Part shown: piece by piece, positions 1 through 64,000 of the stretch
How the letters are laid out: the number at the start of each line of letters is the position of its first letter
Position numbering within the stretch: position 1 is the first letter of the stretch
Origin: Xanthomonas rydalmerensis
GTDB lineage: Bacteria > Pseudomonadota > Gammaproteobacteria > Xanthomonadales > Xanthomonadaceae
Reading direction: 5' to 3'
Assembly (NCBI RefSeq): GCF_033170385.1
Contig: NZ_CP126170.1
Span: forward strand, 768,001-832,000
DNA: 64,000 nucleotides
Position numbers and translations under genes: made by a program
Notes under the pieces: generated by a model
Databases searched by the model: none
What the model was told of the DNA's origin: nothing
The model's input: the letters and a program-made list of their open reading frames with translations, nothing else

Positions 1-2
1 GG

Positions 3-902
3 GTGATGCCGAGCATGTGGCTGCCGGTGCTGCTGGCGCTGCCGTGGGCGATCCCCGCCTGGGCGCGGCGCTTGCGCCGGCGCGATGCGCGCTATCTGCT
101 GCCGCTGGCCTGGTGGGCGCTGGTGGTGCTGTTCTTCTCGATCCCGACCGGCAAGCGCGACGTCTACGTGCTGCCGGCGCTGCCGATGCTGTGTCTGGCG
201 ATGGGGCCGCTGATCCCCGGACTGTTGCGCAAGACCGGGGTCAAGCGCCTGCTGCTGGCGTTCACCGCGCTGCTGACGCTGGCGCTCGGCGGCGTCGGTG
301 CGGCGATCCTGCTGGGGCATGGCTTCCGCGCGCGGATGATGGAAGACCGCGGCATCGACCTGGCCACGGTGCAGGTGCTGGCCTGGGTCCTGCTGGCGAT
401 CGGCCTGTGGGGCGTGGCCAGCCTGGCCATGTTCGCGCGGCGCCGCCCGGAACTGGCGACGGTCTCGACCCTGACCATGGTCTGGGCGATGGCCGGCTTG
501 CTGGTGTACCCATTGATCAACATGTCCAGTTCCGCGCGCGGGGTGATGGAGTCGGTCGGGCGCCGCATCGGCCCGGATGCCGAACTCGGCCTGGTCGCCT
601 GGAAGGAGCAGAACCTGCTGATGGCCGACCGCCCCGCGACGACCTTCGGTTTCGTGGTGCCGTGGGAAGAGCAACTGCGCCGTGGCATCGCCTGGCAGGC
701 GCAAGCGCCGCAGCGGCGCTGGCTGCTGGTGCAGGAGGCGGCGATGCTGGGCTGCGTCGACCGTCACGCCAGTGTCCTGGCCGGCGTATCCAACCGACGC
801 AACTGGTGGCTGGTCCCGGCCAATGCCGTGCATGGCCGTTGCGTGGCCACTCAGGAAGACTTCGATCGCCTGCGCGAGCAGGACAAGGATCGCCTCGAAT
901 GA
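3..902 (+). CDS. GT39/ArnT-like membrane glycosyltransferase, C-terminal part (5' end outside window)
   Basis: The reading frame is open from the window edge, so the true start lies upstream. What is visible is hydrophobic: several membrane segments within the first ~170 residues (for example around LPALPMLCLAMGPLIPGLL and VLAWVLLAIGLWGVASLAMF), then a soluble tail of roughly 120 residues. This resembles the end of dolichyl-phosphate-mannose mannosyltransferase/ArnT-type enzymes, which move a sugar from a lipid carrier on the periplasmic face. The segment with SIPTGKRDVYVLPALPM fits the conserved K-x-x-Y-L-P-like stretch of ArnT relatives. It is followed by more surface-polysaccharide genes on the same strand, which supports an LPS or lipid-modification role. 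The catalytic N-terminal loops are outside the window, so the exact substrate cannot be inferred. Confidence 0.65.
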   Translation: MMPSMWLPVLLALPWAIPAWARRLRRRDARYLLPLAWWALVVLFFSIPTGKRDVYVLPALPMLCLAMGPLIPGLLRKTGVKRLLLAFTALLTLALGGVGAAILLGHGFRARMMEDRGIDLATVQVLAWVLLAIGLWGVASLAMFARRRPELATVSTLTMVWAMAGLLVYPLINMSSSARGVMESVGRRIGPDAELGLVAWKEQNLLMADRPATTFGFVVPWEEQLRRGIAWQAQAPQRRWLLVQEAAMLGCVDRHASVLAGVSNRRNWWLVPANAVHGRCVATQEDFDRLREQDKDRLE

Positions 903-978
903 GCCGCGCCCGCGCGTTGCGGCTGCGTGGCGCGGGTGCCGCTGAAGGCCAGCGTGCCGCGCGGGCCGGGGGGCACGC

Positions 979-2013
979 GTGCCGCCACGCCTGATCCGGG
1001 TCATCAGCCGCGACAACGGCGGCGGCCTCAGCCGCGACCTGCAGGTGGTCGCCGACCTGCTGCGGGAGACCGGCCGCTACCGCGTCGAGGTGTTGGGTTT
1101 CGGCACCGTGCGCATCGCCAACCGCCTGCGCGAACTGCGCCTGTTCCTGCGCAGCCTGCTGTTCGGGCGCGCCGACCTGCAGATCTTCCTGGAACGGGTG
1201 TATCCGCGCTGCCTGGGCAGTGGCCTGCGCAATGCCTTGATCCCCAACCCGGAATGGTTCCGGCACAAGTGGCTGCGCTGCCTGCCGCGCTTCGCGCAGG
1301 TGCTGTGCAAGACCCGCCAGGCCGAGCAGCGTTTTTCCACGATGGCGCCGAGCGCCTTCATCGGCTTTTGCAGCGACGATTGCTACCGTCCTGAGGTACC
1401 GCGCGAACGCGCCTGCCTGCACGTGGCCGGGCGCAGTTCGGCCAAGGGCACCGCGCTGCTGCTGCAGACCTGGGCGCGGCACCCCGAGTGGCCGCGGCTG
1501 ACCGTGGTGCAGAGTGCCAAGAAGTCCCACCCGATCGAGGCCGAGAACATCGACTACCTGACCGGTTACCTGGACCAGCAGGAACTGCGGCGGCTGCAGA
1601 ACGCGCACCGCTTCCACCTGTGCCCGTCCGAGGTGGAGGGCTTCGGCCACTACATCATGGAAGCGCTGAGCGTCGGCGCGGTGGTGGTGACCACCAACGG
1701 CGCGCCGATGAACGAGCTGGTGAGCGCCGAGCGCGGCGTGCTGATCGATCCGGTCGGCGAGGGCCCGGACAATTTCGGCGTGCGCTACCGGCTCGAGGCC
1801 GCCGGCCTCGAGCGGGCAATGGCGCAGGCGCTGGCGCTGTCGCCGATGCAGTGCGATGCGCTGGGCACCGCCGCGCGCGGCTTCTTCGAGGCGCGCCGGC
1901 GCGAGTTCGGCGAGCGCCTGCGCGCGGCCGTGGCCGACTTGCTCGGGGAGACCCCGCCGCCGGCCTTGCCAGCCAGCCGCGGCGCCGATCGCGAACAGGT
2001 CAGGCCGGGTTAG
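979..2013 (+). CDS. glycosyltransferase family 4
   Basis: 344 residues with a GTG start 76 bases after the preceding stop. The second half has the GT4 signature: GRSSAKGTALLLQTW (around residue 150), a Rossmann-type nucleotide-sugar half, and the E-x7-E motif in PSEVEGFGHYIMEAL near residues 212-226, followed by VTTNGAPMNELV. GT4 enzymes transfer a sugar from a nucleotide donor with retention. There is no signal peptide or membrane segment, so it is probably a cytoplasmic or membrane-associated enzyme of LPS core or capsule synthesis. It lies in a run of five same-strand polysaccharide genes. The donor and acceptor cannot be read from the sequence. Confidence 0.85.
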   Translation: MPPRLIRVISRDNGGGLSRDLQVVADLLRETGRYRVEVLGFGTVRIANRLRELRLFLRSLLFGRADLQIFLERVYPRCLGSGLRNALIPNPEWFRHKWLRCLPRFAQVLCKTRQAEQRFSTMAPSAFIGFCSDDCYRPEVPRERACLHVAGRSSAKGTALLLQTWARHPEWPRLTVVQSAKKSHPIEAENIDYLTGYLDQQELRRLQNAHRFHLCPSEVEGFGHYIMEALSVGAVVVTTNGAPMNELVSAERGVLIDPVGEGPDNFGVRYRLEAAGLERAMAQALALSPMQCDALGTAARGFFEARRREFGERLRAAVADLLGETPPPALPASRGADREQVRPG

Positions 2014-2067
2014 GGAAGCGCCCCGGATCATCGCCGACCACCCCATCCCCACGGCCTTCCCTCCTTG

Positions 2068-3342
2068 ATGTCCCAGCCCATCGCGCCACGCCACGCCGTT
2101 TCCGCGTCCTCCCGCCAGGCCCTGGCCGAGCGTGGCGCGGCGCTTGCGCTGCTGTGCCTGCCGGCGCTGGTGATCAGCATGCCCAGCGGGTTGTTGCCGT
2201 TCGGCCTGCTGCTGCTGGTGACCAGCCTGCTGGCACTGCCGCAACTGCGCCAGGCGGTGGCGCCGATGCAGCCGTCGGTGCGCTGGTTGTGGATCCTGGC
2301 GCTGCTGGTGATCGGGCTGTCGCTGTGCTCGGTGCTGTACTTCGGCCAGCCGCTGAAGGACATCGACAACCGCACCCGCTTCCTGGTGCTGCCGTGGGCG
2401 GCGCTGTGGACCTATGCGCTGCGGCCGCCGCAGCGCCTGCTGTGGTGGGGCGCGCTGTTCGGCATCCTCGCTGCCCTGGTGCTGGCCAGCGTGCAGGTGT
2501 TGCAGGGCCAACCGCGCGCCGAGGGCTGGACCAACGCCATCGTGCTGGCCGACGTGGTGCTGATGCTGATGGTGCTGGCGGTGTTCTGCCGGCCGCGTGG
2601 ACAGTGGCCGTGGGCCGTGGCCGCGGTGGTGGCCGGCGGCATCGTCATCCTGCTCAGCGGCAGCCGCGGCGTGTGGCTGGGCGTGCTGCTGCTGCTGGTG
2701 GTCAGCGCCCTGTGCCTGCGCTGGCGCGACAGCGCGACGCGGCTGATGATCCTGGGCGCGTGCACCGCGCTGGCGGCGGTGCTGGTGCTGAGCGTGCCGG
2801 CGCTGACCAAGCAGACCCGCCTGGCCGAGCTGCATCACGACGTGCAGCGCTACGAGCGCGGCGACAGCGATTCCTCGGCCGGCGCGCGCATCGAACGCCT
2901 GCAGGTGGCGGCGGCGACCTTCGTCGAGCACCCCGTGGTCGGGGTCGGCGTGGGCCGTTTCGACAACGCCATGCTGCGGCTGCCGGACTGCCGGAAGGCG
3001 TTCGTCGAGCGCTGCCACCTGGGCCATGCGCACAACGACCTGGCCGAGTGGAGCGCGACCCAGGGCCTGCCCGGCACCGTGCTGATCCTGCTGGTGTACG
3101 GCGTGCCGCTGTGGCTGCTGCTGCGCCTGTACCGGCGCCGGCCGCAGCCGCATTTCCATGGCGCCGCGGCGGCCGGGATCATGGTGGTGGCGGCCTACGT
3201 CCTGTGCGGCATGACCCAGTCGATGTTCGCGCACCAGGTGAGTACCGGTTTCTATGTATCGCTGGTCGGCGTGCTGATCGGGCTGGCCGCGCGCGAGGCG
3301 GAGCCGGCCCAGGGCGCTGAAGGCGCCGCGCGAAGCCGGTAG
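2068..3342 (+). CDS. O-antigen ligase family membrane protein (WaaL/Wzy_C type)
   Basis: 424 residues from the ATG at 2068; a TTG just before it is the only other nearby start. The protein is almost entirely membrane helices, with a large periplasmic loop around residues 255-330. The loop holds SSAGARIERLQVAA and, near its end, HAHNDLAEWSATQGLPG. A conserved His/Asn in H-N-x-(Y/L)-L-x is typical of WaaL ligases and Wzy polymerases. WaaL ligases move undecaprenyl-linked O-polysaccharide to lipid A-core on the outer face of the inner membrane. Its place between a GT4 and a GT2 fits LPS assembly. Ligase and polymerase cannot be told apart from sequence alone. Confidence 0.8.
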   Translation: MSQPIAPRHAVSASSRQALAERGAALALLCLPALVISMPSGLLPFGLLLLVTSLLALPQLRQAVAPMQPSVRWLWILALLVIGLSLCSVLYFGQPLKDIDNRTRFLVLPWAALWTYALRPPQRLLWWGALFGILAALVLASVQVLQGQPRAEGWTNAIVLADVVLMLMVLAVFCRPRGQWPWAVAAVVAGGIVILLSGSRGVWLGVLLLLVVSALCLRWRDSATRLMILGACTALAAVLVLSVPALTKQTRLAELHHDVQRYERGDSDSSAGARIERLQVAAATFVEHPVVGVGVGRFDNAMLRLPDCRKAFVERCHLGHAHNDLAEWSATQGLPGTVLILLVYGVPLWLLLRLYRRRPQPHFHGAAAAGIMVVAAYVLCGMTQSMFAHQVSTGFYVSLVGVLIGLAAREAEPAQGAEGAARSR

Positions 3343-3424
3343 ACTGCCGGTCCCGCATCGCCGGGCGGCGCGGCGCCTGGCGCCGGCCGCCGGCACCGTG
3401 CCTGACTTCCGGATACCGCGCGCC

Positions 3425-4258
3425 ATGGCCGACGCCGCCGCGACCACCCTGCCGCTGAGCCTGGTGGTGATGACCTACAACGAGGCCGCCAACATCGCGC
3501 GCTGTCTGGACAGCGTGCCGTTCGCCGCCGACAAGCTGGTGGTGGACTGCGGCAGCACCGACGACACCGTGGCCATCGCCCGCGCGCACGGCGCGCGCGT
3601 GGTCGAGCAGGCCTGGTTGGGGTTCGGCCCGCAGCGCAACTTCGCCTCCACCCAGGCCGCGCACGACTGGATCCTGGTGCTGGACGCGGACGAATTCCTG
3701 TCCGACGCGCTGCGTGCCGAGTGCCTGGCGCGGTTGCCGCAGTTGCTCGCCGAGGACCGCGTGGATGCGGTGTGGCTGCGCCGCAGCACCTGGTACATGG
3801 GCGCGCCGATGCGCTGGTACAAACCCATGGTCGGCGAGCGCCTGGCGCGGCTGTACCACCGCGGCCGCGCGCGCTGGAGCGATGCGCGGGTGCACGAATC
3901 GCTGCGCTTCGACGGCGCCAGCGCCGAGTTCGCGCCGCCGTTCAACCATCTGCACAACCCGACCCTGGTGCACAAGCAACTCAAGGTGCTGCGCTACGCC
4001 GAACTCAAGGCGCTCGGCTGGCGCGACAAGCGCAAGCCGGTGAGAATGTGGCAGAGCCCGTTCGTGTTCGCCGGCGCCTTCCTCAAGGACTATCTGCTGC
4101 GGCTGGCCTTCCTCGACGGCTGGCGCGGCTTCGTGGTGGCGCAGACCGCGGCCAGCTACGCGCTGTACAAGCGCATGCGCTACTACGAAATGCAGATCAA
4201 CCCGGCCTCGGTGGAGCAGGCGCGGGCGCAACTGCAACGGCACGATCTGGAGCACTGA
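3425..4258 (+). CDS. glycosyltransferase family 2, LPS core WaaE/KdtX-like
   Basis: 277 residues from ATG 3425; a GTG at 3398 would add nine residues. It opens directly into the GT2 fold: LSLVVMTYNEAANIARCLDS, then DCGSTDDT and the metal-binding DxD-like motif in ILVLDADEF (about residue 83). The layout (short GT-A domain, a W-rich middle, an amphipathic C-terminal helix region after FAGAFLKDYLLRLAFLDG) resembles WaaE/KdtX glycosyltransferases, which add a hexose to inner-core heptose of LPS. It ends in TGATG, overlapping the next gene by one base, so the two are probably translated together. Confidence 0.8.
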   Translation: MADAAATTLPLSLVVMTYNEAANIARCLDSVPFAADKLVVDCGSTDDTVAIARAHGARVVEQAWLGFGPQRNFASTQAAHDWILVLDADEFLSDALRAECLARLPQLLAEDRVDAVWLRRSTWYMGAPMRWYKPMVGERLARLYHRGRARWSDARVHESLRFDGASAEFAPPFNHLHNPTLVHKQLKVLRYAELKALGWRDKRKPVRMWQSPFVFAGAFLKDYLLRLAFLDGWRGFVVAQTAASYALYKRMRYYEMQINPASVEQARAQLQRHDLEH

Positions 4259-5292
4259 TGAGCAAGCACTATCTGCTGTACGGATCCGAGCGCTACGCGC
4301 TGGCGATCCTGCGCCCGCTGCAGGCGGCGATCCGCGCGCGCGGCGACGAGGCGGCGTGGTTCTTCGACGGCCCCGGCGCCGAGGATCTGAGCGCCGACGA
4401 GCGCCACCTGGCGACGGTGGAAGAGGTGCTGGCGTGGAATCCGTATGCGGTGATCACCTCCAGCAACGCGGTGCCGCATTTCTTCCCGGGCGTGAAGGTC
4501 GAGACCTTCCACGGCTTCGACGCCGGCAAGCCGCGGCACATCTACGTGCGTGGTTTCTTCGACCTGTACTGCACCACCGGCCCGCGCGACACCGCGGCGT
4601 TCGGTGCGCTGGCGCGCAAGCTCGGCCACTTCGCGGTCAAGGAGACCGGCTTCCCCAAGATCGATCCGTTCATGCGCGAGATCGGCGCGGAGCTGGCGCC
4701 GGTGCGGCAGCCGCCGGTGATCCTGTACCACTCCACGTTCTCGCCGTCGTGGAGCGCGGCCGGCATCCTCTACGACGAAGTCGCGCGGCTCTCGCGCAGC
4801 GGCGAATGGCGCTGGATCGTCACCTTCCATCCGAAGATGGACCCGGCGATAGTCGCCCGCTACCGCGCGCTGGAGAGCGAGTACCTGCACTTCGCCGACA
4901 ACGACAACATCCTGGAGCTGTTCCCGCAGGTGGACATGATGTGCTCGGACACCTCGTCCGCGCTCAACGAGTTCCTGCTCACCTACAAGCCAGTGGTGAC
5001 GTTCAAGAATCGTCGCCCGGGGCCGCAGCTGATCGACATCGACGATCCGGCGCAGTTCGAGCCGGCGATTCGGCGCGCGCTGCAGCGGCCGCCGGAACTG
5101 ATGGCGGCGATCCGCGAGTTCGCCGATGGCCTGCATCCCTACCGCGACGGCCAGTCCAGCGAGCGCGTGCTGCGCGCAATCGACGAGTTCGTCGCCGAGG
5201 GCGCGCGCAACCCGCGGCGCAAACCGTTGAACCTGTGGCGCAAGCTGAAGATCCGTCGCCGCATCGGCTACTGGGGCCGCGGCGCGCGCTGA
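4258..5292 (+). CDS. CDP-glycerol glycerophosphotransferase-like protein
   Basis: 344 residues with the ATG overlapping the preceding TGA. Recognisable blocks of the CDP-glycerol:poly(glycerophosphate) transferase family are VETFHGFDAGKPRH, KETGFPKIDPF, VILYHSTFSPSWSAAG, IVTFHPKMDP and MCSDTSSALNEFLLTYKPVV. The family's catalytic/substrate histidines match the HG and FHPK positions. In Gram-negatives such proteins add glycerol phosphate or related groups to surface glycans, or act as GT-B enzymes with unknown substrates. It ends the polysaccharide run; the next gene is convergent after 22 bases. The C-terminus is rich in Arg/Lys, consistent with peripheral membrane binding. Confidence 0.75.
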   Translation: MSKHYLLYGSERYALAILRPLQAAIRARGDEAAWFFDGPGAEDLSADERHLATVEEVLAWNPYAVITSSNAVPHFFPGVKVETFHGFDAGKPRHIYVRGFFDLYCTTGPRDTAAFGALARKLGHFAVKETGFPKIDPFMREIGAELAPVRQPPVILYHSTFSPSWSAAGILYDEVARLSRSGEWRWIVTFHPKMDPAIVARYRALESEYLHFADNDNILELFPQVDMMCSDTSSALNEFLLTYKPVVTFKNRRPGPQLIDIDDPAQFEPAIRRALQRPPELMAAIREFADGLHPYRDGQSSERVLRAIDEFVAEGARNPRRKPLNLWRKLKIRRRIGYWGRGAR

Positions 5293-5314
5293 CGCGCCGC
5301 AGCGCCGCGCGCGT

Positions 5315-6847
5315 TCACCAGCGCAGCCGCCGCTGCGCCAGCGCGTCGCCCAGTTGCCGGTACAGCGCCCGTGCTTCCGCGTCCGGCAGCAGCCGCATGC
5401 GCAGTGGCGGTTCGCCGTGGCGGGCGCCGGCGGTGTCCAGCCATAGCGTCGCGGTGCCGCACCAGCGGTCCAGCGGCGAACGGCTCAGGTGCAGCGCCTG
5501 CAACTTGTCCAGTTCGGCCAGCCGCCACCAGCGCCGCCACCAGCCGCCACGCACCGCCACGTAGCGCGCATCCAGCGCGTAACCCATGCGCTGCGCCTGG
5601 CGCCAGGACTTGAACGCCGACCACGGCAGCCATAGCAGGCCCAGCGCGGCCCACGCGCCGAGCGTGGGCCACAGCCCCGCGCACAGCAGCGGCACCAGCA
5701 GCAGCGCCGGCAGCGACAGCCGCCACCAGCAGCGCGTGGCGATGCCGTGCCAGTGCGCCGGCGGCCAGGCGATCTGCGGCAGCAGCCGCTGCAGCAGCGC
5801 ATCGCAGGCGGCCGGGGTGGCCAGTGGCGCCAGTTCCGTCAGGGCGTGGTCGTGCCCGTGGTGCGCCTGGATCACCGCCGTCTCGATATGCAGGCTGCGC
5901 CGCCGCAGCAGCCGTTGCAGCACGCTCTCGTGCAGGGTCCAGGCCTGGATCCGGCGCCGCGCCACGCTGCTGCGCAGTCGCGTCAGCAGGCCGCGTTCCA
6001 CGGTCAGCCGGCGCTCGCTCTCGCTCAGCCGGAAGCCGTGGTACTGCACCAGCGCCAGTCCCATCGACAACGCGCGCATCAGCAGCAACAGCGTCGCCAG
6101 CATCAGCGCGAAGGTGACCGTGCCGGCCATCCAGCCCAGTTGCAGGTGCGTGGCGTAGCCGAACAGTTGCCGCCCGTAGTGCTCGATCGCGTTGGAGATC
6201 ATGCGCTCGGGGAACAGGTGGTAGGTGGCGCCGAACGCGGTGAGCAGCACCACCATGCCGCGGTTGGAGATCAGCCCCTGGCGCAGCACCTCGGCGGTGG
6301 GCAGCGCCAGCAGCAGTTCGCTGTCCGGCGCGGCGGCGGGCGCAGCGTCGGTATCGGTGGCGGCGGTCGTGTCGGCGGCGGGCGCGCGGTGGCGGATCTG
6401 CTGTTCCAGCGCCAGTGCCTGGTCCAGCCGCAGCACCCGCATCTGCGCCTCGGGCTTGGTGCCGCCGGCCGACTCCAGGCGCACCTCGGCCACGCCGAAC
6501 AGGCGGTGCAGCAGCGACTGGTGCACCACCACGTTGTGGATGCGCGCGAACGGGATCTCGCGCAGGCTGCGTTCCAGCCAGCCACTGCGGATGCTCAGGC
6601 TGTCGCGGCCGATGCGGTACTGGTAGGTGAGATAGCGCAGCAGCGACACCGCCACCAGCCCGCTGCACACCGCCAGCATCACCAAGTGATCGGCATGATC
6701 GCGGTGGCCGTCGCGGCTGCCGAACACCAGCAGCGCCAGCAACGGCAGTAGGAAATGCCTGAGGTGCTGCAGCAACACGAACAGCCACGACCACGGATGC
6801 AGGCGCCGCACCGGTGCCGTGTGTTCGGAGTCGGCGCCGCCGCTCAC
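5315..6847 (-). CDS. PH-domain (DUF304, YdbT-like) membrane protein
   Basis: 510 residues with a GTG start whose last two bases overlap the TGA of the upstream gene (GTGA), so the pair is coupled. The pattern is that of YdbT: two N-terminal membrane helices (around LFVLLQHLRHFLLPLLALLVF), then bacterial PH (DUF304) modules separated by further helix pairs. The modules are marked by YRIGRDSLSIRSGWL, FARIHNVVVHQSLL, FRLSESERRLTVERGLL, RRRIQAWTLHESVL and YALDARYVAVRGGWW. Bacterial PH proteins of this type are usually found in YdbS-YdbT pairs. Their role is poorly known; in Bacillus a related pair affects resistance to a secreted peptide. A low-complexity Ala/Asp/Thr linker sits near residues 160-180. 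Confidence 0.8.
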   Translation of the reverse strand: MSGGADSEHTAPVRRLHPWSWLFVLLQHLRHFLLPLLALLVFGSRDGHRDHADHLVMLAVCSGLVAVSLLRYLTYQYRIGRDSLSIRSGWLERSLREIPFARIHNVVVHQSLLHRLFGVAEVRLESAGGTKPEAQMRVLRLDQALALEQQIRHRAPAADTTAATDTDAAPAAAPDSELLLALPTAEVLRQGLISNRGMVVLLTAFGATYHLFPERMISNAIEHYGRQLFGYATHLQLGWMAGTVTFALMLATLLLLMRALSMGLALVQYHGFRLSESERRLTVERGLLTRLRSSVARRRIQAWTLHESVLQRLLRRRSLHIETAVIQAHHGHDHALTELAPLATPAACDALLQRLLPQIAWPPAHWHGIATRCWWRLSLPALLLVPLLCAGLWPTLGAWAALGLLWLPWSAFKSWRQAQRMGYALDARYVAVRGGWWRRWWRLAELDKLQALHLSRSPLDRWCGTATLWLDTAGARHGEPPLRMRLLPDAEARALYRQLGDALAQRRLRW

Positions 6848-7383
6848 AGCGCGTCGTCGTCGTGGTCGAGCTGGTGCGCCAGGCGCTCGCGCAGGCGTTC
6901 GGCGTCGGCCTGGTCCAGGCCGGGCACGGCGACCGCGGTATGGCGGGTGCCGGCGGTGTGCACGACCAGGGTGGCCAGGCGCAGCGCGCGTTCCAGCGGC
7001 CCGCGGCGCAGGTCCAGGTGCTGCACGCGCGAGATCGGCACGTGCGTCTCGCTCTGCCACAGGCGCCCGCGGAACACGTCCAGGCCCTGGACAGTCAGCC
7101 GCCAGCGGATGCGCCGGTGGCGGACGAAGCCGATCCAGGCACCGCACAGGCTGCCCACTGCCGCCGCCACGGCGCCCAGGGCCAGTGCATGCAGGCTATG
7201 CAGGCTGAGGCCGACGATGGCGGCTGCGACCACCAGGCTGAGCCCGAGCATGCAGCCACCGCCGAGCGCGGCCAGCCAGGCGCCGCGCAAGGGCAGCGGT
7301 TGCCAGTCCGCCGGCGGCCACTCCGCGGGCGCCGGCATGGTGGCGCCCGCGCTGGGCGCAGGCACGGTGGGGCAGTCGTCCAT
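6844..7383 (-). CDS. PH-domain (DUF304, YdbS-like) membrane protein
   Basis: 179 residues from ATG 7383; a GTG at 7401 would add six. After a Pro/Ala-rich start there are two membrane helices (LAALGGGCMLGLSLVVAAAI, then ALALGAVAAAVGSLCGAWIGF). One PH/DUF304 module follows: IRWRLTVQGLDVFRGRL, then ETHVPISRVQHLDLRRGPLE and TLVVHTAGTRHT. This is the short YdbS member of the YdbS-YdbT pair, directly upstream of and overlapping its larger partner. The His/Asp-rich tail HQLDHDDDAL is unremarkable for the family. A membrane complex of the two proteins is the likely form, by analogy. Confidence 0.78.
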   Translation of the reverse strand: MDDCPTVPAPSAGATMPAPAEWPPADWQPLPLRGAWLAALGGGCMLGLSLVVAAAIVGLSLHSLHALALGAVAAAVGSLCGAWIGFVRHRRIRWRLTVQGLDVFRGRLWQSETHVPISRVQHLDLRRGPLERALRLATLVVHTAGTRHTAVAVPGLDQADAERLRERLAHQLDHDDDAL

Positions 7384-7543
7384 GGGTGGCGGTGCAGTCA
7401 CGTCGGGGTCTCGGGGCGAGCGGGCGCGGGCGCGCGGCGTGGCCTGCGATCCTAACGCGCCGCTGGCGGGCGTGCGCTGCCCGCCGTGCGGTTCCCGGCG
7501 CGATCCAGGGGTGTGGTGTGGCGCGCCGTTCCGCGCCGTGGGG

Positions 7544-8668
7544 TCAGCGCGCCGCGCGCAGCAGCGCGTCCACGTCCAGCGCGTGGCCGGCGCGGGCCGC
7601 CTTGGTGCGCAGGTAGCCTTCGTTCTCGGCGGTGATCGTGCCGGTGACCGGGATGCGCTCGGTCACCTCGATACCAGCCGCGCGCAGGCGCTCGGCCTTG
7701 GACGGGTTGTTGGTGAGCAGGCGCACGCGGCTGATGCCGAGCCCGCGCAGCATCGCCACGGCGCTGCCGTAGCGGCGTTCGTCGGCGCCGAAGCCCAGTT
7801 GCGCATCGGCGTCGATGGTATCCAGGCCGTCGTGCTGGTAGCCGTAGGCGCGCATCTTGGTGGCGATGCCGGTGCCACGGCCTTCCTGGTCCAGGTACAG
7901 CAGCACGCCGCCGCCCAGCGCCTTGAGCTTGGCCAGGCCATGCCGCAACTGGTCGCCGCAGTCGCACTTGAGCGAGCCGAACAGGTCGCCGGTGAGGCAG
8001 GAGGAATGCACGCGCACCGGCACCGGCGCGCCGAGGTTGGGCTGGCCGATCACGATCGCGACCTGGTCGCGCTGCGCCACGCCGCCGCGGAACACCACGA
8101 ATTCGCCGGGTCCCAGGTCGCGCAGCGGCACCTGGGTGCGGGTGACCAGGGTGTAGCTGTCGGAGGCGGCGAGGGCGCAGCCGTGTTCCAGATCGTCCAG
8201 TTGCAGCGCCTGACAGCCCTGGAAGGCGCTGCTGTCGGCCCCCAGTTCCGCGGCGACCATCGCCGGCAGCAGCAGGCCCAGGCGTGCGATCTCGGCGGCC
8301 CCGGCGTCGAGCGCGTCGCCGGACAGCCAGTGCGCCGGCAGCGGGCCGTCGCGCAGGTAGGCCAGCGCCGCCAGCGCGTCGTAGGACTGTCCGGCCAGGG
8401 CGATGCGCGCGCCCTGCGGCGCGTCCAGGCCCAGCACCTGCGCGCGCGCCGGGGTCACGAACAGGTAGTGCCGCTGCCCGGTGGCCTGGGCGAAGCTGCG
8501 ATAGGAGGGTTCGGTGCTGCTGTCCAGCGCCATGACCGCACGGACGTGGCCGGCACGGTCCTCGAGCAGCACCGGGCGCCCGGCGCGCAACTCCGATGCC
8601 GCGCGTTCGCTGCGGATCGCGGCAGGATCGCCGAAGGCGTGCGCGGAAGGGGCGGTGGGGCTGGTCAT
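7544..8668 (-). CDS. ribA: GTP cyclohydrolase II (long form)
   Basis: 374 residues from ATG 8668. The C-terminal ~200 residues are classical RibA: HSSCLTGDLFGSLKCDCGDQL has the three zinc-binding cysteines, followed by LDQEGRGTGIATKM, GADERRYG and LLTNNPSKAERLRAAGI. It opens the imidazole ring of GTP to start riboflavin synthesis. The N-terminal ~165 residues are extra compared with E. coli RibA (about 200 residues). They look like a diverged 3,4-dihydroxy-2-butanone-4-phosphate synthase-type domain (AIRSERAASELRAGRPVLLED), without an obvious complete active site. The gene stands alone on its strand, with about 280 bases to the divergent acetyltransferase. Confidence 0.9.
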   Translation of the reverse strand: MTSPTAPSAHAFGDPAAIRSERAASELRAGRPVLLEDRAGHVRAVMALDSSTEPSYRSFAQATGQRHYLFVTPARAQVLGLDAPQGARIALAGQSYDALAALAYLRDGPLPAHWLSGDALDAGAAEIARLGLLLPAMVAAELGADSSAFQGCQALQLDDLEHGCALAASDSYTLVTRTQVPLRDLGPGEFVVFRGGVAQRDQVAIVIGQPNLGAPVPVRVHSSCLTGDLFGSLKCDCGDQLRHGLAKLKALGGGVLLYLDQEGRGTGIATKMRAYGYQHDGLDTIDADAQLGFGADERRYGSAVAMLRGLGISRVRLLTNNPSKAERLRAAGIEVTERIPVTGTITAENEGYLRTKAARAGHALDVDALLRAAR

Positions 8669-8951
8669 GCACGACTCCAGATGGGGATCGGCGGCGCCGC
8701 TTCAAGGCTGCCGCGTCCGGTCGCGGCGGCGCCGGCGCGGTGCCGGTGGGCGCTGATGGCGCCTGGGCGCCATTGTCGCGCGCTTTGCCTGACGCGCCAG
8801 CCCGCAGGCGATGGAACGCACTGTGCCCGCGTGTGCGCGCCGCCGATGCAACCGAATGCGCCGTCTGCGGCAACACGCCGGTGCGGGTGGGGTGTGCACG
8901 CGCCGCCGGTTGCTTGCTACTGTGCGCCATCGCGTCCGCTCCGGCCCCCGC

Positions 8952-9473
8952 ATGCAGCTCGTCGATTGCACCGAACCGCGCCACGCCATGGCGATCCTGG
9001 AGATCTTCAACGACGCCATCGTCCACTCCACCGCCCTGTACGACTACCGGCCGCGTCCGCCGGAAAGCATGGCGGTCTGGTTCGCGACCAAGCGCGCCGG
9101 CAACTTCCCGGTGCTGGGCCTGGAGGACGCCGACGGCACCCTGCTCGGCTTCGCCAGCTACGGCACCTTCCGCGCCTGGCCGGCGTTCAAGTACAGCGTC
9201 GAGCACTCGGTCTACGTGCACCGCGACCATCGCGGCCGCGGCGCGGGCCGGCAACTGCTGCAGGCGCTGATCGACACCGCGCAGGCGCGCGGCGTGCATG
9301 TGCTGGTCGGCGGCATCGACGCCAGCAATACCGGCAGCATCGCCCTGCACGAGCAACTGGGCTTCGTGCATGCCGGCACCGTGCGCGAGGCCGGCTTCAA
9401 GTTCGGGCGCTGGCTGGACCTGGCGTTCTACCAGCGCATCCTCGCCGGCCCGGCGCAGCCGCACGACGATTAG
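8952..9473 (+). CDS. GNAT N-acetyltransferase, phosphinothricin acetyltransferase-like
   Basis: 173 residues from ATG 8952; an in-frame ATG at 8811 would add 47 poorly conserved residues. It opens with a fold typical of Pat-type acetyltransferases (EIFNDAIVHSTALYDYRPRP). The acetyl-CoA pyrophosphate loop is in VHRDHRGRGAGRQLL (about residues 80-95). The NTGSIALHEQLGFVHAGTVREAG segment is the family's C-terminal signature, as is the FGRWLDLAFYQR end. Relatives acetylate amino groups of phosphinothricin, methionine sulfone/sulfoximine or similar small amines; the natural substrate here is unknown. It is monocistronic and faces the acyltransferase gene at 9566. Confidence 0.85.
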   Translation: MQLVDCTEPRHAMAILEIFNDAIVHSTALYDYRPRPPESMAVWFATKRAGNFPVLGLEDADGTLLGFASYGTFRAWPAFKYSVEHSVYVHRDHRGRGAGRQLLQALIDTAQARGVHVLVGGIDASNTGSIALHEQLGFVHAGTVREAGFKFGRWLDLAFYQRILAGPAQPHDD

Positions 9474-9565
9474 CGCGATCGCGGTCCGGCCGATCCGTGG
9501 CAGGAGGTAGCCACGCGCTCGTGCGTCCTGGCTCCCGGAACGCGCCCACGGGGGGGGCTTACCCC

Positions 9566-10480
9566 CTAATGCGGATGGCGCTCGGTGGCGTAGGGATTGG
9601 GTTCGGCCGGGTCCGGACGCAGCGTGTAGCGCTTGTAGGTCCACTGGTACTGCGCCGGATCGCGCCGCGCCACCCGCTCCACGCCCTCGTTGAGCGCGGT
9701 GGCCGCGCGCAGCGGGTCGGCATCGGCGATGTCCGCTGGCGCGGGCTGCACGTGCAGGGCGAACTCCAGGTCGTTGCCGACCCGCTCGCACCAGGCGAAC
9801 AGCACGGTCGCGCCGGTGCGCTCGGCCAGGCGGTTGACCAGGGTCATGGTCAGCGCCGGCACGCCGAAGAACGGGGCGAACACGCCGTCGCCGGCCTTGG
9901 GCTGCTGGTCGGGCAGGATGCCGACCGCGCCGCCGTCCTTGAGCGTCTTGAGCAGCTGCCGCACCGCCGGGCCCTCGGCGCGCACCTGGCGCACCCGCTC
10001 GCCGCTGCGCACCAACTGCAGGAAGGCGTCGCCGACCGCCGACTCCGGCGCGCGGTAGACGATGGCGATGTCGCCGCGCGAGGCCAGCCACTGGTTGAGC
10101 AGCTCCCAGTTGCCGAAATGCGGCGCGGCCACGATCACCCCGCGGCCAGCGGCCAGTGCCGCGTCGTACAGCTCCTGGCCATGGCGCAGGCGCAGGCGCG
10201 CCAGATTCTGTTCCGGCGGCCGGGTCCACAGCAGCAGGGTCTCGACCGCCTGCCGCGCGGTCGAGCGCAGCACGTCGCGCTGCAGGGCGACGCGCTCGCT
10301 GGGCAGCAGGTCCGGGTAGGCCAGTTCCAGATTGCGCCGGACCACCCGGCTCTCGCGTGCGTCCAGGCGCAGCCACAGCCCGGCCAGGCCATCGGCCAGG
10401 CGGCGCAGCCACGGCCACGGCAGGCGCGCCACGGCGGCGGCGCAGCGATACAGCAGGGAAGCGAGCGTCGCAGGTTTCAT
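9566..10480 (-). CDS. LpxL/HtrB-family lysophospholipid/lauroyl acyltransferase
   Basis: 304 residues from ATG 10480 (a TTG precedes it). It has an N-terminal hydrophobic/amphipathic helix and the acyltransferase motif [11 protein letters not shown] (His-x4-Glu variant of HX4D, about residue 122), then [25 protein letters not shown] and TYKRY near the end. These are features of the secondary acyltransferases that complete lipid A using acyl-ACP at the inner membrane. Length matches the family (about 300). It fits the surface-lipid theme of the first 5 kb. Which acyl chain is transferred cannot be read. A G5/C5 hairpin (around 9552-9566) lies at its 3' end, between the two convergent genes, but lacks a T-run. 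Confidence 0.85.
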
Positions 10481-10658
10481 CAACCCAGTTTATCCGCTCG
10501 GCGCGTCGGACCCGACCGAACGGCATCGAGGATGGCGCCGGCTGCGGCTTCGTCGCTTTCTCAATCCCGTCGGTTCGGCGATGATGCCGCAAGATCGCAA
10601 CCGTTCGTCGGGCGCGACCAATGCGAAGTCCCCAATCCCCAATCCCGGCCCCACCACC

Positions 10659-11099
10659 ATGCTCTCGCTGATCCAGCGCGTCACCCAGGCCTCGGTCAGC
10701 GTCGATGGCGAGGTCGTGGGCCAGATCGGGCCCGGCCTGCTGGCGCTGGTGGCGGTGGAGCCGGGCGACGACGAGGCCAAGCTGCGGCGCATGGCCGAGC
10801 GCCTGCTCGGCTACCGGGTGTTTTCAGATGCGAGTGGGCGCATGAACCAGTCGTTGCGCGACACCGGTGGCGGCCTGCTGCTGGTCAGTCAGTTCACCCT
10901 GGCCGCCGATACGCGCTCGGGGATGCGGCCCAGTTTCACCACGGCGGCGCCGCCGGCCGAGGCTGAACGCGGCTTCAACCGATTGCTGGAGCTGTGCCGC
11001 GCGCAACACCCGCCAGGGGTGGAAAGCGGCCGCTTCGGTGCCCATATGATCGTCAGCCTGGTCAACGACGGCCCGGTCACTTTCCTGCTCCGGCCGTAG
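10659..11099 (+). CDS. dtd: D-aminoacyl-tRNA deacylase
   Basis: 146 residues from ATG 10659, the usual length for Dtd. Family blocks run from the start: [17 protein letters not shown], then [35 protein letters not shown], and the C-terminal [19 protein letters not shown]. The last of these holds the Gly-cisPro element of the chiral proofreading site. Dtd removes D-amino acids (and glycine from tRNA-Ala) from mis-charged tRNA. The frame is open further upstream, but the conserved N-terminus fixes the start. It lies just upstream of rpoD, which has its own promoter. Confidence 0.93.
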
Positions 11100-11160
11100 A
11101 CGCCGGCGCGTTCCTGGCGGAGTCATTCAGGCTCCTCGTCCGGCAAGCGGCGGTCCGGGC

Positions 11161-11169
11161 TGTTATAAT
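11161..11169 (+). promoter_or_regulatory. extended -10 promoter of rpoD
   Basis: TGTTATAAT: a perfect TATAAT hexamer (11164-11169) with the upstream TG of an extended -10 element. It stands out sharply in very GC-rich DNA. No convincing -35 hexamer is seen 16-18 bases upstream (GC-rich CGGCAA region), which fits extended -10 promoters. The rpoD ATG is 44 bases downstream of the hexamer. Confidence 0.7.
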
Positions 11170-11213
11170 GCTAGGTTCACTCATTCACCTACCTGCCGGT
11201 GGCGCGAGCACTC

Positions 11214-13076
<1,863 letters not shown>

Positions 13077-13098
13077 TCGAGCGCGGTTCGCGACAACG

Positions 13099-13128
13099 AA
13101 AAAGCCCCGCCATGTGCGGGGCTTTTTT
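13099..13128 (+). terminator. Rho-independent terminator of rpoD
   Basis: The stem GCCCCGC/GCGGGGC with loop CATGT is flanked by AAAAA on the left and TTTTTT on the right. It is therefore bidirectional in principle. It lies 22 bases after the rpoD stop and is the cleanest intrinsic terminator in the window. Confidence 0.93.
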
Positions 13129-13167
13129 GTGGGCGCAGATGCCGGATCGAACGGTGCGCTGCATCCC

Positions 13168-13239
13168 TTGTAGGAGCGGCTTCCGCCGCGACCGGGCTTT
13201 ACCGGGAACGCCGAGTCGCGGCTGAAGCCGCTCCTACAA
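13168..13239. repeat. xanthomonad-type inverted repeat (TGTAGGAGCGGCTTC family), copy 1
   Basis: Two 25-base arms, nearly perfect inverse copies (13168-13192 and 13215-13239), flank a 22-base centre. The left arm begins TTGTAGGAGCGGCTTC and the right ends GAAGCCGCTCCTACAA. The same element recurs at 19491-19562 and, more diverged, at 54230-54294 and 55490-55547. It lies between rpoD and the convergent AGE gene. REP/ITR-like elements of this sort are dispersed in xanthomonad genomes. Confidence 0.85.
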
Positions 13240-13249
13240 CGGCATCCGC

Positions 13250-14536
13250 TTACGCGAACGCCTTGCTACCGCGCATCACCGCCAGCACGTCGTGGCAAGC
13301 GCCCATGGTGTGGTAATCGGTCTTGCCGGCCGGGCTCTTCTCGTCGCTGTAGCTGCGGTTGTCGCGGCTGAGGATGCGGAACCAGGCGCCGTAGCGGTGG
13401 TCGACCAGGTGCTCCCAGGAATACGCCCACAGCTTGTCGTAGGCGTCGCGATACGTGGCGTCGCCCGTGGCGGCCAGCAGTCGCGACGCGGCGGCGATGG
13501 CTTCGGCCTGCACCCAGAAGTACTTGTCGTCGTCGCAGAAGTAGGTCGGCGCTGCGGCCACGTCGGGTGCGCCGACCACCGGCGCTTCCTCGGTACCGGA
13601 GGCGAAGCCGTAGACGATGCCGCCATGCTGCGCGTCCCAGCCGTGCGCCAGCGCGGTATCGAACAGGTGGCGCGCGGTCGGCAGCAGCCACGCCGGCGCG
13701 GTGCCGGTGGCCGCCTGCAGGTGCCCGTGCAGCAGCACCAGCAGCTTGGACCACTCGACCTGGTGGCCGGGCTGGAAGCCCCACGGCCGGAACAGATGCT
13801 TGGGGTTGTCGCGGTTGTAGTCCCAGTCCACCTGCCAGTTCGCGTCGTAATGCTCCCACACCAGGCCGCCGGCCAGCGCCGCCTGGCGGCGGGTGATGTG
13901 GTCGCCCAGCAGCAGCGCGCGCTGCAGGTAGCGCGGCTCGGCGCTGGCCTCGTAGGCGGCGATCAGCGCTTCGCACAGGTGCATGTTGGCGTTCTGGCCG
14001 CGGTAGCTGGAGAACGTCCACTCCGGGGTGGCCTCGTCGCGGTACAGGCCGGCGGCGGCATCCCAGTAGCGGGTTTCCAGCAGTTGCCAGGTCTCGTCCA
14101 TCCACGCATCGGTGTCCAGGCCGGCCTTCTTCGCGGTGGCGTAGGCCAGCAGCACGAAGGCGGCGCCGTAGGCGTGCTGGGTGCGGTCCTCGGCCGCGCC
14201 GTCGCGCAGGGTCCACACGTAGCCGCCGCTGGCGGTATCGCGGTGCACCTCGCGCAGGTAGCGCAGGCCGTGGCGCGCGGCGTCCAGGTACTCGGCGGCC
14301 AGCGCCGAATCGGCGAACTCGATCGCCGCCATCGCGTAGTTGAAGACGAAGCGGGTGCTGCTGACCAGGTGGCGATGGCCGGCGTCGTACACGCTGCCGT
14401 CGTCGCGGAAGTAGTGGAAGAAGCCGCCCGCCGGGTCGATCGCGCGCGGATGGTAGAAGGCCATGGTGTCGGCGATGTGCGCGCGCAGGACGGCGGCGTC
14501 GGCGAAGTCGGGCAGGGGCGTGGCGGGCAGGTTCAT
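13250..14536 (-). CDS. AGE-family sugar isomerase/epimerase (probable D-mannose isomerase)
   Basis: 428 residues with an (alpha/alpha)6-barrel signature of the N-acylglucosamine 2-epimerase family. Blocks include RHLVSSTRFVFNYAMA, FQPGHQVEWSKLLVLLHGHL (conserved active-site His), KYFWVQAEAIAA and KTDYHTMGACHDVLAV (second conserved His). Related bacterial enzymes (YihS, mannose isomerase) interconvert mannose and fructose. That role fits here: it follows a FucP-type sugar permease and a LacI regulator on the same strand, and three GH92 alpha-mannosidase genes lie nearby. It would feed released mannose into fructose metabolism without phosphomannose isomerase. Epimerase activity on another sugar cannot be excluded. 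Confidence 0.85.
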   Translation of the reverse strand: MNLPATPLPDFADAAVLRAHIADTMAFYHPRAIDPAGGFFHYFRDDGSVYDAGHRHLVSSTRFVFNYAMAAIEFADSALAAEYLDAARHGLRYLREVHRDTASGGYVWTLRDGAAEDRTQHAYGAAFVLLAYATAKKAGLDTDAWMDETWQLLETRYWDAAAGLYRDEATPEWTFSSYRGQNANMHLCEALIAAYEASAEPRYLQRALLLGDHITRRQAALAGGLVWEHYDANWQVDWDYNRDNPKHLFRPWGFQPGHQVEWSKLLVLLHGHLQAATGTAPAWLLPTARHLFDTALAHGWDAQHGGIVYGFASGTEEAPVVGAPDVAAAPTYFCDDDKYFWVQAEAIAAASRLLAATGDATYRDAYDKLWAYSWEHLVDHRYGAWFRILSRDNRSYSDEKSPAGKTDYHTMGACHDVLAVMRGSKAFA

Positions 14537-14627
14537 GCGGTCGGCTGGCGAACTGTGTGAGGGAGGAGAAGACGGCGGCGCGCGGCGGCGGCGTGGGCCG
14601 CCGCCGTGCCGGGAACGGATCGGCGGA

Positions 14628-15932
14628 TCAATGCATCACGCGCGCGGTCGGCGCGGTGGTGGGCGCGGCCGCCGCCAGCTCGGGCGACAGGCGCGAGCCG
14701 CGCAGGCCGTACCAGACGATGTAGGCGTAGCACAGCAGCGGGATCACGAAGGCGTGCTGGATGCCGATGGCGTCGGCCAGCGCGCCCTGCGCCAATGGCA
14801 CGATGGCGCCGCCGACGATGCCCATGATCAACAGGCTGGAGGCCTTGCTGGTGAGCACGCCCAGACGCTCGATGGCGACGGTGAAGATGGTCGGGAACAT
14901 GATCGAGTTGAACAGGCCGATGGCGATCACGCTCCACATCGCCACATGGCCGGTGCTGAGCATGGTGGCGATCAGCAGCAGCGAGGCGATGCCGGCGAAG
15001 GTCGCCAGCAGCTTGCGCGCCGGGACGAACTGCAGCAGCGCCGCGCCGGCGAAGCGGCCGACCATCGCGCCGCCCCAGTAGAACGGCAGGTAGCCGCTGG
15101 CGTCGGCCTCGGTCAGGCCGCCGGTGGTGGGGCCGGAGATGTAGTTGATCAGGAAGCTGCCGATCGACACTTCCGCGCCCACGTACATGAAGATCGCCAC
15201 CACGCCCCACAGCAGGTGCGGGTGGCGCAGCGCGTCGGCGAAGCTGTGATGCGACTCGGCACTGGAATCGCTGTCCTCGCGCAGCGACGGCACCCGCATC
15301 ACCAGCACGAACACCGCCAGCAACAGCAGGCCGCCGGCCAGCATCAGGTAGGGGATTTCCACCGAGCGCGCCTGCTCGATGCGGTAGGCGGACAACTGCG
15401 CGGAATTCATCGCCGCCAGCTGGTCGGCGCCGAGCACCGCGCCGGCCAGGATCAGCGGGCCGATCAGCCACGGGAACACGGTGGTGCCCAGCGAGTTCAG
15501 CGCCTGCGCGAAGTTGAGCCGGCTCGGCGCCTTCTCCGGTGCGCCGATCAGGCTGATGTACGGGTTGGCCGCGACCTGCAGCAAGGTGATGCCGCTGGCC
15601 AGCACGAATAGCGCGGTCAGGAACAGCGGATAGGAGGGCAGGCGCGCGGCCGGGTAGAACATCGCCGCGCCGATCGCCGCCACCACCAGGCCGATGACGA
15701 TGCTGGCCTTGTAGCCGACCCGCGACACCACCGCACCGGCCGGCACCGACATCAGGAAGTACGCGCCGAAGAAGGTGAACTGGATCAGCATCGACTGCGC
15801 GTAGTTCATCTGGAACACGGCTTTCAGATGCGGGATCAACACGTCGTTGAGGCTGGTCAGGCCGCCCCAGGTGAAGAAGATCATGCTGACCACCGCGATG
15901 GCGGCGGTGTTAGACAGCGGGCGACGGCTCAT
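14628..15932 (-). CDS. FucP-type MFS sugar permease
   Basis: 434 residues, about twelve membrane helices. The FucP/GluP family signature is at the N-terminus: FFTWGGLTSLNDVLIPHLK. It is followed by FFGAYFLMSVPAG and LQVAANPYISLIG, also typical. These permeases are sugar/proton symporters of the inner membrane for fucose, glucose, galactose or mannose. Its ATG overlaps the stop of the LacI gene (ATGA), so regulator, permease and, 91 bases further on, the AGE isomerase form one operon. Mannose is the most likely substrate by context. Confidence 0.88.
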   Translation of the reverse strand: MSRRPLSNTAAIAVVSMIFFTWGGLTSLNDVLIPHLKAVFQMNYAQSMLIQFTFFGAYFLMSVPAGAVVSRVGYKASIVIGLVVAAIGAAMFYPAARLPSYPLFLTALFVLASGITLLQVAANPYISLIGAPEKAPSRLNFAQALNSLGTTVFPWLIGPLILAGAVLGADQLAAMNSAQLSAYRIEQARSVEIPYLMLAGGLLLLAVFVLVMRVPSLREDSDSSAESHHSFADALRHPHLLWGVVAIFMYVGAEVSIGSFLINYISGPTTGGLTEADASGYLPFYWGGAMVGRFAGAALLQFVPARKLLATFAGIASLLLIATMLSTGHVAMWSVIAIGLFNSIMFPTIFTVAIERLGVLTSKASSLLIMGIVGGAIVPLAQGALADAIGIQHAFVIPLLCYAYIVWYGLRGSRLSPELAAAAPTTAPTARVMH

Positions 15933-16978
15933 GCAGCGACTCCGGGAACGGGCGAGAGGGCGACCCGGCTGCTGGCGCGCAAGCACAGCCGGGCGGGGGC
16001 GATGGTAAGCGCAGGCAACGCCTGCCGGTGGCGCAGCGCGTCCAGCACCAGGCGCGCGGCCTGCATGCCGCGCTCGCGCGGGGCGACGGCGACGGTGGAC
16101 AGCGGCGGGGTGGCGACGGCGGCTTCGGGAATGTCGTCGAAGCCGATCAGCGCGTAGTCGCGGCCGGCCACGCGGCCGCGTTCGGCCAGGCCGCTGGCCA
16201 GGCCCAGCGCGACCACGTCGTTGTAGCAGACCAGCGCGGTCGGCAGCGGGTCGCGCGCGCACAGCGCGCCGGCCTGGCGCGCCGCTTCCAGCCGGGTCGG
16301 CGCGCATTCGATCAGCCATGCCGGGTCGACCGCGATGCCGGCGGCCGCCAGCGCCTCGCGGTAGCCGGCGCGGCGCTCGGCGCAGGAACTGGACTGGCGG
16401 TGGCCGCCGAAGAAGGCGATGGCGCGGTGCCCCTGCGCCAGCAGGTGTTCGGTGGCCAGGCGCGCGCCGCGGCGGTTGTCCAGCGCCAGCAGCGGCCAGT
16501 CGCCATCCAGCGCGCGGTTGAACAGCAGTACCGGCAGGCGCGGCCCCAGCAACTGGCGCAGCCGCGCCGCGTCGGTGTTCTCGGTGGGCGAGAGGATCAT
16601 CGCCGCAGGGTGGTGCTCGATCAGCGAGCCCAGTACGGTCTGCTGGCGCTCCGGCGACTCGCCGGTGCTGCCCATCAGCATCACGTAGCCGGCCTCGGCC
16701 AGCGCCGCGTCCACGCCGCCGGCGAACTCGGCGAAGAACGGATTGGCCAGGTCGTTGACCACCAGCGCCACCGCATTGGACGCGCGGCCGCGCAGGCTGG
16801 CTGCGCCGCGGTGGTAGACGTAGCCCTGGCGGGCGATCTCCGCCGCCACCCGGGCGCGCGTGTCCGCGTGCACCAGCGGGCTGTTGCGTAGCACCAGCGA
16901 CACGGTCGCCCGCGACACGCCGCAGGCGGCGGCGATGTCGGACACGGTGACGCGTTTGTCGGCGGGAGACGGCGCCAC
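15929..16978 (-). CDS. LacI-family transcriptional regulator (mannoside locus, copy 1)
   Basis: 349 residues from GTG 16978. The N-terminal helix-turn-helix and hinge are clear: VSDIAAACGVSRATVSLVLR, then a periplasmic-binding-protein-like sensor domain (VALVVNDLANPFFAEFAGGV, LGSLIEHHPAAMILSP, IGFDDIPEAAVATPPLSTVAV). It is a close paralogue of the regulator at 49592: long stretches match, including the NDLANPFFAEFA and GSTGESP segments. It is divergent from the first GH92 gene. An operator-like palindrome near 17081 lies between them, so it probably represses both its own operon (permease, isomerase) and the GH92 gene. Confidence 0.92.
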   Translation of the reverse strand: MAPSPADKRVTVSDIAAACGVSRATVSLVLRNSPLVHADTRARVAAEIARQGYVYHRGAASLRGRASNAVALVVNDLANPFFAEFAGGVDAALAEAGYVMLMGSTGESPERQQTVLGSLIEHHPAAMILSPTENTDAARLRQLLGPRLPVLLFNRALDGDWPLLALDNRRGARLATEHLLAQGHRAIAFFGGHRQSSSCAERRAGYREALAAAGIAVDPAWLIECAPTRLEAARQAGALCARDPLPTALVCYNDVVALGLASGLAERGRVAGRDYALIGFDDIPEAAVATPPLSTVAVAPRERGMQAARLVLDALRHRQALPALTIAPARLCLRASSRVALSPVPGVAA

Positions 16979-17080
16979 GGCGCATTAGACCGGTTCAAAA
17001 GGTCGCTCATCCTGCGCCGTCGTGATTCGATCCGCATTTTGCAGTGCAGCAAGGCATCCCAGCGGGTTTGTGCTATCGGT

Positions 17081-17094
17081 TTGGATCGATTCGA
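17081..17094. promoter_or_regulatory. putative LacI-type operator upstream of GH92 gene 1
   Basis: TTGGATCGATTCGA matches the perfect palindrome TTGGATCGATCCAA (found at 39881) at 12 of 14 positions. The centre is CG, as in most LacI-family operators. It lies between the divergent LacI gene and GH92 gene 1, 16 bases before the GH92 ATG. Confidence 0.55.
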
Positions 17095-17109
17095 TCTGGG
17101 GAGCCTGCC

Positions 17110-19461
17110 ATGCGTAGCTCGAGGATGCTGGGCGGCGCCGCCGCACTGCTGCTGGCCGCGCTGTGGCCGACCGCGCCCGCCGTCGCGGCACCTGAGGCCA
17201 AGGTGGGCGAGCGCGCGGTGGCAGCGGTGGATCCCTTCATCGGCACCGGCGGCGAGGGCCACACCTATCCCGGCGCCACGGTGCCGTTCGGCATGGTCCA
17301 GCTGAGCCCGGACACGCGCATCCAGCCGCGCAAGGACGCCTACGGCTGGGCGGCAGGCTACCGCTACGACGACCGCAGCCTGGTCGGCTTCTCGCATACG
17401 CATTTCTCCGGCACCGGCCACTCCGACCTGGGCGACGTGCTGCTGATGCCGATCAGCGGCACGGTTCGGCTGGAGCGCGGCGACCCGGACAAACCCGGCA
17501 GCGGCTACAGCGCGCGCTTCCGCCACGACGACGAGCGCGCCGAGCCGGGCTACTACGCGGTGACCCTGGACGACTACAAGGTCCGCGCCGAACTCACCGC
17601 CAGCCCCCGCGTCGGCGTGCATCGCTACACCTATCCGGCCGGCCAGCCGGCGCACGTGCTGCTGGACCTGCGCACGAGCCTGTACGACTACCCGGGCAAG
17701 ATCAGCTGGTCGCGGCTGCGCCTGCGCGCCGACGGTACGGTCACCGGTTTTCGCGAGACCCGCGGCTGGGCGCCGGGGCGGCAGCTGTACTTCGCCCTGC
17801 GCTTCTCGCAGCCGCTGCGCGGCCACGCCTTCCACAACACCGAGCAGGACATTCCCTACAAGGGCTTCCCGCCGCCGGGCGACAACGACCCCACCCAGCG
17901 CGCGCAGATCGAAGGCCGGCAGCTGGTGGGGTCGTTCGACTTCGGCAACGCATTGCGCGGGCCGCTGCTGGTCAAGGTGGCGATCTCGCCGGTCAGCGAG
18001 GACAGCGCCATCGCCAACCTCGACGCCGAAGTGCCGGGCTGGGATTTCGACGGCGTGCGTCGCGCCGCGCGTGCGCAATGGGCGCAGGCGCTGGGCGCGG
18101 TGGACGTCGACGCGCCGCCCACCCAGCGCACCCAGTTCTACACCGCGCTGTACCACAGCCTGCTCGGCCCGACCCTGTTCATGGACAGCGACGGCCGCTA
18201 CCGCGGGCCGGACAACGCCGTGCACCAGGCGCAGGGCTACACCCACTATTCGACGTTCTCGCTGTGGGACACCTATCGTGCGCTGCACCCGCTGCTGACC
18301 ATCGTGCAGCCGCCGCAGCGCACCAACGACATCGTCAACTCGCTGCTCGCGCACCAGCGCGAAAGCCCTTACGGCGTGCTGCCGGTGTGGGCGTTCCACG
18401 GCCTGGAGACCTGGTGCATGATCGGCTACCACGCGGTGCCGGTGATCGCCGACGCGTACATGAAGGGCATCCGCGGCTACGACACCGATGCCGCGCTCAA
18501 GGCCATGGTGGCCAGCGCCGACTACGGGCCCTACGACGGCATCGCCCAGTACCGCGAACTGGGCTACGTACCGATCGACGAGGAAGGCGAGGCCGCCTCC
18601 AAGACCCTGGAGTACGCCTTCGACGACTGGACCATCGCGCAGATGGCGCAGGACATGGGCCGCACCGAGGTCGCCGCCACCTTCGCCAAGCGCGCCGGCA
18701 ACTGGCGCAACGCCTTCGATCCGGGCACCGGCTTCATGCGCGCGCGCAAGCGCGACGGCAGCTTCCGCACCCCGTTCGATCCGGATGCCAGCGGCTACGG
18801 CACCGACTACACCGAAGGCAACGCCTGGCAGTACTCCTGGTACGTGCCGCAGGACGTGGCCGGCCTGGCGCGTGCGCATGGCGGCGACGACAAGTTGCTG
18901 GCGCGGCTGGACCAGGTGTTCGACGCCAAGGTCGATCCCAAGGTGTTCGCACACATGGAGGACATCACCGGCTTGATCGGCTGGTACGCGCACGGCAACG
19001 AGCCCAGCCACCACGTCGCCTATCTGTATGCCTACGCCGGGCAGCCGTGGCGTACCCAGGCGCGCCTGCAGCAGATCATGCGCAGCCAGTACGCGGCGCG
19101 TCCGGACGGCCTGGCCGGCAACGACGACATGGGGCAGATGTCGGCCTGGTACGTGTTCACCGCGCTGGGCTTCTACCCGGTGGCGCCGGCCAGCAACCAG
19201 TACATCCTCGGCCGCCCGTTCCTGCCGCGCGCCACGCTGGCGCTGCCCAACGGCAAGCGCTTCACGGTGATCGCCGACGGCCTGGACGATGCGCATCCCT
19301 ACGTCGGCGGCGTCACCCTCAACGGGCGCCCGCTGAATCGCGCGTTCCTGCGCCACGAGGAACTCATGGCCGGCGGCGAACTGCGCTTCACCCTGCAGGC
19401 CACGCCCAACACGGCCTGGGCCGCGGCTGGCGCCGAGCGCGCCTATTCGATGAGCGAATGA
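17110..19461 (+). CDS. GH92 alpha-1,2-mannosidase (exported), copy 1
   Basis: 783 residues from ATG 17110; the upstream GGGGAG is a good ribosome site at a proper distance. It has a cleavable signal peptide (MRSSRMLGGAAALLLAALWP, Ala-rich cut site near residue 30). GH92 hallmarks follow: VDPFIGTGGEGHTYPGATVP, FSHTHFSGTGHSDLGD, FSLWDTYRALHPLL, EGNAWQYSWYVPQD (near residue 570, likely acid region), and GNDDMGQMSAWYVF (near residue 675, catalytic Asp region). GH92 enzymes are calcium-dependent exo-alpha-mannosidases acting with inversion. Location is periplasmic or outer-membrane. It is divergent from the LacI-permease-isomerase operon. Confidence 0.93.
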   Translation: MRSSRMLGGAAALLLAALWPTAPAVAAPEAKVGERAVAAVDPFIGTGGEGHTYPGATVPFGMVQLSPDTRIQPRKDAYGWAAGYRYDDRSLVGFSHTHFSGTGHSDLGDVLLMPISGTVRLERGDPDKPGSGYSARFRHDDERAEPGYYAVTLDDYKVRAELTASPRVGVHRYTYPAGQPAHVLLDLRTSLYDYPGKISWSRLRLRADGTVTGFRETRGWAPGRQLYFALRFSQPLRGHAFHNTEQDIPYKGFPPPGDNDPTQRAQIEGRQLVGSFDFGNALRGPLLVKVAISPVSEDSAIANLDAEVPGWDFDGVRRAARAQWAQALGAVDVDAPPTQRTQFYTALYHSLLGPTLFMDSDGRYRGPDNAVHQAQGYTHYSTFSLWDTYRALHPLLTIVQPPQRTNDIVNSLLAHQRESPYGVLPVWAFHGLETWCMIGYHAVPVIADAYMKGIRGYDTDAALKAMVASADYGPYDGIAQYRELGYVPIDEEGEAASKTLEYAFDDWTIAQMAQDMGRTEVAATFAKRAGNWRNAFDPGTGFMRARKRDGSFRTPFDPDASGYGTDYTEGNAWQYSWYVPQDVAGLARAHGGDDKLLARLDQVFDAKVDPKVFAHMEDITGLIGWYAHGNEPSHHVAYLYAYAGQPWRTQARLQQIMRSQYAARPDGLAGNDDMGQMSAWYVFTALGFYPVAPASNQYILGRPFLPRATLALPNGKRFTVIADGLDDAHPYVGGVTLNGRPLNRAFLRHEELMAGGELRFTLQATPNTAWAAAGAERAYSMSE

Positions 19462-19490
19462 AGGGCACTCCACCTATTCCGGGAGATGTC

Positions 19491-19562
19491 CTGTAGGAGC
19501 GGCTTCAGCCGCGACGAGGTGTTCCCGGTCAAGCTCGGTCGCGGCTGAAGCCGCTCCTACAG
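19491..19562. repeat. xanthomonad-type inverted repeat, copy 2
   Basis: 25-base arms 19491-19515 (CTGTAGGAGCGGCTTC...) and 19538-19562 form a perfect inverse pair around a 22-base centre. It is the same element as 13168-13239. It lies 29 bases after the GH92 stop, where the transcript hairpin could act as a 3' end stabiliser. Confidence 0.88.
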
Positions 19563-20034
19563 GGCCAGCGGCATCCGGCTTGAGTGTGGTGGAAGCAGGT
19601 TCAAAGGTGCTTCGAAGCCGCGCCGGCGCGCATCTGCGTTTGGATGATGGCCCAGCCCTCTGCGTCCGTTGCTGCAGATTCGGTGCGCGACTCACGCGGG
19701 AGCGTCAGCATCGCGTGAATTTCTTGCTGCATCTAGCGGGGTGCGTGGCGGCGCGGAGCGTGCGCCGCCACACCCCGGCACAGCGCGTCGCATCACATGC
19801 ACGCGCATTTAATGTCATCCACACATTCCATTTGCGGCGTTCGTGGTCTTGTGACGCAGCTGCATCGCATCGCGCGGACCGGGTGCGCCGGCACCGTTGC
19901 GATCTCTGGAGCGCGACAGCGTGCAGGCCCATCCCGTTCCGGCGCCGTTGCCATGCGACGGCGCGATCCGCGTTGCCGGCAACGGTGCGCAGAGGCGACG
20001 TGTCCTTTCTCATTCGTCGAACGGGATCTTCCGA
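19563..20034. other. intergenic region before glgE
   Basis: About 470 bases without a supported gene. The glgE frame is open back to 19897, but the conserved protein begins at the ATG at 20035. A GC-rich inverted stretch (GTGGCGGCGC.../GCGCCGCCAC, about 19744-19776) could form a strong hairpin, and it is followed by a less GC-rich part (19795-19850) where a promoter would be expected. No clear -35/-10 pair was found. Confidence 0.4.
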
Positions 20035-23000
20035 ATGCATGTCTGCCTGCTGTCCCCCTTTCCCTCTCACGAAGCGGCCGCGCTGGACGCGGCCATGGCG
20101 GCAGCGCAGGCGCAGGGCTGCGATCACATCGTCCTTCCCAGTCCGTTCGCGCAGGATGCGCAGGGGCGCCTGCACGACCCCGCCGCCCACGACGCGGCCG
20201 GGCTGGCACAGCTGCGGCAATGGCTGCAACGCGCAGAACAGCATGGGTTGCGCGTGCTGCTGGATCTGCGCATCGACGAGATCGGCGGCGGCAGCGGTCT
20301 GCTGCAGGAACATCCGCACTGGTTCCGCGCCCGCAGCTCGACCCTGCCGGACCCACGCGCCGAACGCGCCGCGCCGGACATCGCCCAGGGCCGCTTTGCC
20401 TCCGCCGAGGAGGGTGCGGGGCTGGCGCAGTGGTGGAGCACGCGCCTGCTCGACTGGCTGCATGGCGGCGTGGCCGGTTTCCGTGTGCTGCAGCCGCAGC
20501 GCGTACCGGCTGCGCTGTGGCGCACGCTGATCGGCGAGGTCCATGCGCAGGCACCGCACGCGCGGCTTCTGGCGTGGACGCCCGGGCTGGGCCTGGACGC
20601 CTTGCGCGGCCTGGCCGGTGCCGGCTTCGATGCCGCGTTTTCCTCGCTGGCCTGGTGGGACGGCCGCGGCGATTGGTTCTTCGACGAGGACAGCGCGCTG
20701 CGCGCGCTGGCGCGCCGCGTGGTCGCCACCGTCGATGCCGATGCGCCTGTCGCCTCAGCGCTGCCCCTGCCACGCGCGCAGCGGCAGCGCCTGGCGGCCG
20801 CGTTCGGCGGCGCCTGGGCGATCGCTGCGCAGGACATCCTGACGGAGCACGCGCAGCCCGGGCACGCGCAGCACACGCTGTCCGAGAGCGACGGGTCCAC
20901 GCCGGCAGCGCCGCTGCCCGATGCCAACGCGGCGCTGCGCTTGCGTCCGCTGCTGCGCGACGGCGCCCTGACCGCGTTGGCGGTGGAGCCGCTGGATGCC
21001 GCGCCGTGGCTGGTGCTGCTCAACAGCGATCGCGACCACCTGCTACCGGTGCCGGGCCCGGCGCTGCTGCGCCTGCTGGGCGACAGCGAGGGCCTGCTCA
21101 GCGACCACGGCGAACCGATCCAGGGCGAGCAGGGCGGCACCCTGGAAGCGGGCGAAGTCCGCATCTATCGCAGCCTGCCGGCGCGCCCGGTGCTGACCGC
21201 GGCGCGCGCCCGCACCCCGGCCGAGGTCGCCGCCGGCGAGGCGCGGGTGTGCATCGAGTCGGTGACGCCCTCGGTGGACGACGGCCGCTTCCCGGTCAAG
21301 CGCACGGTCGGCGACCGGATCTGCGTCGAAGCCGATGCGTTCTGCGACGGCCACGATCGCATCGCCGTGGCGCTGCTGTGGCGCGCCGCCGATGCACGCA
21401 CCTGGTCCAGCACGCCGATGCGCGCGCTCGGCAACGACCGCTGGCGTGGCGAGTTCCCGCTGCAGCGCTTGGGCCGCTACGAGTTCCGCATCGAGGCCTG
21501 GCGCGACGTCTACGCCACCACCCATGCCGACCTGGAAAAGAAGCGTGCCGCCGGTACGCTGCTGCCGGTGGACGTGCAGGAAGCGCTGGCCCAGGTCGAG
21601 GCCGCGCGCGGCCGCAGCCGCGGCGCGCTGGCCACCCGGCTGAAGGCCATCACCACGCGCATCGCCCGCACCAGCGACCTGGCCGAGAAGGCGCAACTCC
21701 TGCTCGAACCCGACACCGCCGAGGCGATGGCGCGCGCCGATGCCAAGCCGTTCCGCACCGAGTACCCGATGACCTTCCGGGTCGAGGCCGAACGCCGCGC
21801 CGCGCATTTCGCCAGCTGGTACGAACTGTTTCCGCGCTCGCAGAGCGGCGATCCGCAGCGTCACGGCACGTTCGACGACGTGATCGCGCGGCTGCCGCAT
21901 ATCCAGGCGATGGGTTTCGACGTACTGTACATGCCGCCGATCCATCCCATCGGCGAGAAGAACCGTAAGGGCCGCAACAACGCGGTGACTGCCGAGCCGG
22001 GCGAGCCTGGCAGCCCGTACGCGATCGGCTCGGCCGAGGGCGGGCATACCGAGGTGCATCCGGAGCTGGGCGGGCTGGAAGGGTTTCGCCGCCTGCGCGC
22101 GGCCGCGGCCGAGCACGGCCTGGAACTGGCGCTGGACTTCGCCATCCAGTGCGCGCCGGACCATCCCTGGTTGCGCGACCACCCAGACTGGTTCACCTGG
22201 CGCGCGGATGGCTCCATCCCGTACGCGGAAAACCCGCCGAAGAAGTACCAGGACATCGTCAACGTCGACTTCTACGCCAGCGGCGCGGTCCCCGCCCTGT
22301 GGAACGCGCTGCGCGATGCGGTGCTGTTCTGGGTCAACGAGGGCGTCACCTTGTTCCGCGTCGACAACCCGCACACCAAGCCGTTCCCGTTCTGGGAATG
22401 GCTGATCGCCGAGGTGCGCGGGCGTCATCCGGAGGTGGTGTTCCTGTCCGAGGCCTTCACCCGGCCCAAGCCGATGTACCGGCTGGCCAAGGTCGGCTTC
22501 TCGCAGTCCTACACCTACTTCACCTGGCGTCAGCACAAGGCCGAGCTGCAGGCCTACATCGAGGAACTCAACAGCGGCGTGCCCAGCGAATGCTTCCGGC
22601 CGCACTTCTTCGTCAACACCCCGGACATCAATCCGCTGTTCCTGCAGCACAGCGGGCGCAGCGGGCATTTGATCCGCGCCGCGCTGGCGACCACGCTGTC
22701 CGGGCTGTGGGGCATGTACCAAGGCTTCGAGCTGTGCGAGGCCACGCCGCTGCCGGGCAAGGAGGAATACCTCGACTCGGAGAAGTACCAGTTGCGCGTG
22801 TGGCCCGAGCGCGCGCCGGGCGACATCGTCGACGAGATCACCCGCCTCAACCTGCTGCGCCGCCAGCATCCGGAACTGCAGTCGCACCTGGGCACCCGTT
22901 TCTACACCGCCCACAACGACCAGGTGCTGTACTTCGGCAAGTTCCTCGACGCCGCACACCTGGCGCGTGGCCGCAGCCTGGTGCTGGTGGCGGTGAGCCT

Positions 23001-23192
23001 GGACCCGTACGCGCCGCAGAACGCGCAGATCGAAGTGCCGCTATGGGAACTGGGCCTGCCCGACCACGCCAGCGTCGCCGTGCGCGACCTGTGGGACGGC
23101 CATGATTTCACCTGGCACGGCAAGACCCAACACATCCGCCTCGATCCGTCGCGGCCGTTCGCCTTGTGGCGCATCCGCGCCGGAGTTTCTGC

Positions 23193-23196
<4 letters not shown>
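20035..23196 (+). CDS. glgE: GlgE alpha-1,4-glucan:maltose-1-phosphate maltosyltransferase with N-terminal degenerate GH13 domain
   Basis: 1053 residues, far longer than ordinary GlgE (about 660-700). Residues from about 400 on are Glg[56 protein letters not shown], nucleophile Asp in [18 protein letters not shown] (near 777) and acid Glu in [19 protein letters not shown] (near 806). It extends alpha-glucan from maltose-1-phosphate. Residues 1-390 look like a second, inactive GH13 barrel: [15 protein letters not shown] resembles the GH13 region I strand, and [18 protein letters not shown] resembles the nucleophile strand with Asp lost. The stop overlaps the next start (ATGA). It is first gene of a three-gene operon. 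Confidence 0.93.
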
Positions 23197-26542
<3,346 letters not shown>

Positions 26543-26546
<4 letters not shown>

Positions 26547-28726
26547 GTGATGCCGTCCACGTCTGGGACGACGCGACGCAACGCGCCTTCGCCACTGCCC
26601 GTCACGGCGACCCGTTCGCCGTGCTGGGCGTGCATCGCCTCGGCAATGCGCGGGTGCTGCGCAGTTACCAGCCGGGTGCCGATGCGGTGGTCGCGGTGCT
26701 GGAGGACGGCAGCGAAGTGCCGCTTCAGCAAGGACCGGAGGGCTTCTTCCATGCCGAGCTGCCGCACGAGGGCCGCTACCGCCTGCGCATCCGTTGGCCC
26801 GGCGGCGAGCAGGACACCGCCGACGCGTATGCGTTCGGCCCGCAGCTCAGCGATTTCGACCTGCACCTGATCGGCGAAGGCCATCACCTGCGCCTGGCCG
26901 ATGCGCTGGGCGCCAATGTGGTCGAGGTCGACGGCGAGCAGGGCACCCGCTTCGCGGTGTGGGCACCCAATGCCTCGCGCGTGGCGGTGATCGGCGACTT
27001 CAACAGCTGGGACGCGCGCCGCCACCCGATGCGCCTGCGTCACCAGGCCGGCGTGTGGGAACTGTTCGTGCCTGGCGTCGGTCCCGGCGCGCGCTACAAG
27101 TTCGCCCTGCGCGGCCCGCGCGGCGAAGAGCTGCCGCCCAAGGCCGACCCGGTCGCGCGCCAGGCCGAACTGGCGCCCGGCACCGCCTCCATCGTCGCCG
27201 ACCCGGCGCCGTTCCAGTGGCGCGACGACGCCTGGATGGCCACGCGCGCGCGCCGCCACGCCCCGCAGGCCCCGATCAGCGTGTACGAAGTGCATGCCGG
27301 CTCGTGGATGCACGCCGAAGATGGCAGCCTGCTCGACTGGGACGCGCTAGCCGAACGGCTGATTCCCTACGTGGCCGACATGGGCTTCACCCACATCGAA
27401 CTGCTGCCGGTCACCGAGCACCCATTCGGCGGCTCCTGGGGCTACCAGCCGCTGGGCCTGTTCGCGCCCACCGCGCGCTTCGGCAGCCCGGAAGGCTTCG
27501 CCCGCTTCGTCGATCGCTGCCACCGCGAGGACATCGGCGTCATCGTCGACTGGGTGCCGGCGCATTTCCCCACCGATGCGCATGGCCTGGCCCATTTCGA
27601 CGGCACCGCGTTGTACGAACACGCCGACCCGCGCGAAGGCTTCCACCGCGACTGGAACACCCTCATCTACAACCACGGCCGTCGCGAAGTGTCCGGCTTC
27701 CTGATCGCCAGCGCGCTGGAATTCCTGCAGCGCTACCACGTCGACGGCCTGCGCGTGGACGCCGTCGCCTCCATGCTCTACCGCGACTACAGCCGCAACG
27801 CCGGCGAGTGGGTGCCCAACATCCACGGCGGCCGCGAGAACTACGAGACCATCGCCTTCCTGCGCCGTCTCAACCAGGTGGTGGCCGACCAGGCCCCCGG
27901 CGCCATAACCATCGCCGAAGAATCCACCGCCTGGCCCGGCGTCACCGCCGACCTCGCGCATGGCGGACTGGGCTTCAACTACAAGTGGAACATGGGCTGG
28001 ATGCACGACAGCCTGCACTACATCGAACTGGACCCGATCTACCGACGCTACCACCACGGCGAGATGACCTTCAGCATGGTCTACGCGTATTCCGAGCGCT
28101 TCATGCTGCCCATCTCCCACGACGAAGTGGTGCACGGCAAGCGCTCCCTGCTCGGGCGCATGCCCGGCGACGACTGGCAGCGCTTCGCCAACCTGCGCGC
28201 CTACCTCGGCTACATGTACACCCACCCCGGTCGCAAACTGCTGTTCATGGGCTGCGAAATCGCCCAGCCCACCGAGTGGAACCACGACGCCGCGCTGCCC
28301 TGGCACCTGCTCGACCAACCGAACCACCGCGGCATCCAGCGCCTGGTCCGCGACCTCAACCGCCTCTACGCCGAGCACCCCGCACTGCACGCCCGCGACG
28401 ACGAACCCGAAGGCTTCGCCTGGGTCATCGGCGACGACGCCGGCAACAGCCTGTTCGCCTACCTGCGCAAGGCCCGCAGCGGCGACACCCCGCTGCTGGT
28501 GGTGGCCAACCTCACCCCGCAGGTGCACCACGGCTACCGCATCGGCGTACCCCGCGCCGGCCGCTGGCGCGAACTGCTCAACTCCGACAGCGAGATCTAC
28601 GGCGGCAGCAACACCGGCAATGGCGGCAGCGTGCGCGCCGAGAACGTCGGCGCGCATGGGCATCCGGCGTCGCTGGTGCTGACTATCCCGCCGCTGGGGG
28701 TGCTGGTGCTTGGGGTGGAGGAGTAG
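26543..28726 (+). CDS. glgB: 1,4-alpha-glucan branching enzyme GlgB
   Basis: 727 residues, starting inside the previous stop. Two N-terminal CBM48-type modules ([34 protein letters not shown]) precede the GH13 subfamily 9 barrel: [19 protein letters not shown], nucleophile Asp in [18 protein letters not shown] (near 405), acid Glu in [12 protein letters not shown] (near 459), and [13 protein letters not shown] (near 523). It introduces alpha-1,6 branches into the glucan made by GlgE. It completes the trehalose-to-glycogen GlgE pathway in one operon; no glgA or glgC is in this window. Confidence 0.96.
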
Positions 28727-28795
28727 GGCGAGAGGGCAGAAGGGGCCGCGGCTAGAGGGCGAAAAGAGCCGGCTGTTCGGAGAGAAGCCGGCTGT

Positions 28796-28819
28796 TGTGG
28801 GAGGGACTTCAGTCCCGAC
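28796..28819. repeat. short dispersed repeat TGTGGGAGGGACTTCAGTCCCGAC, copy 1
   Basis: 24 bases with an internal GGGACTTCAGTCCC palindrome, identical to 55579-55602. It lies in the 350-base gap after glgB. The same gap also holds a perfect 8-bp stem (GGCCGAGA/TCTCGGCC, 28922-28942) with no T-run. Nothing else is recognised between glgB and the tRNA. Confidence 0.7.
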
Positions 28820-29077
28820 GCTGTCCCGATTGACTGTCAGCCCCGATCCGCAAGCACCCGAGATGCCAAGGATGCGCACCGATCAGGTGCAGTCCCTGGC
28901 GCTTAGCTCGCTGCGCCCAAAGGCCGAGAGCAATTCTCGGCCCCGTCTACCGCCCCGGGCAGACAGCCCACCACCCCGACCGGTAAACTCACGCCCGCCT
29001 CGGCGCCTTCCTCTGCATGCACGCCAGAGGCGCCAAGCCGGCGGCCGACGCATCGCCCGCTCGCTCCGGACGCGTCC

Positions 29078-29153
29078 GGGCCTATAGCTCAACGGTTAGA
29101 GCAGAGGACTCATAATCCTTTGGTTCCAGGTTCGAATCCTGGTGGGCCCACCA
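29078..29153 (+). tRNA. tRNA with CAT anticodon (tRNA-Ile2 or elongator tRNA-Met)
   Basis: 76 bases with a full cloverleaf. The acceptor stem GGGCCTA pairs with TGGGCCC (one G-T pair), the discriminator is A, and CCA is encoded. The D arm is AGCTCAACGGTTAGAGC; the anticodon stem GAGGA/TCCTT has loop CTCATAA (anticodon CAT at 29111-29113); the T arm is CCAGG-TTCGAAT-CCTGG. The body resembles E. coli ileX (Ile2, where C34 becomes lysidine) more than initiator tRNA: the first pair G1-C72 is intact, which rules out an initiator. Ile2 and elongator Met need a model-based call. The DNA after it is less GC-rich, as at tRNA integration sites. Confidence 0.95.
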
Positions 29154-29206
29154 TAGACATGCACGGCGGAATCTCGTGCTCTTGTAAGCACAAGTTGGCC
29201 AGATCG

Positions 29207-29241
29207 GACAACTCATCATGTCAATATGGGCATGAGTTGTC
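29207..29241. repeat. perfect 10-bp inverted repeat just after the tRNA
   Basis: GACAACTCAT (29207-29216) and ATGAGTTGTC (29232-29241) flank a 15-base centre. Just before it, GTGCT-cttgta-AGCAC (29176-29191) makes another small hairpin. There is no T-run, so neither is a standard terminator. They mark the start of the atypical DNA next to the tRNA. Confidence 0.6.
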
Positions 29242-29424
29242 TGCTGAAAACCGCGATAATGGCGGCGCAAGGTCAGAGTGGTGGTTCTGAAGGTAATAAA
29301 TTGCTATAAAAATAATTAGTTACGTAGCTTTGGCTGACGGTACAATAAACCGAACAGCGAATTCTGTACCAGAGCATCCGCCATGTGCGCGCGAAACATC
29401 TTAGAGATCCGCTGGACAGGGTCT

Positions 29425-29695
29425 CTCCAAGATCCTGCGCCACGCCTTGGAGTAGTGGAGGCTGGCGACCCCGGCTTTCCCATGCGCCAATGTTGCGCAA
29501 CGCCCGTTGCACGATCTTCGCGGCTTGGGCCCGCTCTATCTCGGCGGGGTCCTAGACGACTTGGCGATGGATTCTCCGAAGCACTCGATAGCGAGCCTTA
29601 GGCTGCTCGATAGCAAGCCGGCGATCTTCGAGATTCGGCGCCGACTCTCTTCAAAATTTTCGCAACTTGCCCAGCGACTTCATCCCTGATCCCAT
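29425..29695 (-). pseudogene. possible decayed gene remnant (two in-frame stops)
   Basis: Read on the minus strand from the ATG at 29695, one frame gives a protein-like string broken by TGA (29653-29651) and TAG (29554-29552). Its pieces look coding: ESAPNLEDRRLAIEQPKARY, RVLRRIHRQVV, DPAEIERAQAAKIVQRALRN and IGAWESRGRQPPLLQGVAQD. Charged helical composition without low complexity suggests a former gene. I cannot assign a family. The evidence is composition only, so this could be chance. Confidence 0.35.
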
Positions 29696-29918
29696 CTTGG
29701 TGGCGCGCAAGCTATCTCGGATAGCGGGCTGATACCCCGCAGGTGGCTTCCGACCCAGACAGTCGTTCGGTGTCTACGAAAGATTGGATAGTATGACCTG
29801 TCGATAGGCATCCGCTTCTAGTCAAGATGCGCTGATGATACATTTTGAGGTGGCTGAGTTTTTCCGGCGACCGAACGTGGGATAGCGCATTGGCATTCTT
29901 AACTGGCAAATTTCTGGG

Positions 29919-31556
29919 CTATTTCCCCGCGACCTGCCAGAACGCCGTGACGCCTGCTTGCCAGAAGGCGTCGAGATCCTGGGCAAGTTTGTCCCGTGGC
30001 AGCAAGGCGACCATCAGCGAAGCGAATGCTACAACCAGTGCGAGAACTGTCAGCCATTCCATGCGGCGTTGGGCTTTGATGCTCTCGTGGACGCTGAGGA
30101 CTGCAGATACTTGCTCGAAATGCTCACGTATCGAAACCTCCTCCTCGATTAGTCGGTTTGCCAGGTAATTGATGCTGCCGCGGATTTCCTCAGTCAGTTC
30201 CCGCGGCTTGTCTCCGTCCCCCCATCCCGGTGTGGTGAATGATGGGCAATCGTGATGGTACCAACCAGCATCTTTGGACTCCCGAGCAAGTTCTCTTGCG
30301 ATTGCAGGTGATCCTAGCGTTCGGTCGAAGAATTGGCTGATCTCGCGCAGCGAACGCTTGACGCTACGTCGACCTGATCGTGCTTTCTTTAGATTTTCGC
30401 GTGTGGCGTTGATGTCGCGCGACTGCTCCTTCAGATATTCGAGCGTTGATGCATGGATGAGAAAGCCGTGAAGTGTCTCTTGGCACACATGAAGAAAGGC
30501 ATTCATGGTCTTGCCGCCGTAGTGTTTCATCCCCTCTTCGGGGTAGGCCGCGACATCCAATGCAGCCAGGATGTGCAACCCTTCCTCTTGCTCCCTGAAT
30601 CGGTCAATCGATAGCTGAAGCCCAGGCGAGCTCTTGTAGGTCCATGTTTCATGTGGAGGAACGTTGGCTAACGCCCAGCGCCATCCAGAAAATCTGTTGC
30701 GTGGCGAATGCTCTGGTTCATGGAAGATTGGACCGCTCTGGGACGTCAGCAATTCCATTGTTGGAAAATTTTCTGGGCGCTTGAGTCCACTAAAGAACCC
30801 CGGAATGTGTTGGCCGAACCAGTTCCCTACCATGCGCCGAAGGTCTCTTCGGGCTACCTCGATGGCTTCGCGCTTTTGGTTCTCCGGGCCTATGGATTGG
30901 ATTGATCGGCGGGATCGAAAACTACGCCGGCGATAGGTCGTGCGGTCCCGGTTGAGCTCCGTCGCATAGCGCTGAGCCAAGGATTCTTCCAGCAGGAATC
31001 CTACAAGCATCACAGTCAGGGACGAGGTGATCTGATGTACGCAAACCGTCAGCGATTGCACACCCGGCGGCAGCGTTGTGAAGTTGTGGATCAGTGGTGG
31101 TGCGTTGCCACGTCGCTCTTTTCCTAGCACACACCCCACGTTCAACCAGGCCCATGCGCCAAAGGAACGTCTCTCCCGGACCCACCTCAGCACGCTGTCC
31201 TTCTCGTTCCACGCAGCCACGCCTTTCCAGCCAAGCTTCTCCAGTCCGCTATACAGGCCTTCTACTTCCGCCGATCCATAGAGTTCGACACCCCAGATCA
31301 CGTTTACCCGGAGTTCCAACTCGAGTGGCACGCGGATGCGTTCGTTCTCCTTCCGGTCGTGCTCGCGTTCATACTCACGATCCGTCCGATAGGGATCGGG
31401 GATTAGATTGGGCAAGAGCCAGTGGGCTTGCCAGCGCAGGTTTCGCAACCACTTCCGCTGGAGTGACTTCTTGGCTGGGGGCGGCTCCGGGGAGCTATTC
31501 GCTGAATCGTTCGTGGGCGGGAGATAGGGTTGTTCGGATTCTGTCGGCGTGGCCAT
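29919..31556 (-). CDS. unrecognised 545-residue protein with C-terminal membrane helix (island gene)
   Basis: 545 residues from ATG 31556. I do not recognise the family. Visible: a Pro/Ser-rich disordered start (about 1-30); a basic stretch; a folded middle with many Trp and His residues; a basic run RRRSFRSRRS (near 205-215); a charged, probably coiled-coil helix TLEYLKEQSRDINATREN onward (roughly 365-410). Then a helix leads into a single membrane segment WLTVLALVVAFASLMVALL (about 501-519) and a short tail. The helix-then-membrane end is loosely CorA-like, but no GMN motif is seen. Base composition is clearly less GC-rich, with A/T-ending codons, unlike all neighbours, which points to transfer. 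It is the only intact gene between the tRNA and 32 kb. A role in defence or stress is conceivable from context only. Confidence 0.75.
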   Translation of the reverse strand: MATPTESEQPYLPPTNDSANSSPEPPPAKKSLQRKWLRNLRWQAHWLLPNLIPDPYRTDREYEREHDRKENERIRVPLELELRVNVIWGVELYGSAEVEGLYSGLEKLGWKGVAAWNEKDSVLRWVRERRSFGAWAWLNVGCVLGKERRGNAPPLIHNFTTLPPGVQSLTVCVHQITSSLTVMLVGFLLEESLAQRYATELNRDRTTYRRRSFRSRRSIQSIGPENQKREAIEVARRDLRRMVGNWFGQHIPGFFSGLKRPENFPTMELLTSQSGPIFHEPEHSPRNRFSGWRWALANVPPHETWTYKSSPGLQLSIDRFREQEEGLHILAALDVAAYPEEGMKHYGGKTMNAFLHVCQETLHGFLIHASTLEYLKEQSRDINATRENLKKARSGRRSVKRSLREISQFFDRTLGSPAIARELARESKDAGWYHHDCPSFTTPGWGDGDKPRELTEEIRGSINYLANRLIEEEVSIREHFEQVSAVLSVHESIKAQRRMEWLTVLALVVAFASLMVALLPRDKLAQDLDAFWQAGVTAFWQVAGK

Positions 31557-31595
31557 ATTCGACGGATAATTCGGGCGAGAGAGAACAAACTACCT

Positions 31596-31613
31596 TGATA
31601 CGATGCCGTATCA
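31596..31613. promoter_or_regulatory. palindrome upstream of the island gene
   Basis: TGATACG-ATGC-CGTATCA, a perfect 7-bp inverted repeat, lies 40 bases upstream of the ATG at 31556. Its size and place suggest an operator. No regulator gene is found in the island. Confidence 0.45.
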
Positions 31614-32087
31614 GTATCCAAGACGCCCCCTGGGGCAGGCGAGCCGGGCCTATTGGGCTATGGCCCGCCAACTGCTCCGTAGCCAGCTTTTCCCGGAACC
31701 GTCCATCAATGGCAGGAATTAGCGATTGGACCTGACGGCGCTTGACTTGCGGATATGTTTGCGAGCCCGAAGACCCGAGTACGACCAGTATACCGGTCGT
31801 TCTTCACGTATAGGCTTGGGCAGGGTGTCACCATGCGACGCTAGCTTAGGGCGCTACTTCCGAAATCGACCCAAAGCAGATATCGAGTGGACTTTGGTCA
31901 TGGGTCTAGAATGCTTGGTGGCGTTGATATCTCTCAGTCAACCTTAGCTCGGACGACCTAAGGCGGTTGCTCAGCGAAAACAGGGGTCAGAGTGCACTTA
32001 CTTGCATCAGTCTCTACCGGGTAACGCTCCTAGTTTCCGCAGTCGTTCTCCAAGCAAGTTGAGGATATGGATTGGGCTCGGCGTTGC
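31614..32087. other. intergenic, atypical composition
   Basis: Together with the upstream region of the island gene this makes about 530 bases without a supported gene. Around 31982-31997 a string GGGGTCAGAGTGCACT occurs, of a kind often seen near transposase remnants in related bacteria, but no transposase is present. Composition returns to GC-rich near 32.1 kb, which marks the end of the atypical block. Confidence 0.4.
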
Positions 32088-32630
32088 TTACCGCTTCCGA
32101 GCCGGTGACGTCGTCGGAGGTGTTGCGCGTTGTGCAAGGATCGCCCCAGTCACCAGCTCGAACATGCGCTCGGAGCGCTGAGCATGCGACGGCTGTTCCC
32201 GCAACCAGGCCAGCGCCGCGATCAGGTCGAACAGTTCGTCGCCGTCCATGTCGGCGCGCGCCTTGCCGTCCGCCTGGGCGCGCGCCAGCAATGCGGCGCC
32301 TGCGGAGCGTAGCCGCACGCAGGAGGCGTGCAGTGCGGAGGCGTCGTCTTCGATGGCGGACATCATCAGGGCGAGGATGCCGCGCTGGCGATGAGTGAAG
32401 GCGATGATCTCCTCAAGCCAAGCCAGCAGGGCCTGGTCCGAGGCCGCGGCCGTGCGCAGGGCGTCGGCCTTGGTCGCCAGATCCTCGAAGTCGTTACGCA
32501 GCAGCGCTTCGAGGAGCGCTTCGCGGGCCGGGAAGTGGCGGTACAAGGTGCCCAGGCCGACTTCGGCGCGGCGGGCGATGTCGCGCAGCGAGGTGTCCGC
32601 GCCGGCTTCCGCCAGGGCCTCGCGGGCCAC
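32088..32630 (-). CDS. TetR-family regulator, 5'-truncated duplicate
   Basis: 180 residues if translated from GTG 32630. From LLDVAREALAEAG on it is almost the same as the TetR protein at 37471 (DIARRAEVGLGTLYRHFP, EALLRNDFEDLA, WLEEIIAFTHRQRGIL, DGDELFDLIAALAWLREQPS). The helix-turn-helix is intact. The intact copy starts MRADAQKNYQR, but here the bases before 32640 are unrelated and no ATG exists in frame before a stop at 32715. So the normal start and first half of helix 1 are lost. It may still be made from the GTG, or be a dying copy. It has no neighbouring target of its own, since its former partner oxidoreductase is the remnant at 35490. Confidence 0.7.
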   Translation of the reverse strand: MAREALAEAGADTSLRDIARRAEVGLGTLYRHFPAREALLEALLRNDFEDLATKADALRTAAASDQALLAWLEEIIAFTHRQRGILALMMSAIEDDASALHASCVRLRSAGAALLARAQADGKARADMDGDELFDLIAALAWLREQPSHAQRSERMFELVTGAILAQRATPPTTSPARKR

Positions 32631-32719
32631 GTCCAGTAGATGGAAGCGAGTGAGGGATGTGGGCGTGCCGTTAGCGCGGCGCCAGGCATTGAAGCTAGAG
32701 CCGCGCCGGCAGAATCACA

Positions 32720-33607
32720 CTATGTGTTGAGCTGCGGAATCTGCGAGAACGCCTCGGCGATGAAGTCCATGAAAACAGCGGCGCGCTTCGGGAGCAGGCG
32801 ATTGGCCGCGTAGACGATGTGCATGGGCACGGAGGGGGCGGCGTAGGCGTCGAGCACGGTCTGGAGCCGTCCGGACTTCAGGCCGTCCTCGAACAGCCAC
32901 TCCGGGCCGATGCCGATGCCGAGGCCGGCGCTGACGGACGCGCGCGAGGCTTCGGGGGAATTGACGCGGATGCGGCCGCTGACGGGAATCTCCAAGTCCT
33001 TGAAGCGCCAGGTGGCGCCGGAGGCGAGCAGCGTGTAGAGCACGCACTCGTGATGGACCAGGTCCTGCGGTACCTGGGGGACGCCGCGCCTGGCCAGATA
33101 GTCGGTGCTGGCGACGCACACGCGCTTGAAGGCGCCGATGCGCCGTGCGCGCAGCGCGCTGCTCTCCAGGTGGCCGATGCGGATGGCCAACTCGGCGCCT
33201 TCGTCGAGCAGGTTGACGAAGCGGTCGTTGATCTGCAGGTCCAGTTGCATGTCCGGAAAGCGCTGCAGGAAGCCGGGAACGAGGGGCATGAAGTAGGTGT
33301 GCGACAACGCCGTGGGGCATGCCACGCGCAGCAGCCCTGTCGGCTTGACGTCCGCGCGCAGGGAGGTCTCGGACTCGTCCACCGCGTCGAGGATGCGGCG
33401 GACCTCGGCATAGTAGCGCTCGCCCTCCGGGGTCAGGGCGAGCTTGCGGGTGGAGCGGTGCAACAGGCGCGTGCGCAGGTGGTCCTCCAGCGCGGCGACG
33501 TGGCGGCTGACATTGGGTTGGCCGATGCCCAGGTCGCGGCCGGCGGCGGAAAAGCTACCGGTCTCCACGGCGTGGGCAAAGCAGGTCATCAGCAGGAAGC
33601 GGTCCAT
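32720..33607 (-). CDS. LysR-family transcriptional regulator
   Basis: 295 residues. The N-terminal winged helix-turn-helix is clear (CFAHAVETGSFSAAGRDLGI, then VSRHVAALEDHLRTRLLHRS), followed by the co-inducer domain with LLRVACPTALSHTYFMPLV and GLGIGIGPEWLFEDGLKSG. It resembles the CrgA/DmlR-type subgroup. It is divergent from the SDR gene at 33746, with a nested palindrome between them, so it most likely controls the SDR-GST pair. The gene lies inside the segment that interrupts the older TetR/oxidoreductase pair. Confidence 0.92.
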   Translation of the reverse strand: MDRFLLMTCFAHAVETGSFSAAGRDLGIGQPNVSRHVAALEDHLRTRLLHRSTRKLALTPEGERYYAEVRRILDAVDESETSLRADVKPTGLLRVACPTALSHTYFMPLVPGFLQRFPDMQLDLQINDRFVNLLDEGAELAIRIGHLESSALRARRIGAFKRVCVASTDYLARRGVPQVPQDLVHHECVLYTLLASGATWRFKDLEIPVSGRIRVNSPEASRASVSAGLGIGIGPEWLFEDGLKSGRLQTVLDAYAAPSVPMHIVYAANRLLPKRAAVFMDFIAEAFSQIPQLNT

Positions 33608-33622
33608 GGTCTGCTCTTAATC

Positions 33623-33652
33623 ATGCGCAATCAGCATGAATGCTATGCGCAT
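33623..33652. promoter_or_regulatory. nested palindrome in the LysR-SDR divergent promoter
   Basis: The outer arms ATGCGCA (33623-33629) and TGCGCAT (33646-33652) enclose AGCAT-GA-ATGCT (33633-33644). The two palindromes share nearly the same centre. This fits a LysR-type binding region controlling both directions. Confidence 0.55.
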
Positions 33653-33745
33653 CCGTCGGCTTATGGCAACGGCGGCATAGGCGCATGCTGCGTCTCCATC
33701 GAGGGCCGACCAACGTGGCCGACCCACCACAACTAGGAGCACACC

Positions 33746-34492
33746 ATGTCCCGTCTAGCAGGCAAGCGCACCCTCATCACCGGCGGCACCAGCGGCATCG
33801 GCCTGGAAACGGCCCGGCAGTTTCTCGCCGAGGGCGCGCGCGTCATCGTCACCGGGGTGAACCCCGACTCCATCGCCAAGGCCAAGGCCGCGCTCGGCGA
33901 AGAGGTGTTGGTGCTGCGCGCTGACTCGGCCAGCGTCGCGGCGCAGAAGGAACTGGCGCAGACGATCGGCGCGCACTTCGGGCAGCTCGATATCGCGTTC
34001 CTCAACGCGGGCGTGTCGGTCTGGGCGCCGGCCGAAAGCTGGACCGAGGAGGCGTTCGATGCGTCCTTCGCCATCAACGTCAAGGGCCCGTACTTCCTCG
34101 TCCAGGCGCTGCTGCCGGTGTTCGCCGCGCCGGCCTCGGTGGTGTTCAACGCCTCGGTCAACGTCCACGTGGGCATGCCGAACTCGTCGGTGTACGGCGC
34201 GACCAAGGCGGCGTTGTTGAACATGACAAAGACCCTCTCGAGCGAGTTGCTCGGACGCGGCATCCGCTTCAATGCCGTCAGCCCCGGCCCGGTGGAGACG
34301 CCGCTGTACGACAAGCTGGGCATTCCCGAGGCGTACCGCGAGCAGGTCAACAAGGACATTGCCGCGAGCATCCCGATGGGCCGCTTCGGGACGCCGGAGG
34401 AAATCGCCAAGGCGGTGGTGTACCTGGCCTCCGACGAGTCGCGCTGGACGGTGGGAGCGGAACTCATCGTCGACGGCGGGCGCACGCTGTGA
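33746..34492 (+). CDS. SDR-family NAD(P)-dependent oxidoreductase
   Basis: 248 residues, the classical short-chain dehydrogenase length. The cofactor loop is TLITGGTSGIGLETARQF, with Asn-Ala-Gly in FLNAGVS (about residue 88). The catalytic Ser/Tyr/Lys set is found in VVFNASVNVHVGMPNSSVYGATKAA, split here as NASVNVHVG and SSVYGATKAAL, plus the C-terminal VSPGPVETPLYDKLG and AELIVDGGRTL. The substrate is unknown. A GGAG-type ribosome site lies just upstream. It is divergent from LysR and followed after 88 bases by a GST gene, a pairing often seen in LysR-controlled detoxification cassettes. Confidence 0.92.
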   Translation: MSRLAGKRTLITGGTSGIGLETARQFLAEGARVIVTGVNPDSIAKAKAALGEEVLVLRADSASVAAQKELAQTIGAHFGQLDIAFLNAGVSVWAPAESWTEEAFDASFAINVKGPYFLVQALLPVFAAPASVVFNASVNVHVGMPNSSVYGATKAALLNMTKTLSSELLGRGIRFNAVSPGPVETPLYDKLGIPEAYREQVNKDIAASIPMGRFGTPEEIAKAVVYLASDESRWTVGAELIVDGGRTL

Positions 34493-34580
34493 TCGCGGCG
34501 GTCACCGATCGCCGGCAAGCCTGGCCGGGCGCGCTGCGCCTGGCCGGGTCGCCCCCTCTCTGTTGCCTGCAGAGATCGTT

Positions 34581-35264
34581 ATGTCGCTTCCTTCCTTGAA
34601 ACTCGTCAGTCATCCGCTGTGTCCGTTCGTGCAGCGCGCGGCGATCGTTCTGCTCGAAAAGGGCGTGGCGTTCGAGCGTGTGCAGGTGGATCTGGCCGCC
34701 AAGCCGGAGTGGTTCCTGGCACTGTCGCCGACCGGCAAGGTGCCGCTACTGCAGGTCCGGCTGCCGGGCGGCCCGGAAGTAGTCTTGTTCGAAAGCATGG
34801 CTATCTGCGAATACCTGGAAGAAACGCAGCCGGGCGCTCCGATGTTCTCGGGAGACCCGCTGGCGCGCGCCCAGCAGCGCGCCTGGGTGGAGTTCGGGAC
34901 GGCAGCGCTCGGCGACGCGTGGCAGTTCCTCAACGCCAAGGATGCCGCGACCGCCGACGCCGCGCGCGCCGCGTTCCGCGACAAGTTGCTGCGGCTGGAA
35001 CGCCAACTGCACGACGGGCCGTATTCTATGGGACCGGCGTTTTGCATGGTCGATGCGGCGTTCGCGCCAGTCTTCCGCTATTTCGACGTGCTGCGCGCGC
35101 CGGTTTCGCGGTCGGTCTTCGAAGGCCTGCCGCGGGTCTCCTCCTGGCGGGCAGCGCTCGCGGACAGGCCGAGCGTCGTCTCCGCGGTGCCGGACGATTA
35201 CGCCGACCGATTCCAGCGGCATCTCGTGGCCCAGCACGCCTTGCTCGCGGGCGCGCTGCGCTGA
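34581..35264 (+). CDS. glutathione S-transferase family protein
   Basis: 227 residues from ATG 34581. The thioredoxin-like N-terminal domain starts LKLVSHPLCPFVQRAAIVLL, with CPF as the active-site motif found in omega/beta-like GSTs. It continues with FLALSPTGKVPLLQV (cis-Pro) and VLFESMAICEYLEET (the conserved ES-xx-I-xx-YL glutathione-binding motif). An all-helical C-terminal domain follows. It likely conjugates or reduces small electrophiles with glutathione in the cytosol. It is the second gene after the SDR and probably part of the same LysR-controlled unit. Confidence 0.9.
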   Translation: MSLPSLKLVSHPLCPFVQRAAIVLLEKGVAFERVQVDLAAKPEWFLALSPTGKVPLLQVRLPGGPEVVLFESMAICEYLEETQPGAPMFSGDPLARAQQRAWVEFGTAALGDAWQFLNAKDAATADAARAAFRDKLLRLERQLHDGPYSMGPAFCMVDAAFAPVFRYFDVLRAPVSRSVFEGLPRVSSWRAALADRPSVVSAVPDDYADRFQRHLVAQHALLAGALR

Positions 35265-35489
35265 GGATGTCTTGCGCGCGGCGCTGTAGGCGCGTCTTTA
35301 CCCCCGTTGTCGGCACCGGGCTGTCGGATCGGCCGCTGGCTGCCGATCAGCGGCGCAGCAATCAGTGCTATCACGCCGTGATCGCTGCGCAACCAGGCAA
35401 GCAGAGCCGCCCACTAAGTCACGACAGCGGCGGACGAAGGCCGGTCGCCACCGGGCGGTGACGGTGCGCTGGCAGGGTACGACGCGCTC

Positions 35490-35810
35490 CGGCGAGGTCG
35501 ATGCGCCGCTGGATGCAATCGGCGGCTCTGGCGCCGGCAGGTTCCTGCGTACGCATACATGCGGCGGCGCGCCGTTACCCATCTTTCCGCTCGGCTTCGA
35601 TGGACGACCCTGCGGCGGCGCGCCGGGCGTGACGGTGCCACCTCCACGTGCGCTCCTGCGGCGCGCAACTCGGCGCACTCGCGGCACTGCTGGATGCGAG
35701 CACGGTGCGCGTGGTCATCGACAGCACCTTCGCGTTGCCGCAGGCGCACAGGCGTACGACCGCGCGGAGCAAGGACATATCCAGGGCAGATCGTGATGAC
35801 GGCCGAATAG
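35490..35810 (+). pseudogene. zinc-type oxidoreductase remnant (C-terminal ~105 residues, frameshifted)
   Basis: The DNA matches the 3' end of the oxidoreductase gene at 38120 (from about 38839 to its stop). Shared segments in changing frames include GGSGAGRFL, PIFPLGFDG, then AQLGALAALLDASTVRV and IDSTFALPQA, and finally GQIVMTAE before the stop. Several indels shift the frame, so no functional protein remains. The first ~240 residues are missing. It is the partner of the truncated TetR at 32088: in the intact pair, TetR and oxidoreductase are divergent neighbours, and the same orientation is kept here with about 2.85 kb inserted between. Flanking sequence (35265-35489 and 35811-36024) shows no gene. 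Confidence 0.85.
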
Positions 35811-36024
35811 AGAGGCGCGTCGGGCCGTCAGCGCCCGCATTCATTTCTGGCCAGTGGTGCGGGCGCCGACTGCAATGGCGATGCTGTACGAGACCCGGTG
35901 AGAGATCGGTTCGCCGATGCAATGCGCGCGAACGGATGGGTTGTGTCGCGGCGCATTCGCAACCAGCGGTGTGCGGTTCGGCAGGGGCTATCGACCCACG
36001 CCGAACCAGGCGTAGCATCACCGC

Positions 36025-36855
36025 ATGGCTTCGGTTCATCGGCTTCCCATTCCGGCGTTGCGCGGCCTAGTCGCCTCGGTCTGGGCGCACGACCCTGCGA
36101 CCGGCCCGTCGGTGGTGCGGGCGCTTGCGCGCGAGCACGTGCTGCCGACCGGGGCCACGCATATCGCGGTGCGCGTTGGCGGCGCGCCGCTGCAGGTCTT
36201 CGACCATGCGGCCGACTTGTGCGGCCATCGCCTGGGCCATGCGGTGGCCGGTGGCGTGCGCACGGAGTACCACGTGCGCGATGTCTCGCAACCGTCGGTC
36301 TCGGTCGGCGCCATGCTGCGGCCCGGGGCGGCCGCGGTTCTGCTCGGCGTACCCGAATCCGCGCTGGCGGGGCACCACACGCCGCTGGAGTGTCTGGTGC
36401 CTGCCGGCGAGGTCGATGCGCTGCTGGCGGCGCTGCATGCCTGCCATGACGGCCCGGCGCGGCTCGCGGTCTTCGAGCGCTGGCTGGCCGGGCGTGCCGG
36501 TGGCCGGCCTGCGGCGCTGCACCCGGCGCTGGCGGGCGTTGTGCTGCGTCCCTGGCATCCAGGCATGCGCGTGGAGGCGATGGTGCGCGCCAGCGGGTTG
36601 AGCCATCGGCATTGCATTGCGTTATTTCGCCAGGCGACGGGGCTGGCGCCGAACGAGTGGTTGCGGCTGCAGCGCTTCTCGCATGCGCTCGCACTGGCCT
36701 GCGACGGGGCGCTGGGCTGGGCCGAGATCGCGGCCGCCAGTGATTTCGCGGACCAGGCGCACCTGGCGAACACCTTTCGCGCCGTGGCCGGGGTGACGCC
36801 GTCCGCCTGGCGACTGCGGGCTGACCCCGCCGCGCCGCGCCACGTGCCGCGCTGA
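36025..36855 (+). CDS. AraC-family transcriptional regulator
   Basis: 276 residues. The N-terminal half resembles DUF6597/AraC effector domains (LRGLVASVWAHDP, LPTGATHIAVRVGGAPL, FLLGVPESAL-like stretch). The C-terminal ~100 residues hold the two helix-turn-helix motifs: RVEAMVRASGLSHRHCIALF, then RQATGLAPNEWLRLQRFSHA and IAAASDFADQAHLANTFRAV with AGVTPSAWR. This type often controls a nearby enzyme; the VOC protein 82 bases downstream is the likely target or operon partner. The effector is unknown. Confidence 0.88.
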   Translation: MASVHRLPIPALRGLVASVWAHDPATGPSVVRALAREHVLPTGATHIAVRVGGAPLQVFDHAADLCGHRLGHAVAGGVRTEYHVRDVSQPSVSVGAMLRPGAAAVLLGVPESALAGHHTPLECLVPAGEVDALLAALHACHDGPARLAVFERWLAGRAGGRPAALHPALAGVVLRPWHPGMRVEAMVRASGLSHRHCIALFRQATGLAPNEWLRLQRFSHALALACDGALGWAEIAAASDFADQAHLANTFRAVAGVTPSAWRLRADPAAPRHVPR

Positions 36856-36937
36856 CCGCGGCGCGGGTCAAATGGCTACAAGACGCCGCGCGCGCCGGCA
36901 CCCAGAATGGAGCGCATCGTCCACCTCAGGAGTCGCC

Positions 36938-37387
36938 ATGGCCATCCACGAGCTCTATGCCTATCTGTGCGTCCGCGATGCCGCCGCGGCGATGGCGTTC
37001 TACGCCCGCGCGTTCGGCGCGCGCGAACTGTTCCGCCTCACCGAGCCCGATGGCCGCATCGGCCATGCCGAGGTGGATCTCGACGGGCACACGCTGATGC
37101 TGTCGGAAGAGTATCCAGGGATGGGGGTGCGCAGCCCGGAACATCTAGGCGCCACCCCGGTCACGCTGCACCTGCATGTAGACGATGCCGACGCGCTGGT
37201 GGCGCACGCGGTGGCCGCGGGTGCCACGCTCGAGCGCGGCATGCAGGACCACTTCTACGGCGAGCGCTCGGGGACGGTGCGTGATCCGTTCGGCCACCGC
37301 TGGCTGATCGGCCATGCGATCGAGACGGTGACGCCGGAGGAAATGCAGCAGCGCTACACCGCGCTGTTCGCCGCGCCGAAAGCCTGA
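36938..37387 (+). CDS. VOC-family (glyoxalase/PhnB-like) protein
   Basis: 149 residues from ATG 36938, preceded by CAGGAG at good spacing. The two beta-alpha-beta-beta-beta modules of the vicinal-oxygen-chelate fold are seen: LYAYLCVRDAAAAMAFYARA with FGARELFRLTEPDGRIGHAE, and VTLHLHVDDADALVAHAVAA with DPFGHRWLIGHAIE at the end. The H/E metal-binding pattern is like PhnB/YdhR relatives. Possible roles are metal-dependent small-molecule binding or resistance; the substrate is unknown. It probably shares a transcript with the AraC gene. Confidence 0.88.
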   Translation: MAIHELYAYLCVRDAAAAMAFYARAFGARELFRLTEPDGRIGHAEVDLDGHTLMLSEEYPGMGVRSPEHLGATPVTLHLHVDDADALVAHAVAAGATLERGMQDHFYGERSGTVRDPFGHRWLIGHAIETVTPEEMQQRYTALFAAPKA

Positions 37388-37470
37388 TCGTCTCTGCCGC
37401 GCGGCATCGGTTCTCGCTGCGGCGATAAATGCGAAGAAGTCGAGGGCGTGGAGTCGGCGCTCGGCGTGGC

Positions 37471-38055
37471 TTACCGCTTCCGAGCCGTTGGCTTCGCCGC
37501 AGACGATGTGGGCTGCGCAAGGATCGCGCCAGTCACCAGCTCGAACAGCCGCTCCGACCGCTGCGCATGCGAGGGCTGTTCCCGCAGCCAGGCCAGCGCC
37601 GCGATCAGGTCGAACAACTCGTCGCCGTCCATGTCGGCGCGGGCCTTGCCATCCGCCTGTGCCCGCGCCAGCAGCGCGGCACCCGCGGCGCGCAGCTGCA
37701 CGCAGGAGGCGTGCAGCGCGGAGGACTCGTCTTCGATGGCGGACATCATCGGGGCGAGGATGCCGCGCTGGCGATGGGTGAAGGCGATGATCTCCTCAAG
37801 CCAGGCCAGCAGTGCCTGGTCCGAGGCAGCTGACGTGCACAAGGCGTCGGCCTTGCCCGCCAGGTCCTCGAAGTCGTTGCGCAGCAGTGCTTCGAGCAGG
37901 GCTTCGCGGGTGGGGAAGTGGCGGTACAAGGTGCCCAGGCCGACTTCGGCGCGGCGCGCGATGTCGCGCAAGGAGGCGTCTGCGCCGGCTTCGGACAAGG
38001 CCTTGCGGGCCACGTCCAGCAGGCGTTGGTAGTTTTTCTGGGCGTCGGCGCGCAT
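37471..38055 (-). CDS. TetR-family transcriptional regulator (intact copy)
   Basis: 194 residues from ATG 38055 (MRADAQKNYQRLLDVARKAL). The helix-turn-helix is DIARRAEVGLGTLYRHFP, and the C-terminal domain is the SbtR-like type (WLEEIIAFTHRQRGILAP, DGDELFDLIAALAWLREQPS). The copy at 32088 differs mainly by losing the start. It is divergent from the oxidoreductase at 38120. A perfect 9-bp inverted repeat lies 21 bases upstream of its ATG, so it most likely represses both genes. Confidence 0.92.
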   Translation of the reverse strand: MRADAQKNYQRLLDVARKALSEAGADASLRDIARRAEVGLGTLYRHFPTREALLEALLRNDFEDLAGKADALCTSAASDQALLAWLEEIIAFTHRQRGILAPMMSAIEDESSALHASCVQLRAAGAALLARAQADGKARADMDGDELFDLIAALAWLREQPSHAQRSERLFELVTGAILAQPTSSAAKPTARKR

Positions 38056-38076
38056 GCTGTCCTTTACAAGGGGAGC

Positions 38077-38100
38077 AGTGCTCCGTATATTCGGAGCACT
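38077..38100. promoter_or_regulatory. TetR operator between regulator and oxidoreductase
   Basis: AGTGCTCCG-TATATT-CGGAGCACT: perfect 9-bp arms with an AT-rich 6-base centre. It lies midway between the divergent start codons at 38055 and 38120. The AT centre may double as a -10 element. Confidence 0.75.
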
Positions 38101-38119
38101 GTTCCGATCAGGATACGCC

Positions 38120-39154
38120 ATGCACAGTTCCGAAGAAACGCCGCGCACCATGAAAGCGGTCCGCCAGCGGGCGTTCGGCGGCCCCGAGGTGCTCCATTAC
38201 GAGGACGCGCCCACGCCCGTGCTGCAGCCGGGCGAGGTGCTGATCCGGGTGCATGCGGTCGGGCTGAACCCGCCCGACCTGTACCTGCGCGAGGGCTACA
38301 GCCGCCTGCCGCCGGAATGGCGGCCGCCGGTGACGTTCCCGCTGATCCTGGGGACGGATGTTTCGGGCGTGATCGCGTCGGTGGCGGAGGATGTTGACGG
38401 GTTTTCGCCAGGCGATGCCGTGTACGCGATGGTGCGCTTTCCGAGCGGCTTGGCCGGTGGCAGCCAGGCGTATGCGCAATACGTCGCCGCCCCTGCGTCC
38501 GAAGTCGCGCTGAAGCCGGCGGAGATCGACCACGTGCACGCCGCGGGCGCGCCGATGTCGCTGCTGACGGCATGGCAGTTCCTGATCGCGCAGGGCCACG
38601 ACGTGGCCAATCCGCTGCAGCCCATGCCGCATGCGCCGGTGCCATTGCAGGGCAAGACCGTGGTGGTCAACGGGGCGGCCGGCGGCGTCGGCCACTTCGC
38701 GCTGCAACTGGCCAGGTGGCAAGGTGCGCGCGTGATCGCGGTCGCTTCCGGCAAGCACGAGGCGTTCGTGCGCGGGTTGGGCGCCGAGACCTTCATCGAC
38801 TACACCAAGACGGCGCCGGAGGACGTGCTGCACGACGTGGACCTGGTGGTGGACGCGGTCGGCGGCGCCGGCGCCGGAAAGTTCCTGCCCACGCTCAAGC
38901 GTGGCGGTGCACTGTTCCCTATTTTCCCGCTCGGCTTCGATGGGCACGATGCGGCGGCGGCGCTGGGCGTGACGGTGTCCACCACGCAGGTGCGCTCCAG
39001 CGGCGCGCAACTCGGCGAACTCGCGGCACTGCTGGATGCGAGTACGGTGCGCGTGGCCATCGACAGCACCTTCGCGCTGTCGCAGGCGCGGCAGGCGCAC
39101 GAGCGTGCGGAGCGTGGGCACGTCCAAGGCAAGATCGTAATGATGGTTGAGTGA
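38120..39154 (+). CDS. zinc-type alcohol dehydrogenase/quinone oxidoreductase family protein
   Basis: 344 residues from ATG 38120; MKAVRQRAFGG at 38150 is another possible start. It has the MDR fold: N-terminal GroES-like domain (VLQPGEVLIRVHAVGLNPPD, LGTDVSGVIASVAEDVDGFS), then Rossmann domain with VVVNGAAGGVGHFALQLA (about 185-203). No structural-zinc cysteines are seen, as in NADPH:quinone reductases. It probably reduces quinones or enones with NADPH. Its TetR partner suggests induction by a small toxic compound. A broken copy of its 3' third is at 35490. Confidence 0.9.
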   Translation: MHSSEETPRTMKAVRQRAFGGPEVLHYEDAPTPVLQPGEVLIRVHAVGLNPPDLYLREGYSRLPPEWRPPVTFPLILGTDVSGVIASVAEDVDGFSPGDAVYAMVRFPSGLAGGSQAYAQYVAAPASEVALKPAEIDHVHAAGAPMSLLTAWQFLIAQGHDVANPLQPMPHAPVPLQGKTVVVNGAAGGVGHFALQLARWQGARVIAVASGKHEAFVRGLGAETFIDYTKTAPEDVLHDVDLVVDAVGGAGAGKFLPTLKRGGALFPIFPLGFDGHDAAAALGVTVSTTQVRSSGAQLGELAALLDASTVRVAIDSTFALSQARQAHERAERGHVQGKIVMMVE

Positions 39155-39239
39155 GACCTGGATCGCGGCGTCGCCGCCGGCATCGAATGGCTCAGCGGCT
39201 CGGCGATGCGTCAACTGCCGAGCCGCGAACCACGTTGCC

Positions 39240-39596
39240 CTAATCGCTACGGGTCGTGGTATTGCCGTAGGAGTCTGTGCTGCTGCGCGTCACGCTTCCG
39301 TCGTCGCCACGGCAGGTTTTGTTGCCGTACGAGTCTGAGGAGCAGCGAACTGTGTTGCCCCGGTCGTCACGGGTCGTGGTATTGCCGTAGGAGTCCGTGC
39401 TGCTGCGCGTCACGCTTCCGTCGTCACCACGGCAGGTTTTGTTGCCGTACGAGTCCGAGGAGCAGCGAATCACGTTGCCCTGGTCGTCACGGGTTGTGGT
39501 ATTGCCGTAGGAGTCTTTGCTGGTGCGCGTCACGCTTCCGTCGTCGCCGCGGCACGTTGTGTTGCCGTACGAGTCCGTAGCGTGTTGTGTCGGCAA
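39240..39596 (-). CDS. DSYGN tandem-repeat protein (start frame-shifted from its signal peptide)
   Basis: 118 codons from TTG 39596, made almost wholly of six 20-residue repeats. Two types alternate: DSYGNTTCRGDDGSVTRSST-like (with Cys) and DSYGNTTTRDDRGNTVRCSS-like. This gives a 40-residue super-repeat, visible as a 120-base DNA repeat. The repeats are hydrophilic and look like a secreted, disulfide-capable or beta-repeat protein. A proper start with a signal peptide lies just upstream (39651) but in another frame: a +1 shift near 39575-39590 is needed to join them. It may therefore be a pseudogene, carry an assembly error, or be phase-variable. I recognise no function. Confidence 0.6.
   Translation of the reverse strand: MPTQHATDSYGNTTCRGDDGSVTRTSKDSYGNTTTRDDQGNVIRCSSDSYGNKTCRGDDGSVTRSSTDSYGNTTTRDDRGNTVRCSSDSYGNKTCRGDDGSVTRSSTDSYGNTTTRSD
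39249..39590. repeat. 60-base tandem repeat (120-base super-repeat)
   Basis: The units share GTATTGCCGTAGGAGTC or GTTTTGTTGCCGTACGAGTC on the plus strand and are coding on the minus strand. They are contiguous and coding, unlike a CRISPR array. Confidence 0.85.
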
Positions 39597-39651
39597 GTGC
39601 GCTCGACGTTGCCAGCAGTCCAGTCAAAAGTGCGAGTGTGGCCATTTTCAT
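39487..39651 (-). pseudogene. signal-peptide fragment, out of frame with the repeat protein
   Basis: ATG 39651 begins MKMATLALLTGLLATSSALA, a textbook signal peptide with an A-L-A cut site. It then reads DTTRYGLVRQHN and runs, in the wrong frame through the first repeat, to TGA at 39487. Skipping one base near the TACGGACTC stretch would join it to DSYGN repeats. Confidence 0.6.
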
Positions 39652-39880
39652 TTGAAACCCCTGTGTGTGGAGCGATCCAGCGCTTGCCAGTGTAGCCGTT
39701 GATCGTCGGTCCGCCAGGGCGATCCATCGCCTTCAATCGCTCCTCGTCGCGTGACGGTTCAGCGTCATCCCTCTTCGTATCCAACGTAACGCGATCGATG
39801 CTGGATCGCGTATCGATCCGCAGACGAACTGTTGCGCAGCAGCATGCAACTCTACAAAAGGCGTGTTACTTCTAGCTCGG

Positions 39881-39894
39881 TTGGATCGATCCAA
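39881..39894. promoter_or_regulatory. perfect palindromic operator, LacI-type
   Basis: TTGGATCGATCCAA, a perfect 14-bp palindrome with central CG, upstream of GH92 gene 2. It is the best copy of a motif also near 17081, 43661 and 49579. Confidence 0.65.
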
Positions 39895-40032
39895 AGCCGT
39901 TGATGCAGCGCATCCTTGGGGGAAACGGCAGGTAGGGATCGCGTGCTGCGAGTTTGCTGACGCCTGCTCTCTGGTCCGCATGCATCTGCGGTCGTGAAGC
40001 GGTGTTGGATGCCGACTTGAGCGGCGATCCCT

Positions 40033-40044
40033 CGGATCGATCCG
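40033..40044. promoter_or_regulatory. second ATCGAT palindrome before GH92 gene 2
   Basis: CGGATCGATCCG, a perfect 12-bp palindrome that shares the GGATCGATCC core of the 39881 site. It lies 98 bases before the ATG at 40143, near where a promoter would lie. Confidence 0.5.
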
Positions 40045-40142
40045 GTCCACGTTGCGTGCCTTCACTGCGCGCCGTTGCCACCGGAAGTGCGTGACGCCAC
40101 GCGTCGCGGCACAGCCGACCGAGAGAGTTTGGGGAGCCTGCC

Positions 40143-43100
40143 ATGTCAATCCGCCCGCGCTTTGCGCACCTGCCCGAGTCTTCGCGCCGGTGGTTGGCGT
40201 CCGTCGCGGCGTCGGCGCTGTTGTGCGCAGGCACCGGCGCGGCATGCGCGGCCGATGCTGGCTTCGCGTCCTCGTTCGAGCAGGGCGAACCTGCGCCTGC
40301 ATCGGTCACGCAATCAGACAAGACAGGCGTCCAGGTTGCCATTGGCAACGGCCCCAAGCAGCCCTACGCGGCCAAGGCCGGCATGGGCTACACCGGCCTG
40401 CATGCGCTGCACTATCGCGCCACTGCGGCCGGGCGCGCACAGCTGTTTGCGGTGGATCTGCCGGTGGAGCCGGACACGGTGCTGTCGTGGCTGGTACTGC
40501 CGGAGATCGTCGATGGCGATACGGTGGCCTCGACCGGCGTGGCGGTGGATCTGCTGTTCGACGATGGCCGCCGCTTGTCCGAGTTGGGCGTGGAAGATCA
40601 GCACGGTGCGCTGGTCAATGCGGCCGGGCAGTTGGCGTCGAAGACGCTGTATCCGCAGCAGTGGGCGTTCAAGCAGGTGCGGCTGGGCGAGGTGGCGGCG
40701 TTGCGCGGCAAGCGCGTTCGCGCGATCGAGCTGCAGGTACAACCTGGCGCCGGCAAGGTGGCGGCAGGCTGGATCGACGATGTCGCGGTGCGCCGCGAGG
40801 CAGCACCGCAGGCGGCGCGGCGGCCCAGCGATGAGGTGGTGACTACGCGCGGGACGCAGTCCAACGGCACGTTCTCGCGCGGCAACAATATTCCGGCCAC
40901 GGCGATGCCGCATGGTTTCAATTTCTGGGTGCCGGCGACCGATGCGGGGACGCTGAGCTGGCTGTACCGTTGGAACGAACAGAATGGCGACGACAACCGG
41001 CCGCGTTTGCAGGCGCTGTCGATCAGCCATGAGCCCAGTCCATGGATGGGCGATCGCCAGACCTTCCAGGTGATGCCGTCATCCACGCGCGGCGTGCCGG
41101 AGGCGGATCGCGCGAAGCGCGCGCTGTCTTTCAGTCACGACCGCGAGGAGGCGCGCCCGCATCTGTACCGGGTTGACTTCGACAACGGTATCCGTGCGGA
41201 GCTGGCGCCGAGCGAGCGTGCGGCGATCTTTCGCTTCCGCTTTCCCGAGGGCGGCGATGCCAATCTGCTGTTCGACAACGTCGACGCGCGCGGCGGGCTG
41301 ACCCTGGACGCGGCGACGCAGACGCTGCGCGGCTACTCGGAGACGCGCAGCGGCCTGTCCAACGGCGCCACGCGCCTTTTCGTGTATGCGCGCTTCGACC
41401 GTCCGTGGACCGCCAGCGGCAAGATCGCCACGGGGCGCCCGACCGGCTACGTGAAGTTCGCGCCGGGCGCCGATCGCACCGTGGTGATGCGCATCGCCAC
41501 CTCGCTGATCTCGGTGGAGCAGGCGCAACGCAATCTGCAGCAGGAGATCGGCGACGCCGGGTTCGAGCTGGTGCGGGCGCGTGCGCAGGACGCGTGGGAC
41601 GCGGTGCTGGGGCGCGTGCAGGTGCAAGGCGCCAGCCACGACCAGCGGGTCACGGTGTACTCCAATCTGTATCGGCTGTTCCTGTATCCCAACATCGCCC
41701 ACGAGAACGTCGGCGATGCGGCGCATCCGGATTGGCGGCATGCCGACCAGAACAGTTGGTCCAAGGACAACATGGGCGGCGATGCCGAGCGCACCTCGGC
41801 GCCGATCGTGCCGGGCAAGGTCTACGTCAACAACGGCTTCTGGGACACCTTCCGCACCAGTTGGCCGGCGTATGCGCTGTTCGCGCCGGAGCAAGCGGGC
41901 GCGATGATCGATGGCTTCCTGCAGCAGTATCGCGACGGCGGCTGGGTGGCGCGCTGGTCTTCGCCGGGCTATGCGGACCTGATGGTCGGCACCAGTTCCG
42001 ACGTGGCGTTCGCCGATGCCTGGCTGAAGGGTGTGCGGGGGTTCGATGCCCACGAGGCCTATGCGGCGGCGCTGCGCAATGCCACGGTGGTGCCGCCGGT
42101 GTCGAATGTCGGCCGCAAGGGCCTGGCGCGCTCGATGTACCGCGGCTACGCCGCCAACGACGTGCACGAAGGGCTGTCGTGGACGCTGGAGGGCGCGCTC
42201 AACGATTTCGGCCTTGCGCAGATGGCGCAGGCGCTGGCTGATAAGGAACAGGATAAGCAGCAGGCGCAGCGCTACCGCGAGGAAGCCGAATACTTCCGGG
42301 CGCGGGCCACTGATTACGTGTTCTTGTTCGACCCCGCCACCCGCTTCTTCCGCGGTCGCACGCCGGCTGGCCAGTGGAGTACGCCTGCGTCGAAGTTCGA
42401 TCCGCGGGTTTGGGGCGGCGACTACACCGAGGCCAATGCCTGGACCTTCGCCTTCACCACGCCGCACGACGCTGCGGGCTTGGCCGGGTTGCTGGGGGGC
42501 GAGGATGCGATGGCGGCGCGGCTGGACGAACTCTTCGCCACGCCGGAGACCGCGGACAAGCGCTTCGCCGGCAGCTACCGCAGCGTCATCCACGAGATGA
42601 CCGAGGCACGCGACGTGCGCATGGGTATGTACGCGCACAGCAATCAGCCCTCGCACCATCTGCCGTGGATGTACGTGGCGGCGGGACAGCCGTGGAAGAC
42701 CCAGCGCCTCACCCGCGAGGTGCTGCGCCGGTTGTACCTGGGCAGCGAGATCGGCCAGGGCTATCCGGGCGACGAGGACAATGGCGAGATGTCGGCGTGG
42801 TACTTGTTCGCCATGCTCGGGCTGTATCCGCTGCGCATGGGTGCGCCGGAGTACGTGATCGGCTCGCCGGCGTTTCCGCGGGCCGAGGTCGATCTCGGCA
42901 AGGGCCGCAAGCTGGTGGTGATCGCGCGCAACAACAGTGCGCGCAATGTGTACGTGCAGTCGCTCACGCTCAACGGCAAGCCATGGAACAAGGCCTGGCT
43001 GCGCCACCAGGACATCGCCGACGGCGCCACGTTGGAGTTCGTGATGGGTGCGACGCCCTCGCGCTGGGGCAGCGGCGCGGACACGTTGCCGCCATCGTTG

Positions 43101-43535
43101 ACCCCGTCGGGCAGCGCGCCGCAGGGACTGGAGGATGTGGCGTCGCAGGCCGTTGCGGTGTCGCTGGAGGGACAGCCCAAGGCCGCGGCCCTGATCGACG
43201 ATGATGCGACGACGGCGCTGCCGCTGCCGGTCGGTGCCAGCGTCGACCTGCGCTTCGCGACGGCGCAGCGCGCCACGCACTACACGCTGACCAGCGGCGA
43301 CGCCGCGCTGTCCGGCCTGGCATGGACGCTGGAGGGCCGCGGCGCCGACGGCGCATGGAGCACGCTGGATCAACGGCGCGCGCAGGCCTTCGCCTGGGCG
43401 CGGCAACTGCGGCCGTTCCGCATCGCCAAGCCTGGCGCCTACAGCGCGTACCGCCTGCGCCTGGATGCGGGCGAAGGCGTTTCGCTCGCCGAGATCGAGC
43501 TGTTGAAGCCGATGACGCGGCAGGCCGCGCCGTGA
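40143..43535 (+). CDS. GH92 alpha-mannosidase with extra N- and C-terminal domains, copy 2
   Basis: 1130 residues, longer than copies 1 and 3. A signal peptide (WLASVAASALLCAGTGAACA) is followed by an extra N-terminal beta-rich module of about 190 residues (FASSFEQGEPAP to GWIDDVAVRREA). Then comes GH92: SNGTFSRGNNIPATAMPHGF, NNGFWDTFRTSWPAYALF, GDYTEANAWTFAF (near 762), GDEDNGEMSAWYLF (near 876). After about residue 980 a discoidin-like (F5/8 type C) module follows (LEDVASQAVAVSLEGQPKAA to VSLAEIELLK). The accessory modules suggest sugar binding. The 16 bases TGGGGAGCCTGCCATG at its start are identical to those of GH92 copy 1. Confidence 0.93.
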   Translation: MSIRPRFAHLPESSRRWLASVAASALLCAGTGAACAADAGFASSFEQGEPAPASVTQSDKTGVQVAIGNGPKQPYAAKAGMGYTGLHALHYRATAAGRAQLFAVDLPVEPDTVLSWLVLPEIVDGDTVASTGVAVDLLFDDGRRLSELGVEDQHGALVNAAGQLASKTLYPQQWAFKQVRLGEVAALRGKRVRAIELQVQPGAGKVAAGWIDDVAVRREAAPQAARRPSDEVVTTRGTQSNGTFSRGNNIPATAMPHGFNFWVPATDAGTLSWLYRWNEQNGDDNRPRLQALSISHEPSPWMGDRQTFQVMPSSTRGVPEADRAKRALSFSHDREEARPHLYRVDFDNGIRAELAPSERAAIFRFRFPEGGDANLLFDNVDARGGLTLDAATQTLRGYSETRSGLSNGATRLFVYARFDRPWTASGKIATGRPTGYVKFAPGADRTVVMRIATSLISVEQAQRNLQQEIGDAGFELVRARAQDAWDAVLGRVQVQGASHDQRVTVYSNLYRLFLYPNIAHENVGDAAHPDWRHADQNSWSKDNMGGDAERTSAPIVPGKVYVNNGFWDTFRTSWPAYALFAPEQAGAMIDGFLQQYRDGGWVARWSSPGYADLMVGTSSDVAFADAWLKGVRGFDAHEAYAAALRNATVVPPVSNVGRKGLARSMYRGYAANDVHEGLSWTLEGALNDFGLAQMAQALADKEQDKQQAQRYREEAEYFRARATDYVFLFDPATRFFRGRTPAGQWSTPASKFDPRVWGGDYTEANAWTFAFTTPHDAAGLAGLLGGEDAMAARLDELFATPETADKRFAGSYRSVIHEMTEARDVRMGMYAHSNQPSHHLPWMYVAAGQPWKTQRLTREVLRRLYLGSEIGQGYPGDEDNGEMSAWYLFAMLGLYPLRMGAPEYVIGSPAFPRAEVDLGKGRKLVVIARNNSARNVYVQSLTLNGKPWNKAWLRHQDIADGATLEFVMGATPSRWGSGADTLPPSLTPSGSAPQGLEDVASQAVAVSLEGQPKAAALIDDDATTALPLPVGASVDLRFATAQRATHYTLTSGDAALSGLAWTLEGRGADGAWSTLDQRRAQAFAWARQLRPFRIAKPGAYSAYRLRLDAGEGVSLAEIELLKPMTRQAAP

Positions 43536-43660
43536 GGCAGCGGCGACGCAGCGTACGCGTGCTGTTGCGCGCACGTTGCGGTGGACATGTCCTGCCCTAG
43601 ACCTGTTGCGCGGCAGCATGCGTTGCGAGGAACGCTGTGGTACTTAAGTTTTCCACTGCA

Positions 43661-43674
43661 TTAGAACGATCCAA
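43661..43674. promoter_or_regulatory. operator-like site upstream of the TonB-dependent receptor
   Basis: TTAGAACGATCCAA matches TTGGATCGATCCAA at 12 of 14 positions and keeps the right half intact. It lies 157 bases before the receptor ATG. Confidence 0.45.
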
Positions 43675-43830
43675 TTCACTTGGTGCAGGACAGAGGGGGA
43701 ACAACCGCAAGGCCGGCTCGCCGCAATGGCGCCGGATGTTTTCTACAGCGACGCGGAGGCTGCTCGATCCATGGATTGCGCGGTGGCCGTACTCGCGCAG
43801 CCGATCAATCTTTGGGAGAGGATGATTGAA

Positions 43831-46800
43831 ATGAAGTGCATGCCATCCGCGCGCAAGCGCAGCACGCTGTCCGCCGGTATCGCCATCGCGCTGTGCGCGA
43901 CCGCTGCCTCCACCACCGCGTTCGCCCAGCAGGCCGACACCGCGCCGGCGCCCTCCGGTCAGGCCGAACTGGAGGCCAAGAATCTGGATGCGGTGACGGT
44001 GACCGGCTACCGCTACGCGATCGAGAAGAGCCTGGAGCAGAAGCGCAACGCCAACGCCGTGGTCGACGTGATCACCGCGGAGGACGTGGGCAAGTTCCCC
44101 GACAAGAACGTGGCCGACGCGCTGCAGCGCGTACCCGGCGTGGTCATCAGCCGCGACGGCGGCGAGGGCAAGAACGTCAGCGTGCGCGGCCTGTCCTCGG
44201 AGCTGGTGCTGACCGAGTTGAACGGCAACTACATCGCCACCGCCGAGTCCAATGGCGACCCGACGCGCTCGTTCAACTACACGCTGCTGCCGTCGAACCT
44301 GCTGGGCAGCGCGGAACTGTACAAGACGCCGGAAGCGCGTATCGACGAAGGCGGCATCGGTGGCACGGTGATCCTGCAGACGCGGCGTCCTTTGGAGTTG
44401 GAGCCCAATTCCGGCTTCGTCTCCGCCGAGGGCGTGTGGTCGGATACCAGCAAGAAGACCGACGGCCAGTTCTCCGGCTCGTACTCGTGGCACGACAAGG
44501 ACAACCGCTTCGGCGTGTTCGTCGGCTACACGCAGCAGAAGCGCACTGCGCGCACGCTGAATTCCAGCACCGAGAGTTGGCAGTGGTACGGTCGCGACGA
44601 AGGCGGCCCGGCGGTCGACGTGAATGGCAATCCGTCGGACTTCAATTCGAACTGGTGGGGCGGCACCGGCTTCTGGGATCAGAACGGCAAGTACTACACC
44701 CGCTTCATGATGCCAACGGCGGTCAGCCTGGACGTCAAGCAGGAGGAGCGCGAGCGCAAGGGCGGCCAACTGACCTTCCAGTTCAAGCCCACCGACGACC
44801 TGACCCTGACCGCGAACTACTTCCGCTTCGACCTGTCGCAGAACTCGCAGACCAACACCATCAAGATCCCCGAGTGGAACATCGCCCGCTATTACGGCGA
44901 CGGCAACTGGCGCGGCGGCCGCCTGCTCGACGGGCTGCGCTTCGATCCCAGCGGCACCATCGTCACCGGTGCCGACTACAGCCTGCATCCGGGCAAGGCG
45001 TATTACTGCAGCGAAGCCCAGGCCGCCGCGGCCGGCCTGCCGCCCGGCGGCTGGGGCTCGGACGACTGCACGGTACCGACGCCGCAGATCACCGGCAGCT
45101 ACAACATCGAGAAGTCGCTGTCGCAGACGGTGGACCTGGGCGGCGAATGGCGCGGCGAAAAGGTGGACGTGGCGTTCAAGGCCGGCCGCACCTGGGCCAA
45201 GGGCGGGCCGGAGCTGCAGTTCTCCCTGCCGATCAAGCCGCGCCGCCAGAACGCCGACGGCAGCTGGAGCAACGGCAACTTCGCCAGCGCCTGGGACCTG
45301 ACCGGCACGCCGTCCATGACGTTCTCGCCGGAGCTGATGCAGAACCTGCGCGATGGCCTCCTGCAGGTCGACCTGGGTTCGACCAGTTCGTCCTGGACCC
45401 GCAACACCAACCAGCAGCAGTACGCGCAGATCGATACCACCTGGCACATCGACGGCGATTTCTTCGACTCGCTACAGTTCGGCCTCAAGCGCCGCGACGG
45501 CGGCGTCCATCGCAACACCGGCAACAATTATTGGGTGTGCCCGGGCACCGACCCCAGCGATTACAACAACCGTTACTGGAACGGGCGCTGCAACGCGCTG
45601 GCCACGCAGTTCTCGCCGGATCTGTTGTTTTCCATGAACAACCTCGCCGGCGGGGGGAGATCCAGCGCGTTCCCGGCGATCAACTTCCCCGGCTACATCG
45701 GCTACTTGAACAACACCTACGGCGCGATGCAGACCCGTAGCGAAGACAACTTCGTCTACAACGTCGACGAGAAGATCTACTCCACCTACCTGCAGCTCAA
45801 CTTCCACACCGAGCGCCTGCGTGGCAACGTCGGCGTGCGCGTCGCGCGCACCGGCCAGCATGCCGATTCCACCGACAAGGTGACCGCGTACAACGACTAC
45901 TTCTTCGACGGCGCCGACGGCAACCCGCTGGCCTGCCAGCAGGGCGCTGCCATGCCCACCGGCGCGCCGGCCGATACCTACTGCGGCACCGAGGGCTACT
46001 GGCGCTTGTCGGACACGCAGCAGCGCAACGAGTCGTTCGTGGTCAGCGGCCTGGACCGCAACTACACCGACGTGCTGCCGAGCTTCAACCTGGCCTATGA
46101 CCTGACCGAGAACCTGCTGCTGCGCGCTGCTGCGTCGAAGGTGATCGCGCGGCCGAGCTACAACGACATCGCCGCGCCGGGCAGCCTGGAGTACTACAGC
46201 CCCGAATACGTGGCCGACCGGCGCCTGACCGGCGGTGCGAGCGAGCAGGGCTGGTACGGCTCGGGCAGCAACAAGAACCTGCAGCCGTACAAGGCCACCC
46301 AGTACGACCTGGGGCTGGAGTGGTACTTCCAGCCGGGCTCGGTGGCGGGCGTGGGACTGTTCCGCAAGAACGTGGAGAACTTCGCTGTCGACGTGGTCAG
46401 CGACGTGAACATGATGATCAATGGGCAGGCGGTCACGGTGCAGAACTACAGCACCCAGGCCGGCGGCCAGGATGCGGTGTCGCAGGGCGTGGAGCTGTAC
46501 GCGCAGCACACGCTGTCCTCCGGGCTCGGCGTGCAGTTCAACTACACCTACAACGATGCCAGCAAGGCGGCGGTGCGGCTGGAGGATGGCACCGAGGTCG
46601 GCAAGACCTCCATGCCCGGCAGCGCCAAGAACCAGACCAACCTCACCGTGTTCTACGAGACCGACCGCCTGCTGCTGCGCGCCTCGTACAACCGTCGCGG
46701 CGAGCTGGTGCAGGGCCTGGTCAACGGGCTGAACGTCTACGAGGAGCCGTACTACCAGATCGATGTGAACGCGGCATACAACATCACCCCGGCGCTCAGC

Positions 46801-46932
46801 CTCACCGCGTCGGTGCTGAATCTGACCAAGCAGGAGTCGCGCCAGCATCTGGGCGACGATACCCGGGCACGCTTCTACACAGGTGGCTACGCAGGCCGGT
46901 TGGCGTACCTTGGGTTGACCTACAAGTTCTAG
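43831..46932 (+). CDS. TonB-dependent outer-membrane receptor (mannoside locus)
   Basis: 1033 residues from ATG 43831; GGGAGAGG sits at the right distance for this ATG and too close for the one at 43822. It has a signal peptide (STLSAGIAIALCATAASTTA-FAQ), then a TonB-box-like LDAVTVTGYR. The plug domain has VDVITAEDVGKFPDKNVADA, LQRVPGVVISRDGGEGKNVS and VRGLSSELVLTELNG, and a long beta-barrel ends in LAYLGLTYKF with the typical terminal Phe. This is the TonB-dependent receptor subtype (TIGR01782-like) found at xanthomonad carbohydrate-use loci. It likely imports oligosaccharides across the outer membrane, here between two GH92 genes. Confidence 0.95.
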   Translation: MKCMPSARKRSTLSAGIAIALCATAASTTAFAQQADTAPAPSGQAELEAKNLDAVTVTGYRYAIEKSLEQKRNANAVVDVITAEDVGKFPDKNVADALQRVPGVVISRDGGEGKNVSVRGLSSELVLTELNGNYIATAESNGDPTRSFNYTLLPSNLLGSAELYKTPEARIDEGGIGGTVILQTRRPLELEPNSGFVSAEGVWSDTSKKTDGQFSGSYSWHDKDNRFGVFVGYTQQKRTARTLNSSTESWQWYGRDEGGPAVDVNGNPSDFNSNWWGGTGFWDQNGKYYTRFMMPTAVSLDVKQEERERKGGQLTFQFKPTDDLTLTANYFRFDLSQNSQTNTIKIPEWNIARYYGDGNWRGGRLLDGLRFDPSGTIVTGADYSLHPGKAYYCSEAQAAAAGLPPGGWGSDDCTVPTPQITGSYNIEKSLSQTVDLGGEWRGEKVDVAFKAGRTWAKGGPELQFSLPIKPRRQNADGSWSNGNFASAWDLTGTPSMTFSPELMQNLRDGLLQVDLGSTSSSWTRNTNQQQYAQIDTTWHIDGDFFDSLQFGLKRRDGGVHRNTGNNYWVCPGTDPSDYNNRYWNGRCNALATQFSPDLLFSMNNLAGGGRSSAFPAINFPGYIGYLNNTYGAMQTRSEDNFVYNVDEKIYSTYLQLNFHTERLRGNVGVRVARTGQHADSTDKVTAYNDYFFDGADGNPLACQQGAAMPTGAPADTYCGTEGYWRLSDTQQRNESFVVSGLDRNYTDVLPSFNLAYDLTENLLLRAAASKVIARPSYNDIAAPGSLEYYSPEYVADRRLTGGASEQGWYGSGSNKNLQPYKATQYDLGLEWYFQPGSVAGVGLFRKNVENFAVDVVSDVNMMINGQAVTVQNYSTQAGGQDAVSQGVELYAQHTLSSGLGVQFNYTYNDASKAAVRLEDGTEVGKTSMPGSAKNQTNLTVFYETDRLLLRASYNRRGELVQGLVNGLNVYEEPYYQIDVNAAYNITPALSLTASVLNLTKQESRQHLGDDTRARFYTGGYAGRLAYLGLTYKF

Positions 46933-47071
46933 GCTGCAGTGTGTCGTGCCCATGCCTGCCGCGCGGCGGACGGCATGGGCGCGACGGTCCGGCGACGGCC
47001 GGGCTACCGTTTTCGCCGTCCACGACTGCGCCGTCGCGTTTACGCAGCCGTTCACCACAGGATCCCATCGC

Positions 47072-49516
47072 ATGACGTCGTCCTTGCTGCCTTGCGTGCT
47101 GCGCACGTTCGCCCTGTCTTTGCTGCTGGCCACGCCGGCGCTTGCCGCCGCGCCGCGGCCCAGTGCCGAGGTCAACACCTTCATCGGCAGCAAGGACGAC
47201 GGCAACACCTTCCCCGGCGCGTCCGCCCCGTTCGGGATGATCCAGGTCAGCCCGATCGGTGCGCACTACGCCGGCTGGCGCTACGACGACCCGCAGATCC
47301 GCGGCTTCGGCCATTCCTTCCTGTCCGGCGCCGGCTGCTGGGAGCAGGGCGGGCAGGTCTCGGTGCTGCCGGTGACCGGGCGCATCGGTCCCGGCGGCGA
47401 TTTCGACACGGCCGATCCGAAGGCGTTCGACCATACCCGCTACGGCGCACGCTACCAGCACGACGGCGAGCGCGGCCAGGCCGGCTACTACAAGGTGCGG
47501 CTGACCGATTACGGCGGCATCGACGCCGAAGCCACTGCGCTGACCCGCGCCGCGGCCGAGCGCTATACCTTTTCCACCTCGGGCGACGGCCACGTGCTGG
47601 TCAACATCGGCCAGGCCAACGCCCGCCACACGGTCACCGGCAGCACCCTGACCGTGGTCGGCGACCGCGTGGTGGAAGGCAAGCTGGTCACCCAGAGCTT
47701 CTGTGGCGGCCACCAGTACACCACCTGGTTCCGCCTGGAATTCGACCGCCCGTTCAAGGCCTTCGGCACCTGGGGCGAGGCCGGTGGCGTGCCGGGATCG
47801 CGCCATGGCATGGAGGGCGAGGGCAAGCCCAGCGGCGCGTGGCTCACCTTCGACTTGAGCAAGGGCCGTGCGGTCACCGCCATCTCGGCGATCTCGCACG
47901 TGGATGCCGAGGGCGCGCGCAACAACCTGCGCAGCGAGGGCATGGCCAATGGCCGCCTGCTCGGCTTCGACGCCATGCGCGCCCGTGCACAGCAGGCCTG
48001 GGACAAGGAACTGGCCAGCGTGCGCGTGCGCGGCGGCAGCGGCGACGACCGCGTGGTGTTCTACACCGCGCTGTACCACTCCCTGTTGCAGCCGCTGACC
48101 GGCAGCGACGCCGATGGCCGCTACCGCGGCTACGACGACGGCATCCACCACGCCGACGGCTGGACGTACCACGAGTTCTTCTCGCTGTGGGACACCTACC
48201 GCGCGCAGAACCAGTTGCTGGCCCTGCTCAAACCGCAGCGCGCCGCGGACATTGGCCGTTCGATCCTGGCGATCAACGCGCAAGGCGGTTGGCTACCGCG
48301 CTGGGGCTATGCCAACTTCGAGAGCAACGTGATGACCGGCGACCCGGTCACGCCGTTCCTGGTCGACCTGTGGCGCTTCGGCGCGCTGCAGGGCCGCGAG
48401 GCCGAGGCCTACGCGGCGCTGCGCCGCAACGCCTTCGAGATGCCGCCGTTGAATTCGCGGCACGCCGGGCGGTCCGGCAACGCCAACTACCTGGCGCAGG
48501 GTTTCGTGCAGTACGACCGCGCGTTCCCGTCCAAGGGCATGGACGTCGACCCGCACCACGGCGGCTCGGCGACGCTGGAGTACGCGCTGGCCGACTGCGC
48601 GCTGTCGACGATGGCCGGCGCGCTGGGCCACGCCGAGGACGCGGCGGTGCTGAACCGCCGCGGGCGCAACTGGCGGACGGTGTGGGATCCGTCGGTGCGT
48701 GACACGGACACCGGCTTCACCGGCTTCCCGCGGCCGCGCACCGAAGATGGCGCGTGGTACACGCCGTCGGATGGGCATTACGATCCGCGTTCGCAGCACG
48801 GCTTCCACGAAGGCACGGCCTGGCAGTACCAGTGGCTGGCGCAACAGGACGTGCCGGGCCTGGTGGAGGCGATGCACGGGCCCGAGCAGGCCGCGCGCCG
48901 CCTGGACGCGTTCTTCGCCTACGATGCGCTGCTGGCCGACCCGGCCGGCGCTGCGCGCAAGGAATGGGTGGTGGGGCCTTACAGCTACTACAGCCAGTTC
49001 CGCTACAACCCGAACAACGAGCCCGACCTGCACGCGCCGTGGATGTACACGCTGATCGGCCAGCCGTGGAAGACCAGCGCCGTGCTGCATGCGGCGCAGA
49101 CGTTGTTCACCAATGCGCCGAACGGCGTCACCGGCAACGACGACCTGGGCACGATGTCGGCGTGGTATCTGTTCAGCGCCATGGGCCTGTATCCGGCGGT
49201 GCCGGGCACCGGGCAGTTCCTGCTGCACGCGCCGCGCTTCTCGCGTGTCGAACTGGACGTGGGGCCGGGTCGTACGCTGCGTATCGACGCGCCGCAGGCC
49301 GGTGACGGCAAGCTGCGCTACGTCGGTGGCGTGTCGCTGGATGGCCGCGCACACGCGCCGGTGTGGCTGGACTGGTCGCAGTTGCATCAAGGCGGCCGCC
49401 TGCGTTTCGACCTGCGCGATGCGCCGCAGCCGCAGGGTTGGGGGACGCAGCCGCAGGATCTGCCGGTGTCGCCGTGCGCGGCGCCGCCGTCCGCCGCCAG
49501 CCTGGGCTGGCGCTAA
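47072..49516 (+). CDS. GH92 alpha-mannosidase (exported), copy 3
   Basis: 814 residues from ATG 47072. Signal peptide VLRTFALSLLLATPALA-AA. GH92 features: VNTFIGSKDDGNTFPGASAP, FGHSFLSGAGCWEQGG, FFSLWDTYRAQNQLLALL, HEGTAWQYQWLAQQD (near 579), GNDDLGTMSAWYLF (near 690). It lies 139 bases after the receptor gene and is probably co-transcribed. It differs from copies 1 and 2 around the active site (CWEQGG, TYHEFFSLWDTYR), so a different mannosidic linkage (1,2/1,3/1,4/1,6) is possible. The Pro/Ala-rich tail is unremarkable. Confidence 0.93.
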   Translation: MTSSLLPCVLRTFALSLLLATPALAAAPRPSAEVNTFIGSKDDGNTFPGASAPFGMIQVSPIGAHYAGWRYDDPQIRGFGHSFLSGAGCWEQGGQVSVLPVTGRIGPGGDFDTADPKAFDHTRYGARYQHDGERGQAGYYKVRLTDYGGIDAEATALTRAAAERYTFSTSGDGHVLVNIGQANARHTVTGSTLTVVGDRVVEGKLVTQSFCGGHQYTTWFRLEFDRPFKAFGTWGEAGGVPGSRHGMEGEGKPSGAWLTFDLSKGRAVTAISAISHVDAEGARNNLRSEGMANGRLLGFDAMRARAQQAWDKELASVRVRGGSGDDRVVFYTALYHSLLQPLTGSDADGRYRGYDDGIHHADGWTYHEFFSLWDTYRAQNQLLALLKPQRAADIGRSILAINAQGGWLPRWGYANFESNVMTGDPVTPFLVDLWRFGALQGREAEAYAALRRNAFEMPPLNSRHAGRSGNANYLAQGFVQYDRAFPSKGMDVDPHHGGSATLEYALADCALSTMAGALGHAEDAAVLNRRGRNWRTVWDPSVRDTDTGFTGFPRPRTEDGAWYTPSDGHYDPRSQHGFHEGTAWQYQWLAQQDVPGLVEAMHGPEQAARRLDAFFAYDALLADPAGAARKEWVVGPYSYYSQFRYNPNNEPDLHAPWMYTLIGQPWKTSAVLHAAQTLFTNAPNGVTGNDDLGTMSAWYLFSAMGLYPAVPGTGQFLLHAPRFSRVELDVGPGRTLRIDAPQAGDGKLRYVGGVSLDGRAHAPVWLDWSQLHQGGRLRFDLRDAPQPQGWGTQPQDLPVSPCAAPPSAASLGWR

Positions 49517-49578
49517 GTCCGTGCCGTCTCGCGGCAGGCGCGCGCAGCCGATGGTTTAGGCTGGGCGCCTCGCCCGAA

Positions 49579-49592
49579 GGGAATCGATCCGA
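49579..49592. promoter_or_regulatory. weak operator-like site over the LacI copy 2 start
   Basis: GGGAATCGATCCGA matches the 14-bp palindrome at 10 of 14 positions, core ATCGATCC. It overlaps the A of the ATG at 49592, so a bound protein would block expression. Autoregulation is a guess. Confidence 0.35.
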
Positions 49593-50767
49593 TGCGCCAG
49601 AAGCGTCCACCCGGAACCGGATCCGCAGGCTCCAACGCTGCCAAGGTCGCCGCGCGCAAGGCGGCGCCGGTTGCGGCGGAGCATGCGGACAAGGCGAAAA
49701 AGGCCGCAAAGACCGCACCGGTCGCCGCCGCGCGCGACCGTCAGCGCGTCGTGACCGTCACCGACATCGCCGAGGCGGTCGGCGTCTCGCGCGCCACCGT
49801 CTCGCTGGTGCTGCGCGGCAGCCCGCTGGTGCATGCCGACACCCGCGCGCGGGTGGAAGCGGAACTGAAACGGCAACGCTACGTCTACAACCGCGGCGCC
49901 GCGAACCTGCGCCGGCGCACCTCGACCTGCGTGGCCCTGGTCATCAACGACCTGGCCAACCCGTTCTTCGCCGAATTCGCCGCCGGCGTGGACGAGGCGC
50001 TGGGTGAGCAGGGCTACGTGACCCTGCTCGGCAGCACCGGCGAATCGCCCGCGCGGCAGCAGGCGGTGCTGGGCTCGCTGATGGAACACACCCCGGCCGG
50101 GGTGATCCTGTCGCCGGCCGAGGGCAGCGACGCCGCCGAACTGCACACGGTGCTGGATGCGCGCGCGAACGTGCTGCTGTTCAATCGCGAACTGGCCGGT
50201 GCCGACGACTGGGGCTTTCTCGGCCTGGACAACCAGCGCGGCGCACAACTGGCCACCGAGCATCTGATCGCGCTCGGCCACCGTCGTATCGCGTTCTACG
50301 GCGGCCATGCCGATTCCAGTTCCTGCAGGCAGCGTCGCGCCGGTCACGCGCAGGCGATGCGGCAGGCCAAGCTGCCGGTCGACCCGGCGTGGCTGATCGA
50401 GTCGGCACCCAATCGCCTGGAAGCGGCCGCACGCCACGGTGAACTGTTCGCCCACGACGCGCCGCCCACCGCGGCGGTCTGCTACAACGACACAGTCGCG
50501 CTGGGCCTGATGCTGGGCCTGCTCGCGCGCGGCATCCGTCCGGGCCTGGACTTCGCCATCACCGGTTTCGACGACATCCCCGAGGCCGCGGTGAGCACGC
50601 CGGCGCTGACCACGCTCGCTGCGCAACCACGCGCCCGCGGCCGCCAGGCGGCGCAGCTGGTGCTCGCACAACGGGAGGCAGGCGTCGCACCACGCAGCAC
50701 CATCGCGCCAGTGACGTTGTGCGTACGCGAGAGCAGCGGCGTGCGGATCGCGGCGAAGGGGCGCTAG
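49592..50767 (+). CDS. LacI-family transcriptional regulator (mannoside locus, copy 2)
   Basis: 391 residues. A 50-residue Ala/Lys/Arg-rich N-terminal extension (AAKVAARKAAPVAAEHADKA) precedes the helix-turn-helix VTDIAEAVGVSRATVSLVLR. The sensor domain is like copy 1 (VALVINDLANPFFAEFAAGV, LGSLMEHTPAGVILSP, ITGFDDIPEAAVSTPALTTL). The two are clear paralogues. It follows GH92 copy 3 in the same direction. The basic extension is unusual for LacI proteins and could add non-specific DNA binding. Confidence 0.92.
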   Translation: MRQKRPPGTGSAGSNAAKVAARKAAPVAAEHADKAKKAAKTAPVAAARDRQRVVTVTDIAEAVGVSRATVSLVLRGSPLVHADTRARVEAELKRQRYVYNRGAANLRRRTSTCVALVINDLANPFFAEFAAGVDEALGEQGYVTLLGSTGESPARQQAVLGSLMEHTPAGVILSPAEGSDAAELHTVLDARANVLLFNRELAGADDWGFLGLDNQRGAQLATEHLIALGHRRIAFYGGHADSSSCRQRRAGHAQAMRQAKLPVDPAWLIESAPNRLEAAARHGELFAHDAPPTAAVCYNDTVALGLMLGLLARGIRPGLDFAITGFDDIPEAAVSTPALTTLAAQPRARGRQAAQLVLAQREAGVAPRSTIAPVTLCVRESSGVRIAAKGR

Positions 50768-50813
50768 CCGATCGCGACACCCTCTAGACGTGGAGGGGCA
50801 GATAGTGAGTCGC

Positions 50814-50850
50814 GTCACCGGAGCGGAGTGTTCCGCGGTCCCACGGTGAC
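50814..50850. repeat. nested hairpin after LacI copy 2
   Basis: Outer arms GTCACCG (50814-50820) and CGGTGAC (50844-50850) enclose GCGGA-gtgt-TCCGC (50823-50836). No T-run. It lies between the LacI stop and the DUF2231 gene and could end transcription or be an operator. Confidence 0.45.
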
Positions 50851-50892
50851 TGGGCGATTCGCCTCCTCCCTCCTTTCGTCGAGAGCTGTCTC

Positions 50893-51342
50893 ATGCATCC
50901 GCAGACCGCACCCGCACCACGCCGTTCCGTCGTGGCCAATGCCCTTTATGGCCTACTCAATCCCATTCCATTCGGCTGCTTCGTCGCCGCGCTGATCTTC
51001 GACGTCGTCTACGCCCGCACGGGCGTGATCCTGTGGACCAAGGCGGCCGCCTGGCTGATCGCGATCGGTCTGGTGATCGCCATCGTGCCGCGGCTGATCA
51101 ATCTGGTGCAGGTCTGGATCACCGCGCGACGTTCTGCACTGCCGGTGGAGCGGCTCGACTTCTGGTTGAACCTGCTGGCGATCGTCGCCGCCATCTTCAA
51201 TTCCTTCGTGCATAGCCGCGATGCGTATGCCGTGGTGCCTGCGGGGCTCTGGCTCTCGGTCGTCACGGTGGTGCTGCTTGCCATCGGGCATGTCCTCATC
51301 GCCATTCGCCGTCCCTTGCATGAGGAGTATGTCCATGGCTAA
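50893..51342 (+). CDS. DUF2231-family inner-membrane protein
   Basis: 149 residues with four membrane helices (around LLNPIPFGCFVAALIFDVVY, LWTKAAAWLIAIGLVIAIVP, LDFWLNLLAIVAAIFNSFVH and GLWLSVVTVVLLAIGHVLIA). The NPIPFGCFVAALIFD block is typical of DUF2231. Function is not established. Its last eight bases overlap the next gene, and this pair (DUF2231 then sorbosone-dehydrogenase-like protein) suggests a membrane electron-transfer role, by inference only. Confidence 0.85.
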   Translation: MHPQTAPAPRRSVVANALYGLLNPIPFGCFVAALIFDVVYARTGVILWTKAAAWLIAIGLVIAIVPRLINLVQVWITARRSALPVERLDFWLNLLAIVAAIFNSFVHSRDAYAVVPAGLWLSVVTVVLLAIGHVLIAIRRPLHEEYVHG

Positions 51343-52639
51343 GCGCCTATGTATGTCCGCCGTGGCCCTGGCCTGCGCGATCTCCCTGGCCGCTTGCGGT
51401 GGCAAGGCCGCGCTCGAACCGGCGCAGCAGTCGGGCAACGCGCCACCGCTGCCGGAAGCCAGGAATTTCCTGTTGCCGCCGATGCAGGTTCCCGAGGGCG
51501 TGGGCTGGAAAGAGGGACAAACGCCCAAGGTGGCGGCCGGGCTGAAGATCGAGAAGATCGCGGGCGGCCTGATGCATCCGCGCCAGCTGTACGTGCTGCC
51601 CAACGACGATGTGCTGGTGGTGGAATCCAACTCGCCGGGCATGGAGCCGGTCACCACGCCCAAGCAACTGATCGCCGGCCTGATCCAGGGCCGCTCCGGC
51701 AAGAGCGCCAAGGGCGGCAACCGCATCACGCTGCTGCGCAGAGCCGCTGACGGCACATGGGAGCGGCACGTGTTCCTGCAGGGTCTGCACTCGCCGTTCG
51801 GTGTCCAGTTGATCGGCGATAGCCTGTACGTCGCCAACACCGACGCCATCATGAAGTTTCCCTATGTCGCCGGCCAGACGCAGATCAGCGCGGCCGGCAC
51901 ATTGTTCACCGATCTTCCTGGCACCATCGAGCACCATTGGACCAAGGCGCTGTTGGCGAGCCAGGACGGACGCAAGCTGTACGTGGGCGTCGGATCCAAC
52001 AGCAACATCGGCGAGAACGGGCTGGACGTGGAGTACCGCCGCGCGGCGGTGCTGGAAGTGGATGTCGCCTCGGCCAGCAGCCGCATCTTCGCCTCGGGCA
52101 TCCGCAATCCCACCGGACTGCAGTGGGAGCCACGGACGGGGAGGTTGTGGGCGATCGCCAACGAACGAGACGAGATCGGCGCCGACCTGGTGCCCGATTA
52201 CCTGACCTCGGTGCAGGAAGGTGGCTTCTATGGCTGGCCCTACAGCTATTACGGACAGAACGTGGATACGCGGGTCAAAGAGCAGCGGCCCGACCTGGTC
52301 GCCAAGGCGATCAAGCCGGACTATGCGTTGGGTTCGCATGTGGCGGCGCTAGGCCTGTGGTTCACCCGCGGCGAGACGCTTCCGGCCAAGTATCGCGAAG
52401 GTGCGTTCGTCGCCGAGCACGGCAGTTGGAACCGCTCGCCGCTCAGCGGCTACCAGGTGGTCTACGTGCCGTTCCAGCATGGCCGTCCGGCCGGTCCGCC
52501 GCAGACCGTGGTCAGCGGCTTCCATTCGGAAGACGAGTCGCAGTTGTTCGGTGCCCCGGTCGGCCTGGCGCAGGACAAGGATGGCGCGCTGCTGATCGCC
52601 GACGATGTCGGTAACAGTGTTTGGCGCGTCAGCTTCTGA
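51335..52639 (+). CDS. sorbosone dehydrogenase/PQQ-type sugar dehydrogenase-like lipoprotein
   Basis: 434 residues from ATG 51335. The lipobox LAACGG near residue 21 predicts a lipoprotein. The rest is a six-bladed beta-propeller of the L-sorbosone/glucose dehydrogenase family: GGLMHPRQLYVLPNDDVLVV, LHSPFGVQLIGDSLYVANTD, FASGIRNPTGLQWEP (the RNP motif), ANERDEIGADLVPDYLTSV, EHGSWNRSPLSGYQVVY and IADDVGNSVWRV. Such enzymes oxidise sugars or aldehydes with PQQ or pass electrons to the respiratory chain; the substrate is unknown. It is coupled to DUF2231. Confidence 0.9.
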   Translation: MAKRLCMSAVALACAISLAACGGKAALEPAQQSGNAPPLPEARNFLLPPMQVPEGVGWKEGQTPKVAAGLKIEKIAGGLMHPRQLYVLPNDDVLVVESNSPGMEPVTTPKQLIAGLIQGRSGKSAKGGNRITLLRRAADGTWERHVFLQGLHSPFGVQLIGDSLYVANTDAIMKFPYVAGQTQISAAGTLFTDLPGTIEHHWTKALLASQDGRKLYVGVGSNSNIGENGLDVEYRRAAVLEVDVASASSRIFASGIRNPTGLQWEPRTGRLWAIANERDEIGADLVPDYLTSVQEGGFYGWPYSYYGQNVDTRVKEQRPDLVAKAIKPDYALGSHVAALGLWFTRGETLPAKYREGAFVAEHGSWNRSPLSGYQVVYVPFQHGRPAGPPQTVVSGFHSEDESQLFGAPVGLAQDKDGALLIADDVGNSVWRVSF

Positions 52640-52845
52640 CCGATCGCATGCTGTGCCGACCATCGGCAGGTGGGTGGAGTGATTCTGCGTGATGCGGTAC
52701 CCAGCGCTGGCGCCGGCCGCTGCCGAAGTGGGGCGGCAGGCGCGGCACCCTGGGCGGCCGGAATGCAGAGGCCATGTGGAACGAAAAAGCGATCTGCCTG
52801 ACTTTCGGCTCGGAACCGCGCTGATCCCACCCGACTGGCACGCCT

Positions 52846-53940
52846 TCAGTTCCAGCGTATCCAGTCCAGCGCCACCAGCATGCGGATCGCTTCGGCCAGC
52901 GCCTGTGGCGTCTGTTCGGAATCGGCCGTGTTTCTGGAAGCTAGCAAATGCGCATGCAGTTGTTGCGCATGGAGCGCCTGCCCGGGATGCGCCGCCTGCA
53001 GGCGGCGCGCGGCCTGGAACACCGTCATCATGTCCTCGGCCTGGTCGGTGTTCCTGATGCGCGCGAACAGGTCCACGGCCTTGGCGATCTCGGCCTCGTA
53101 GGGCGCATACGCTGCAGCGAACCGGGCATGCTCGGTGTCGTACTGCGGCGACGCGTGCAGCGCCATCGTCCGTCCCTGCGGCTGTTCGTGCAGCCAGTTG
53201 CGGTTGGCCAGGTCGGTCAGGATCGGCCGGACGTCGCCCTGGCGCGGTCCGCGGCCGGCATTGCCGAACGTCAGCCCGGTCGGCACGCCCAGTTCGGTCA
53301 TGGCCCAGCAGAGCTTCTGGAACAGGGTGCGCCCGACCGGCCGCGCCTCCGGCCGGGTTTGCAGCCGCCGCAGCACTTCCATGATCGCGACCCAGCCCGG
53401 CTGGGTCGCCGTGCGTTTGCCGGTGCCCTCGGCCGAGGCGTTTGCCGGCTGCGACAGGAAGGCGGGCTCGAGCTGCGCCAGCGGCGTGCCGTACGGTGCG
53501 TAGACCTCGATGTCGACCGGCAGGTGCGCCAGCGTGCGGTAGATCAGCGGGCCGACATCGTCCCAGGCCAGTCCGCCATTGCCGCAGCCGAGCGGCGGCA
53601 GGGCAAGACTGCGCACGTCCCATGCGCGCAGATGCGCGGCGAGATAGTCCAGCCCTGCGGCGATGTCCTCGAGCCGCGATGGCGAGCGCCAGTGGCGCTT
53701 GGTCGGGAAGTTGAGAATGCGGGTGCCGCTGGCTTCCGCATAGAGATAAGGTTCGCCGATGCGCACGCGGCCTTCGCGGCAGCGCACGGCATAGTCCTCG
53801 AACATGGCCGGGTAGCGCCGTTTGAACGCCTGTGCGATGCCCTTGCCCATGATGCCGGCGCAATTGACCGCATTCGCGTAGACGTGGGCGTGGCTGGCGA
53901 ACAGGTCGCCGATACGTGCCTTGAGCATGGTGCGATCCAT
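52846..53940 (-). CDS. macrodomain protein, DarG-like, without DarT
   Basis: 364 residues from ATG 53940 (MDRTMLKARIGDLF); the frame is open to 54018 but without similarity. The N-terminal ~150 residues are a DarG-type macrodomain: HVYANAVNCAGIMGKGIAQA, FKRRYPAMFEDYAVRC, ILNFPTKRHWRSPSRLEDI, and LALPPLGCGNGGLAWDDVG. The C-terminal ~200 residues contain the DarG-like helical region (FQKLCWAMTELGVPTGLTFG, LHASPQYDTEHARF). In DarTG modules DarG removes ADP-ribose from DNA and neutralises the DarT toxin encoded beside it. No darT is found on either side. It may be an orphan antidote or have another role. Confidence 0.85.
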   Translation of the reverse strand: MDRTMLKARIGDLFASHAHVYANAVNCAGIMGKGIAQAFKRRYPAMFEDYAVRCREGRVRIGEPYLYAEASGTRILNFPTKRHWRSPSRLEDIAAGLDYLAAHLRAWDVRSLALPPLGCGNGGLAWDDVGPLIYRTLAHLPVDIEVYAPYGTPLAQLEPAFLSQPANASAEGTGKRTATQPGWVAIMEVLRRLQTRPEARPVGRTLFQKLCWAMTELGVPTGLTFGNAGRGPRQGDVRPILTDLANRNWLHEQPQGRTMALHASPQYDTEHARFAAAYAPYEAEIAKAVDLFARIRNTDQAEDMMTVFQAARRLQAAHPGQALHAQQLHAHLLASRNTADSEQTPQALAEAIRMLVALDWIRWN

Positions 53941-54415
53941 CGATGGAGAAATCCCGTGGGCAACGACGACCGCATGTCCGCACTGGGCAGGGCGCGCCGC
54001 GTGTGCGGATGGCGCCATTTACGGCCTGGCCCAGGCAGGCGGGGCAAGGAGGCGGATGCTGACGTCAGCGCATGTGCGCTTCTGGCTGTCCTGCAGCCCG
54101 GGCGGCCAGAGGGCGGCCAGGGCAGCAGCGGGGAGCGCGCAAGCATGCGGCTGCGGCGTCTCACTTCCTGAGATCGGGCGACGCCAGGAAACATGCGGCG
54201 ACGCCGATCAACGGCAACGATCCGCTGCCATGGGAGCGGCTTCGGCGACGGGCGTTACAGGGGATGCCTCGTCGCGGACGAAGCCGCGCCCATAGATGCG
54301 CTTCCTCTGCCGCTTGAAGGTTCCCTGGTATCTGGCAGGTGGCCTACGTGGTGGCCAACGCTGCTCGGTCGTGACGCGGTGCATTGCGCCGTTAGCGGAG
54401 TGCCGGCTTGTCGGT
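53941..54415. other. intergenic between macrodomain and ParD-like genes
   Basis: About 475 bases without a supported gene on either strand; no DarT-like or ParE-like frame was seen. A diverged xanthomonad inverted repeat (54230-54294) lies inside it. Confidence 0.5.
54230..54294. repeat. diverged xanthomonad inverted repeat
   Basis: Arms ATGGGAGCGGCTTCGGCGAC and GTCGCGGACGAAGCCGC-type are related to the elements at 13168 and 19491 but with several changes. A further diverged copy is at 55490-55547, next to the short repeat at 55579. Confidence 0.6.
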
Positions 54416-54445
54416 AATATATGGAACGTATACGATGCATATATT
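54416..54445. promoter_or_regulatory. 30-bp palindrome in the ParD-like/MetAP promoter
   Basis: A 15+15 palindrome centred on GTATAC (54428-54433). The left half begins AATATATG and the right half ends CATATATT; 13 of 15 positions pair. It is AT-rich in GC-rich DNA and ends 19 bases before the ATG at 54465, so it overlaps the promoter. This layout is typical of toxin-antitoxin operators. Confidence 0.6.
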
Positions 54446-54464
54446 CATCGCATCGGGAGCCACC

Positions 54465-54677
54465 ATGGGCATCGTCAACATCGACGACGACCTGCACGAC
54501 CAACTGCGTCGCGCCTGCACCGTGACCAGCCGCTCGATCAACGCGCAGGCCAATTTCTGGATCAAGGTCGGCATGCTGTGCGAGATGAACCCGGAGTTGT
54601 CGTTCCAGGACATCGTGGCGCGCGAGCTGCGTGCGGCGGGGGTGCGGCCGCAGGCGGTGACACCGGGGCGCACGTGA
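54465..54677 (+). CDS. ParD-like small protein (PF11903-type)
   Basis: 70 residues from ATG 54465, which has GGGAG at good spacing; upstream in-frame ATGs exist but lack such a site. It starts MGIVNIDDDLHDQLRRACTV and has TSRSINAQANFWIKVGMLCE, a ribbon-helix-helix pattern matching the ParD-like family (not canonical ParD). It ends with ELRAAGVRP. It overlaps the aminopeptidase gene by four bases (GTGA), so the two are made together. The 30-bp palindrome upstream suggests it represses its own operon. Whether it is an antitoxin is unproven. Confidence 0.85.
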   Translation: MGIVNIDDDLHDQLRRACTVTSRSINAQANFWIKVGMLCEMNPELSFQDIVARELRAAGVRPQAVTPGRT

Positions 54678-55450
54678 TCAAGCGGCCGGACGAGCTGGCG
54701 CTGCTGGCCGAGTCCGGGCGGCTGCTGGCGCAGGTGTTCGCACGGCTGGACGGGATGTCCTTGCTGAGTCGCAGCACGCTGGAGCTCAACGACCTCGTCG
54801 AACGGATGATCGTGGACGAACTGGGCGCACGGCCCGCGAGCAAGGGCCAGTACGGTTTCCCGTTCGTGCTCAATGCCTCCATCGACGACGTGGTCTGCCA
54901 TGGCGTGCCGTCGGCCGACGATGTGCTGCGCCACGGGCAGATCGTCAATCTGGACATCACCCTGGAGAAGCACGGCTACATCGCCGACTCCAGCACCACC
55001 TACCTGGTGGGCGAGGTGGGCTATCCGGCGCGGCGGCTGGTGCAGGCCGCGTACCAGGCGATGTGGAAGGGCATTGCCGCGGTGCGTCCGGGCGCGCGGC
55101 TGGGCGACATCGGTCACGCCATCGCGCGGCATGCGCGCGCGCATGGCTACACCGTGGTCAAGGAATACTGCGGCCACGGCATCGGCCGCGCCATGCACGA
55201 GGAACCGCAGATCCTGCACTACGGGCACGCCGGCACCGGCCTGGAGTTGCGCGAGGGCATGGTGTTCACCATCGAGCCGATGCTCAACCAGGGGCGCGCG
55301 GCGATCCGCGCATTGCCCGAGCAATGGCCGGTGCATACGCGCGACGGCAAGCTCTCTGCGCAGTTCGAGCACACCGTGGCGGTGACCGCCAGCGGCGTGC
55401 GGGTGCTGACCTTGCGGCCGGGCGAAGTGCCGTTGTGCCGGATGGAGTGA
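54674..55450 (+). CDS. map: type I methionyl aminopeptidase, second-copy type
   Basis: 258 residues from GTG 54674. The five metal ligands of MetAP are present: Asp in VNLDITLEKHG and in YIADSSTTYL, His in CGHGIGRAMHEEPQ, Glu in MVFTIEPMLNQG and QFEHTVAV. Length matches E. coli Map (264). It removes the initiator Met from new proteins, using two metal ions. The housekeeping map usually sits near rpsB-tsf; here it is paired with a ParD-like protein and a palindromic promoter, so it is probably an additional, regulated copy. Usual GDTS is replaced by ADSS. Confidence 0.93.
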   Translation: MIKRPDELALLAESGRLLAQVFARLDGMSLLSRSTLELNDLVERMIVDELGARPASKGQYGFPFVLNASIDDVVCHGVPSADDVLRHGQIVNLDITLEKHGYIADSSTTYLVGEVGYPARRLVQAAYQAMWKGIAAVRPGARLGDIGHAIARHARAHGYTVVKEYCGHGIGRAMHEEPQILHYGHAGTGLELREGMVFTIEPMLNQGRAAIRALPEQWPVHTRDGKLSAQFEHTVAVTASGVRVLTLRPGEVPLCRME

Positions 55451-55578
55451 GGACGGCGATCGTGTGGATGCGAACGATGCTGCGCACCGGTGGGAGACGA
55501 CCTTCTCGTCATGCCTGGTCGCGTCGTGGCCGAAGCCGCTCCCACAGGTGCGGCACTCGCCTTGTCGGAGGACTGCAC

Positions 55579-55602
55579 TGTGGGAGGGACTTCAGTCCCG
55601 AC
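55579..55602. repeat. short dispersed repeat TGTGGGAGGGACTTC..., copy 2
   Basis: Identical 24 bases to 28796-28819, with the internal GGGACTTCAGTCCC palindrome. Confidence 0.75.
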
Positions 55603-55686
55603 GACGGAGGGTGTCAGTCGGCTTTCGGCTTCGCTTGTCGCGGCTGCACGACAATTGACTGCCGCAATGGCAGCGGCAGCGCCGGT

Positions 55687-58600
55687 CTAATTCTCGGCTG
55701 ACGCATCGCCGCCGCGTCGCGCACGCCAGCGTGCCACCCGCTCCTGCAGCCCCACCACGCAGACGAAGAACGCCGGCACGAAGAAGATCGCCAGCACGGT
55801 GCCGCTGACCATGCCGCCGAACACGCCGGTGCCGATGGCGTGCTGGGTCTCGGCGCTGGCGCCGCTGGCCAGCATCAGCGGCACCACGCCCAGGGCGAAG
55901 GCGAGCGAGGTCATCAGGATCGGGCGCAGGCGCAACCGTGCGGCATTGGTCGCCGCCTCGACCAGCCCCTGGCCGTCGCGGTGCAGTTGCCGGGCGAACT
56001 CGACGATGAGGATGGCGTTCTTCGCCGACAGGCCGATGATGGTGATCAGGCCGACCTTGAAGAACACGTCGTTGGGCAGGCCGCGCAGCATCACCGCGGC
56101 CACCGCGCCGAGCAGGCCCAGCGGCACCACCAGCAGCACCGACAGCGGGATCGACCAGCTCTCGTACAGTGCCGCCAGCACCAGGAACACCACCAGCGCC
56201 GACAGCAGCATCAGCAGCGGCGCCTGCGCGGCCGACTGCCGCTCCTGCAGCGATTGCCCGGTCCAGGCCACGGCGAAGCCGGGCGGCAGTTGCGCGGCCA
56301 GCCGTTCCATCTCGGCCATGGCCGCGCCGCTGGACACGCCGGGCGCGGCGCCGCCGGCGATGCGCACGGCCGGGAAGCCCTGGAAGCGCATCAACTGCTG
56401 TGGGGCGTCGGTCCAGCTGGCGCGCACCACTTCGCGCAGTGGCACCATGCCTCCGCTGTCGCTGCGCACGCGCAGGCCCAGCACGTCGTCCAGTTGCATG
56501 CGCGACGCGGCGTCGGCCTGCAGGATCACCTGCTGCATGCGCCCGGCGTTGGGGAAGTCGTTGACGTACAGCGAGCCCATCGCCGCCGACAACGTAGTGC
56601 TCACCGTAGCGAACGACAGGCCCATGGTCTCGGCCTGCTGGCGATCGATCTCCAGGTGAATGCTCTTGCCCGGCGGCAGGCCGTCGGCATAGACATCGCT
56701 GACCACGTCGCTGCGCGCGGCCAGGTCCAGCAGTTGTGCTTGCGCGGCCATCAACGCCGCCTCGCCGCGGTTGCCGCGGTCCTGCAGGTACACGGTGAAG
56801 CCGGAGGAGGTGCCGAGCTCGTCGATGGCCGGCGGCAGCAGGCTCATCACCGTGCCTTCGGGCAGGGTCGCCATCGCCTGCTGCGCGCGCTCGGCTTCGT
56901 CGCGCGCGCTGGCGCCGTGGCGCTGGTCCCAATCCTTGAGCATGGTGAAGGCCATGGCCGCGTTGGTGCCCGAGCCGGAGAAGCTGAAGCCGAGGATCAC
57001 CAGGTTGGAGGCCAGCGCCGGGCGCGTGGCGACGTGCCGCTCGAACGCCTTGACCACGTCCAGGGTGCGCTCGCTGGTGGCGCCGGTGGGCAACTGGATC
57101 GAGGTCATGAAATAGCCCTGGTCCTCTTCGGGCAGGAACGCCGAGGGCAGCACGCGCATCGCCAGGACCAGCGCCACGCACAGCGCCGCGAACACCGCCA
57201 TCACCCGCCCGCCGCGTCGCAGCAACCAGGTCACGCGCGTGGCGTAACCGCCAGCCAGGCGCTCGAAGCCACGATTGAACGCGCCGAAGAAGCCGCGCTT
57301 GGCGTGATGGCCGGGTGCGACCGGACGCAGCAGGGTGGCGCACAGCGCCGGGGTCAGGGTCAGCGCCAGGAACGCCGAGAACAGGATCGACACCGCCATC
57401 GCCAGGGTGAACTGCTGGTAGATCACGCCCACCGAACCGCTGGCGAAGGCCATGGGGATGAACACCGCGGTCAGCACCAGGGTGATGCCGACCACCGCGC
57501 CGGTGATCTCGCGCATCGCCTTGGTCGTCGCCTCCCGCGGCGGCAAGCCTTCGCTGGCCATGATCCGTTCTACGTTCTCCACCACCACGATGGCATCGTC
57601 GACGATGATGCCGATCGCCAGCACCATGCCGAACATGGTCAGCACGTTGATGGAGAAGCCGGCCAGCAGCATCACCGCGAAGGTGCCCAGCAGCGCGATC
57701 GGCGCGACGATGGCCGGGATCAGTGTGTAGCGCACGTTCTGCAGGAACAGGTACATCACCAGGAACACCAGCACCATCGCCTCGAGCAGGGTCTTGAGCA
57801 CCTGCTTGATCGAGAGCTTCACGAACGGCGCAGTGTCGAACGGGATCGAATAGGTCATGCCCGTCGGCATGCTCGCGGCCAGTTCCGCCAGGCGTTCCTT
57901 CACCGCCTGCGCGGTGCGCACCGCATTGGCGCCGGGCGAGAGCTGGATCGCCGCGCTGGTGGCGGCGGCGCCGTTCTCGCGGTTGGAGAAGCCATAGGAC
58001 TGCGCGCCCAGTTCCACCCGCGCCACGTCGCCCAGGGTCACCCGCGCGCCGCCGCTGTCGGCACGCAGCACGATGGCAGCGAACTGCGCGGGCGTGGTCA
58101 GTTGCCCGGCCACGGTCAGCGGCACGGTCAGGCGTTGCCCGCGCACGGCCGGCTCGTCGCCGAGGCGGCCGGGCGCGATCTGCGCGTTCTGCTGCTCGAT
58201 CGCCTGCGCCAGCTCGGTCATGGTCAGGCCGTAGGCGACGAGCTTGTCCGGGTCCACCCACACGCGCATGGCCTGCTCGGCGCCGAACAGCTGCACGCGA
58301 CCGACGCCGTCGATACGCCGCAGTTCCTGCACGATGTTGCGCGCCAGGTAGTCGTTGAGCGCCACTTCGTCGTAGCGGCCGTCGGGCGAGGTCAGGCCGA
58401 CCAGCATCAGGAAGCCGGACGCGGCCGATTCCACCTGCAGGCCGTTCTGCCGCACCGCCTGCGGCAGGCGCGGCTCCACCGCCTTGATGCGGTTCTGCAC
58501 GTCCACCTGCGCCAGCTCCGCATTGGTACCGGGCTTGAAGGTGGCGGTGATCTGCGCGCTGCCGGAGGTGTCCACCGTGGACTCGAAATACAGCAGATTC

Positions 58601-58818
58601 TTGACCCCCGACAGCTCGCGCTCGACCAGGCTCACCACCGAGTCGTTGAGGGTCTGCGGCGTGGCGCCGGGGTAGGACGCGATCAGCGACACCGACGGCG
58701 GCGCCACCGAGGGATAGCGCGCCACCGGCAACTGGCCGATGGCCAGGGTGCCGAACAGCACGATGAACAGCGCGATCACCCAGGCGAAGACCGGGCGCTC
58801 GATGAAGAACTGCGGCAT
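55687..58818 (-). CDS. RND efflux pump inner-membrane permease (AcrB/MexB type)
   Basis: 1043 residues, twelve membrane helices and two large periplasmic loops. It starts MPQFFIERPVFAWVIALFIV, typical of HAE1 pumps. The proton-relay Asp pair is in GMVLAIGIIVDDAIVVVENV (near 405), and NAILIVEFARQLH carries the family's second half motif with the partner site in LSAKNAILIVEF (Lys). It is a proton-driven exporter of drugs, dyes or solvents, forming trimers with the adaptor encoded 15 bases upstream. No outer-membrane channel gene is nearby, so it probably borrows a TolC/OprM protein. Confidence 0.95.
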   Translation of the reverse strand: MPQFFIERPVFAWVIALFIVLFGTLAIGQLPVARYPSVAPPSVSLIASYPGATPQTLNDSVVSLVERELSGVKNLLYFESTVDTSGSAQITATFKPGTNAELAQVDVQNRIKAVEPRLPQAVRQNGLQVESAASGFLMLVGLTSPDGRYDEVALNDYLARNIVQELRRIDGVGRVQLFGAEQAMRVWVDPDKLVAYGLTMTELAQAIEQQNAQIAPGRLGDEPAVRGQRLTVPLTVAGQLTTPAQFAAIVLRADSGGARVTLGDVARVELGAQSYGFSNRENGAAATSAAIQLSPGANAVRTAQAVKERLAELAASMPTGMTYSIPFDTAPFVKLSIKQVLKTLLEAMVLVFLVMYLFLQNVRYTLIPAIVAPIALLGTFAVMLLAGFSINVLTMFGMVLAIGIIVDDAIVVVENVERIMASEGLPPREATTKAMREITGAVVGITLVLTAVFIPMAFASGSVGVIYQQFTLAMAVSILFSAFLALTLTPALCATLLRPVAPGHHAKRGFFGAFNRGFERLAGGYATRVTWLLRRGGRVMAVFAALCVALVLAMRVLPSAFLPEEDQGYFMTSIQLPTGATSERTLDVVKAFERHVATRPALASNLVILGFSFSGSGTNAAMAFTMLKDWDQRHGASARDEAERAQQAMATLPEGTVMSLLPPAIDELGTSSGFTVYLQDRGNRGEAALMAAQAQLLDLAARSDVVSDVYADGLPPGKSIHLEIDRQQAETMGLSFATVSTTLSAAMGSLYVNDFPNAGRMQQVILQADAASRMQLDDVLGLRVRSDSGGMVPLREVVRASWTDAPQQLMRFQGFPAVRIAGGAAPGVSSGAAMAEMERLAAQLPPGFAVAWTGQSLQERQSAAQAPLLMLLSALVVFLVLAALYESWSIPLSVLLVVPLGLLGAVAAVMLRGLPNDVFFKVGLITIIGLSAKNAILIVEFARQLHRDGQGLVEAATNAARLRLRPILMTSLAFALGVVPLMLASGASAETQHAIGTGVFGGMVSGTVLAIFFVPAFFVCVVGLQERVARWRARRGGDASAEN

Positions 58819-58833
58819 GGCGGCGTCCCCTGC

Positions 58834-59979
58834 TCAGTCCGCGGCCGCGGCCGCGGTGGCGACGGCCGGCGGCTGCCACGCGCGTGCCTTCACCTTGGTA
58901 CCGGTGCTGAGCCGGTCGATGCCTTCGACCACCACCTGCTGCCCGGCCTGCAGGCCGGCGACGACGCGGTAATGCCCCTGCACCAGTTCGCCCAGCTGCA
59001 CCGTCGCGTTGCGCGCGCGCGCGTCGGCGTCCAGCACCCACACCTGCGCATGCTTGCCGACATGGGTGACCGCCTGCTGCGGCACGCGCAGCGCTTGCGC
59101 GTAGTGGGCACGCGGCACCCGCGCCCGCACGTACATGCCCGGCAGCAGGCGCCGCTGCGGATTGTCGACGAGGATGCGCAGCAGTACGTCGCCGGTGCCG
59201 GCATCGACGTTGATGCCGGAAAACAGCACACGCCCGCTCAGCCCCGAGGGCAAGCCGCTACGGTCGAGGATCTGCGCCGGCAGGCCGTCGCCGGCGGCGG
59301 CCGGGTCCAGCGGGTCCAGGTCGGCGGCGGACTGGCGCACGTCGACGTAGACCTGGTCGATCTGCTGGATCACCGCCATCGGTGCGCTGTCGCTGGGCGA
59401 GACCAGCGCGCCCTCGGTGAGCAGCGCCTGGTCGATGCGGCCGTCGATGGGCGCATCGACGGTGGCGAAGGCCAGGTCCAGGCGCCGCCGTGACAGCGTC
59501 GCCTTGGCCTCGGCGACCGCGGCGGCGGCCTGGGTACGCTGCGAGACGGCATCGTCGTACATCTGCCGGCTGACCATGCTGGATTCGACCAGCCGCTGTA
59601 GCCGGGCATGCTGCACGTCGGCCAGCACCTGCGCGGCCTGGGCGCGATGCAGTGCGGCCGCGGCGGTGTCCATCTCGGCCTTGAACGGTGCCGGGTTGAT
59701 CTGGAACAGCGCATCGCCGCGCCGCACGTCAGCGCCCTGCTCGAAGAAGCGGCGCTGCACGATGCCGCCGACCTGCGGACGGATCTGCGCGCTGCGCACC
59801 GCGGCCACGCGCCCGGGCAGGTCCACGCTCACCGTCATCGGCGCCGGGCGCAGGGTCATCGCAGTGACCTGTACCGGCGCGGCCACCGCCTGCGGCGGCG
59901 CGCCACCGCCGCAGCCGGCCAGGGCCAACGCCAGCGCGCCACCGATTCCCAGAGTCCGTACCTGTTGCCGCATGCCCAT
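58834..59979 (-). CDS. RND efflux periplasmic adaptor (membrane fusion protein), lipoprotein
   Basis: 381 residues from ATG 59979. Lipobox LALAGCGGG near residue 20. Then VDLPGRVAAVRSAQIRPQVG with GGIVQRRFFEQGADVRRGD (lipoyl half), a coiled-coil hairpin of Ala-rich helices (AALHRAQAAQVLADVQHARL, RTQAAAAVAEAKATLSRR), ATVDAPIDGRIDQAL (second lipoyl half), and a beta-barrel with LPGMYVRARVPR. It links the permease to the outer-membrane channel. It is the first gene of the pump operon, divergent from the two-component system at 60128. Confidence 0.94.
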   Translation of the reverse strand: MGMRQQVRTLGIGGALALALAGCGGGAPPQAVAAPVQVTAMTLRPAPMTVSVDLPGRVAAVRSAQIRPQVGGIVQRRFFEQGADVRRGDALFQINPAPFKAEMDTAAAALHRAQAAQVLADVQHARLQRLVESSMVSRQMYDDAVSQRTQAAAAVAEAKATLSRRRLDLAFATVDAPIDGRIDQALLTEGALVSPSDSAPMAVIQQIDQVYVDVRQSAADLDPLDPAAAGDGLPAQILDRSGLPSGLSGRVLFSGINVDAGTGDVLLRILVDNPQRRLLPGMYVRARVPRAHYAQALRVPQQAVTHVGKHAQVWVLDADARARNATVQLGELVQGHYRVVAGLQAGQQVVVEGIDRLSTGTKVKARAWQPPAVATAAAAAD

Positions 59980-60127
59980 GCCTCGTGCCTCGTCGCTGCC
60001 GCCGCGGATACGGCGACGCCAAAGCCGCGCATGGTCGCGGCCGCGGGTTGCGCGGCGTTCGATGCTGTGTGGAGATATGATGGAGATCCGCGCCCGTCCG
60101 GGCCGATGCGCCTTTCGCCGCCACGCC

Positions 60128-60859
60128 ATGTCCGTTTCCTCTCCGGGCGCCACCGCGCCCGCGTCCGCGCCGCTGGTCCTGATCGCCGAAGACGAGAGCG
60201 AGATCGCCGAGATCCTGATCGCCTACCTGGCGCGCAGCGGGCTGCGCACCGCCCACGCCGCCGACGGCCGCGCCGCGCTGGAACTGCACCTGGCGCTGGA
60301 TCCGGACCTGATCCTGCTGGACGTGCAACTGCCGGCGGTGGATGGCTGGAAGGTGCTGGCCGAACTGCGCCACCGCGGCGAAACGCCGGTGATCATGCTC
60401 ACCGCGCTGGACCAGGACATCGACAAGCTGATGGGCCTGCGCCTGGGCGCCGACGACTACGTGGTCAAGCCGTTCAACCCGGCCGAGGTGGTGGCGCGGG
60501 TGCAGGCAGTGCTGCGGCGCATCCGCGGCAATGGCGCCGAGGAGGCGCGCAGCCTGCGCGTGGGCGCTTTCCATGTTGACCTGGACCAGCACGAGGCCAG
60601 CGTGCGCGTGGGCGAAGACCGGCACACGCTGGACCTCACGCTCACCGAGTTCAAGCTGCTGGTGCGGCTGATGCGCGCACCGAAGCGGGTGTTCAGCCGC
60701 GCCGAACTGCTCGACGCCTGCCTGCCGGAAGGCGACACCCAGGAGCGCACCATCGACAGCCACATCAGCAAGCTGCGCAAGAAGCTGGAGGCGCTGGGCG
60801 TGCAGGGCACGCCGGCCAGTGTGCGCGGCGTCGGCTATCGGTTCGGAACCGGCGCATGA
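60128..60859 (+). CDS. OmpR-family response regulator (BaeR/AdeR-like)
   Basis: 243 residues from ATG 60128. The receiver domain has EDE (VLIAEDESEIAEIL), the phospho-acceptor Asp in LILLDVQLPAVDGWKVL (near 64), and the conserved Lys in GADDYVVKPFNPAEVV. A winged-helix output domain follows (LTLTEFKLLVRLMRAPKRVF, TIDSHISKLRKKLEA). The frame is open further; ATG 60080 has a better ribosome site (GGAG five bases before) and would add 16 residues, so the start is not certain. It overlaps the kinase gene by ATGA and probably activates the divergent pump. Confidence 0.93.
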   Translation: MSVSSPGATAPASAPLVLIAEDESEIAEILIAYLARSGLRTAHAADGRAALELHLALDPDLILLDVQLPAVDGWKVLAELRHRGETPVIMLTALDQDIDKLMGLRLGADDYVVKPFNPAEVVARVQAVLRRIRGNGAEEARSLRVGAFHVDLDQHEASVRVGEDRHTLDLTLTEFKLLVRLMRAPKRVFSRAELLDACLPEGDTQERTIDSHISKLRKKLEALGVQGTPASVRGVGYRFGTGA

Positions 60860-61959
60860 GTCGCGCCACTGGGCTGCGCCGCCAGGTCATCCTGTCGCTG
60901 GGCGCGCTGGCGCTGTGGATCATCCTGCTGTCGGTGGTCGGCTCCTACGTGTTCTACGCGGTGGCGGTGGCCTACCAGCCGGACAGCATCTCCGACACCT
61001 GGGTGCCGTCGCGCGTGGAGATGATGTGGATGGGCGCCACCGCGGCGCTGGCCGTGGCGATCGCGGTGGCGGTGGCGGTGCGGCTGTCGCGGCGCATCCT
61101 CACCCCGTTGAACTCGGTGGCGCACAGCCTGCGCGAAGTCGCCCAGGGCAATCTGCATGCGCGCGCGAGCATGGACGCGCATGCGCTGGGCGAGACCGCG
61201 CAACTGGTGCGCGACTTCAACGCCATGGCCGATCGCCTGCAGGCGATGACCCGCGAGCGTGCATTCTGGAATGCCGCCGTCGCCCACGAACTGCGCACGC
61301 CGGTGACGATTTTGCGCGGGCGCCTGCAAGGCCTGGCCGAGGGCGTGTTCGCGCCGGACGTGGCGGCGTTCGAGAGCCTGCTGCGGCAGGTCGAAGGCCT
61401 GAACCGGCTGATCGAGGACCTGCGCGTGCTCAGCCTCACCGACAGCGGGCATCTGGAATTGCAGTCGGCACCGGCCGATCTTGTCCAGGAAGTGGAGGCG
61501 GTGCTGCATGCGTTCGCCGCCAGCCTGGACGCGCGCGGGCTAGTGTTGGAACCCACGCTGGCGCTGCGCACGCCGGTGCTGTGCGACGCGGTGCGCATCC
61601 GCCAGGCGCTGATGGCGCTGCTGGAGAACGCGCAGCACTACGCCGAGCCGGGTCCGCTGCGGGTCGGCGTGCAGGCGCAGGCCGACCAGTGCGTGCTGTT
61701 CGTGGAAGACACCGGCCCCGGCATCGCCCCGGAGATCGCCGCGCGCGTGTTCGACGCGTTCCGCCGCGGCGATCCGTCGCGCTCGCGCAAGAGCGGCGGC
61801 AGCGGCCTGGGCCTGGCCGTGGTCAAGGCGATTGCGGTAGCGCACGGCGGCGATGCGCTGTGCCTGCCCGCCGGCAGCGGGACGCGGTTCGAGGTGCGTT
61901 GGCCGTTGGCGTCGGGGGAGGCCGTGGCCCGCGCGGCGCAGGTGCCGGAGCGACGCTAG
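60856..61959 (+). CDS. sensor histidine kinase (BaeS/AdeS-like)
   Basis: 367 residues. Two membrane helices (ILSLGALALWIILLSVVGSY; MGATAALAVAIAVAVAVRL) flank a short periplasmic loop of about 40 residues. A HAMP domain follows, then the H-box VAHELRTPVTIL (near 152), N-box LLENAQHYAEPG, G1 VEDTGPGIAP and G2 SGGSGLGLAVVKAI. It phosphorylates the regulator encoded just before it. The small loop suggests sensing of membrane state or a ligand within the membrane. Its stop overlaps by four bases the 3' end of the convergent cytochrome b561 gene. Confidence 0.94.
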   Translation: MSRATGLRRQVILSLGALALWIILLSVVGSYVFYAVAVAYQPDSISDTWVPSRVEMMWMGATAALAVAIAVAVAVRLSRRILTPLNSVAHSLREVAQGNLHARASMDAHALGETAQLVRDFNAMADRLQAMTRERAFWNAAVAHELRTPVTILRGRLQGLAEGVFAPDVAAFESLLRQVEGLNRLIEDLRVLSLTDSGHLELQSAPADLVQEVEAVLHAFAASLDARGLVLEPTLALRTPVLCDAVRIRQALMALLENAQHYAEPGPLRVGVQAQADQCVLFVEDTGPGIAPEIAARVFDAFRRGDPSRSRKSGGSGLGLAVVKAIAVAHGGDALCLPAGSGTRFEVRWPLASGEAVARAAQVPERR

Positions 61960-62582
61960 GCGCGCTTTGCTTCAGGCGGCGACACGTTACCGCGCACACG
62001 CGCCACGCGCCACGGCAGCATGCGGGTCAGTACATCGTCGCGCCGTACCCAGTGATGGAACAGCGCTGCAGCCACGTGCAGCACCACCACCACCCAGGCG
62101 ATCCACTTGCCGATGAAGTGGTGCACCACGTCGATCGGCGCTTCGAACGCTTCCCAGCTGAGGTGCCAGGTGCGGCTGATCCAGGCGAACAGCGCGGTCT
62201 CGTTGAAGCCGGGGATGCGGAACAGGCCGAGGTCGGTCGGCGCGCCGGTGCCGATGTAGCCGGTCAGCGGCATCACGATCAGCAGCGCGTACAGACCCAC
62301 GTGCGCCAGGTGCGCGAGCCGGTGTTCCAGCGCCGTACCCGGCGGATCGTCCGGCTGCACGTCCAGCCAGCGCCATAGCAGCCGCGGAAGCACCAGTAAC
62401 CCGACCAGCAGGCCCAGCACCCAGTGCAGGTTGAGCACCGGCAGCGAGGTGTCCGAGGTGTCGTCCATGAACCAGATGACGTAGTACACCACCGCATACG
62501 CACCGATGAAGGCGGCGGCGGTGGTCCAGTGGAACAGCTTGGCGAGGGCGCCGAAGCGCTGTGCCGTGTTGCGCCAGTGCAT
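61956..62582 (-). CDS. cytochrome b561 family protein
   Basis: 208 residues from ATG 62582. Four membrane helices with heme-ligand His residues, including KLFHWTTAAAFIGAY (first), LNLHWVLGLLVGLLVLPRLL, LAHVGLYALLIVMPLTGYIG (the typical P-x-x-G motif) and VVHHFIGKWIAWVVVVLHVA with a terminal HH pair. It is a diheme inner-membrane protein that passes electrons, for example from quinol to superoxide or periplasmic partners. It lies 43 bases downstream of a TetR gene on the same strand, so the TetR likely controls it. Confidence 0.9.
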   Translation of the reverse strand: MHWRNTAQRFGALAKLFHWTTAAAFIGAYAVVYYVIWFMDDTSDTSLPVLNLHWVLGLLVGLLVLPRLLWRWLDVQPDDPPGTALEHRLAHLAHVGLYALLIVMPLTGYIGTGAPTDLGLFRIPGFNETALFAWISRTWHLSWEAFEAPIDVVHHFIGKWIAWVVVVLHVAAALFHHWVRRDDVLTRMLPWRVARVRGNVSPPEAKRA

Positions 62583-62625
62583 GTGCGTGGTCCTGGGTGG
62601 GAGGCGAAGAAGAGACGCGGCGCGC

Positions 62626-63219
62626 TCAGCGCGCGCGCAGGCTGTCGAGCAGCCGGTCCAGCGCGTCCAGCGCATCGGCCAGCCGCGCATGCAGGTCGGC
62701 GTCGGGCTCGGCGATCCAGAACGCCGCCTCGGTGATTGCGCCGTAGAGCATGCGTGCCATCACCCCGGCATGCAGCGGCGCCACCGTGCCGGCGGCGATC
62801 AAGGCTTCCAGCGCCGCCTGCAGCGCGGCGATCCCCACCGACTGCGCGGCCGGCGGCACGTCGCCGAAGGCGGCGCGCGCGTCCTGCAGGATGATCCGGC
62901 GGATCTCCGGCTCCAGCGCCAGTTCCAGGTAGGTGCGGCAACGGCGGCGGAAGCCGTCCCACGGCGTGGGCGCCGCGTCGGACACCGCCTGCAGGCGCAG
63001 GCCCACCTCGGCCTCGATCTGCTCGATGACCGCGATGAGCAGGCCGTCCTTGCTGCCGAAGTGGTGGTACAGCGCGCCGCGGGTGAGGCCGGCCTCGGCG
63101 GTCAACACGTCCATCGAGGTATGCGCGAAGCCGTGCGTGGCGAACGCCTGCCGCGCCGCGGCCAGCAGGCTGGCGCGGGTGGTTTCGATCATCTCGCGGC
63201 GGCTGCGGCGCTGGTGCAC
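62626..63219 (-). CDS. TetR-family transcriptional regulator
   Basis: 197 residues. The helix-turn-helix is in MDVLTAEAGLTRGALYHHFG after TRASLLAAARQAFATHGFAH. The C-terminal ligand domain has TYLELALEPEIRRIILQDAR and resembles DUF/TetR_C regulators of efflux and redox genes. A 37-base palindrome lies 16 bases upstream of its ATG, so it is autoregulated and, through the shared transcript, probably controls the cytochrome b561 gene. Confidence 0.93.
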   Translation of the reverse strand: MHQRRSRREMIETTRASLLAAARQAFATHGFAHTSMDVLTAEAGLTRGALYHHFGSKDGLLIAVIEQIEAEVGLRLQAVSDAAPTPWDGFRRRCRTYLELALEPEIRRIILQDARAAFGDVPPAAQSVGIAALQAALEALIAAGTVAPLHAGVMARMLYGAITEAAFWIAEPDADLHARLADALDALDRLLDSLRAR

Positions 63220-63235
63220 GGGGATATCTCATTCA

Positions 63236-63272
63236 CATACGCGGTGTACGTTATTTGCGTACAGGGCGTATG
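63236..63272. promoter_or_regulatory. TetR operator, 37-base palindrome
   Basis: Outer arms CATACGC (63236-63242) and GCGTATG (63266-63272); inner arms TGTACG (63245-63250) and CGTACA (63258-63263). It lies upstream of the TetR gene on the minus strand. The centre is AT-rich (TTATTTG). The following 370 bases, to 63643, show no gene. Confidence 0.7.
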
Positions 63273-63643
63273 TCAACGCGCCTCGGTTGGGTTCGATGCG
63301 CGCACGACAGGGATGGCGACGCGCCAGCCGGCACGCCATTGCGCCCCGAAGGCGTGTGCCGCTCGGGTGGTGCGCCGTGTGCCGCGAGTGCCTCTTCCAG
63401 GTTCCAGGCCTCGACAGCGAGGCGATCGCGGCGTGTGGAGTGCGATGGGCTGCGACCGGAGTAATGCCGCTTGGCGCGAAGGCCGTCGCAGGGGCGCTGA
63501 TCGAACGGGTCAGGACCGACCGATGAATCCGGTCGTCGTGCGCTCGCGATGCGCGCGTGGTGCCGACTCCGCTCGCGCGCTAGCCAAGGCCTTCACTGCG
63601 TGTGTGGTCTGGTGACCGCTGTGCAACCGAATTGGAGTGTCGA

Positions 63644-63799
63644 ATGGACACCACGCTGATGCCCTGGGTCGCCGGACTGTTCGTCCTGCTCATCGCCGCG
63701 ATGCTGTATCTGGTGACGCGCGCCAAGAAGAACCGCAACCGCCCGGCGCAGGATCACGCCGCGACCAAGAGCGACGTGGACAGCGCGTCCAAGCGCTAG
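63644..63799 (+). CDS. small single-helix membrane protein
   Basis: 51 residues from ATG 63644, with GGAG at correct spacing (63633-63636). One membrane helix (MPWVAGLFVLLIAAMLYLV) is followed by a basic stretch TRAKKNRNRP and a polar tail. Orientation by the positive-inside rule puts the tail in the cytosol. The family is not recognised. Codon use is like the neighbours. Confidence 0.65.
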   Translation: MDTTLMPWVAGLFVLLIAAMLYLVTRAKKNRNRPAQDHAATKSDVDSASKR

Positions 63800-63829
63800 C
63801 GCGTCGCGTCAGACGTGGCGGCCGCGCGC

Positions 63830-64000
63830 TCAGGCCTCCGCGTCGATCGGCGCGAAGCGCGGGCGGCGCACGCCGTCGACCTCCACCTGCTCGACGAACA
63901 TCGGGTACGGCCGCACCCACATCGCGCCTTCACCGTAGAGCGGCCGGTACAGCACCAGCGGCTCCAGCGTCTCGCTGCTGCGGACCACGCCCAGCACCTC
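63830..64000 (-). CDS. DUF1653-family protein, C-terminal part (cut by window end)
   Basis: The last 56 residues of a protein whose start lies beyond the window. The string EVLGVVRSSETLEPLVLYRP, then LYGEGAMWVRPYPMFVEQVE, matches the DUF1653 pattern (H-x-E-T-x-E-x-L-V-x-Y-R with YG-x-x-WVRP-x-x-MF). DUF1653 proteins are small, of unknown function. It is convergent with the small membrane protein, 30 bases away. Confidence 0.75.
   Translation of the reverse strand, partial: EVLGVVRSSETLEPLVLYRPLYGEGAMWVRPYPMFVEQVEVDGVRRPRFAPIDAEA

What the first reader, a model, noticed from the sequence alone, without database searches (positions are those of the whole stretch)
17081..49592. One 14-bp palindrome links the split mannoside locus into a LacI regulon
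TTGGATCGATCCAA is perfect at 39881, matches 12/14 at 17081 and at 43661, and 10/14 at 49579. A shorter perfect relative (CGGATCGATCCG) is at 40033. All lie upstream of GH92 gene 1, GH92 gene 2, the TonB receptor or LacI copy 2. The two LacI proteins are paralogues with near-identical recognition helices (GVSRATVSLVLR), so they may share or compete for these sites.
Basis: partly seen in the sequence, partly recalled or inferred. Interest (0 to 1): 0.7.

Follow-up and report, generated by a model that had tools for sequence, protein, structure and literature searches.

The report
Mannoside regulon with carbon-storage-sensor boxes
In Xanthomonas and its relatives, genes for harvesting mannose-containing sugars appear to be switched by a sugar repressor and also, through a second conserved DNA site, by the protein that senses the cell's stored polyester (PHB), which would tie foraging to the state of the food store.

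Summary
The palindrome is real. TTGGATCGATCCAA at 39881 is unique in the 5.04 Mb genome; of 7 genome sites with at most 2 mismatches, 3 lie in this window. In 80 loci encoding relatives of the two LacI proteins it occurs 53 times with at most 1 mismatch, against at most 1 for each of 59 control palindromes. A matrix trained on other genera ranks 39881, 43661, 17081 and an overlooked site, 16985, as the window's top four. 49579 looks like a decayed autoregulatory site; 40033 is probably chance. Both LacI proteins are old paralogues of one mannoside repressor, here called ManR.

New: a second 17-bp palindrome lies in the three GH92/TonB operator promoters (17036, 39829, 43603). It resembles the published box of PhaR, the PHB-sensing regulator, which this genome encodes. 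Its centre is exactly 30 bp upstream of an extended -10 (TGnTA) in all three, and 30-31 bp in 35 of 38 box-bearing divergent promoters of other genera: class II activator geometry. Such boxes also precede the PF09361 phasin gene here and in relatives. Best reading: ManR represses, PhaR activates. No binding was tested.

The parts
13250..14536 (-). AGE-family enzyme, D-mannose-isomerase-like (mannose to fructose, inferred)
   Evidence: PF07221 E 7.5e-109; NCBIfam D-mannose isomerase model 216.8 bits, below its cut-off of 600
14628..15932 (-). GluP/FucP-type sugar MFS transporter
   Evidence: TIGR01272 345.7 bits, cut-off 202.55
15929..16978 (-). LacI1 (ManR paralogue 1; GTG start)
   Evidence: translation; PF00356 over cut-off; groups with Lysobacter/Luteimonas regulators, 14 rows, support 100/99
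16985..16998 (.). ManR operator on the LacI1 side, TTAGACCGGTTCAA (new)
   Evidence: 4th best window score with a matrix from other genera; identical in the window and 7 of 7 LacI1-type regions of other Xanthomonas genomes
17036..17052 (.). PhaR-type box ATTTTGCAGTGCAGCAA, centre 30 bp upstream of TGnTA
   Evidence: 1 mismatch to published YTKNTGCRNYGCANMAR; identical in the window and 7 of 7 such regions; spacing
17081..17094 (.). ManR operator of GH92a, TTGGATCGATTCGA
   Evidence: identical in 5 of 8 Xanthomonas genomes, 1-2 changes in the other 3
17110..19461 (+). GH92 alpha-mannosidase a
   Evidence: TIGR01180 685.4 bits
39829..39845 (.). PhaR-type box CTGTTGCGCAGCAGCAT, centre 30 bp upstream of TGnTA
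   Evidence: 2 mismatches to published consensus, one in the core; identical in L021-L023
39881..39894 (.). ManR operator of GH92b, perfect palindrome
40032..40045 (.). TCGGATCGATCCGG, probably a chance match
   Evidence: low matrix score; not palindromic in L021 and L022
40143..43535 (+). GH92 b
   Evidence: TIGR01180 504.5 bits
43603..43619 (.). PhaR-type box CTGTTGCGCGGCAGCAT, centre 30 bp upstream of TGnTA
   Evidence: 2 mismatches to published consensus, one in the core; kept in 8 of 9 aligned relatives, lost in L023
43661..43674 (.). ManR operator of the TonB receptor, TTAGAACGATCCAA
43726..46932 (+). TonB-dependent receptor (TonB-Xanth-Caul type); conserved start probably near 43822
   Evidence: TIGR01782 844.5 bits; start inferred from alignment
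46946..49516 (+). GH92 c, downstream of the TonB receptor; no operator found before it
   Evidence: TIGR01180 499.9 bits
49579..49592 (.). Decayed autoregulatory operator before the LacI2 ATG (tentative)
   Evidence: weak here (rank 17); ATGGATCGATCCA[GCT] at the same place in L024, L026-L029; absent in L031 and L033
49592..50767 (+). LacI2 (ManR paralogue 2)
   Evidence: PF00356 and Peripla_BP; Xanthomonas/Pseudoxanthomonas clade

Best explanation
The two loci form one mannoside (probably N-glycan mannose) regulon. Two old LacI-family paralogues (ManR; LacI1 and LacI2) bind operators of the type TTRGAWCGWTCYAA. These lie over or just past the predicted transcription starts of GH92a, of GH92b and of TonB-GH92c-LacI2, and just before the LacI1 gene of the LacI1-MFS-isomerase set. 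They repress until a mannose-derived inducer appears (operators: strong sequence evidence; binding, repression and inducer: inferred). Each of the three GH92/TonB promoters has a second input: a PhaR-type palindrome centred 30 bp upstream of an extended -10, i.e. near -42, the class II activator position. PhaR, the regulator that PHB granules titrate away, would bind there when the store is empty and help RNA polymerase at a promoter with no recognisable -35. Foraging for mannosides would then need two conditions: sugar present and carbon store low. The box and its fixed geometry are shown by sequence; that PhaR is the binder, and the sign of its effect, are inferred.
For: ManR: the 14-mer occurs 11/53/126 times at 0/1/2 or fewer mismatches in 80 loci, against at most 1/1/14 for each of 59 control palindromes. 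Regulator and site co-occur in 198 genomes: both 64, regulator only 13, site only 18, neither 103, Fisher p 2e-22. The top four matrix hits of the window are promoter sites. Of 180 strong operators in 74 loci, the assigned neighbour is GH92 for 72, TonB 37, LacI 37, a second TonB family 13, PfkB 2, other 8, none 11. PhaR: the element consensus CATGYTGCANYGCRNRAT was derived between operators and resembles published PhaR motifs. The published core TGCRNYGCA lies 50-54 bp from an operator 36 times (0.37 expected per bin; a box between two operators can count twice); it is 43-62 bp from an operator in 25 of 74 loci, the scrambled core in 0. PF07879 in 9 of 9 genomes searched; own protein passes the PhaR equivalog cut-off. 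Published-consensus boxes with at most 1 mismatch lie 46-88 bp before the phasin (PF09361) match in 6 of 7 genomes with a hit, own genome included; the mannoside-derived element itself, at most 1 mismatch, in 3 of those 7. Box centre to TGnTA is 30 bp in the 3 window promoters and 30-31 bp in 35 of 38 box-bearing promoters, GH92 side only. Core + fixed gap + TGnTA: 54 hits in the 80 loci plus window, 42 with an operator downstream; gap changed by 5-10 bp: 5-8 hits, 0-1 with operator.
Against: No DNA-binding or expression data. Boxes at 39829 and 43603 have 2 mismatches to the published consensus, one inside the core, so they are not among the hits; 19 positions of this 64 kb have at most 2 mismatches, so sequence match alone is weak, and position and conservation carry the argument. 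Box consensus searches of whole genomes are only mildly above the reversed control, and in one of 9 genomes below it (4 against 5). None of 5 strong hits of the other phasin family, PF05597, has a box with at most 2 mismatches within 250 bp upstream, and few lie beside phaR. L023 has lost the TonB box. 13 of 77 regulator-bearing genomes have no site with at most 1 mismatch; 18 have a site but no regulator at E 1e-70. 13 of 80 loci have no site with at most 2 mismatches. Three further LacI-relative regions fetched from two Xanthomonas genomes (L194-L196) lack the arrangement. PhaR is a repressor at well-studied targets, and a box at -42 could block polymerase. Loci are related by descent, so counts are not independent.
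Confidence: 0.64

Rival explanations
1. ManR repression as above, but PhaR acts as a second repressor: its box covers the -35 region and it is lifted off when PHB accumulates.
For: PhaR is a repressor at phasin promoters in several bacteria (passages). The box would overlap the -35 region.
Against: A single box at a fixed 30-31 bp from an extended -10, with no consensus sigma-70 promoter, is typical of class II activation (general knowledge). The PF09361 phasin promoters here carry two boxes 26-27 bp apart in 5 of 7 cases, a different layout. PhaR is an activator at R. eutropha phaP3 (passages).
Confidence: 0.22
2. Plain LacI mannoside regulon; the mid-promoter palindrome belongs to another, unknown regulator that happens to share PhaR's motif.
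For: No binding data. Motif cores of different regulators can coincide. No test by PhaR absence was possible, since all 9 genomes searched have it. No box upstream of 5 PF05597 phasin genes.
Against: The element found in mannoside promoters also lies at PF09361 phasin promoters, the kind of gene that is PhaR's canonical target.
Confidence: 0.22
3. The palindromes are chance or generic motifs of a GC-rich genome.
For: The short core GGATCGATCC with at most 1 mismatch occurs 285 times in the genome.
Against: Composition-matched control palindromes give almost nothing; sites are conserved across genera at promoters.
Confidence: 0.02

Closest known systems
LacI-family local sugar regulons, ManR groups of the RegPrecise collection (PMC4052901: abstract and passages seen)
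   Same: LacI-type repressor next to target genes; mannose/mannoside genes; even palindrome with central CG (the last recalled as typical of the family)
   Different: Two old paralogues share one operator type in one genome. The paper lists 5 orthologous groups for mannose and mannosides; whether this lineage is among them I could not check
PhaR (AniA) PHB-responsive regulon: R. eutropha phaP1/phaP3 (PMC12849132, passages), S. meliloti (PMC12542648, passages)
   Same: Box consensus, PhaR gene, PF09361 phasin promoters with boxes in the same genomes
   Different: Target here is an outer-membrane mannoside-harvesting system, with one box at a fixed -42-like place beside a LacI-type operator; two of the window's three boxes depart from the core by one base
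Xanthomonas oryzae phaR mutant study (PMC6304360: start of abstract and passages of a term search)
   Same: Shows that a Xanthomonas has phaR with pleiotropic effects
   Different: The term search found no 'mannos', 'TonB' or 'binding site' in the main text
CRP-type class II activation (recalled)
   Same: Activator box at fixed distance from the -10, in place of a -35
   Different: PhaR-type box; only geometry is compared, no function

Membership tests
LacI/GalR regulators | N-terminal LacI HTH plus periplasmic-binding-like effector domain | tested here: met
   LacI2: PF00356 and Peripla_BP families; LacI1: PF00356, 66% identical to LacI2 over 335 residues
LacI/GalR regulators | even palindromic operator with central CG at target promoters | tested here: met
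LacI/GalR regulators | binds the operator, released by a sugar | not testable with these tools
   needs DNA-binding assay
ManR-type mannoside regulon | targets are mannoside uptake and breakdown genes | tested here: met
   GH92, TonB, sugar MFS, mannose-isomerase-like; in single relatives tested, PfkB kinase, GH2 with mannosidase domains, GH47, GH20, asparaginase_2
ManR of RegPrecise | orthology with a listed ManR group | not tested
   database not available
PhaR regulon | genome encodes PhaR | tested here: met
   PF07879 in 9 of 9 genomes; own protein TIGR01848 176 bits, cut-off 109.45
PhaR regulon | promoter holds the PhaR palindrome | tested here: met
   1 (17036), 2 and 2 mismatches to the published consensus, which its authors accept up to 3; the two 2-mismatch boxes miss the core by one base
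PhaR regulon | phasin genes of the same genome carry the box | tested here: inconclusive
   PF09361: 6 of 7 with a box of at most 1 mismatch, the seventh with 2; PF05597: 0 of 5
PhaR regulon | PhaR binding and response to PHB | not testable with these tools
   needs EMSA and phaR/phaC mutants

The most novel reading that the evidence does not exclude
Across Lysobacteraceae and Rhodanobacteraceae, mannoside/N-glycan harvesting is governed by an ancient two-input promoter. PhaR, titrated by PHB granules, is the class II activator; ManR is the repressor. Cells take up glycan mannose only when the sugar is present and the storage polymer is depleted. The same free PhaR pool represses phasin and activates foraging.
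Probability: 0.45. Interest if true: 0.75.

Novelty: new variant of a known kind. Interest (0 to 1): 0.58.

Why it matters
If true, a storage-polymer sensor would directly control an outer-membrane sugar-harvesting system in a large group of plant- and soil-associated bacteria. I saw no such link in the listings I could read (these are capped lists of open-licence papers, 12 of 1,610, 12 of 14, 15 of 71 and 10 of 25 shown). It would explain why these promoters keep a second palindrome at a fixed distance from the -10, give candidate direct targets for phaR beyond storage genes, and offer a natural test of PhaR as an activator. The ManR pair sharing one operator type is also a ready case for how paralogous repressors diverge.

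Tried and rejected
40033 as an operator: low matrix score, not palindromic in L021 and L022. 39667 (GTGGAGCGATCCAG, score 9.2) was not pursued. PhaR-like hits inside lacI genes (16881 in the window), and hits near 14.3-14.6 kb in several loci, were read as coding coincidences. Most off-locus matches of the element (23 of the 30 loci kept) lie inside predicted ORFs, so whole-genome matches alone mean little. PhaR boxes beside phaR itself: few core hits. Consensus sigma-70 promoters: none in the three regions. Looping by paired operators was considered: spacings of the 39 divergent pairs cluster at 90-93 (15) and 98-104 (23), one at 96, but trial periods of 10 to 12 fit about equally; the fixed box-to-minus-10 distance explains the geometry better. 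Specificity split between paralogues: LacI2-type loci have ATCGAT centres in 73 of 93 sites, Lysobacter-type LacI1 loci AACGAT in 21 of 26, the rest 52 of 61; the window's sites do not follow this, so no split is claimed here. Off-locus 2-mismatch operators: one lies inside a cytochrome-b-like gene and one between a TonB receptor and a protease-like gene (names by eye), two not resolved. Literature on LacI mannoside regulons: searches gave no paper on this locus in the titles and abstracts listed.
Full report
WHAT WAS CHECKED. The five sites exist as described. The window lies in a single 5,041,847-base contig, at 768001-832000. The nearest named relatives of LacI2 are Xanthomonas sp. NCPPB 1128, X. 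sp. F10 and X. bonasiae; the species of the window itself was not determined. The perfect 14-mer is unique in the genome, and 7 sites have at most 2 mismatches, 3 of them here. The tighter form TTRGAWCGWTCYAA with at most 1 mismatch has only two genome hits, 39881 and 43661, with none for the reversed control. The short core alone is common (285 with at most 1 mismatch, reversed control 10), so the 14-mer carries the signal.

COMPARATIVE TEST OF THE OPERATOR. A scan with both LacI proteins kept the best 80 of 225 related loci. In these the 14-mer occurs 11, 53 and 126 times at 0, at most 1 and at most 2 mismatches; 59 palindromes with the same half-site letters and a central CG reach at most 1, 1 and 14. 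67 of 80 loci have at least one site with at most 2 mismatches. A matrix built from 114 sites of loci outside Xanthomonas was scored on the window: the best four are 39881 (27.95), 43661 (25.88), 17081 (17.12) and 16985 (11.62); 40032 is sixth (7.66) and 49579 seventeenth (1.57). The training sites were chosen by similarity to the 14-mer, so the matrix is not independent of it. Among 198 family genomes, regulator and site co-occur (64 both, 13 regulator only, 18 site only, 103 neither; p 2e-22).

ANATOMY. Of 48 loci outside the LacI2 clade, 43 have a GH92 gene running away from the LacI gene, commonly with a sugar MFS, a PfkB kinase and a mannose-isomerase-like enzyme after LacI (gene calls are my own crude ones). 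Over all 80 loci and the window, 56 operator pairs 80-115 bp apart were found, 39 of them just upstream of LacI. The window's LacI1 locus (13250-19461) has this layout and lies beside rpoD (11199-13076), as in several Lysobacter loci. The LacI2 locus (40143-50767: GH92, TonB, GH92, LacI2) is shared with X. sp. NCPPB 1128, X. bonasiae and several Pseudoxanthomonas. In a tree LacI1 sits in a 14-row clade with Lysobacter and Luteimonas regulators (support 100/99) and LacI2 with Xanthomonas and Pseudoxanthomonas, so the paralogues look old; LacI1 has a long branch (0.79), the outgroups are very distant, and its exact place is less sure. Single related loci tested hold GH2 with mannosidase domains, GH47, GH20 and asparaginase_2 genes, which points to glycoprotein N-glycans as substrate (inference). 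Ten stretches upstream of LacI relatives were fetched from seven other Xanthomonas genomes. The seven LacI1-type ones and the window keep TTAGACCGGTTCAA in 8 of 8, while the sequence around it drifts; the three other copies (L194-L196) lack the arrangement. 49579 has better-kept counterparts directly before the LacI2 start in L024 and L026-L029, none in L031 and L033.

THE SECOND PALINDROME. Aligning promoters showed a further conserved block upstream of both LacI2-locus operators. TGYTGCGCRGCAGCAT without mismatch occurs twice in the genome, at these two places. Between paired operators of other genera a consensus CATGYTGCANYGCRNRAT emerged, 48-50 bp from the GH92-side operator (seven of its positions were forced by the search expression, the others were not). 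It resembles the published PhaR palindromes of Ralstonia eutropha (YTKNTGCRNYGCANMAR, PMC12849132) and Sinorhizobium meliloti, and the CTGCNNNGCAG reported for Rhodobacter sphaeroides (both in PMC12542648), all seen in passages. Used without refitting, the published core TGCRNYGCA lies 50-54 bp from an operator 36 times (0.37 expected per bin); the scrambled core gives 0 and the scrambled 17-mer 0 in that bin. In the 39 divergent pairs the best 17-mer between the operators has at most 3 mismatches to the published consensus in 26, against about 5% of shuffled spacers. In the window the 17036 box has 1 mismatch; those at 39829 and 43603 have 2, one of them in the core.

WHY PHAR. PF07879 is present in 9 of 9 genomes searched, and the own protein passes the PhaR equivalog model. 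In three Lysobacter genomes the element, searched genome-wide with at most 1 mismatch, falls just upstream of the PF09361 phasin gene. PF09361 was found in 7 of 8 genomes searched, one of the 7 below the family cut-off. Six of the 7 have a published-consensus box with at most 1 mismatch 46-88 bp before the domain, the seventh one with 2; five of the 7 have two boxes 26-27 bp apart. The own phasin promoter has TTGTTGCATCGCAGCAG (no mismatch) and ATGTTGCACTGCAACAG 26 bp on; that protein is over the Pfam cut-off but under the NCBIfam one. Against this, none of 5 strong PF05597 phasin genes has a box with at most 2 mismatches within 250 bp upstream. Exact matches of the published consensus number 31 in 9 genomes against 6 for the reversed control, 3 against 1 in the own genome, one of the 3 at the phasin promoter. 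The element with at most 1 mismatch is above the reversed control in 8 of 9 genomes and below it in one. Among the 13 LacI loci of the genome (about 1.5 kb each side of the HTH), boxes with at most 1 mismatch occur in two, one of them LacI1.

GEOMETRY. In all three window promoters the box centre lies exactly 30 bp before the T of an extended -10 (TGnTA). The same holds for the 11 relatives of the GH92b and TonB promoters that I gave to the call, for 6 of 7 other Xanthomonas GH92a promoters (the seventh 29), and for 35 of 38 box-bearing operator pairs of other genera (25 at 30, 10 at 31; the other 17 pairs outside the window had no CATGYTGC box in that place). It is on the GH92 side only; the LacI side has none of 38. 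A twelfth relative, the TonB promoter of L023, was left out of that call and has lost the box. The composite of box core, 22-23 bp and TGnTA occurs 54 times in the 80 loci plus window, 42 of them with an operator downstream; of the window's promoters only GH92a is among them. Changing the gap by 5 or 10 bp leaves 5 to 8 hits with 0 or 1 operator. No consensus sigma-70 promoter was found in the three regions. Operator centres lie 43.5 (GH92a), 50.5 (GH92b) and 56.5 bp (TonB) from the box centre, so in this genome the box is locked to the -10 rather than to the operator (arithmetic on the coordinates above).

MECHANISM. Shown by sequence: shared operators, PhaR-type boxes, fixed spacing, presence of the regulators. 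Inferred: ManR repression relieved by a mannose-derived sugar; PhaR activation when not held on PHB granules. Precedent for PhaR activation exists at R. eutropha phaP3 (passages). Two phasin boxes close together would suit repression there, so one free PhaR pool could repress phasin and activate mannoside harvesting. The sign at the mannoside promoters is the least certain step.

WHAT IS KNOWN. LacI-family ManR regulons are a known kind (PMC4052901: abstract and passages). I saw no paper linking PhaR to mannosidases or TonB receptors in this group; that rests on capped listings and a term search in PMC6304360. Only open-licence full texts were searched, and RegPrecise itself was not available. 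The operator part is thus a new member of a known kind; the PhaR-ManR promoter is a new variant.

Noticed in passing
window 19897-28726: GlgE, trehalose-synthase/maltokinase-type and GlgB genes follow GH92a on the same strand; whether they are co-transcribed with it was not examined.
   Followed up: no
window 39200-39620: Block of repeats, about 120 bases per unit by eye, upstream of the GH92b promoter, overlapping a small minus-strand ORF (39240-39596).
   Followed up: no
window 43726-43830: Alignment suggests the TonB receptor starts near 43822 (conserved GGGAGAGG-ATGATTGAA), not at the first ATG of the ORF.
   Followed up: partly
window 49592-49750: LacI2 carries an Ala/Lys-rich N-terminal extension of about 50 residues before the HTH that LacI1 lacks.
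   Followed up: no
L021-L100: Operator centre differs by regulator clade: ATCGAT in 73 of 93 LacI2-type sites, AACGAT in 21 of 26 Lysobacter-type LacI1 sites, a possible specificity shift.
   Followed up: partly
L024, L025, L027: A tryptophan-halogenase-family gene (PF04820, tested for L024 only) follows the LacI2-type locus in Pseudoxanthomonas.
   Followed up: no
L007 (genome 3512578): Off-locus 2-mismatch operator TTGAATCGATGCAA, matrix score 20.25, between a TonB receptor and a protease-like gene; a possible extra regulon member.
   Followed up: partly
L194-L196: Two Xanthomonas genomes (G111, G186) hold further ManR-like regulators whose upstream regions lack the operator-box-operator layout.
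   Followed up: no
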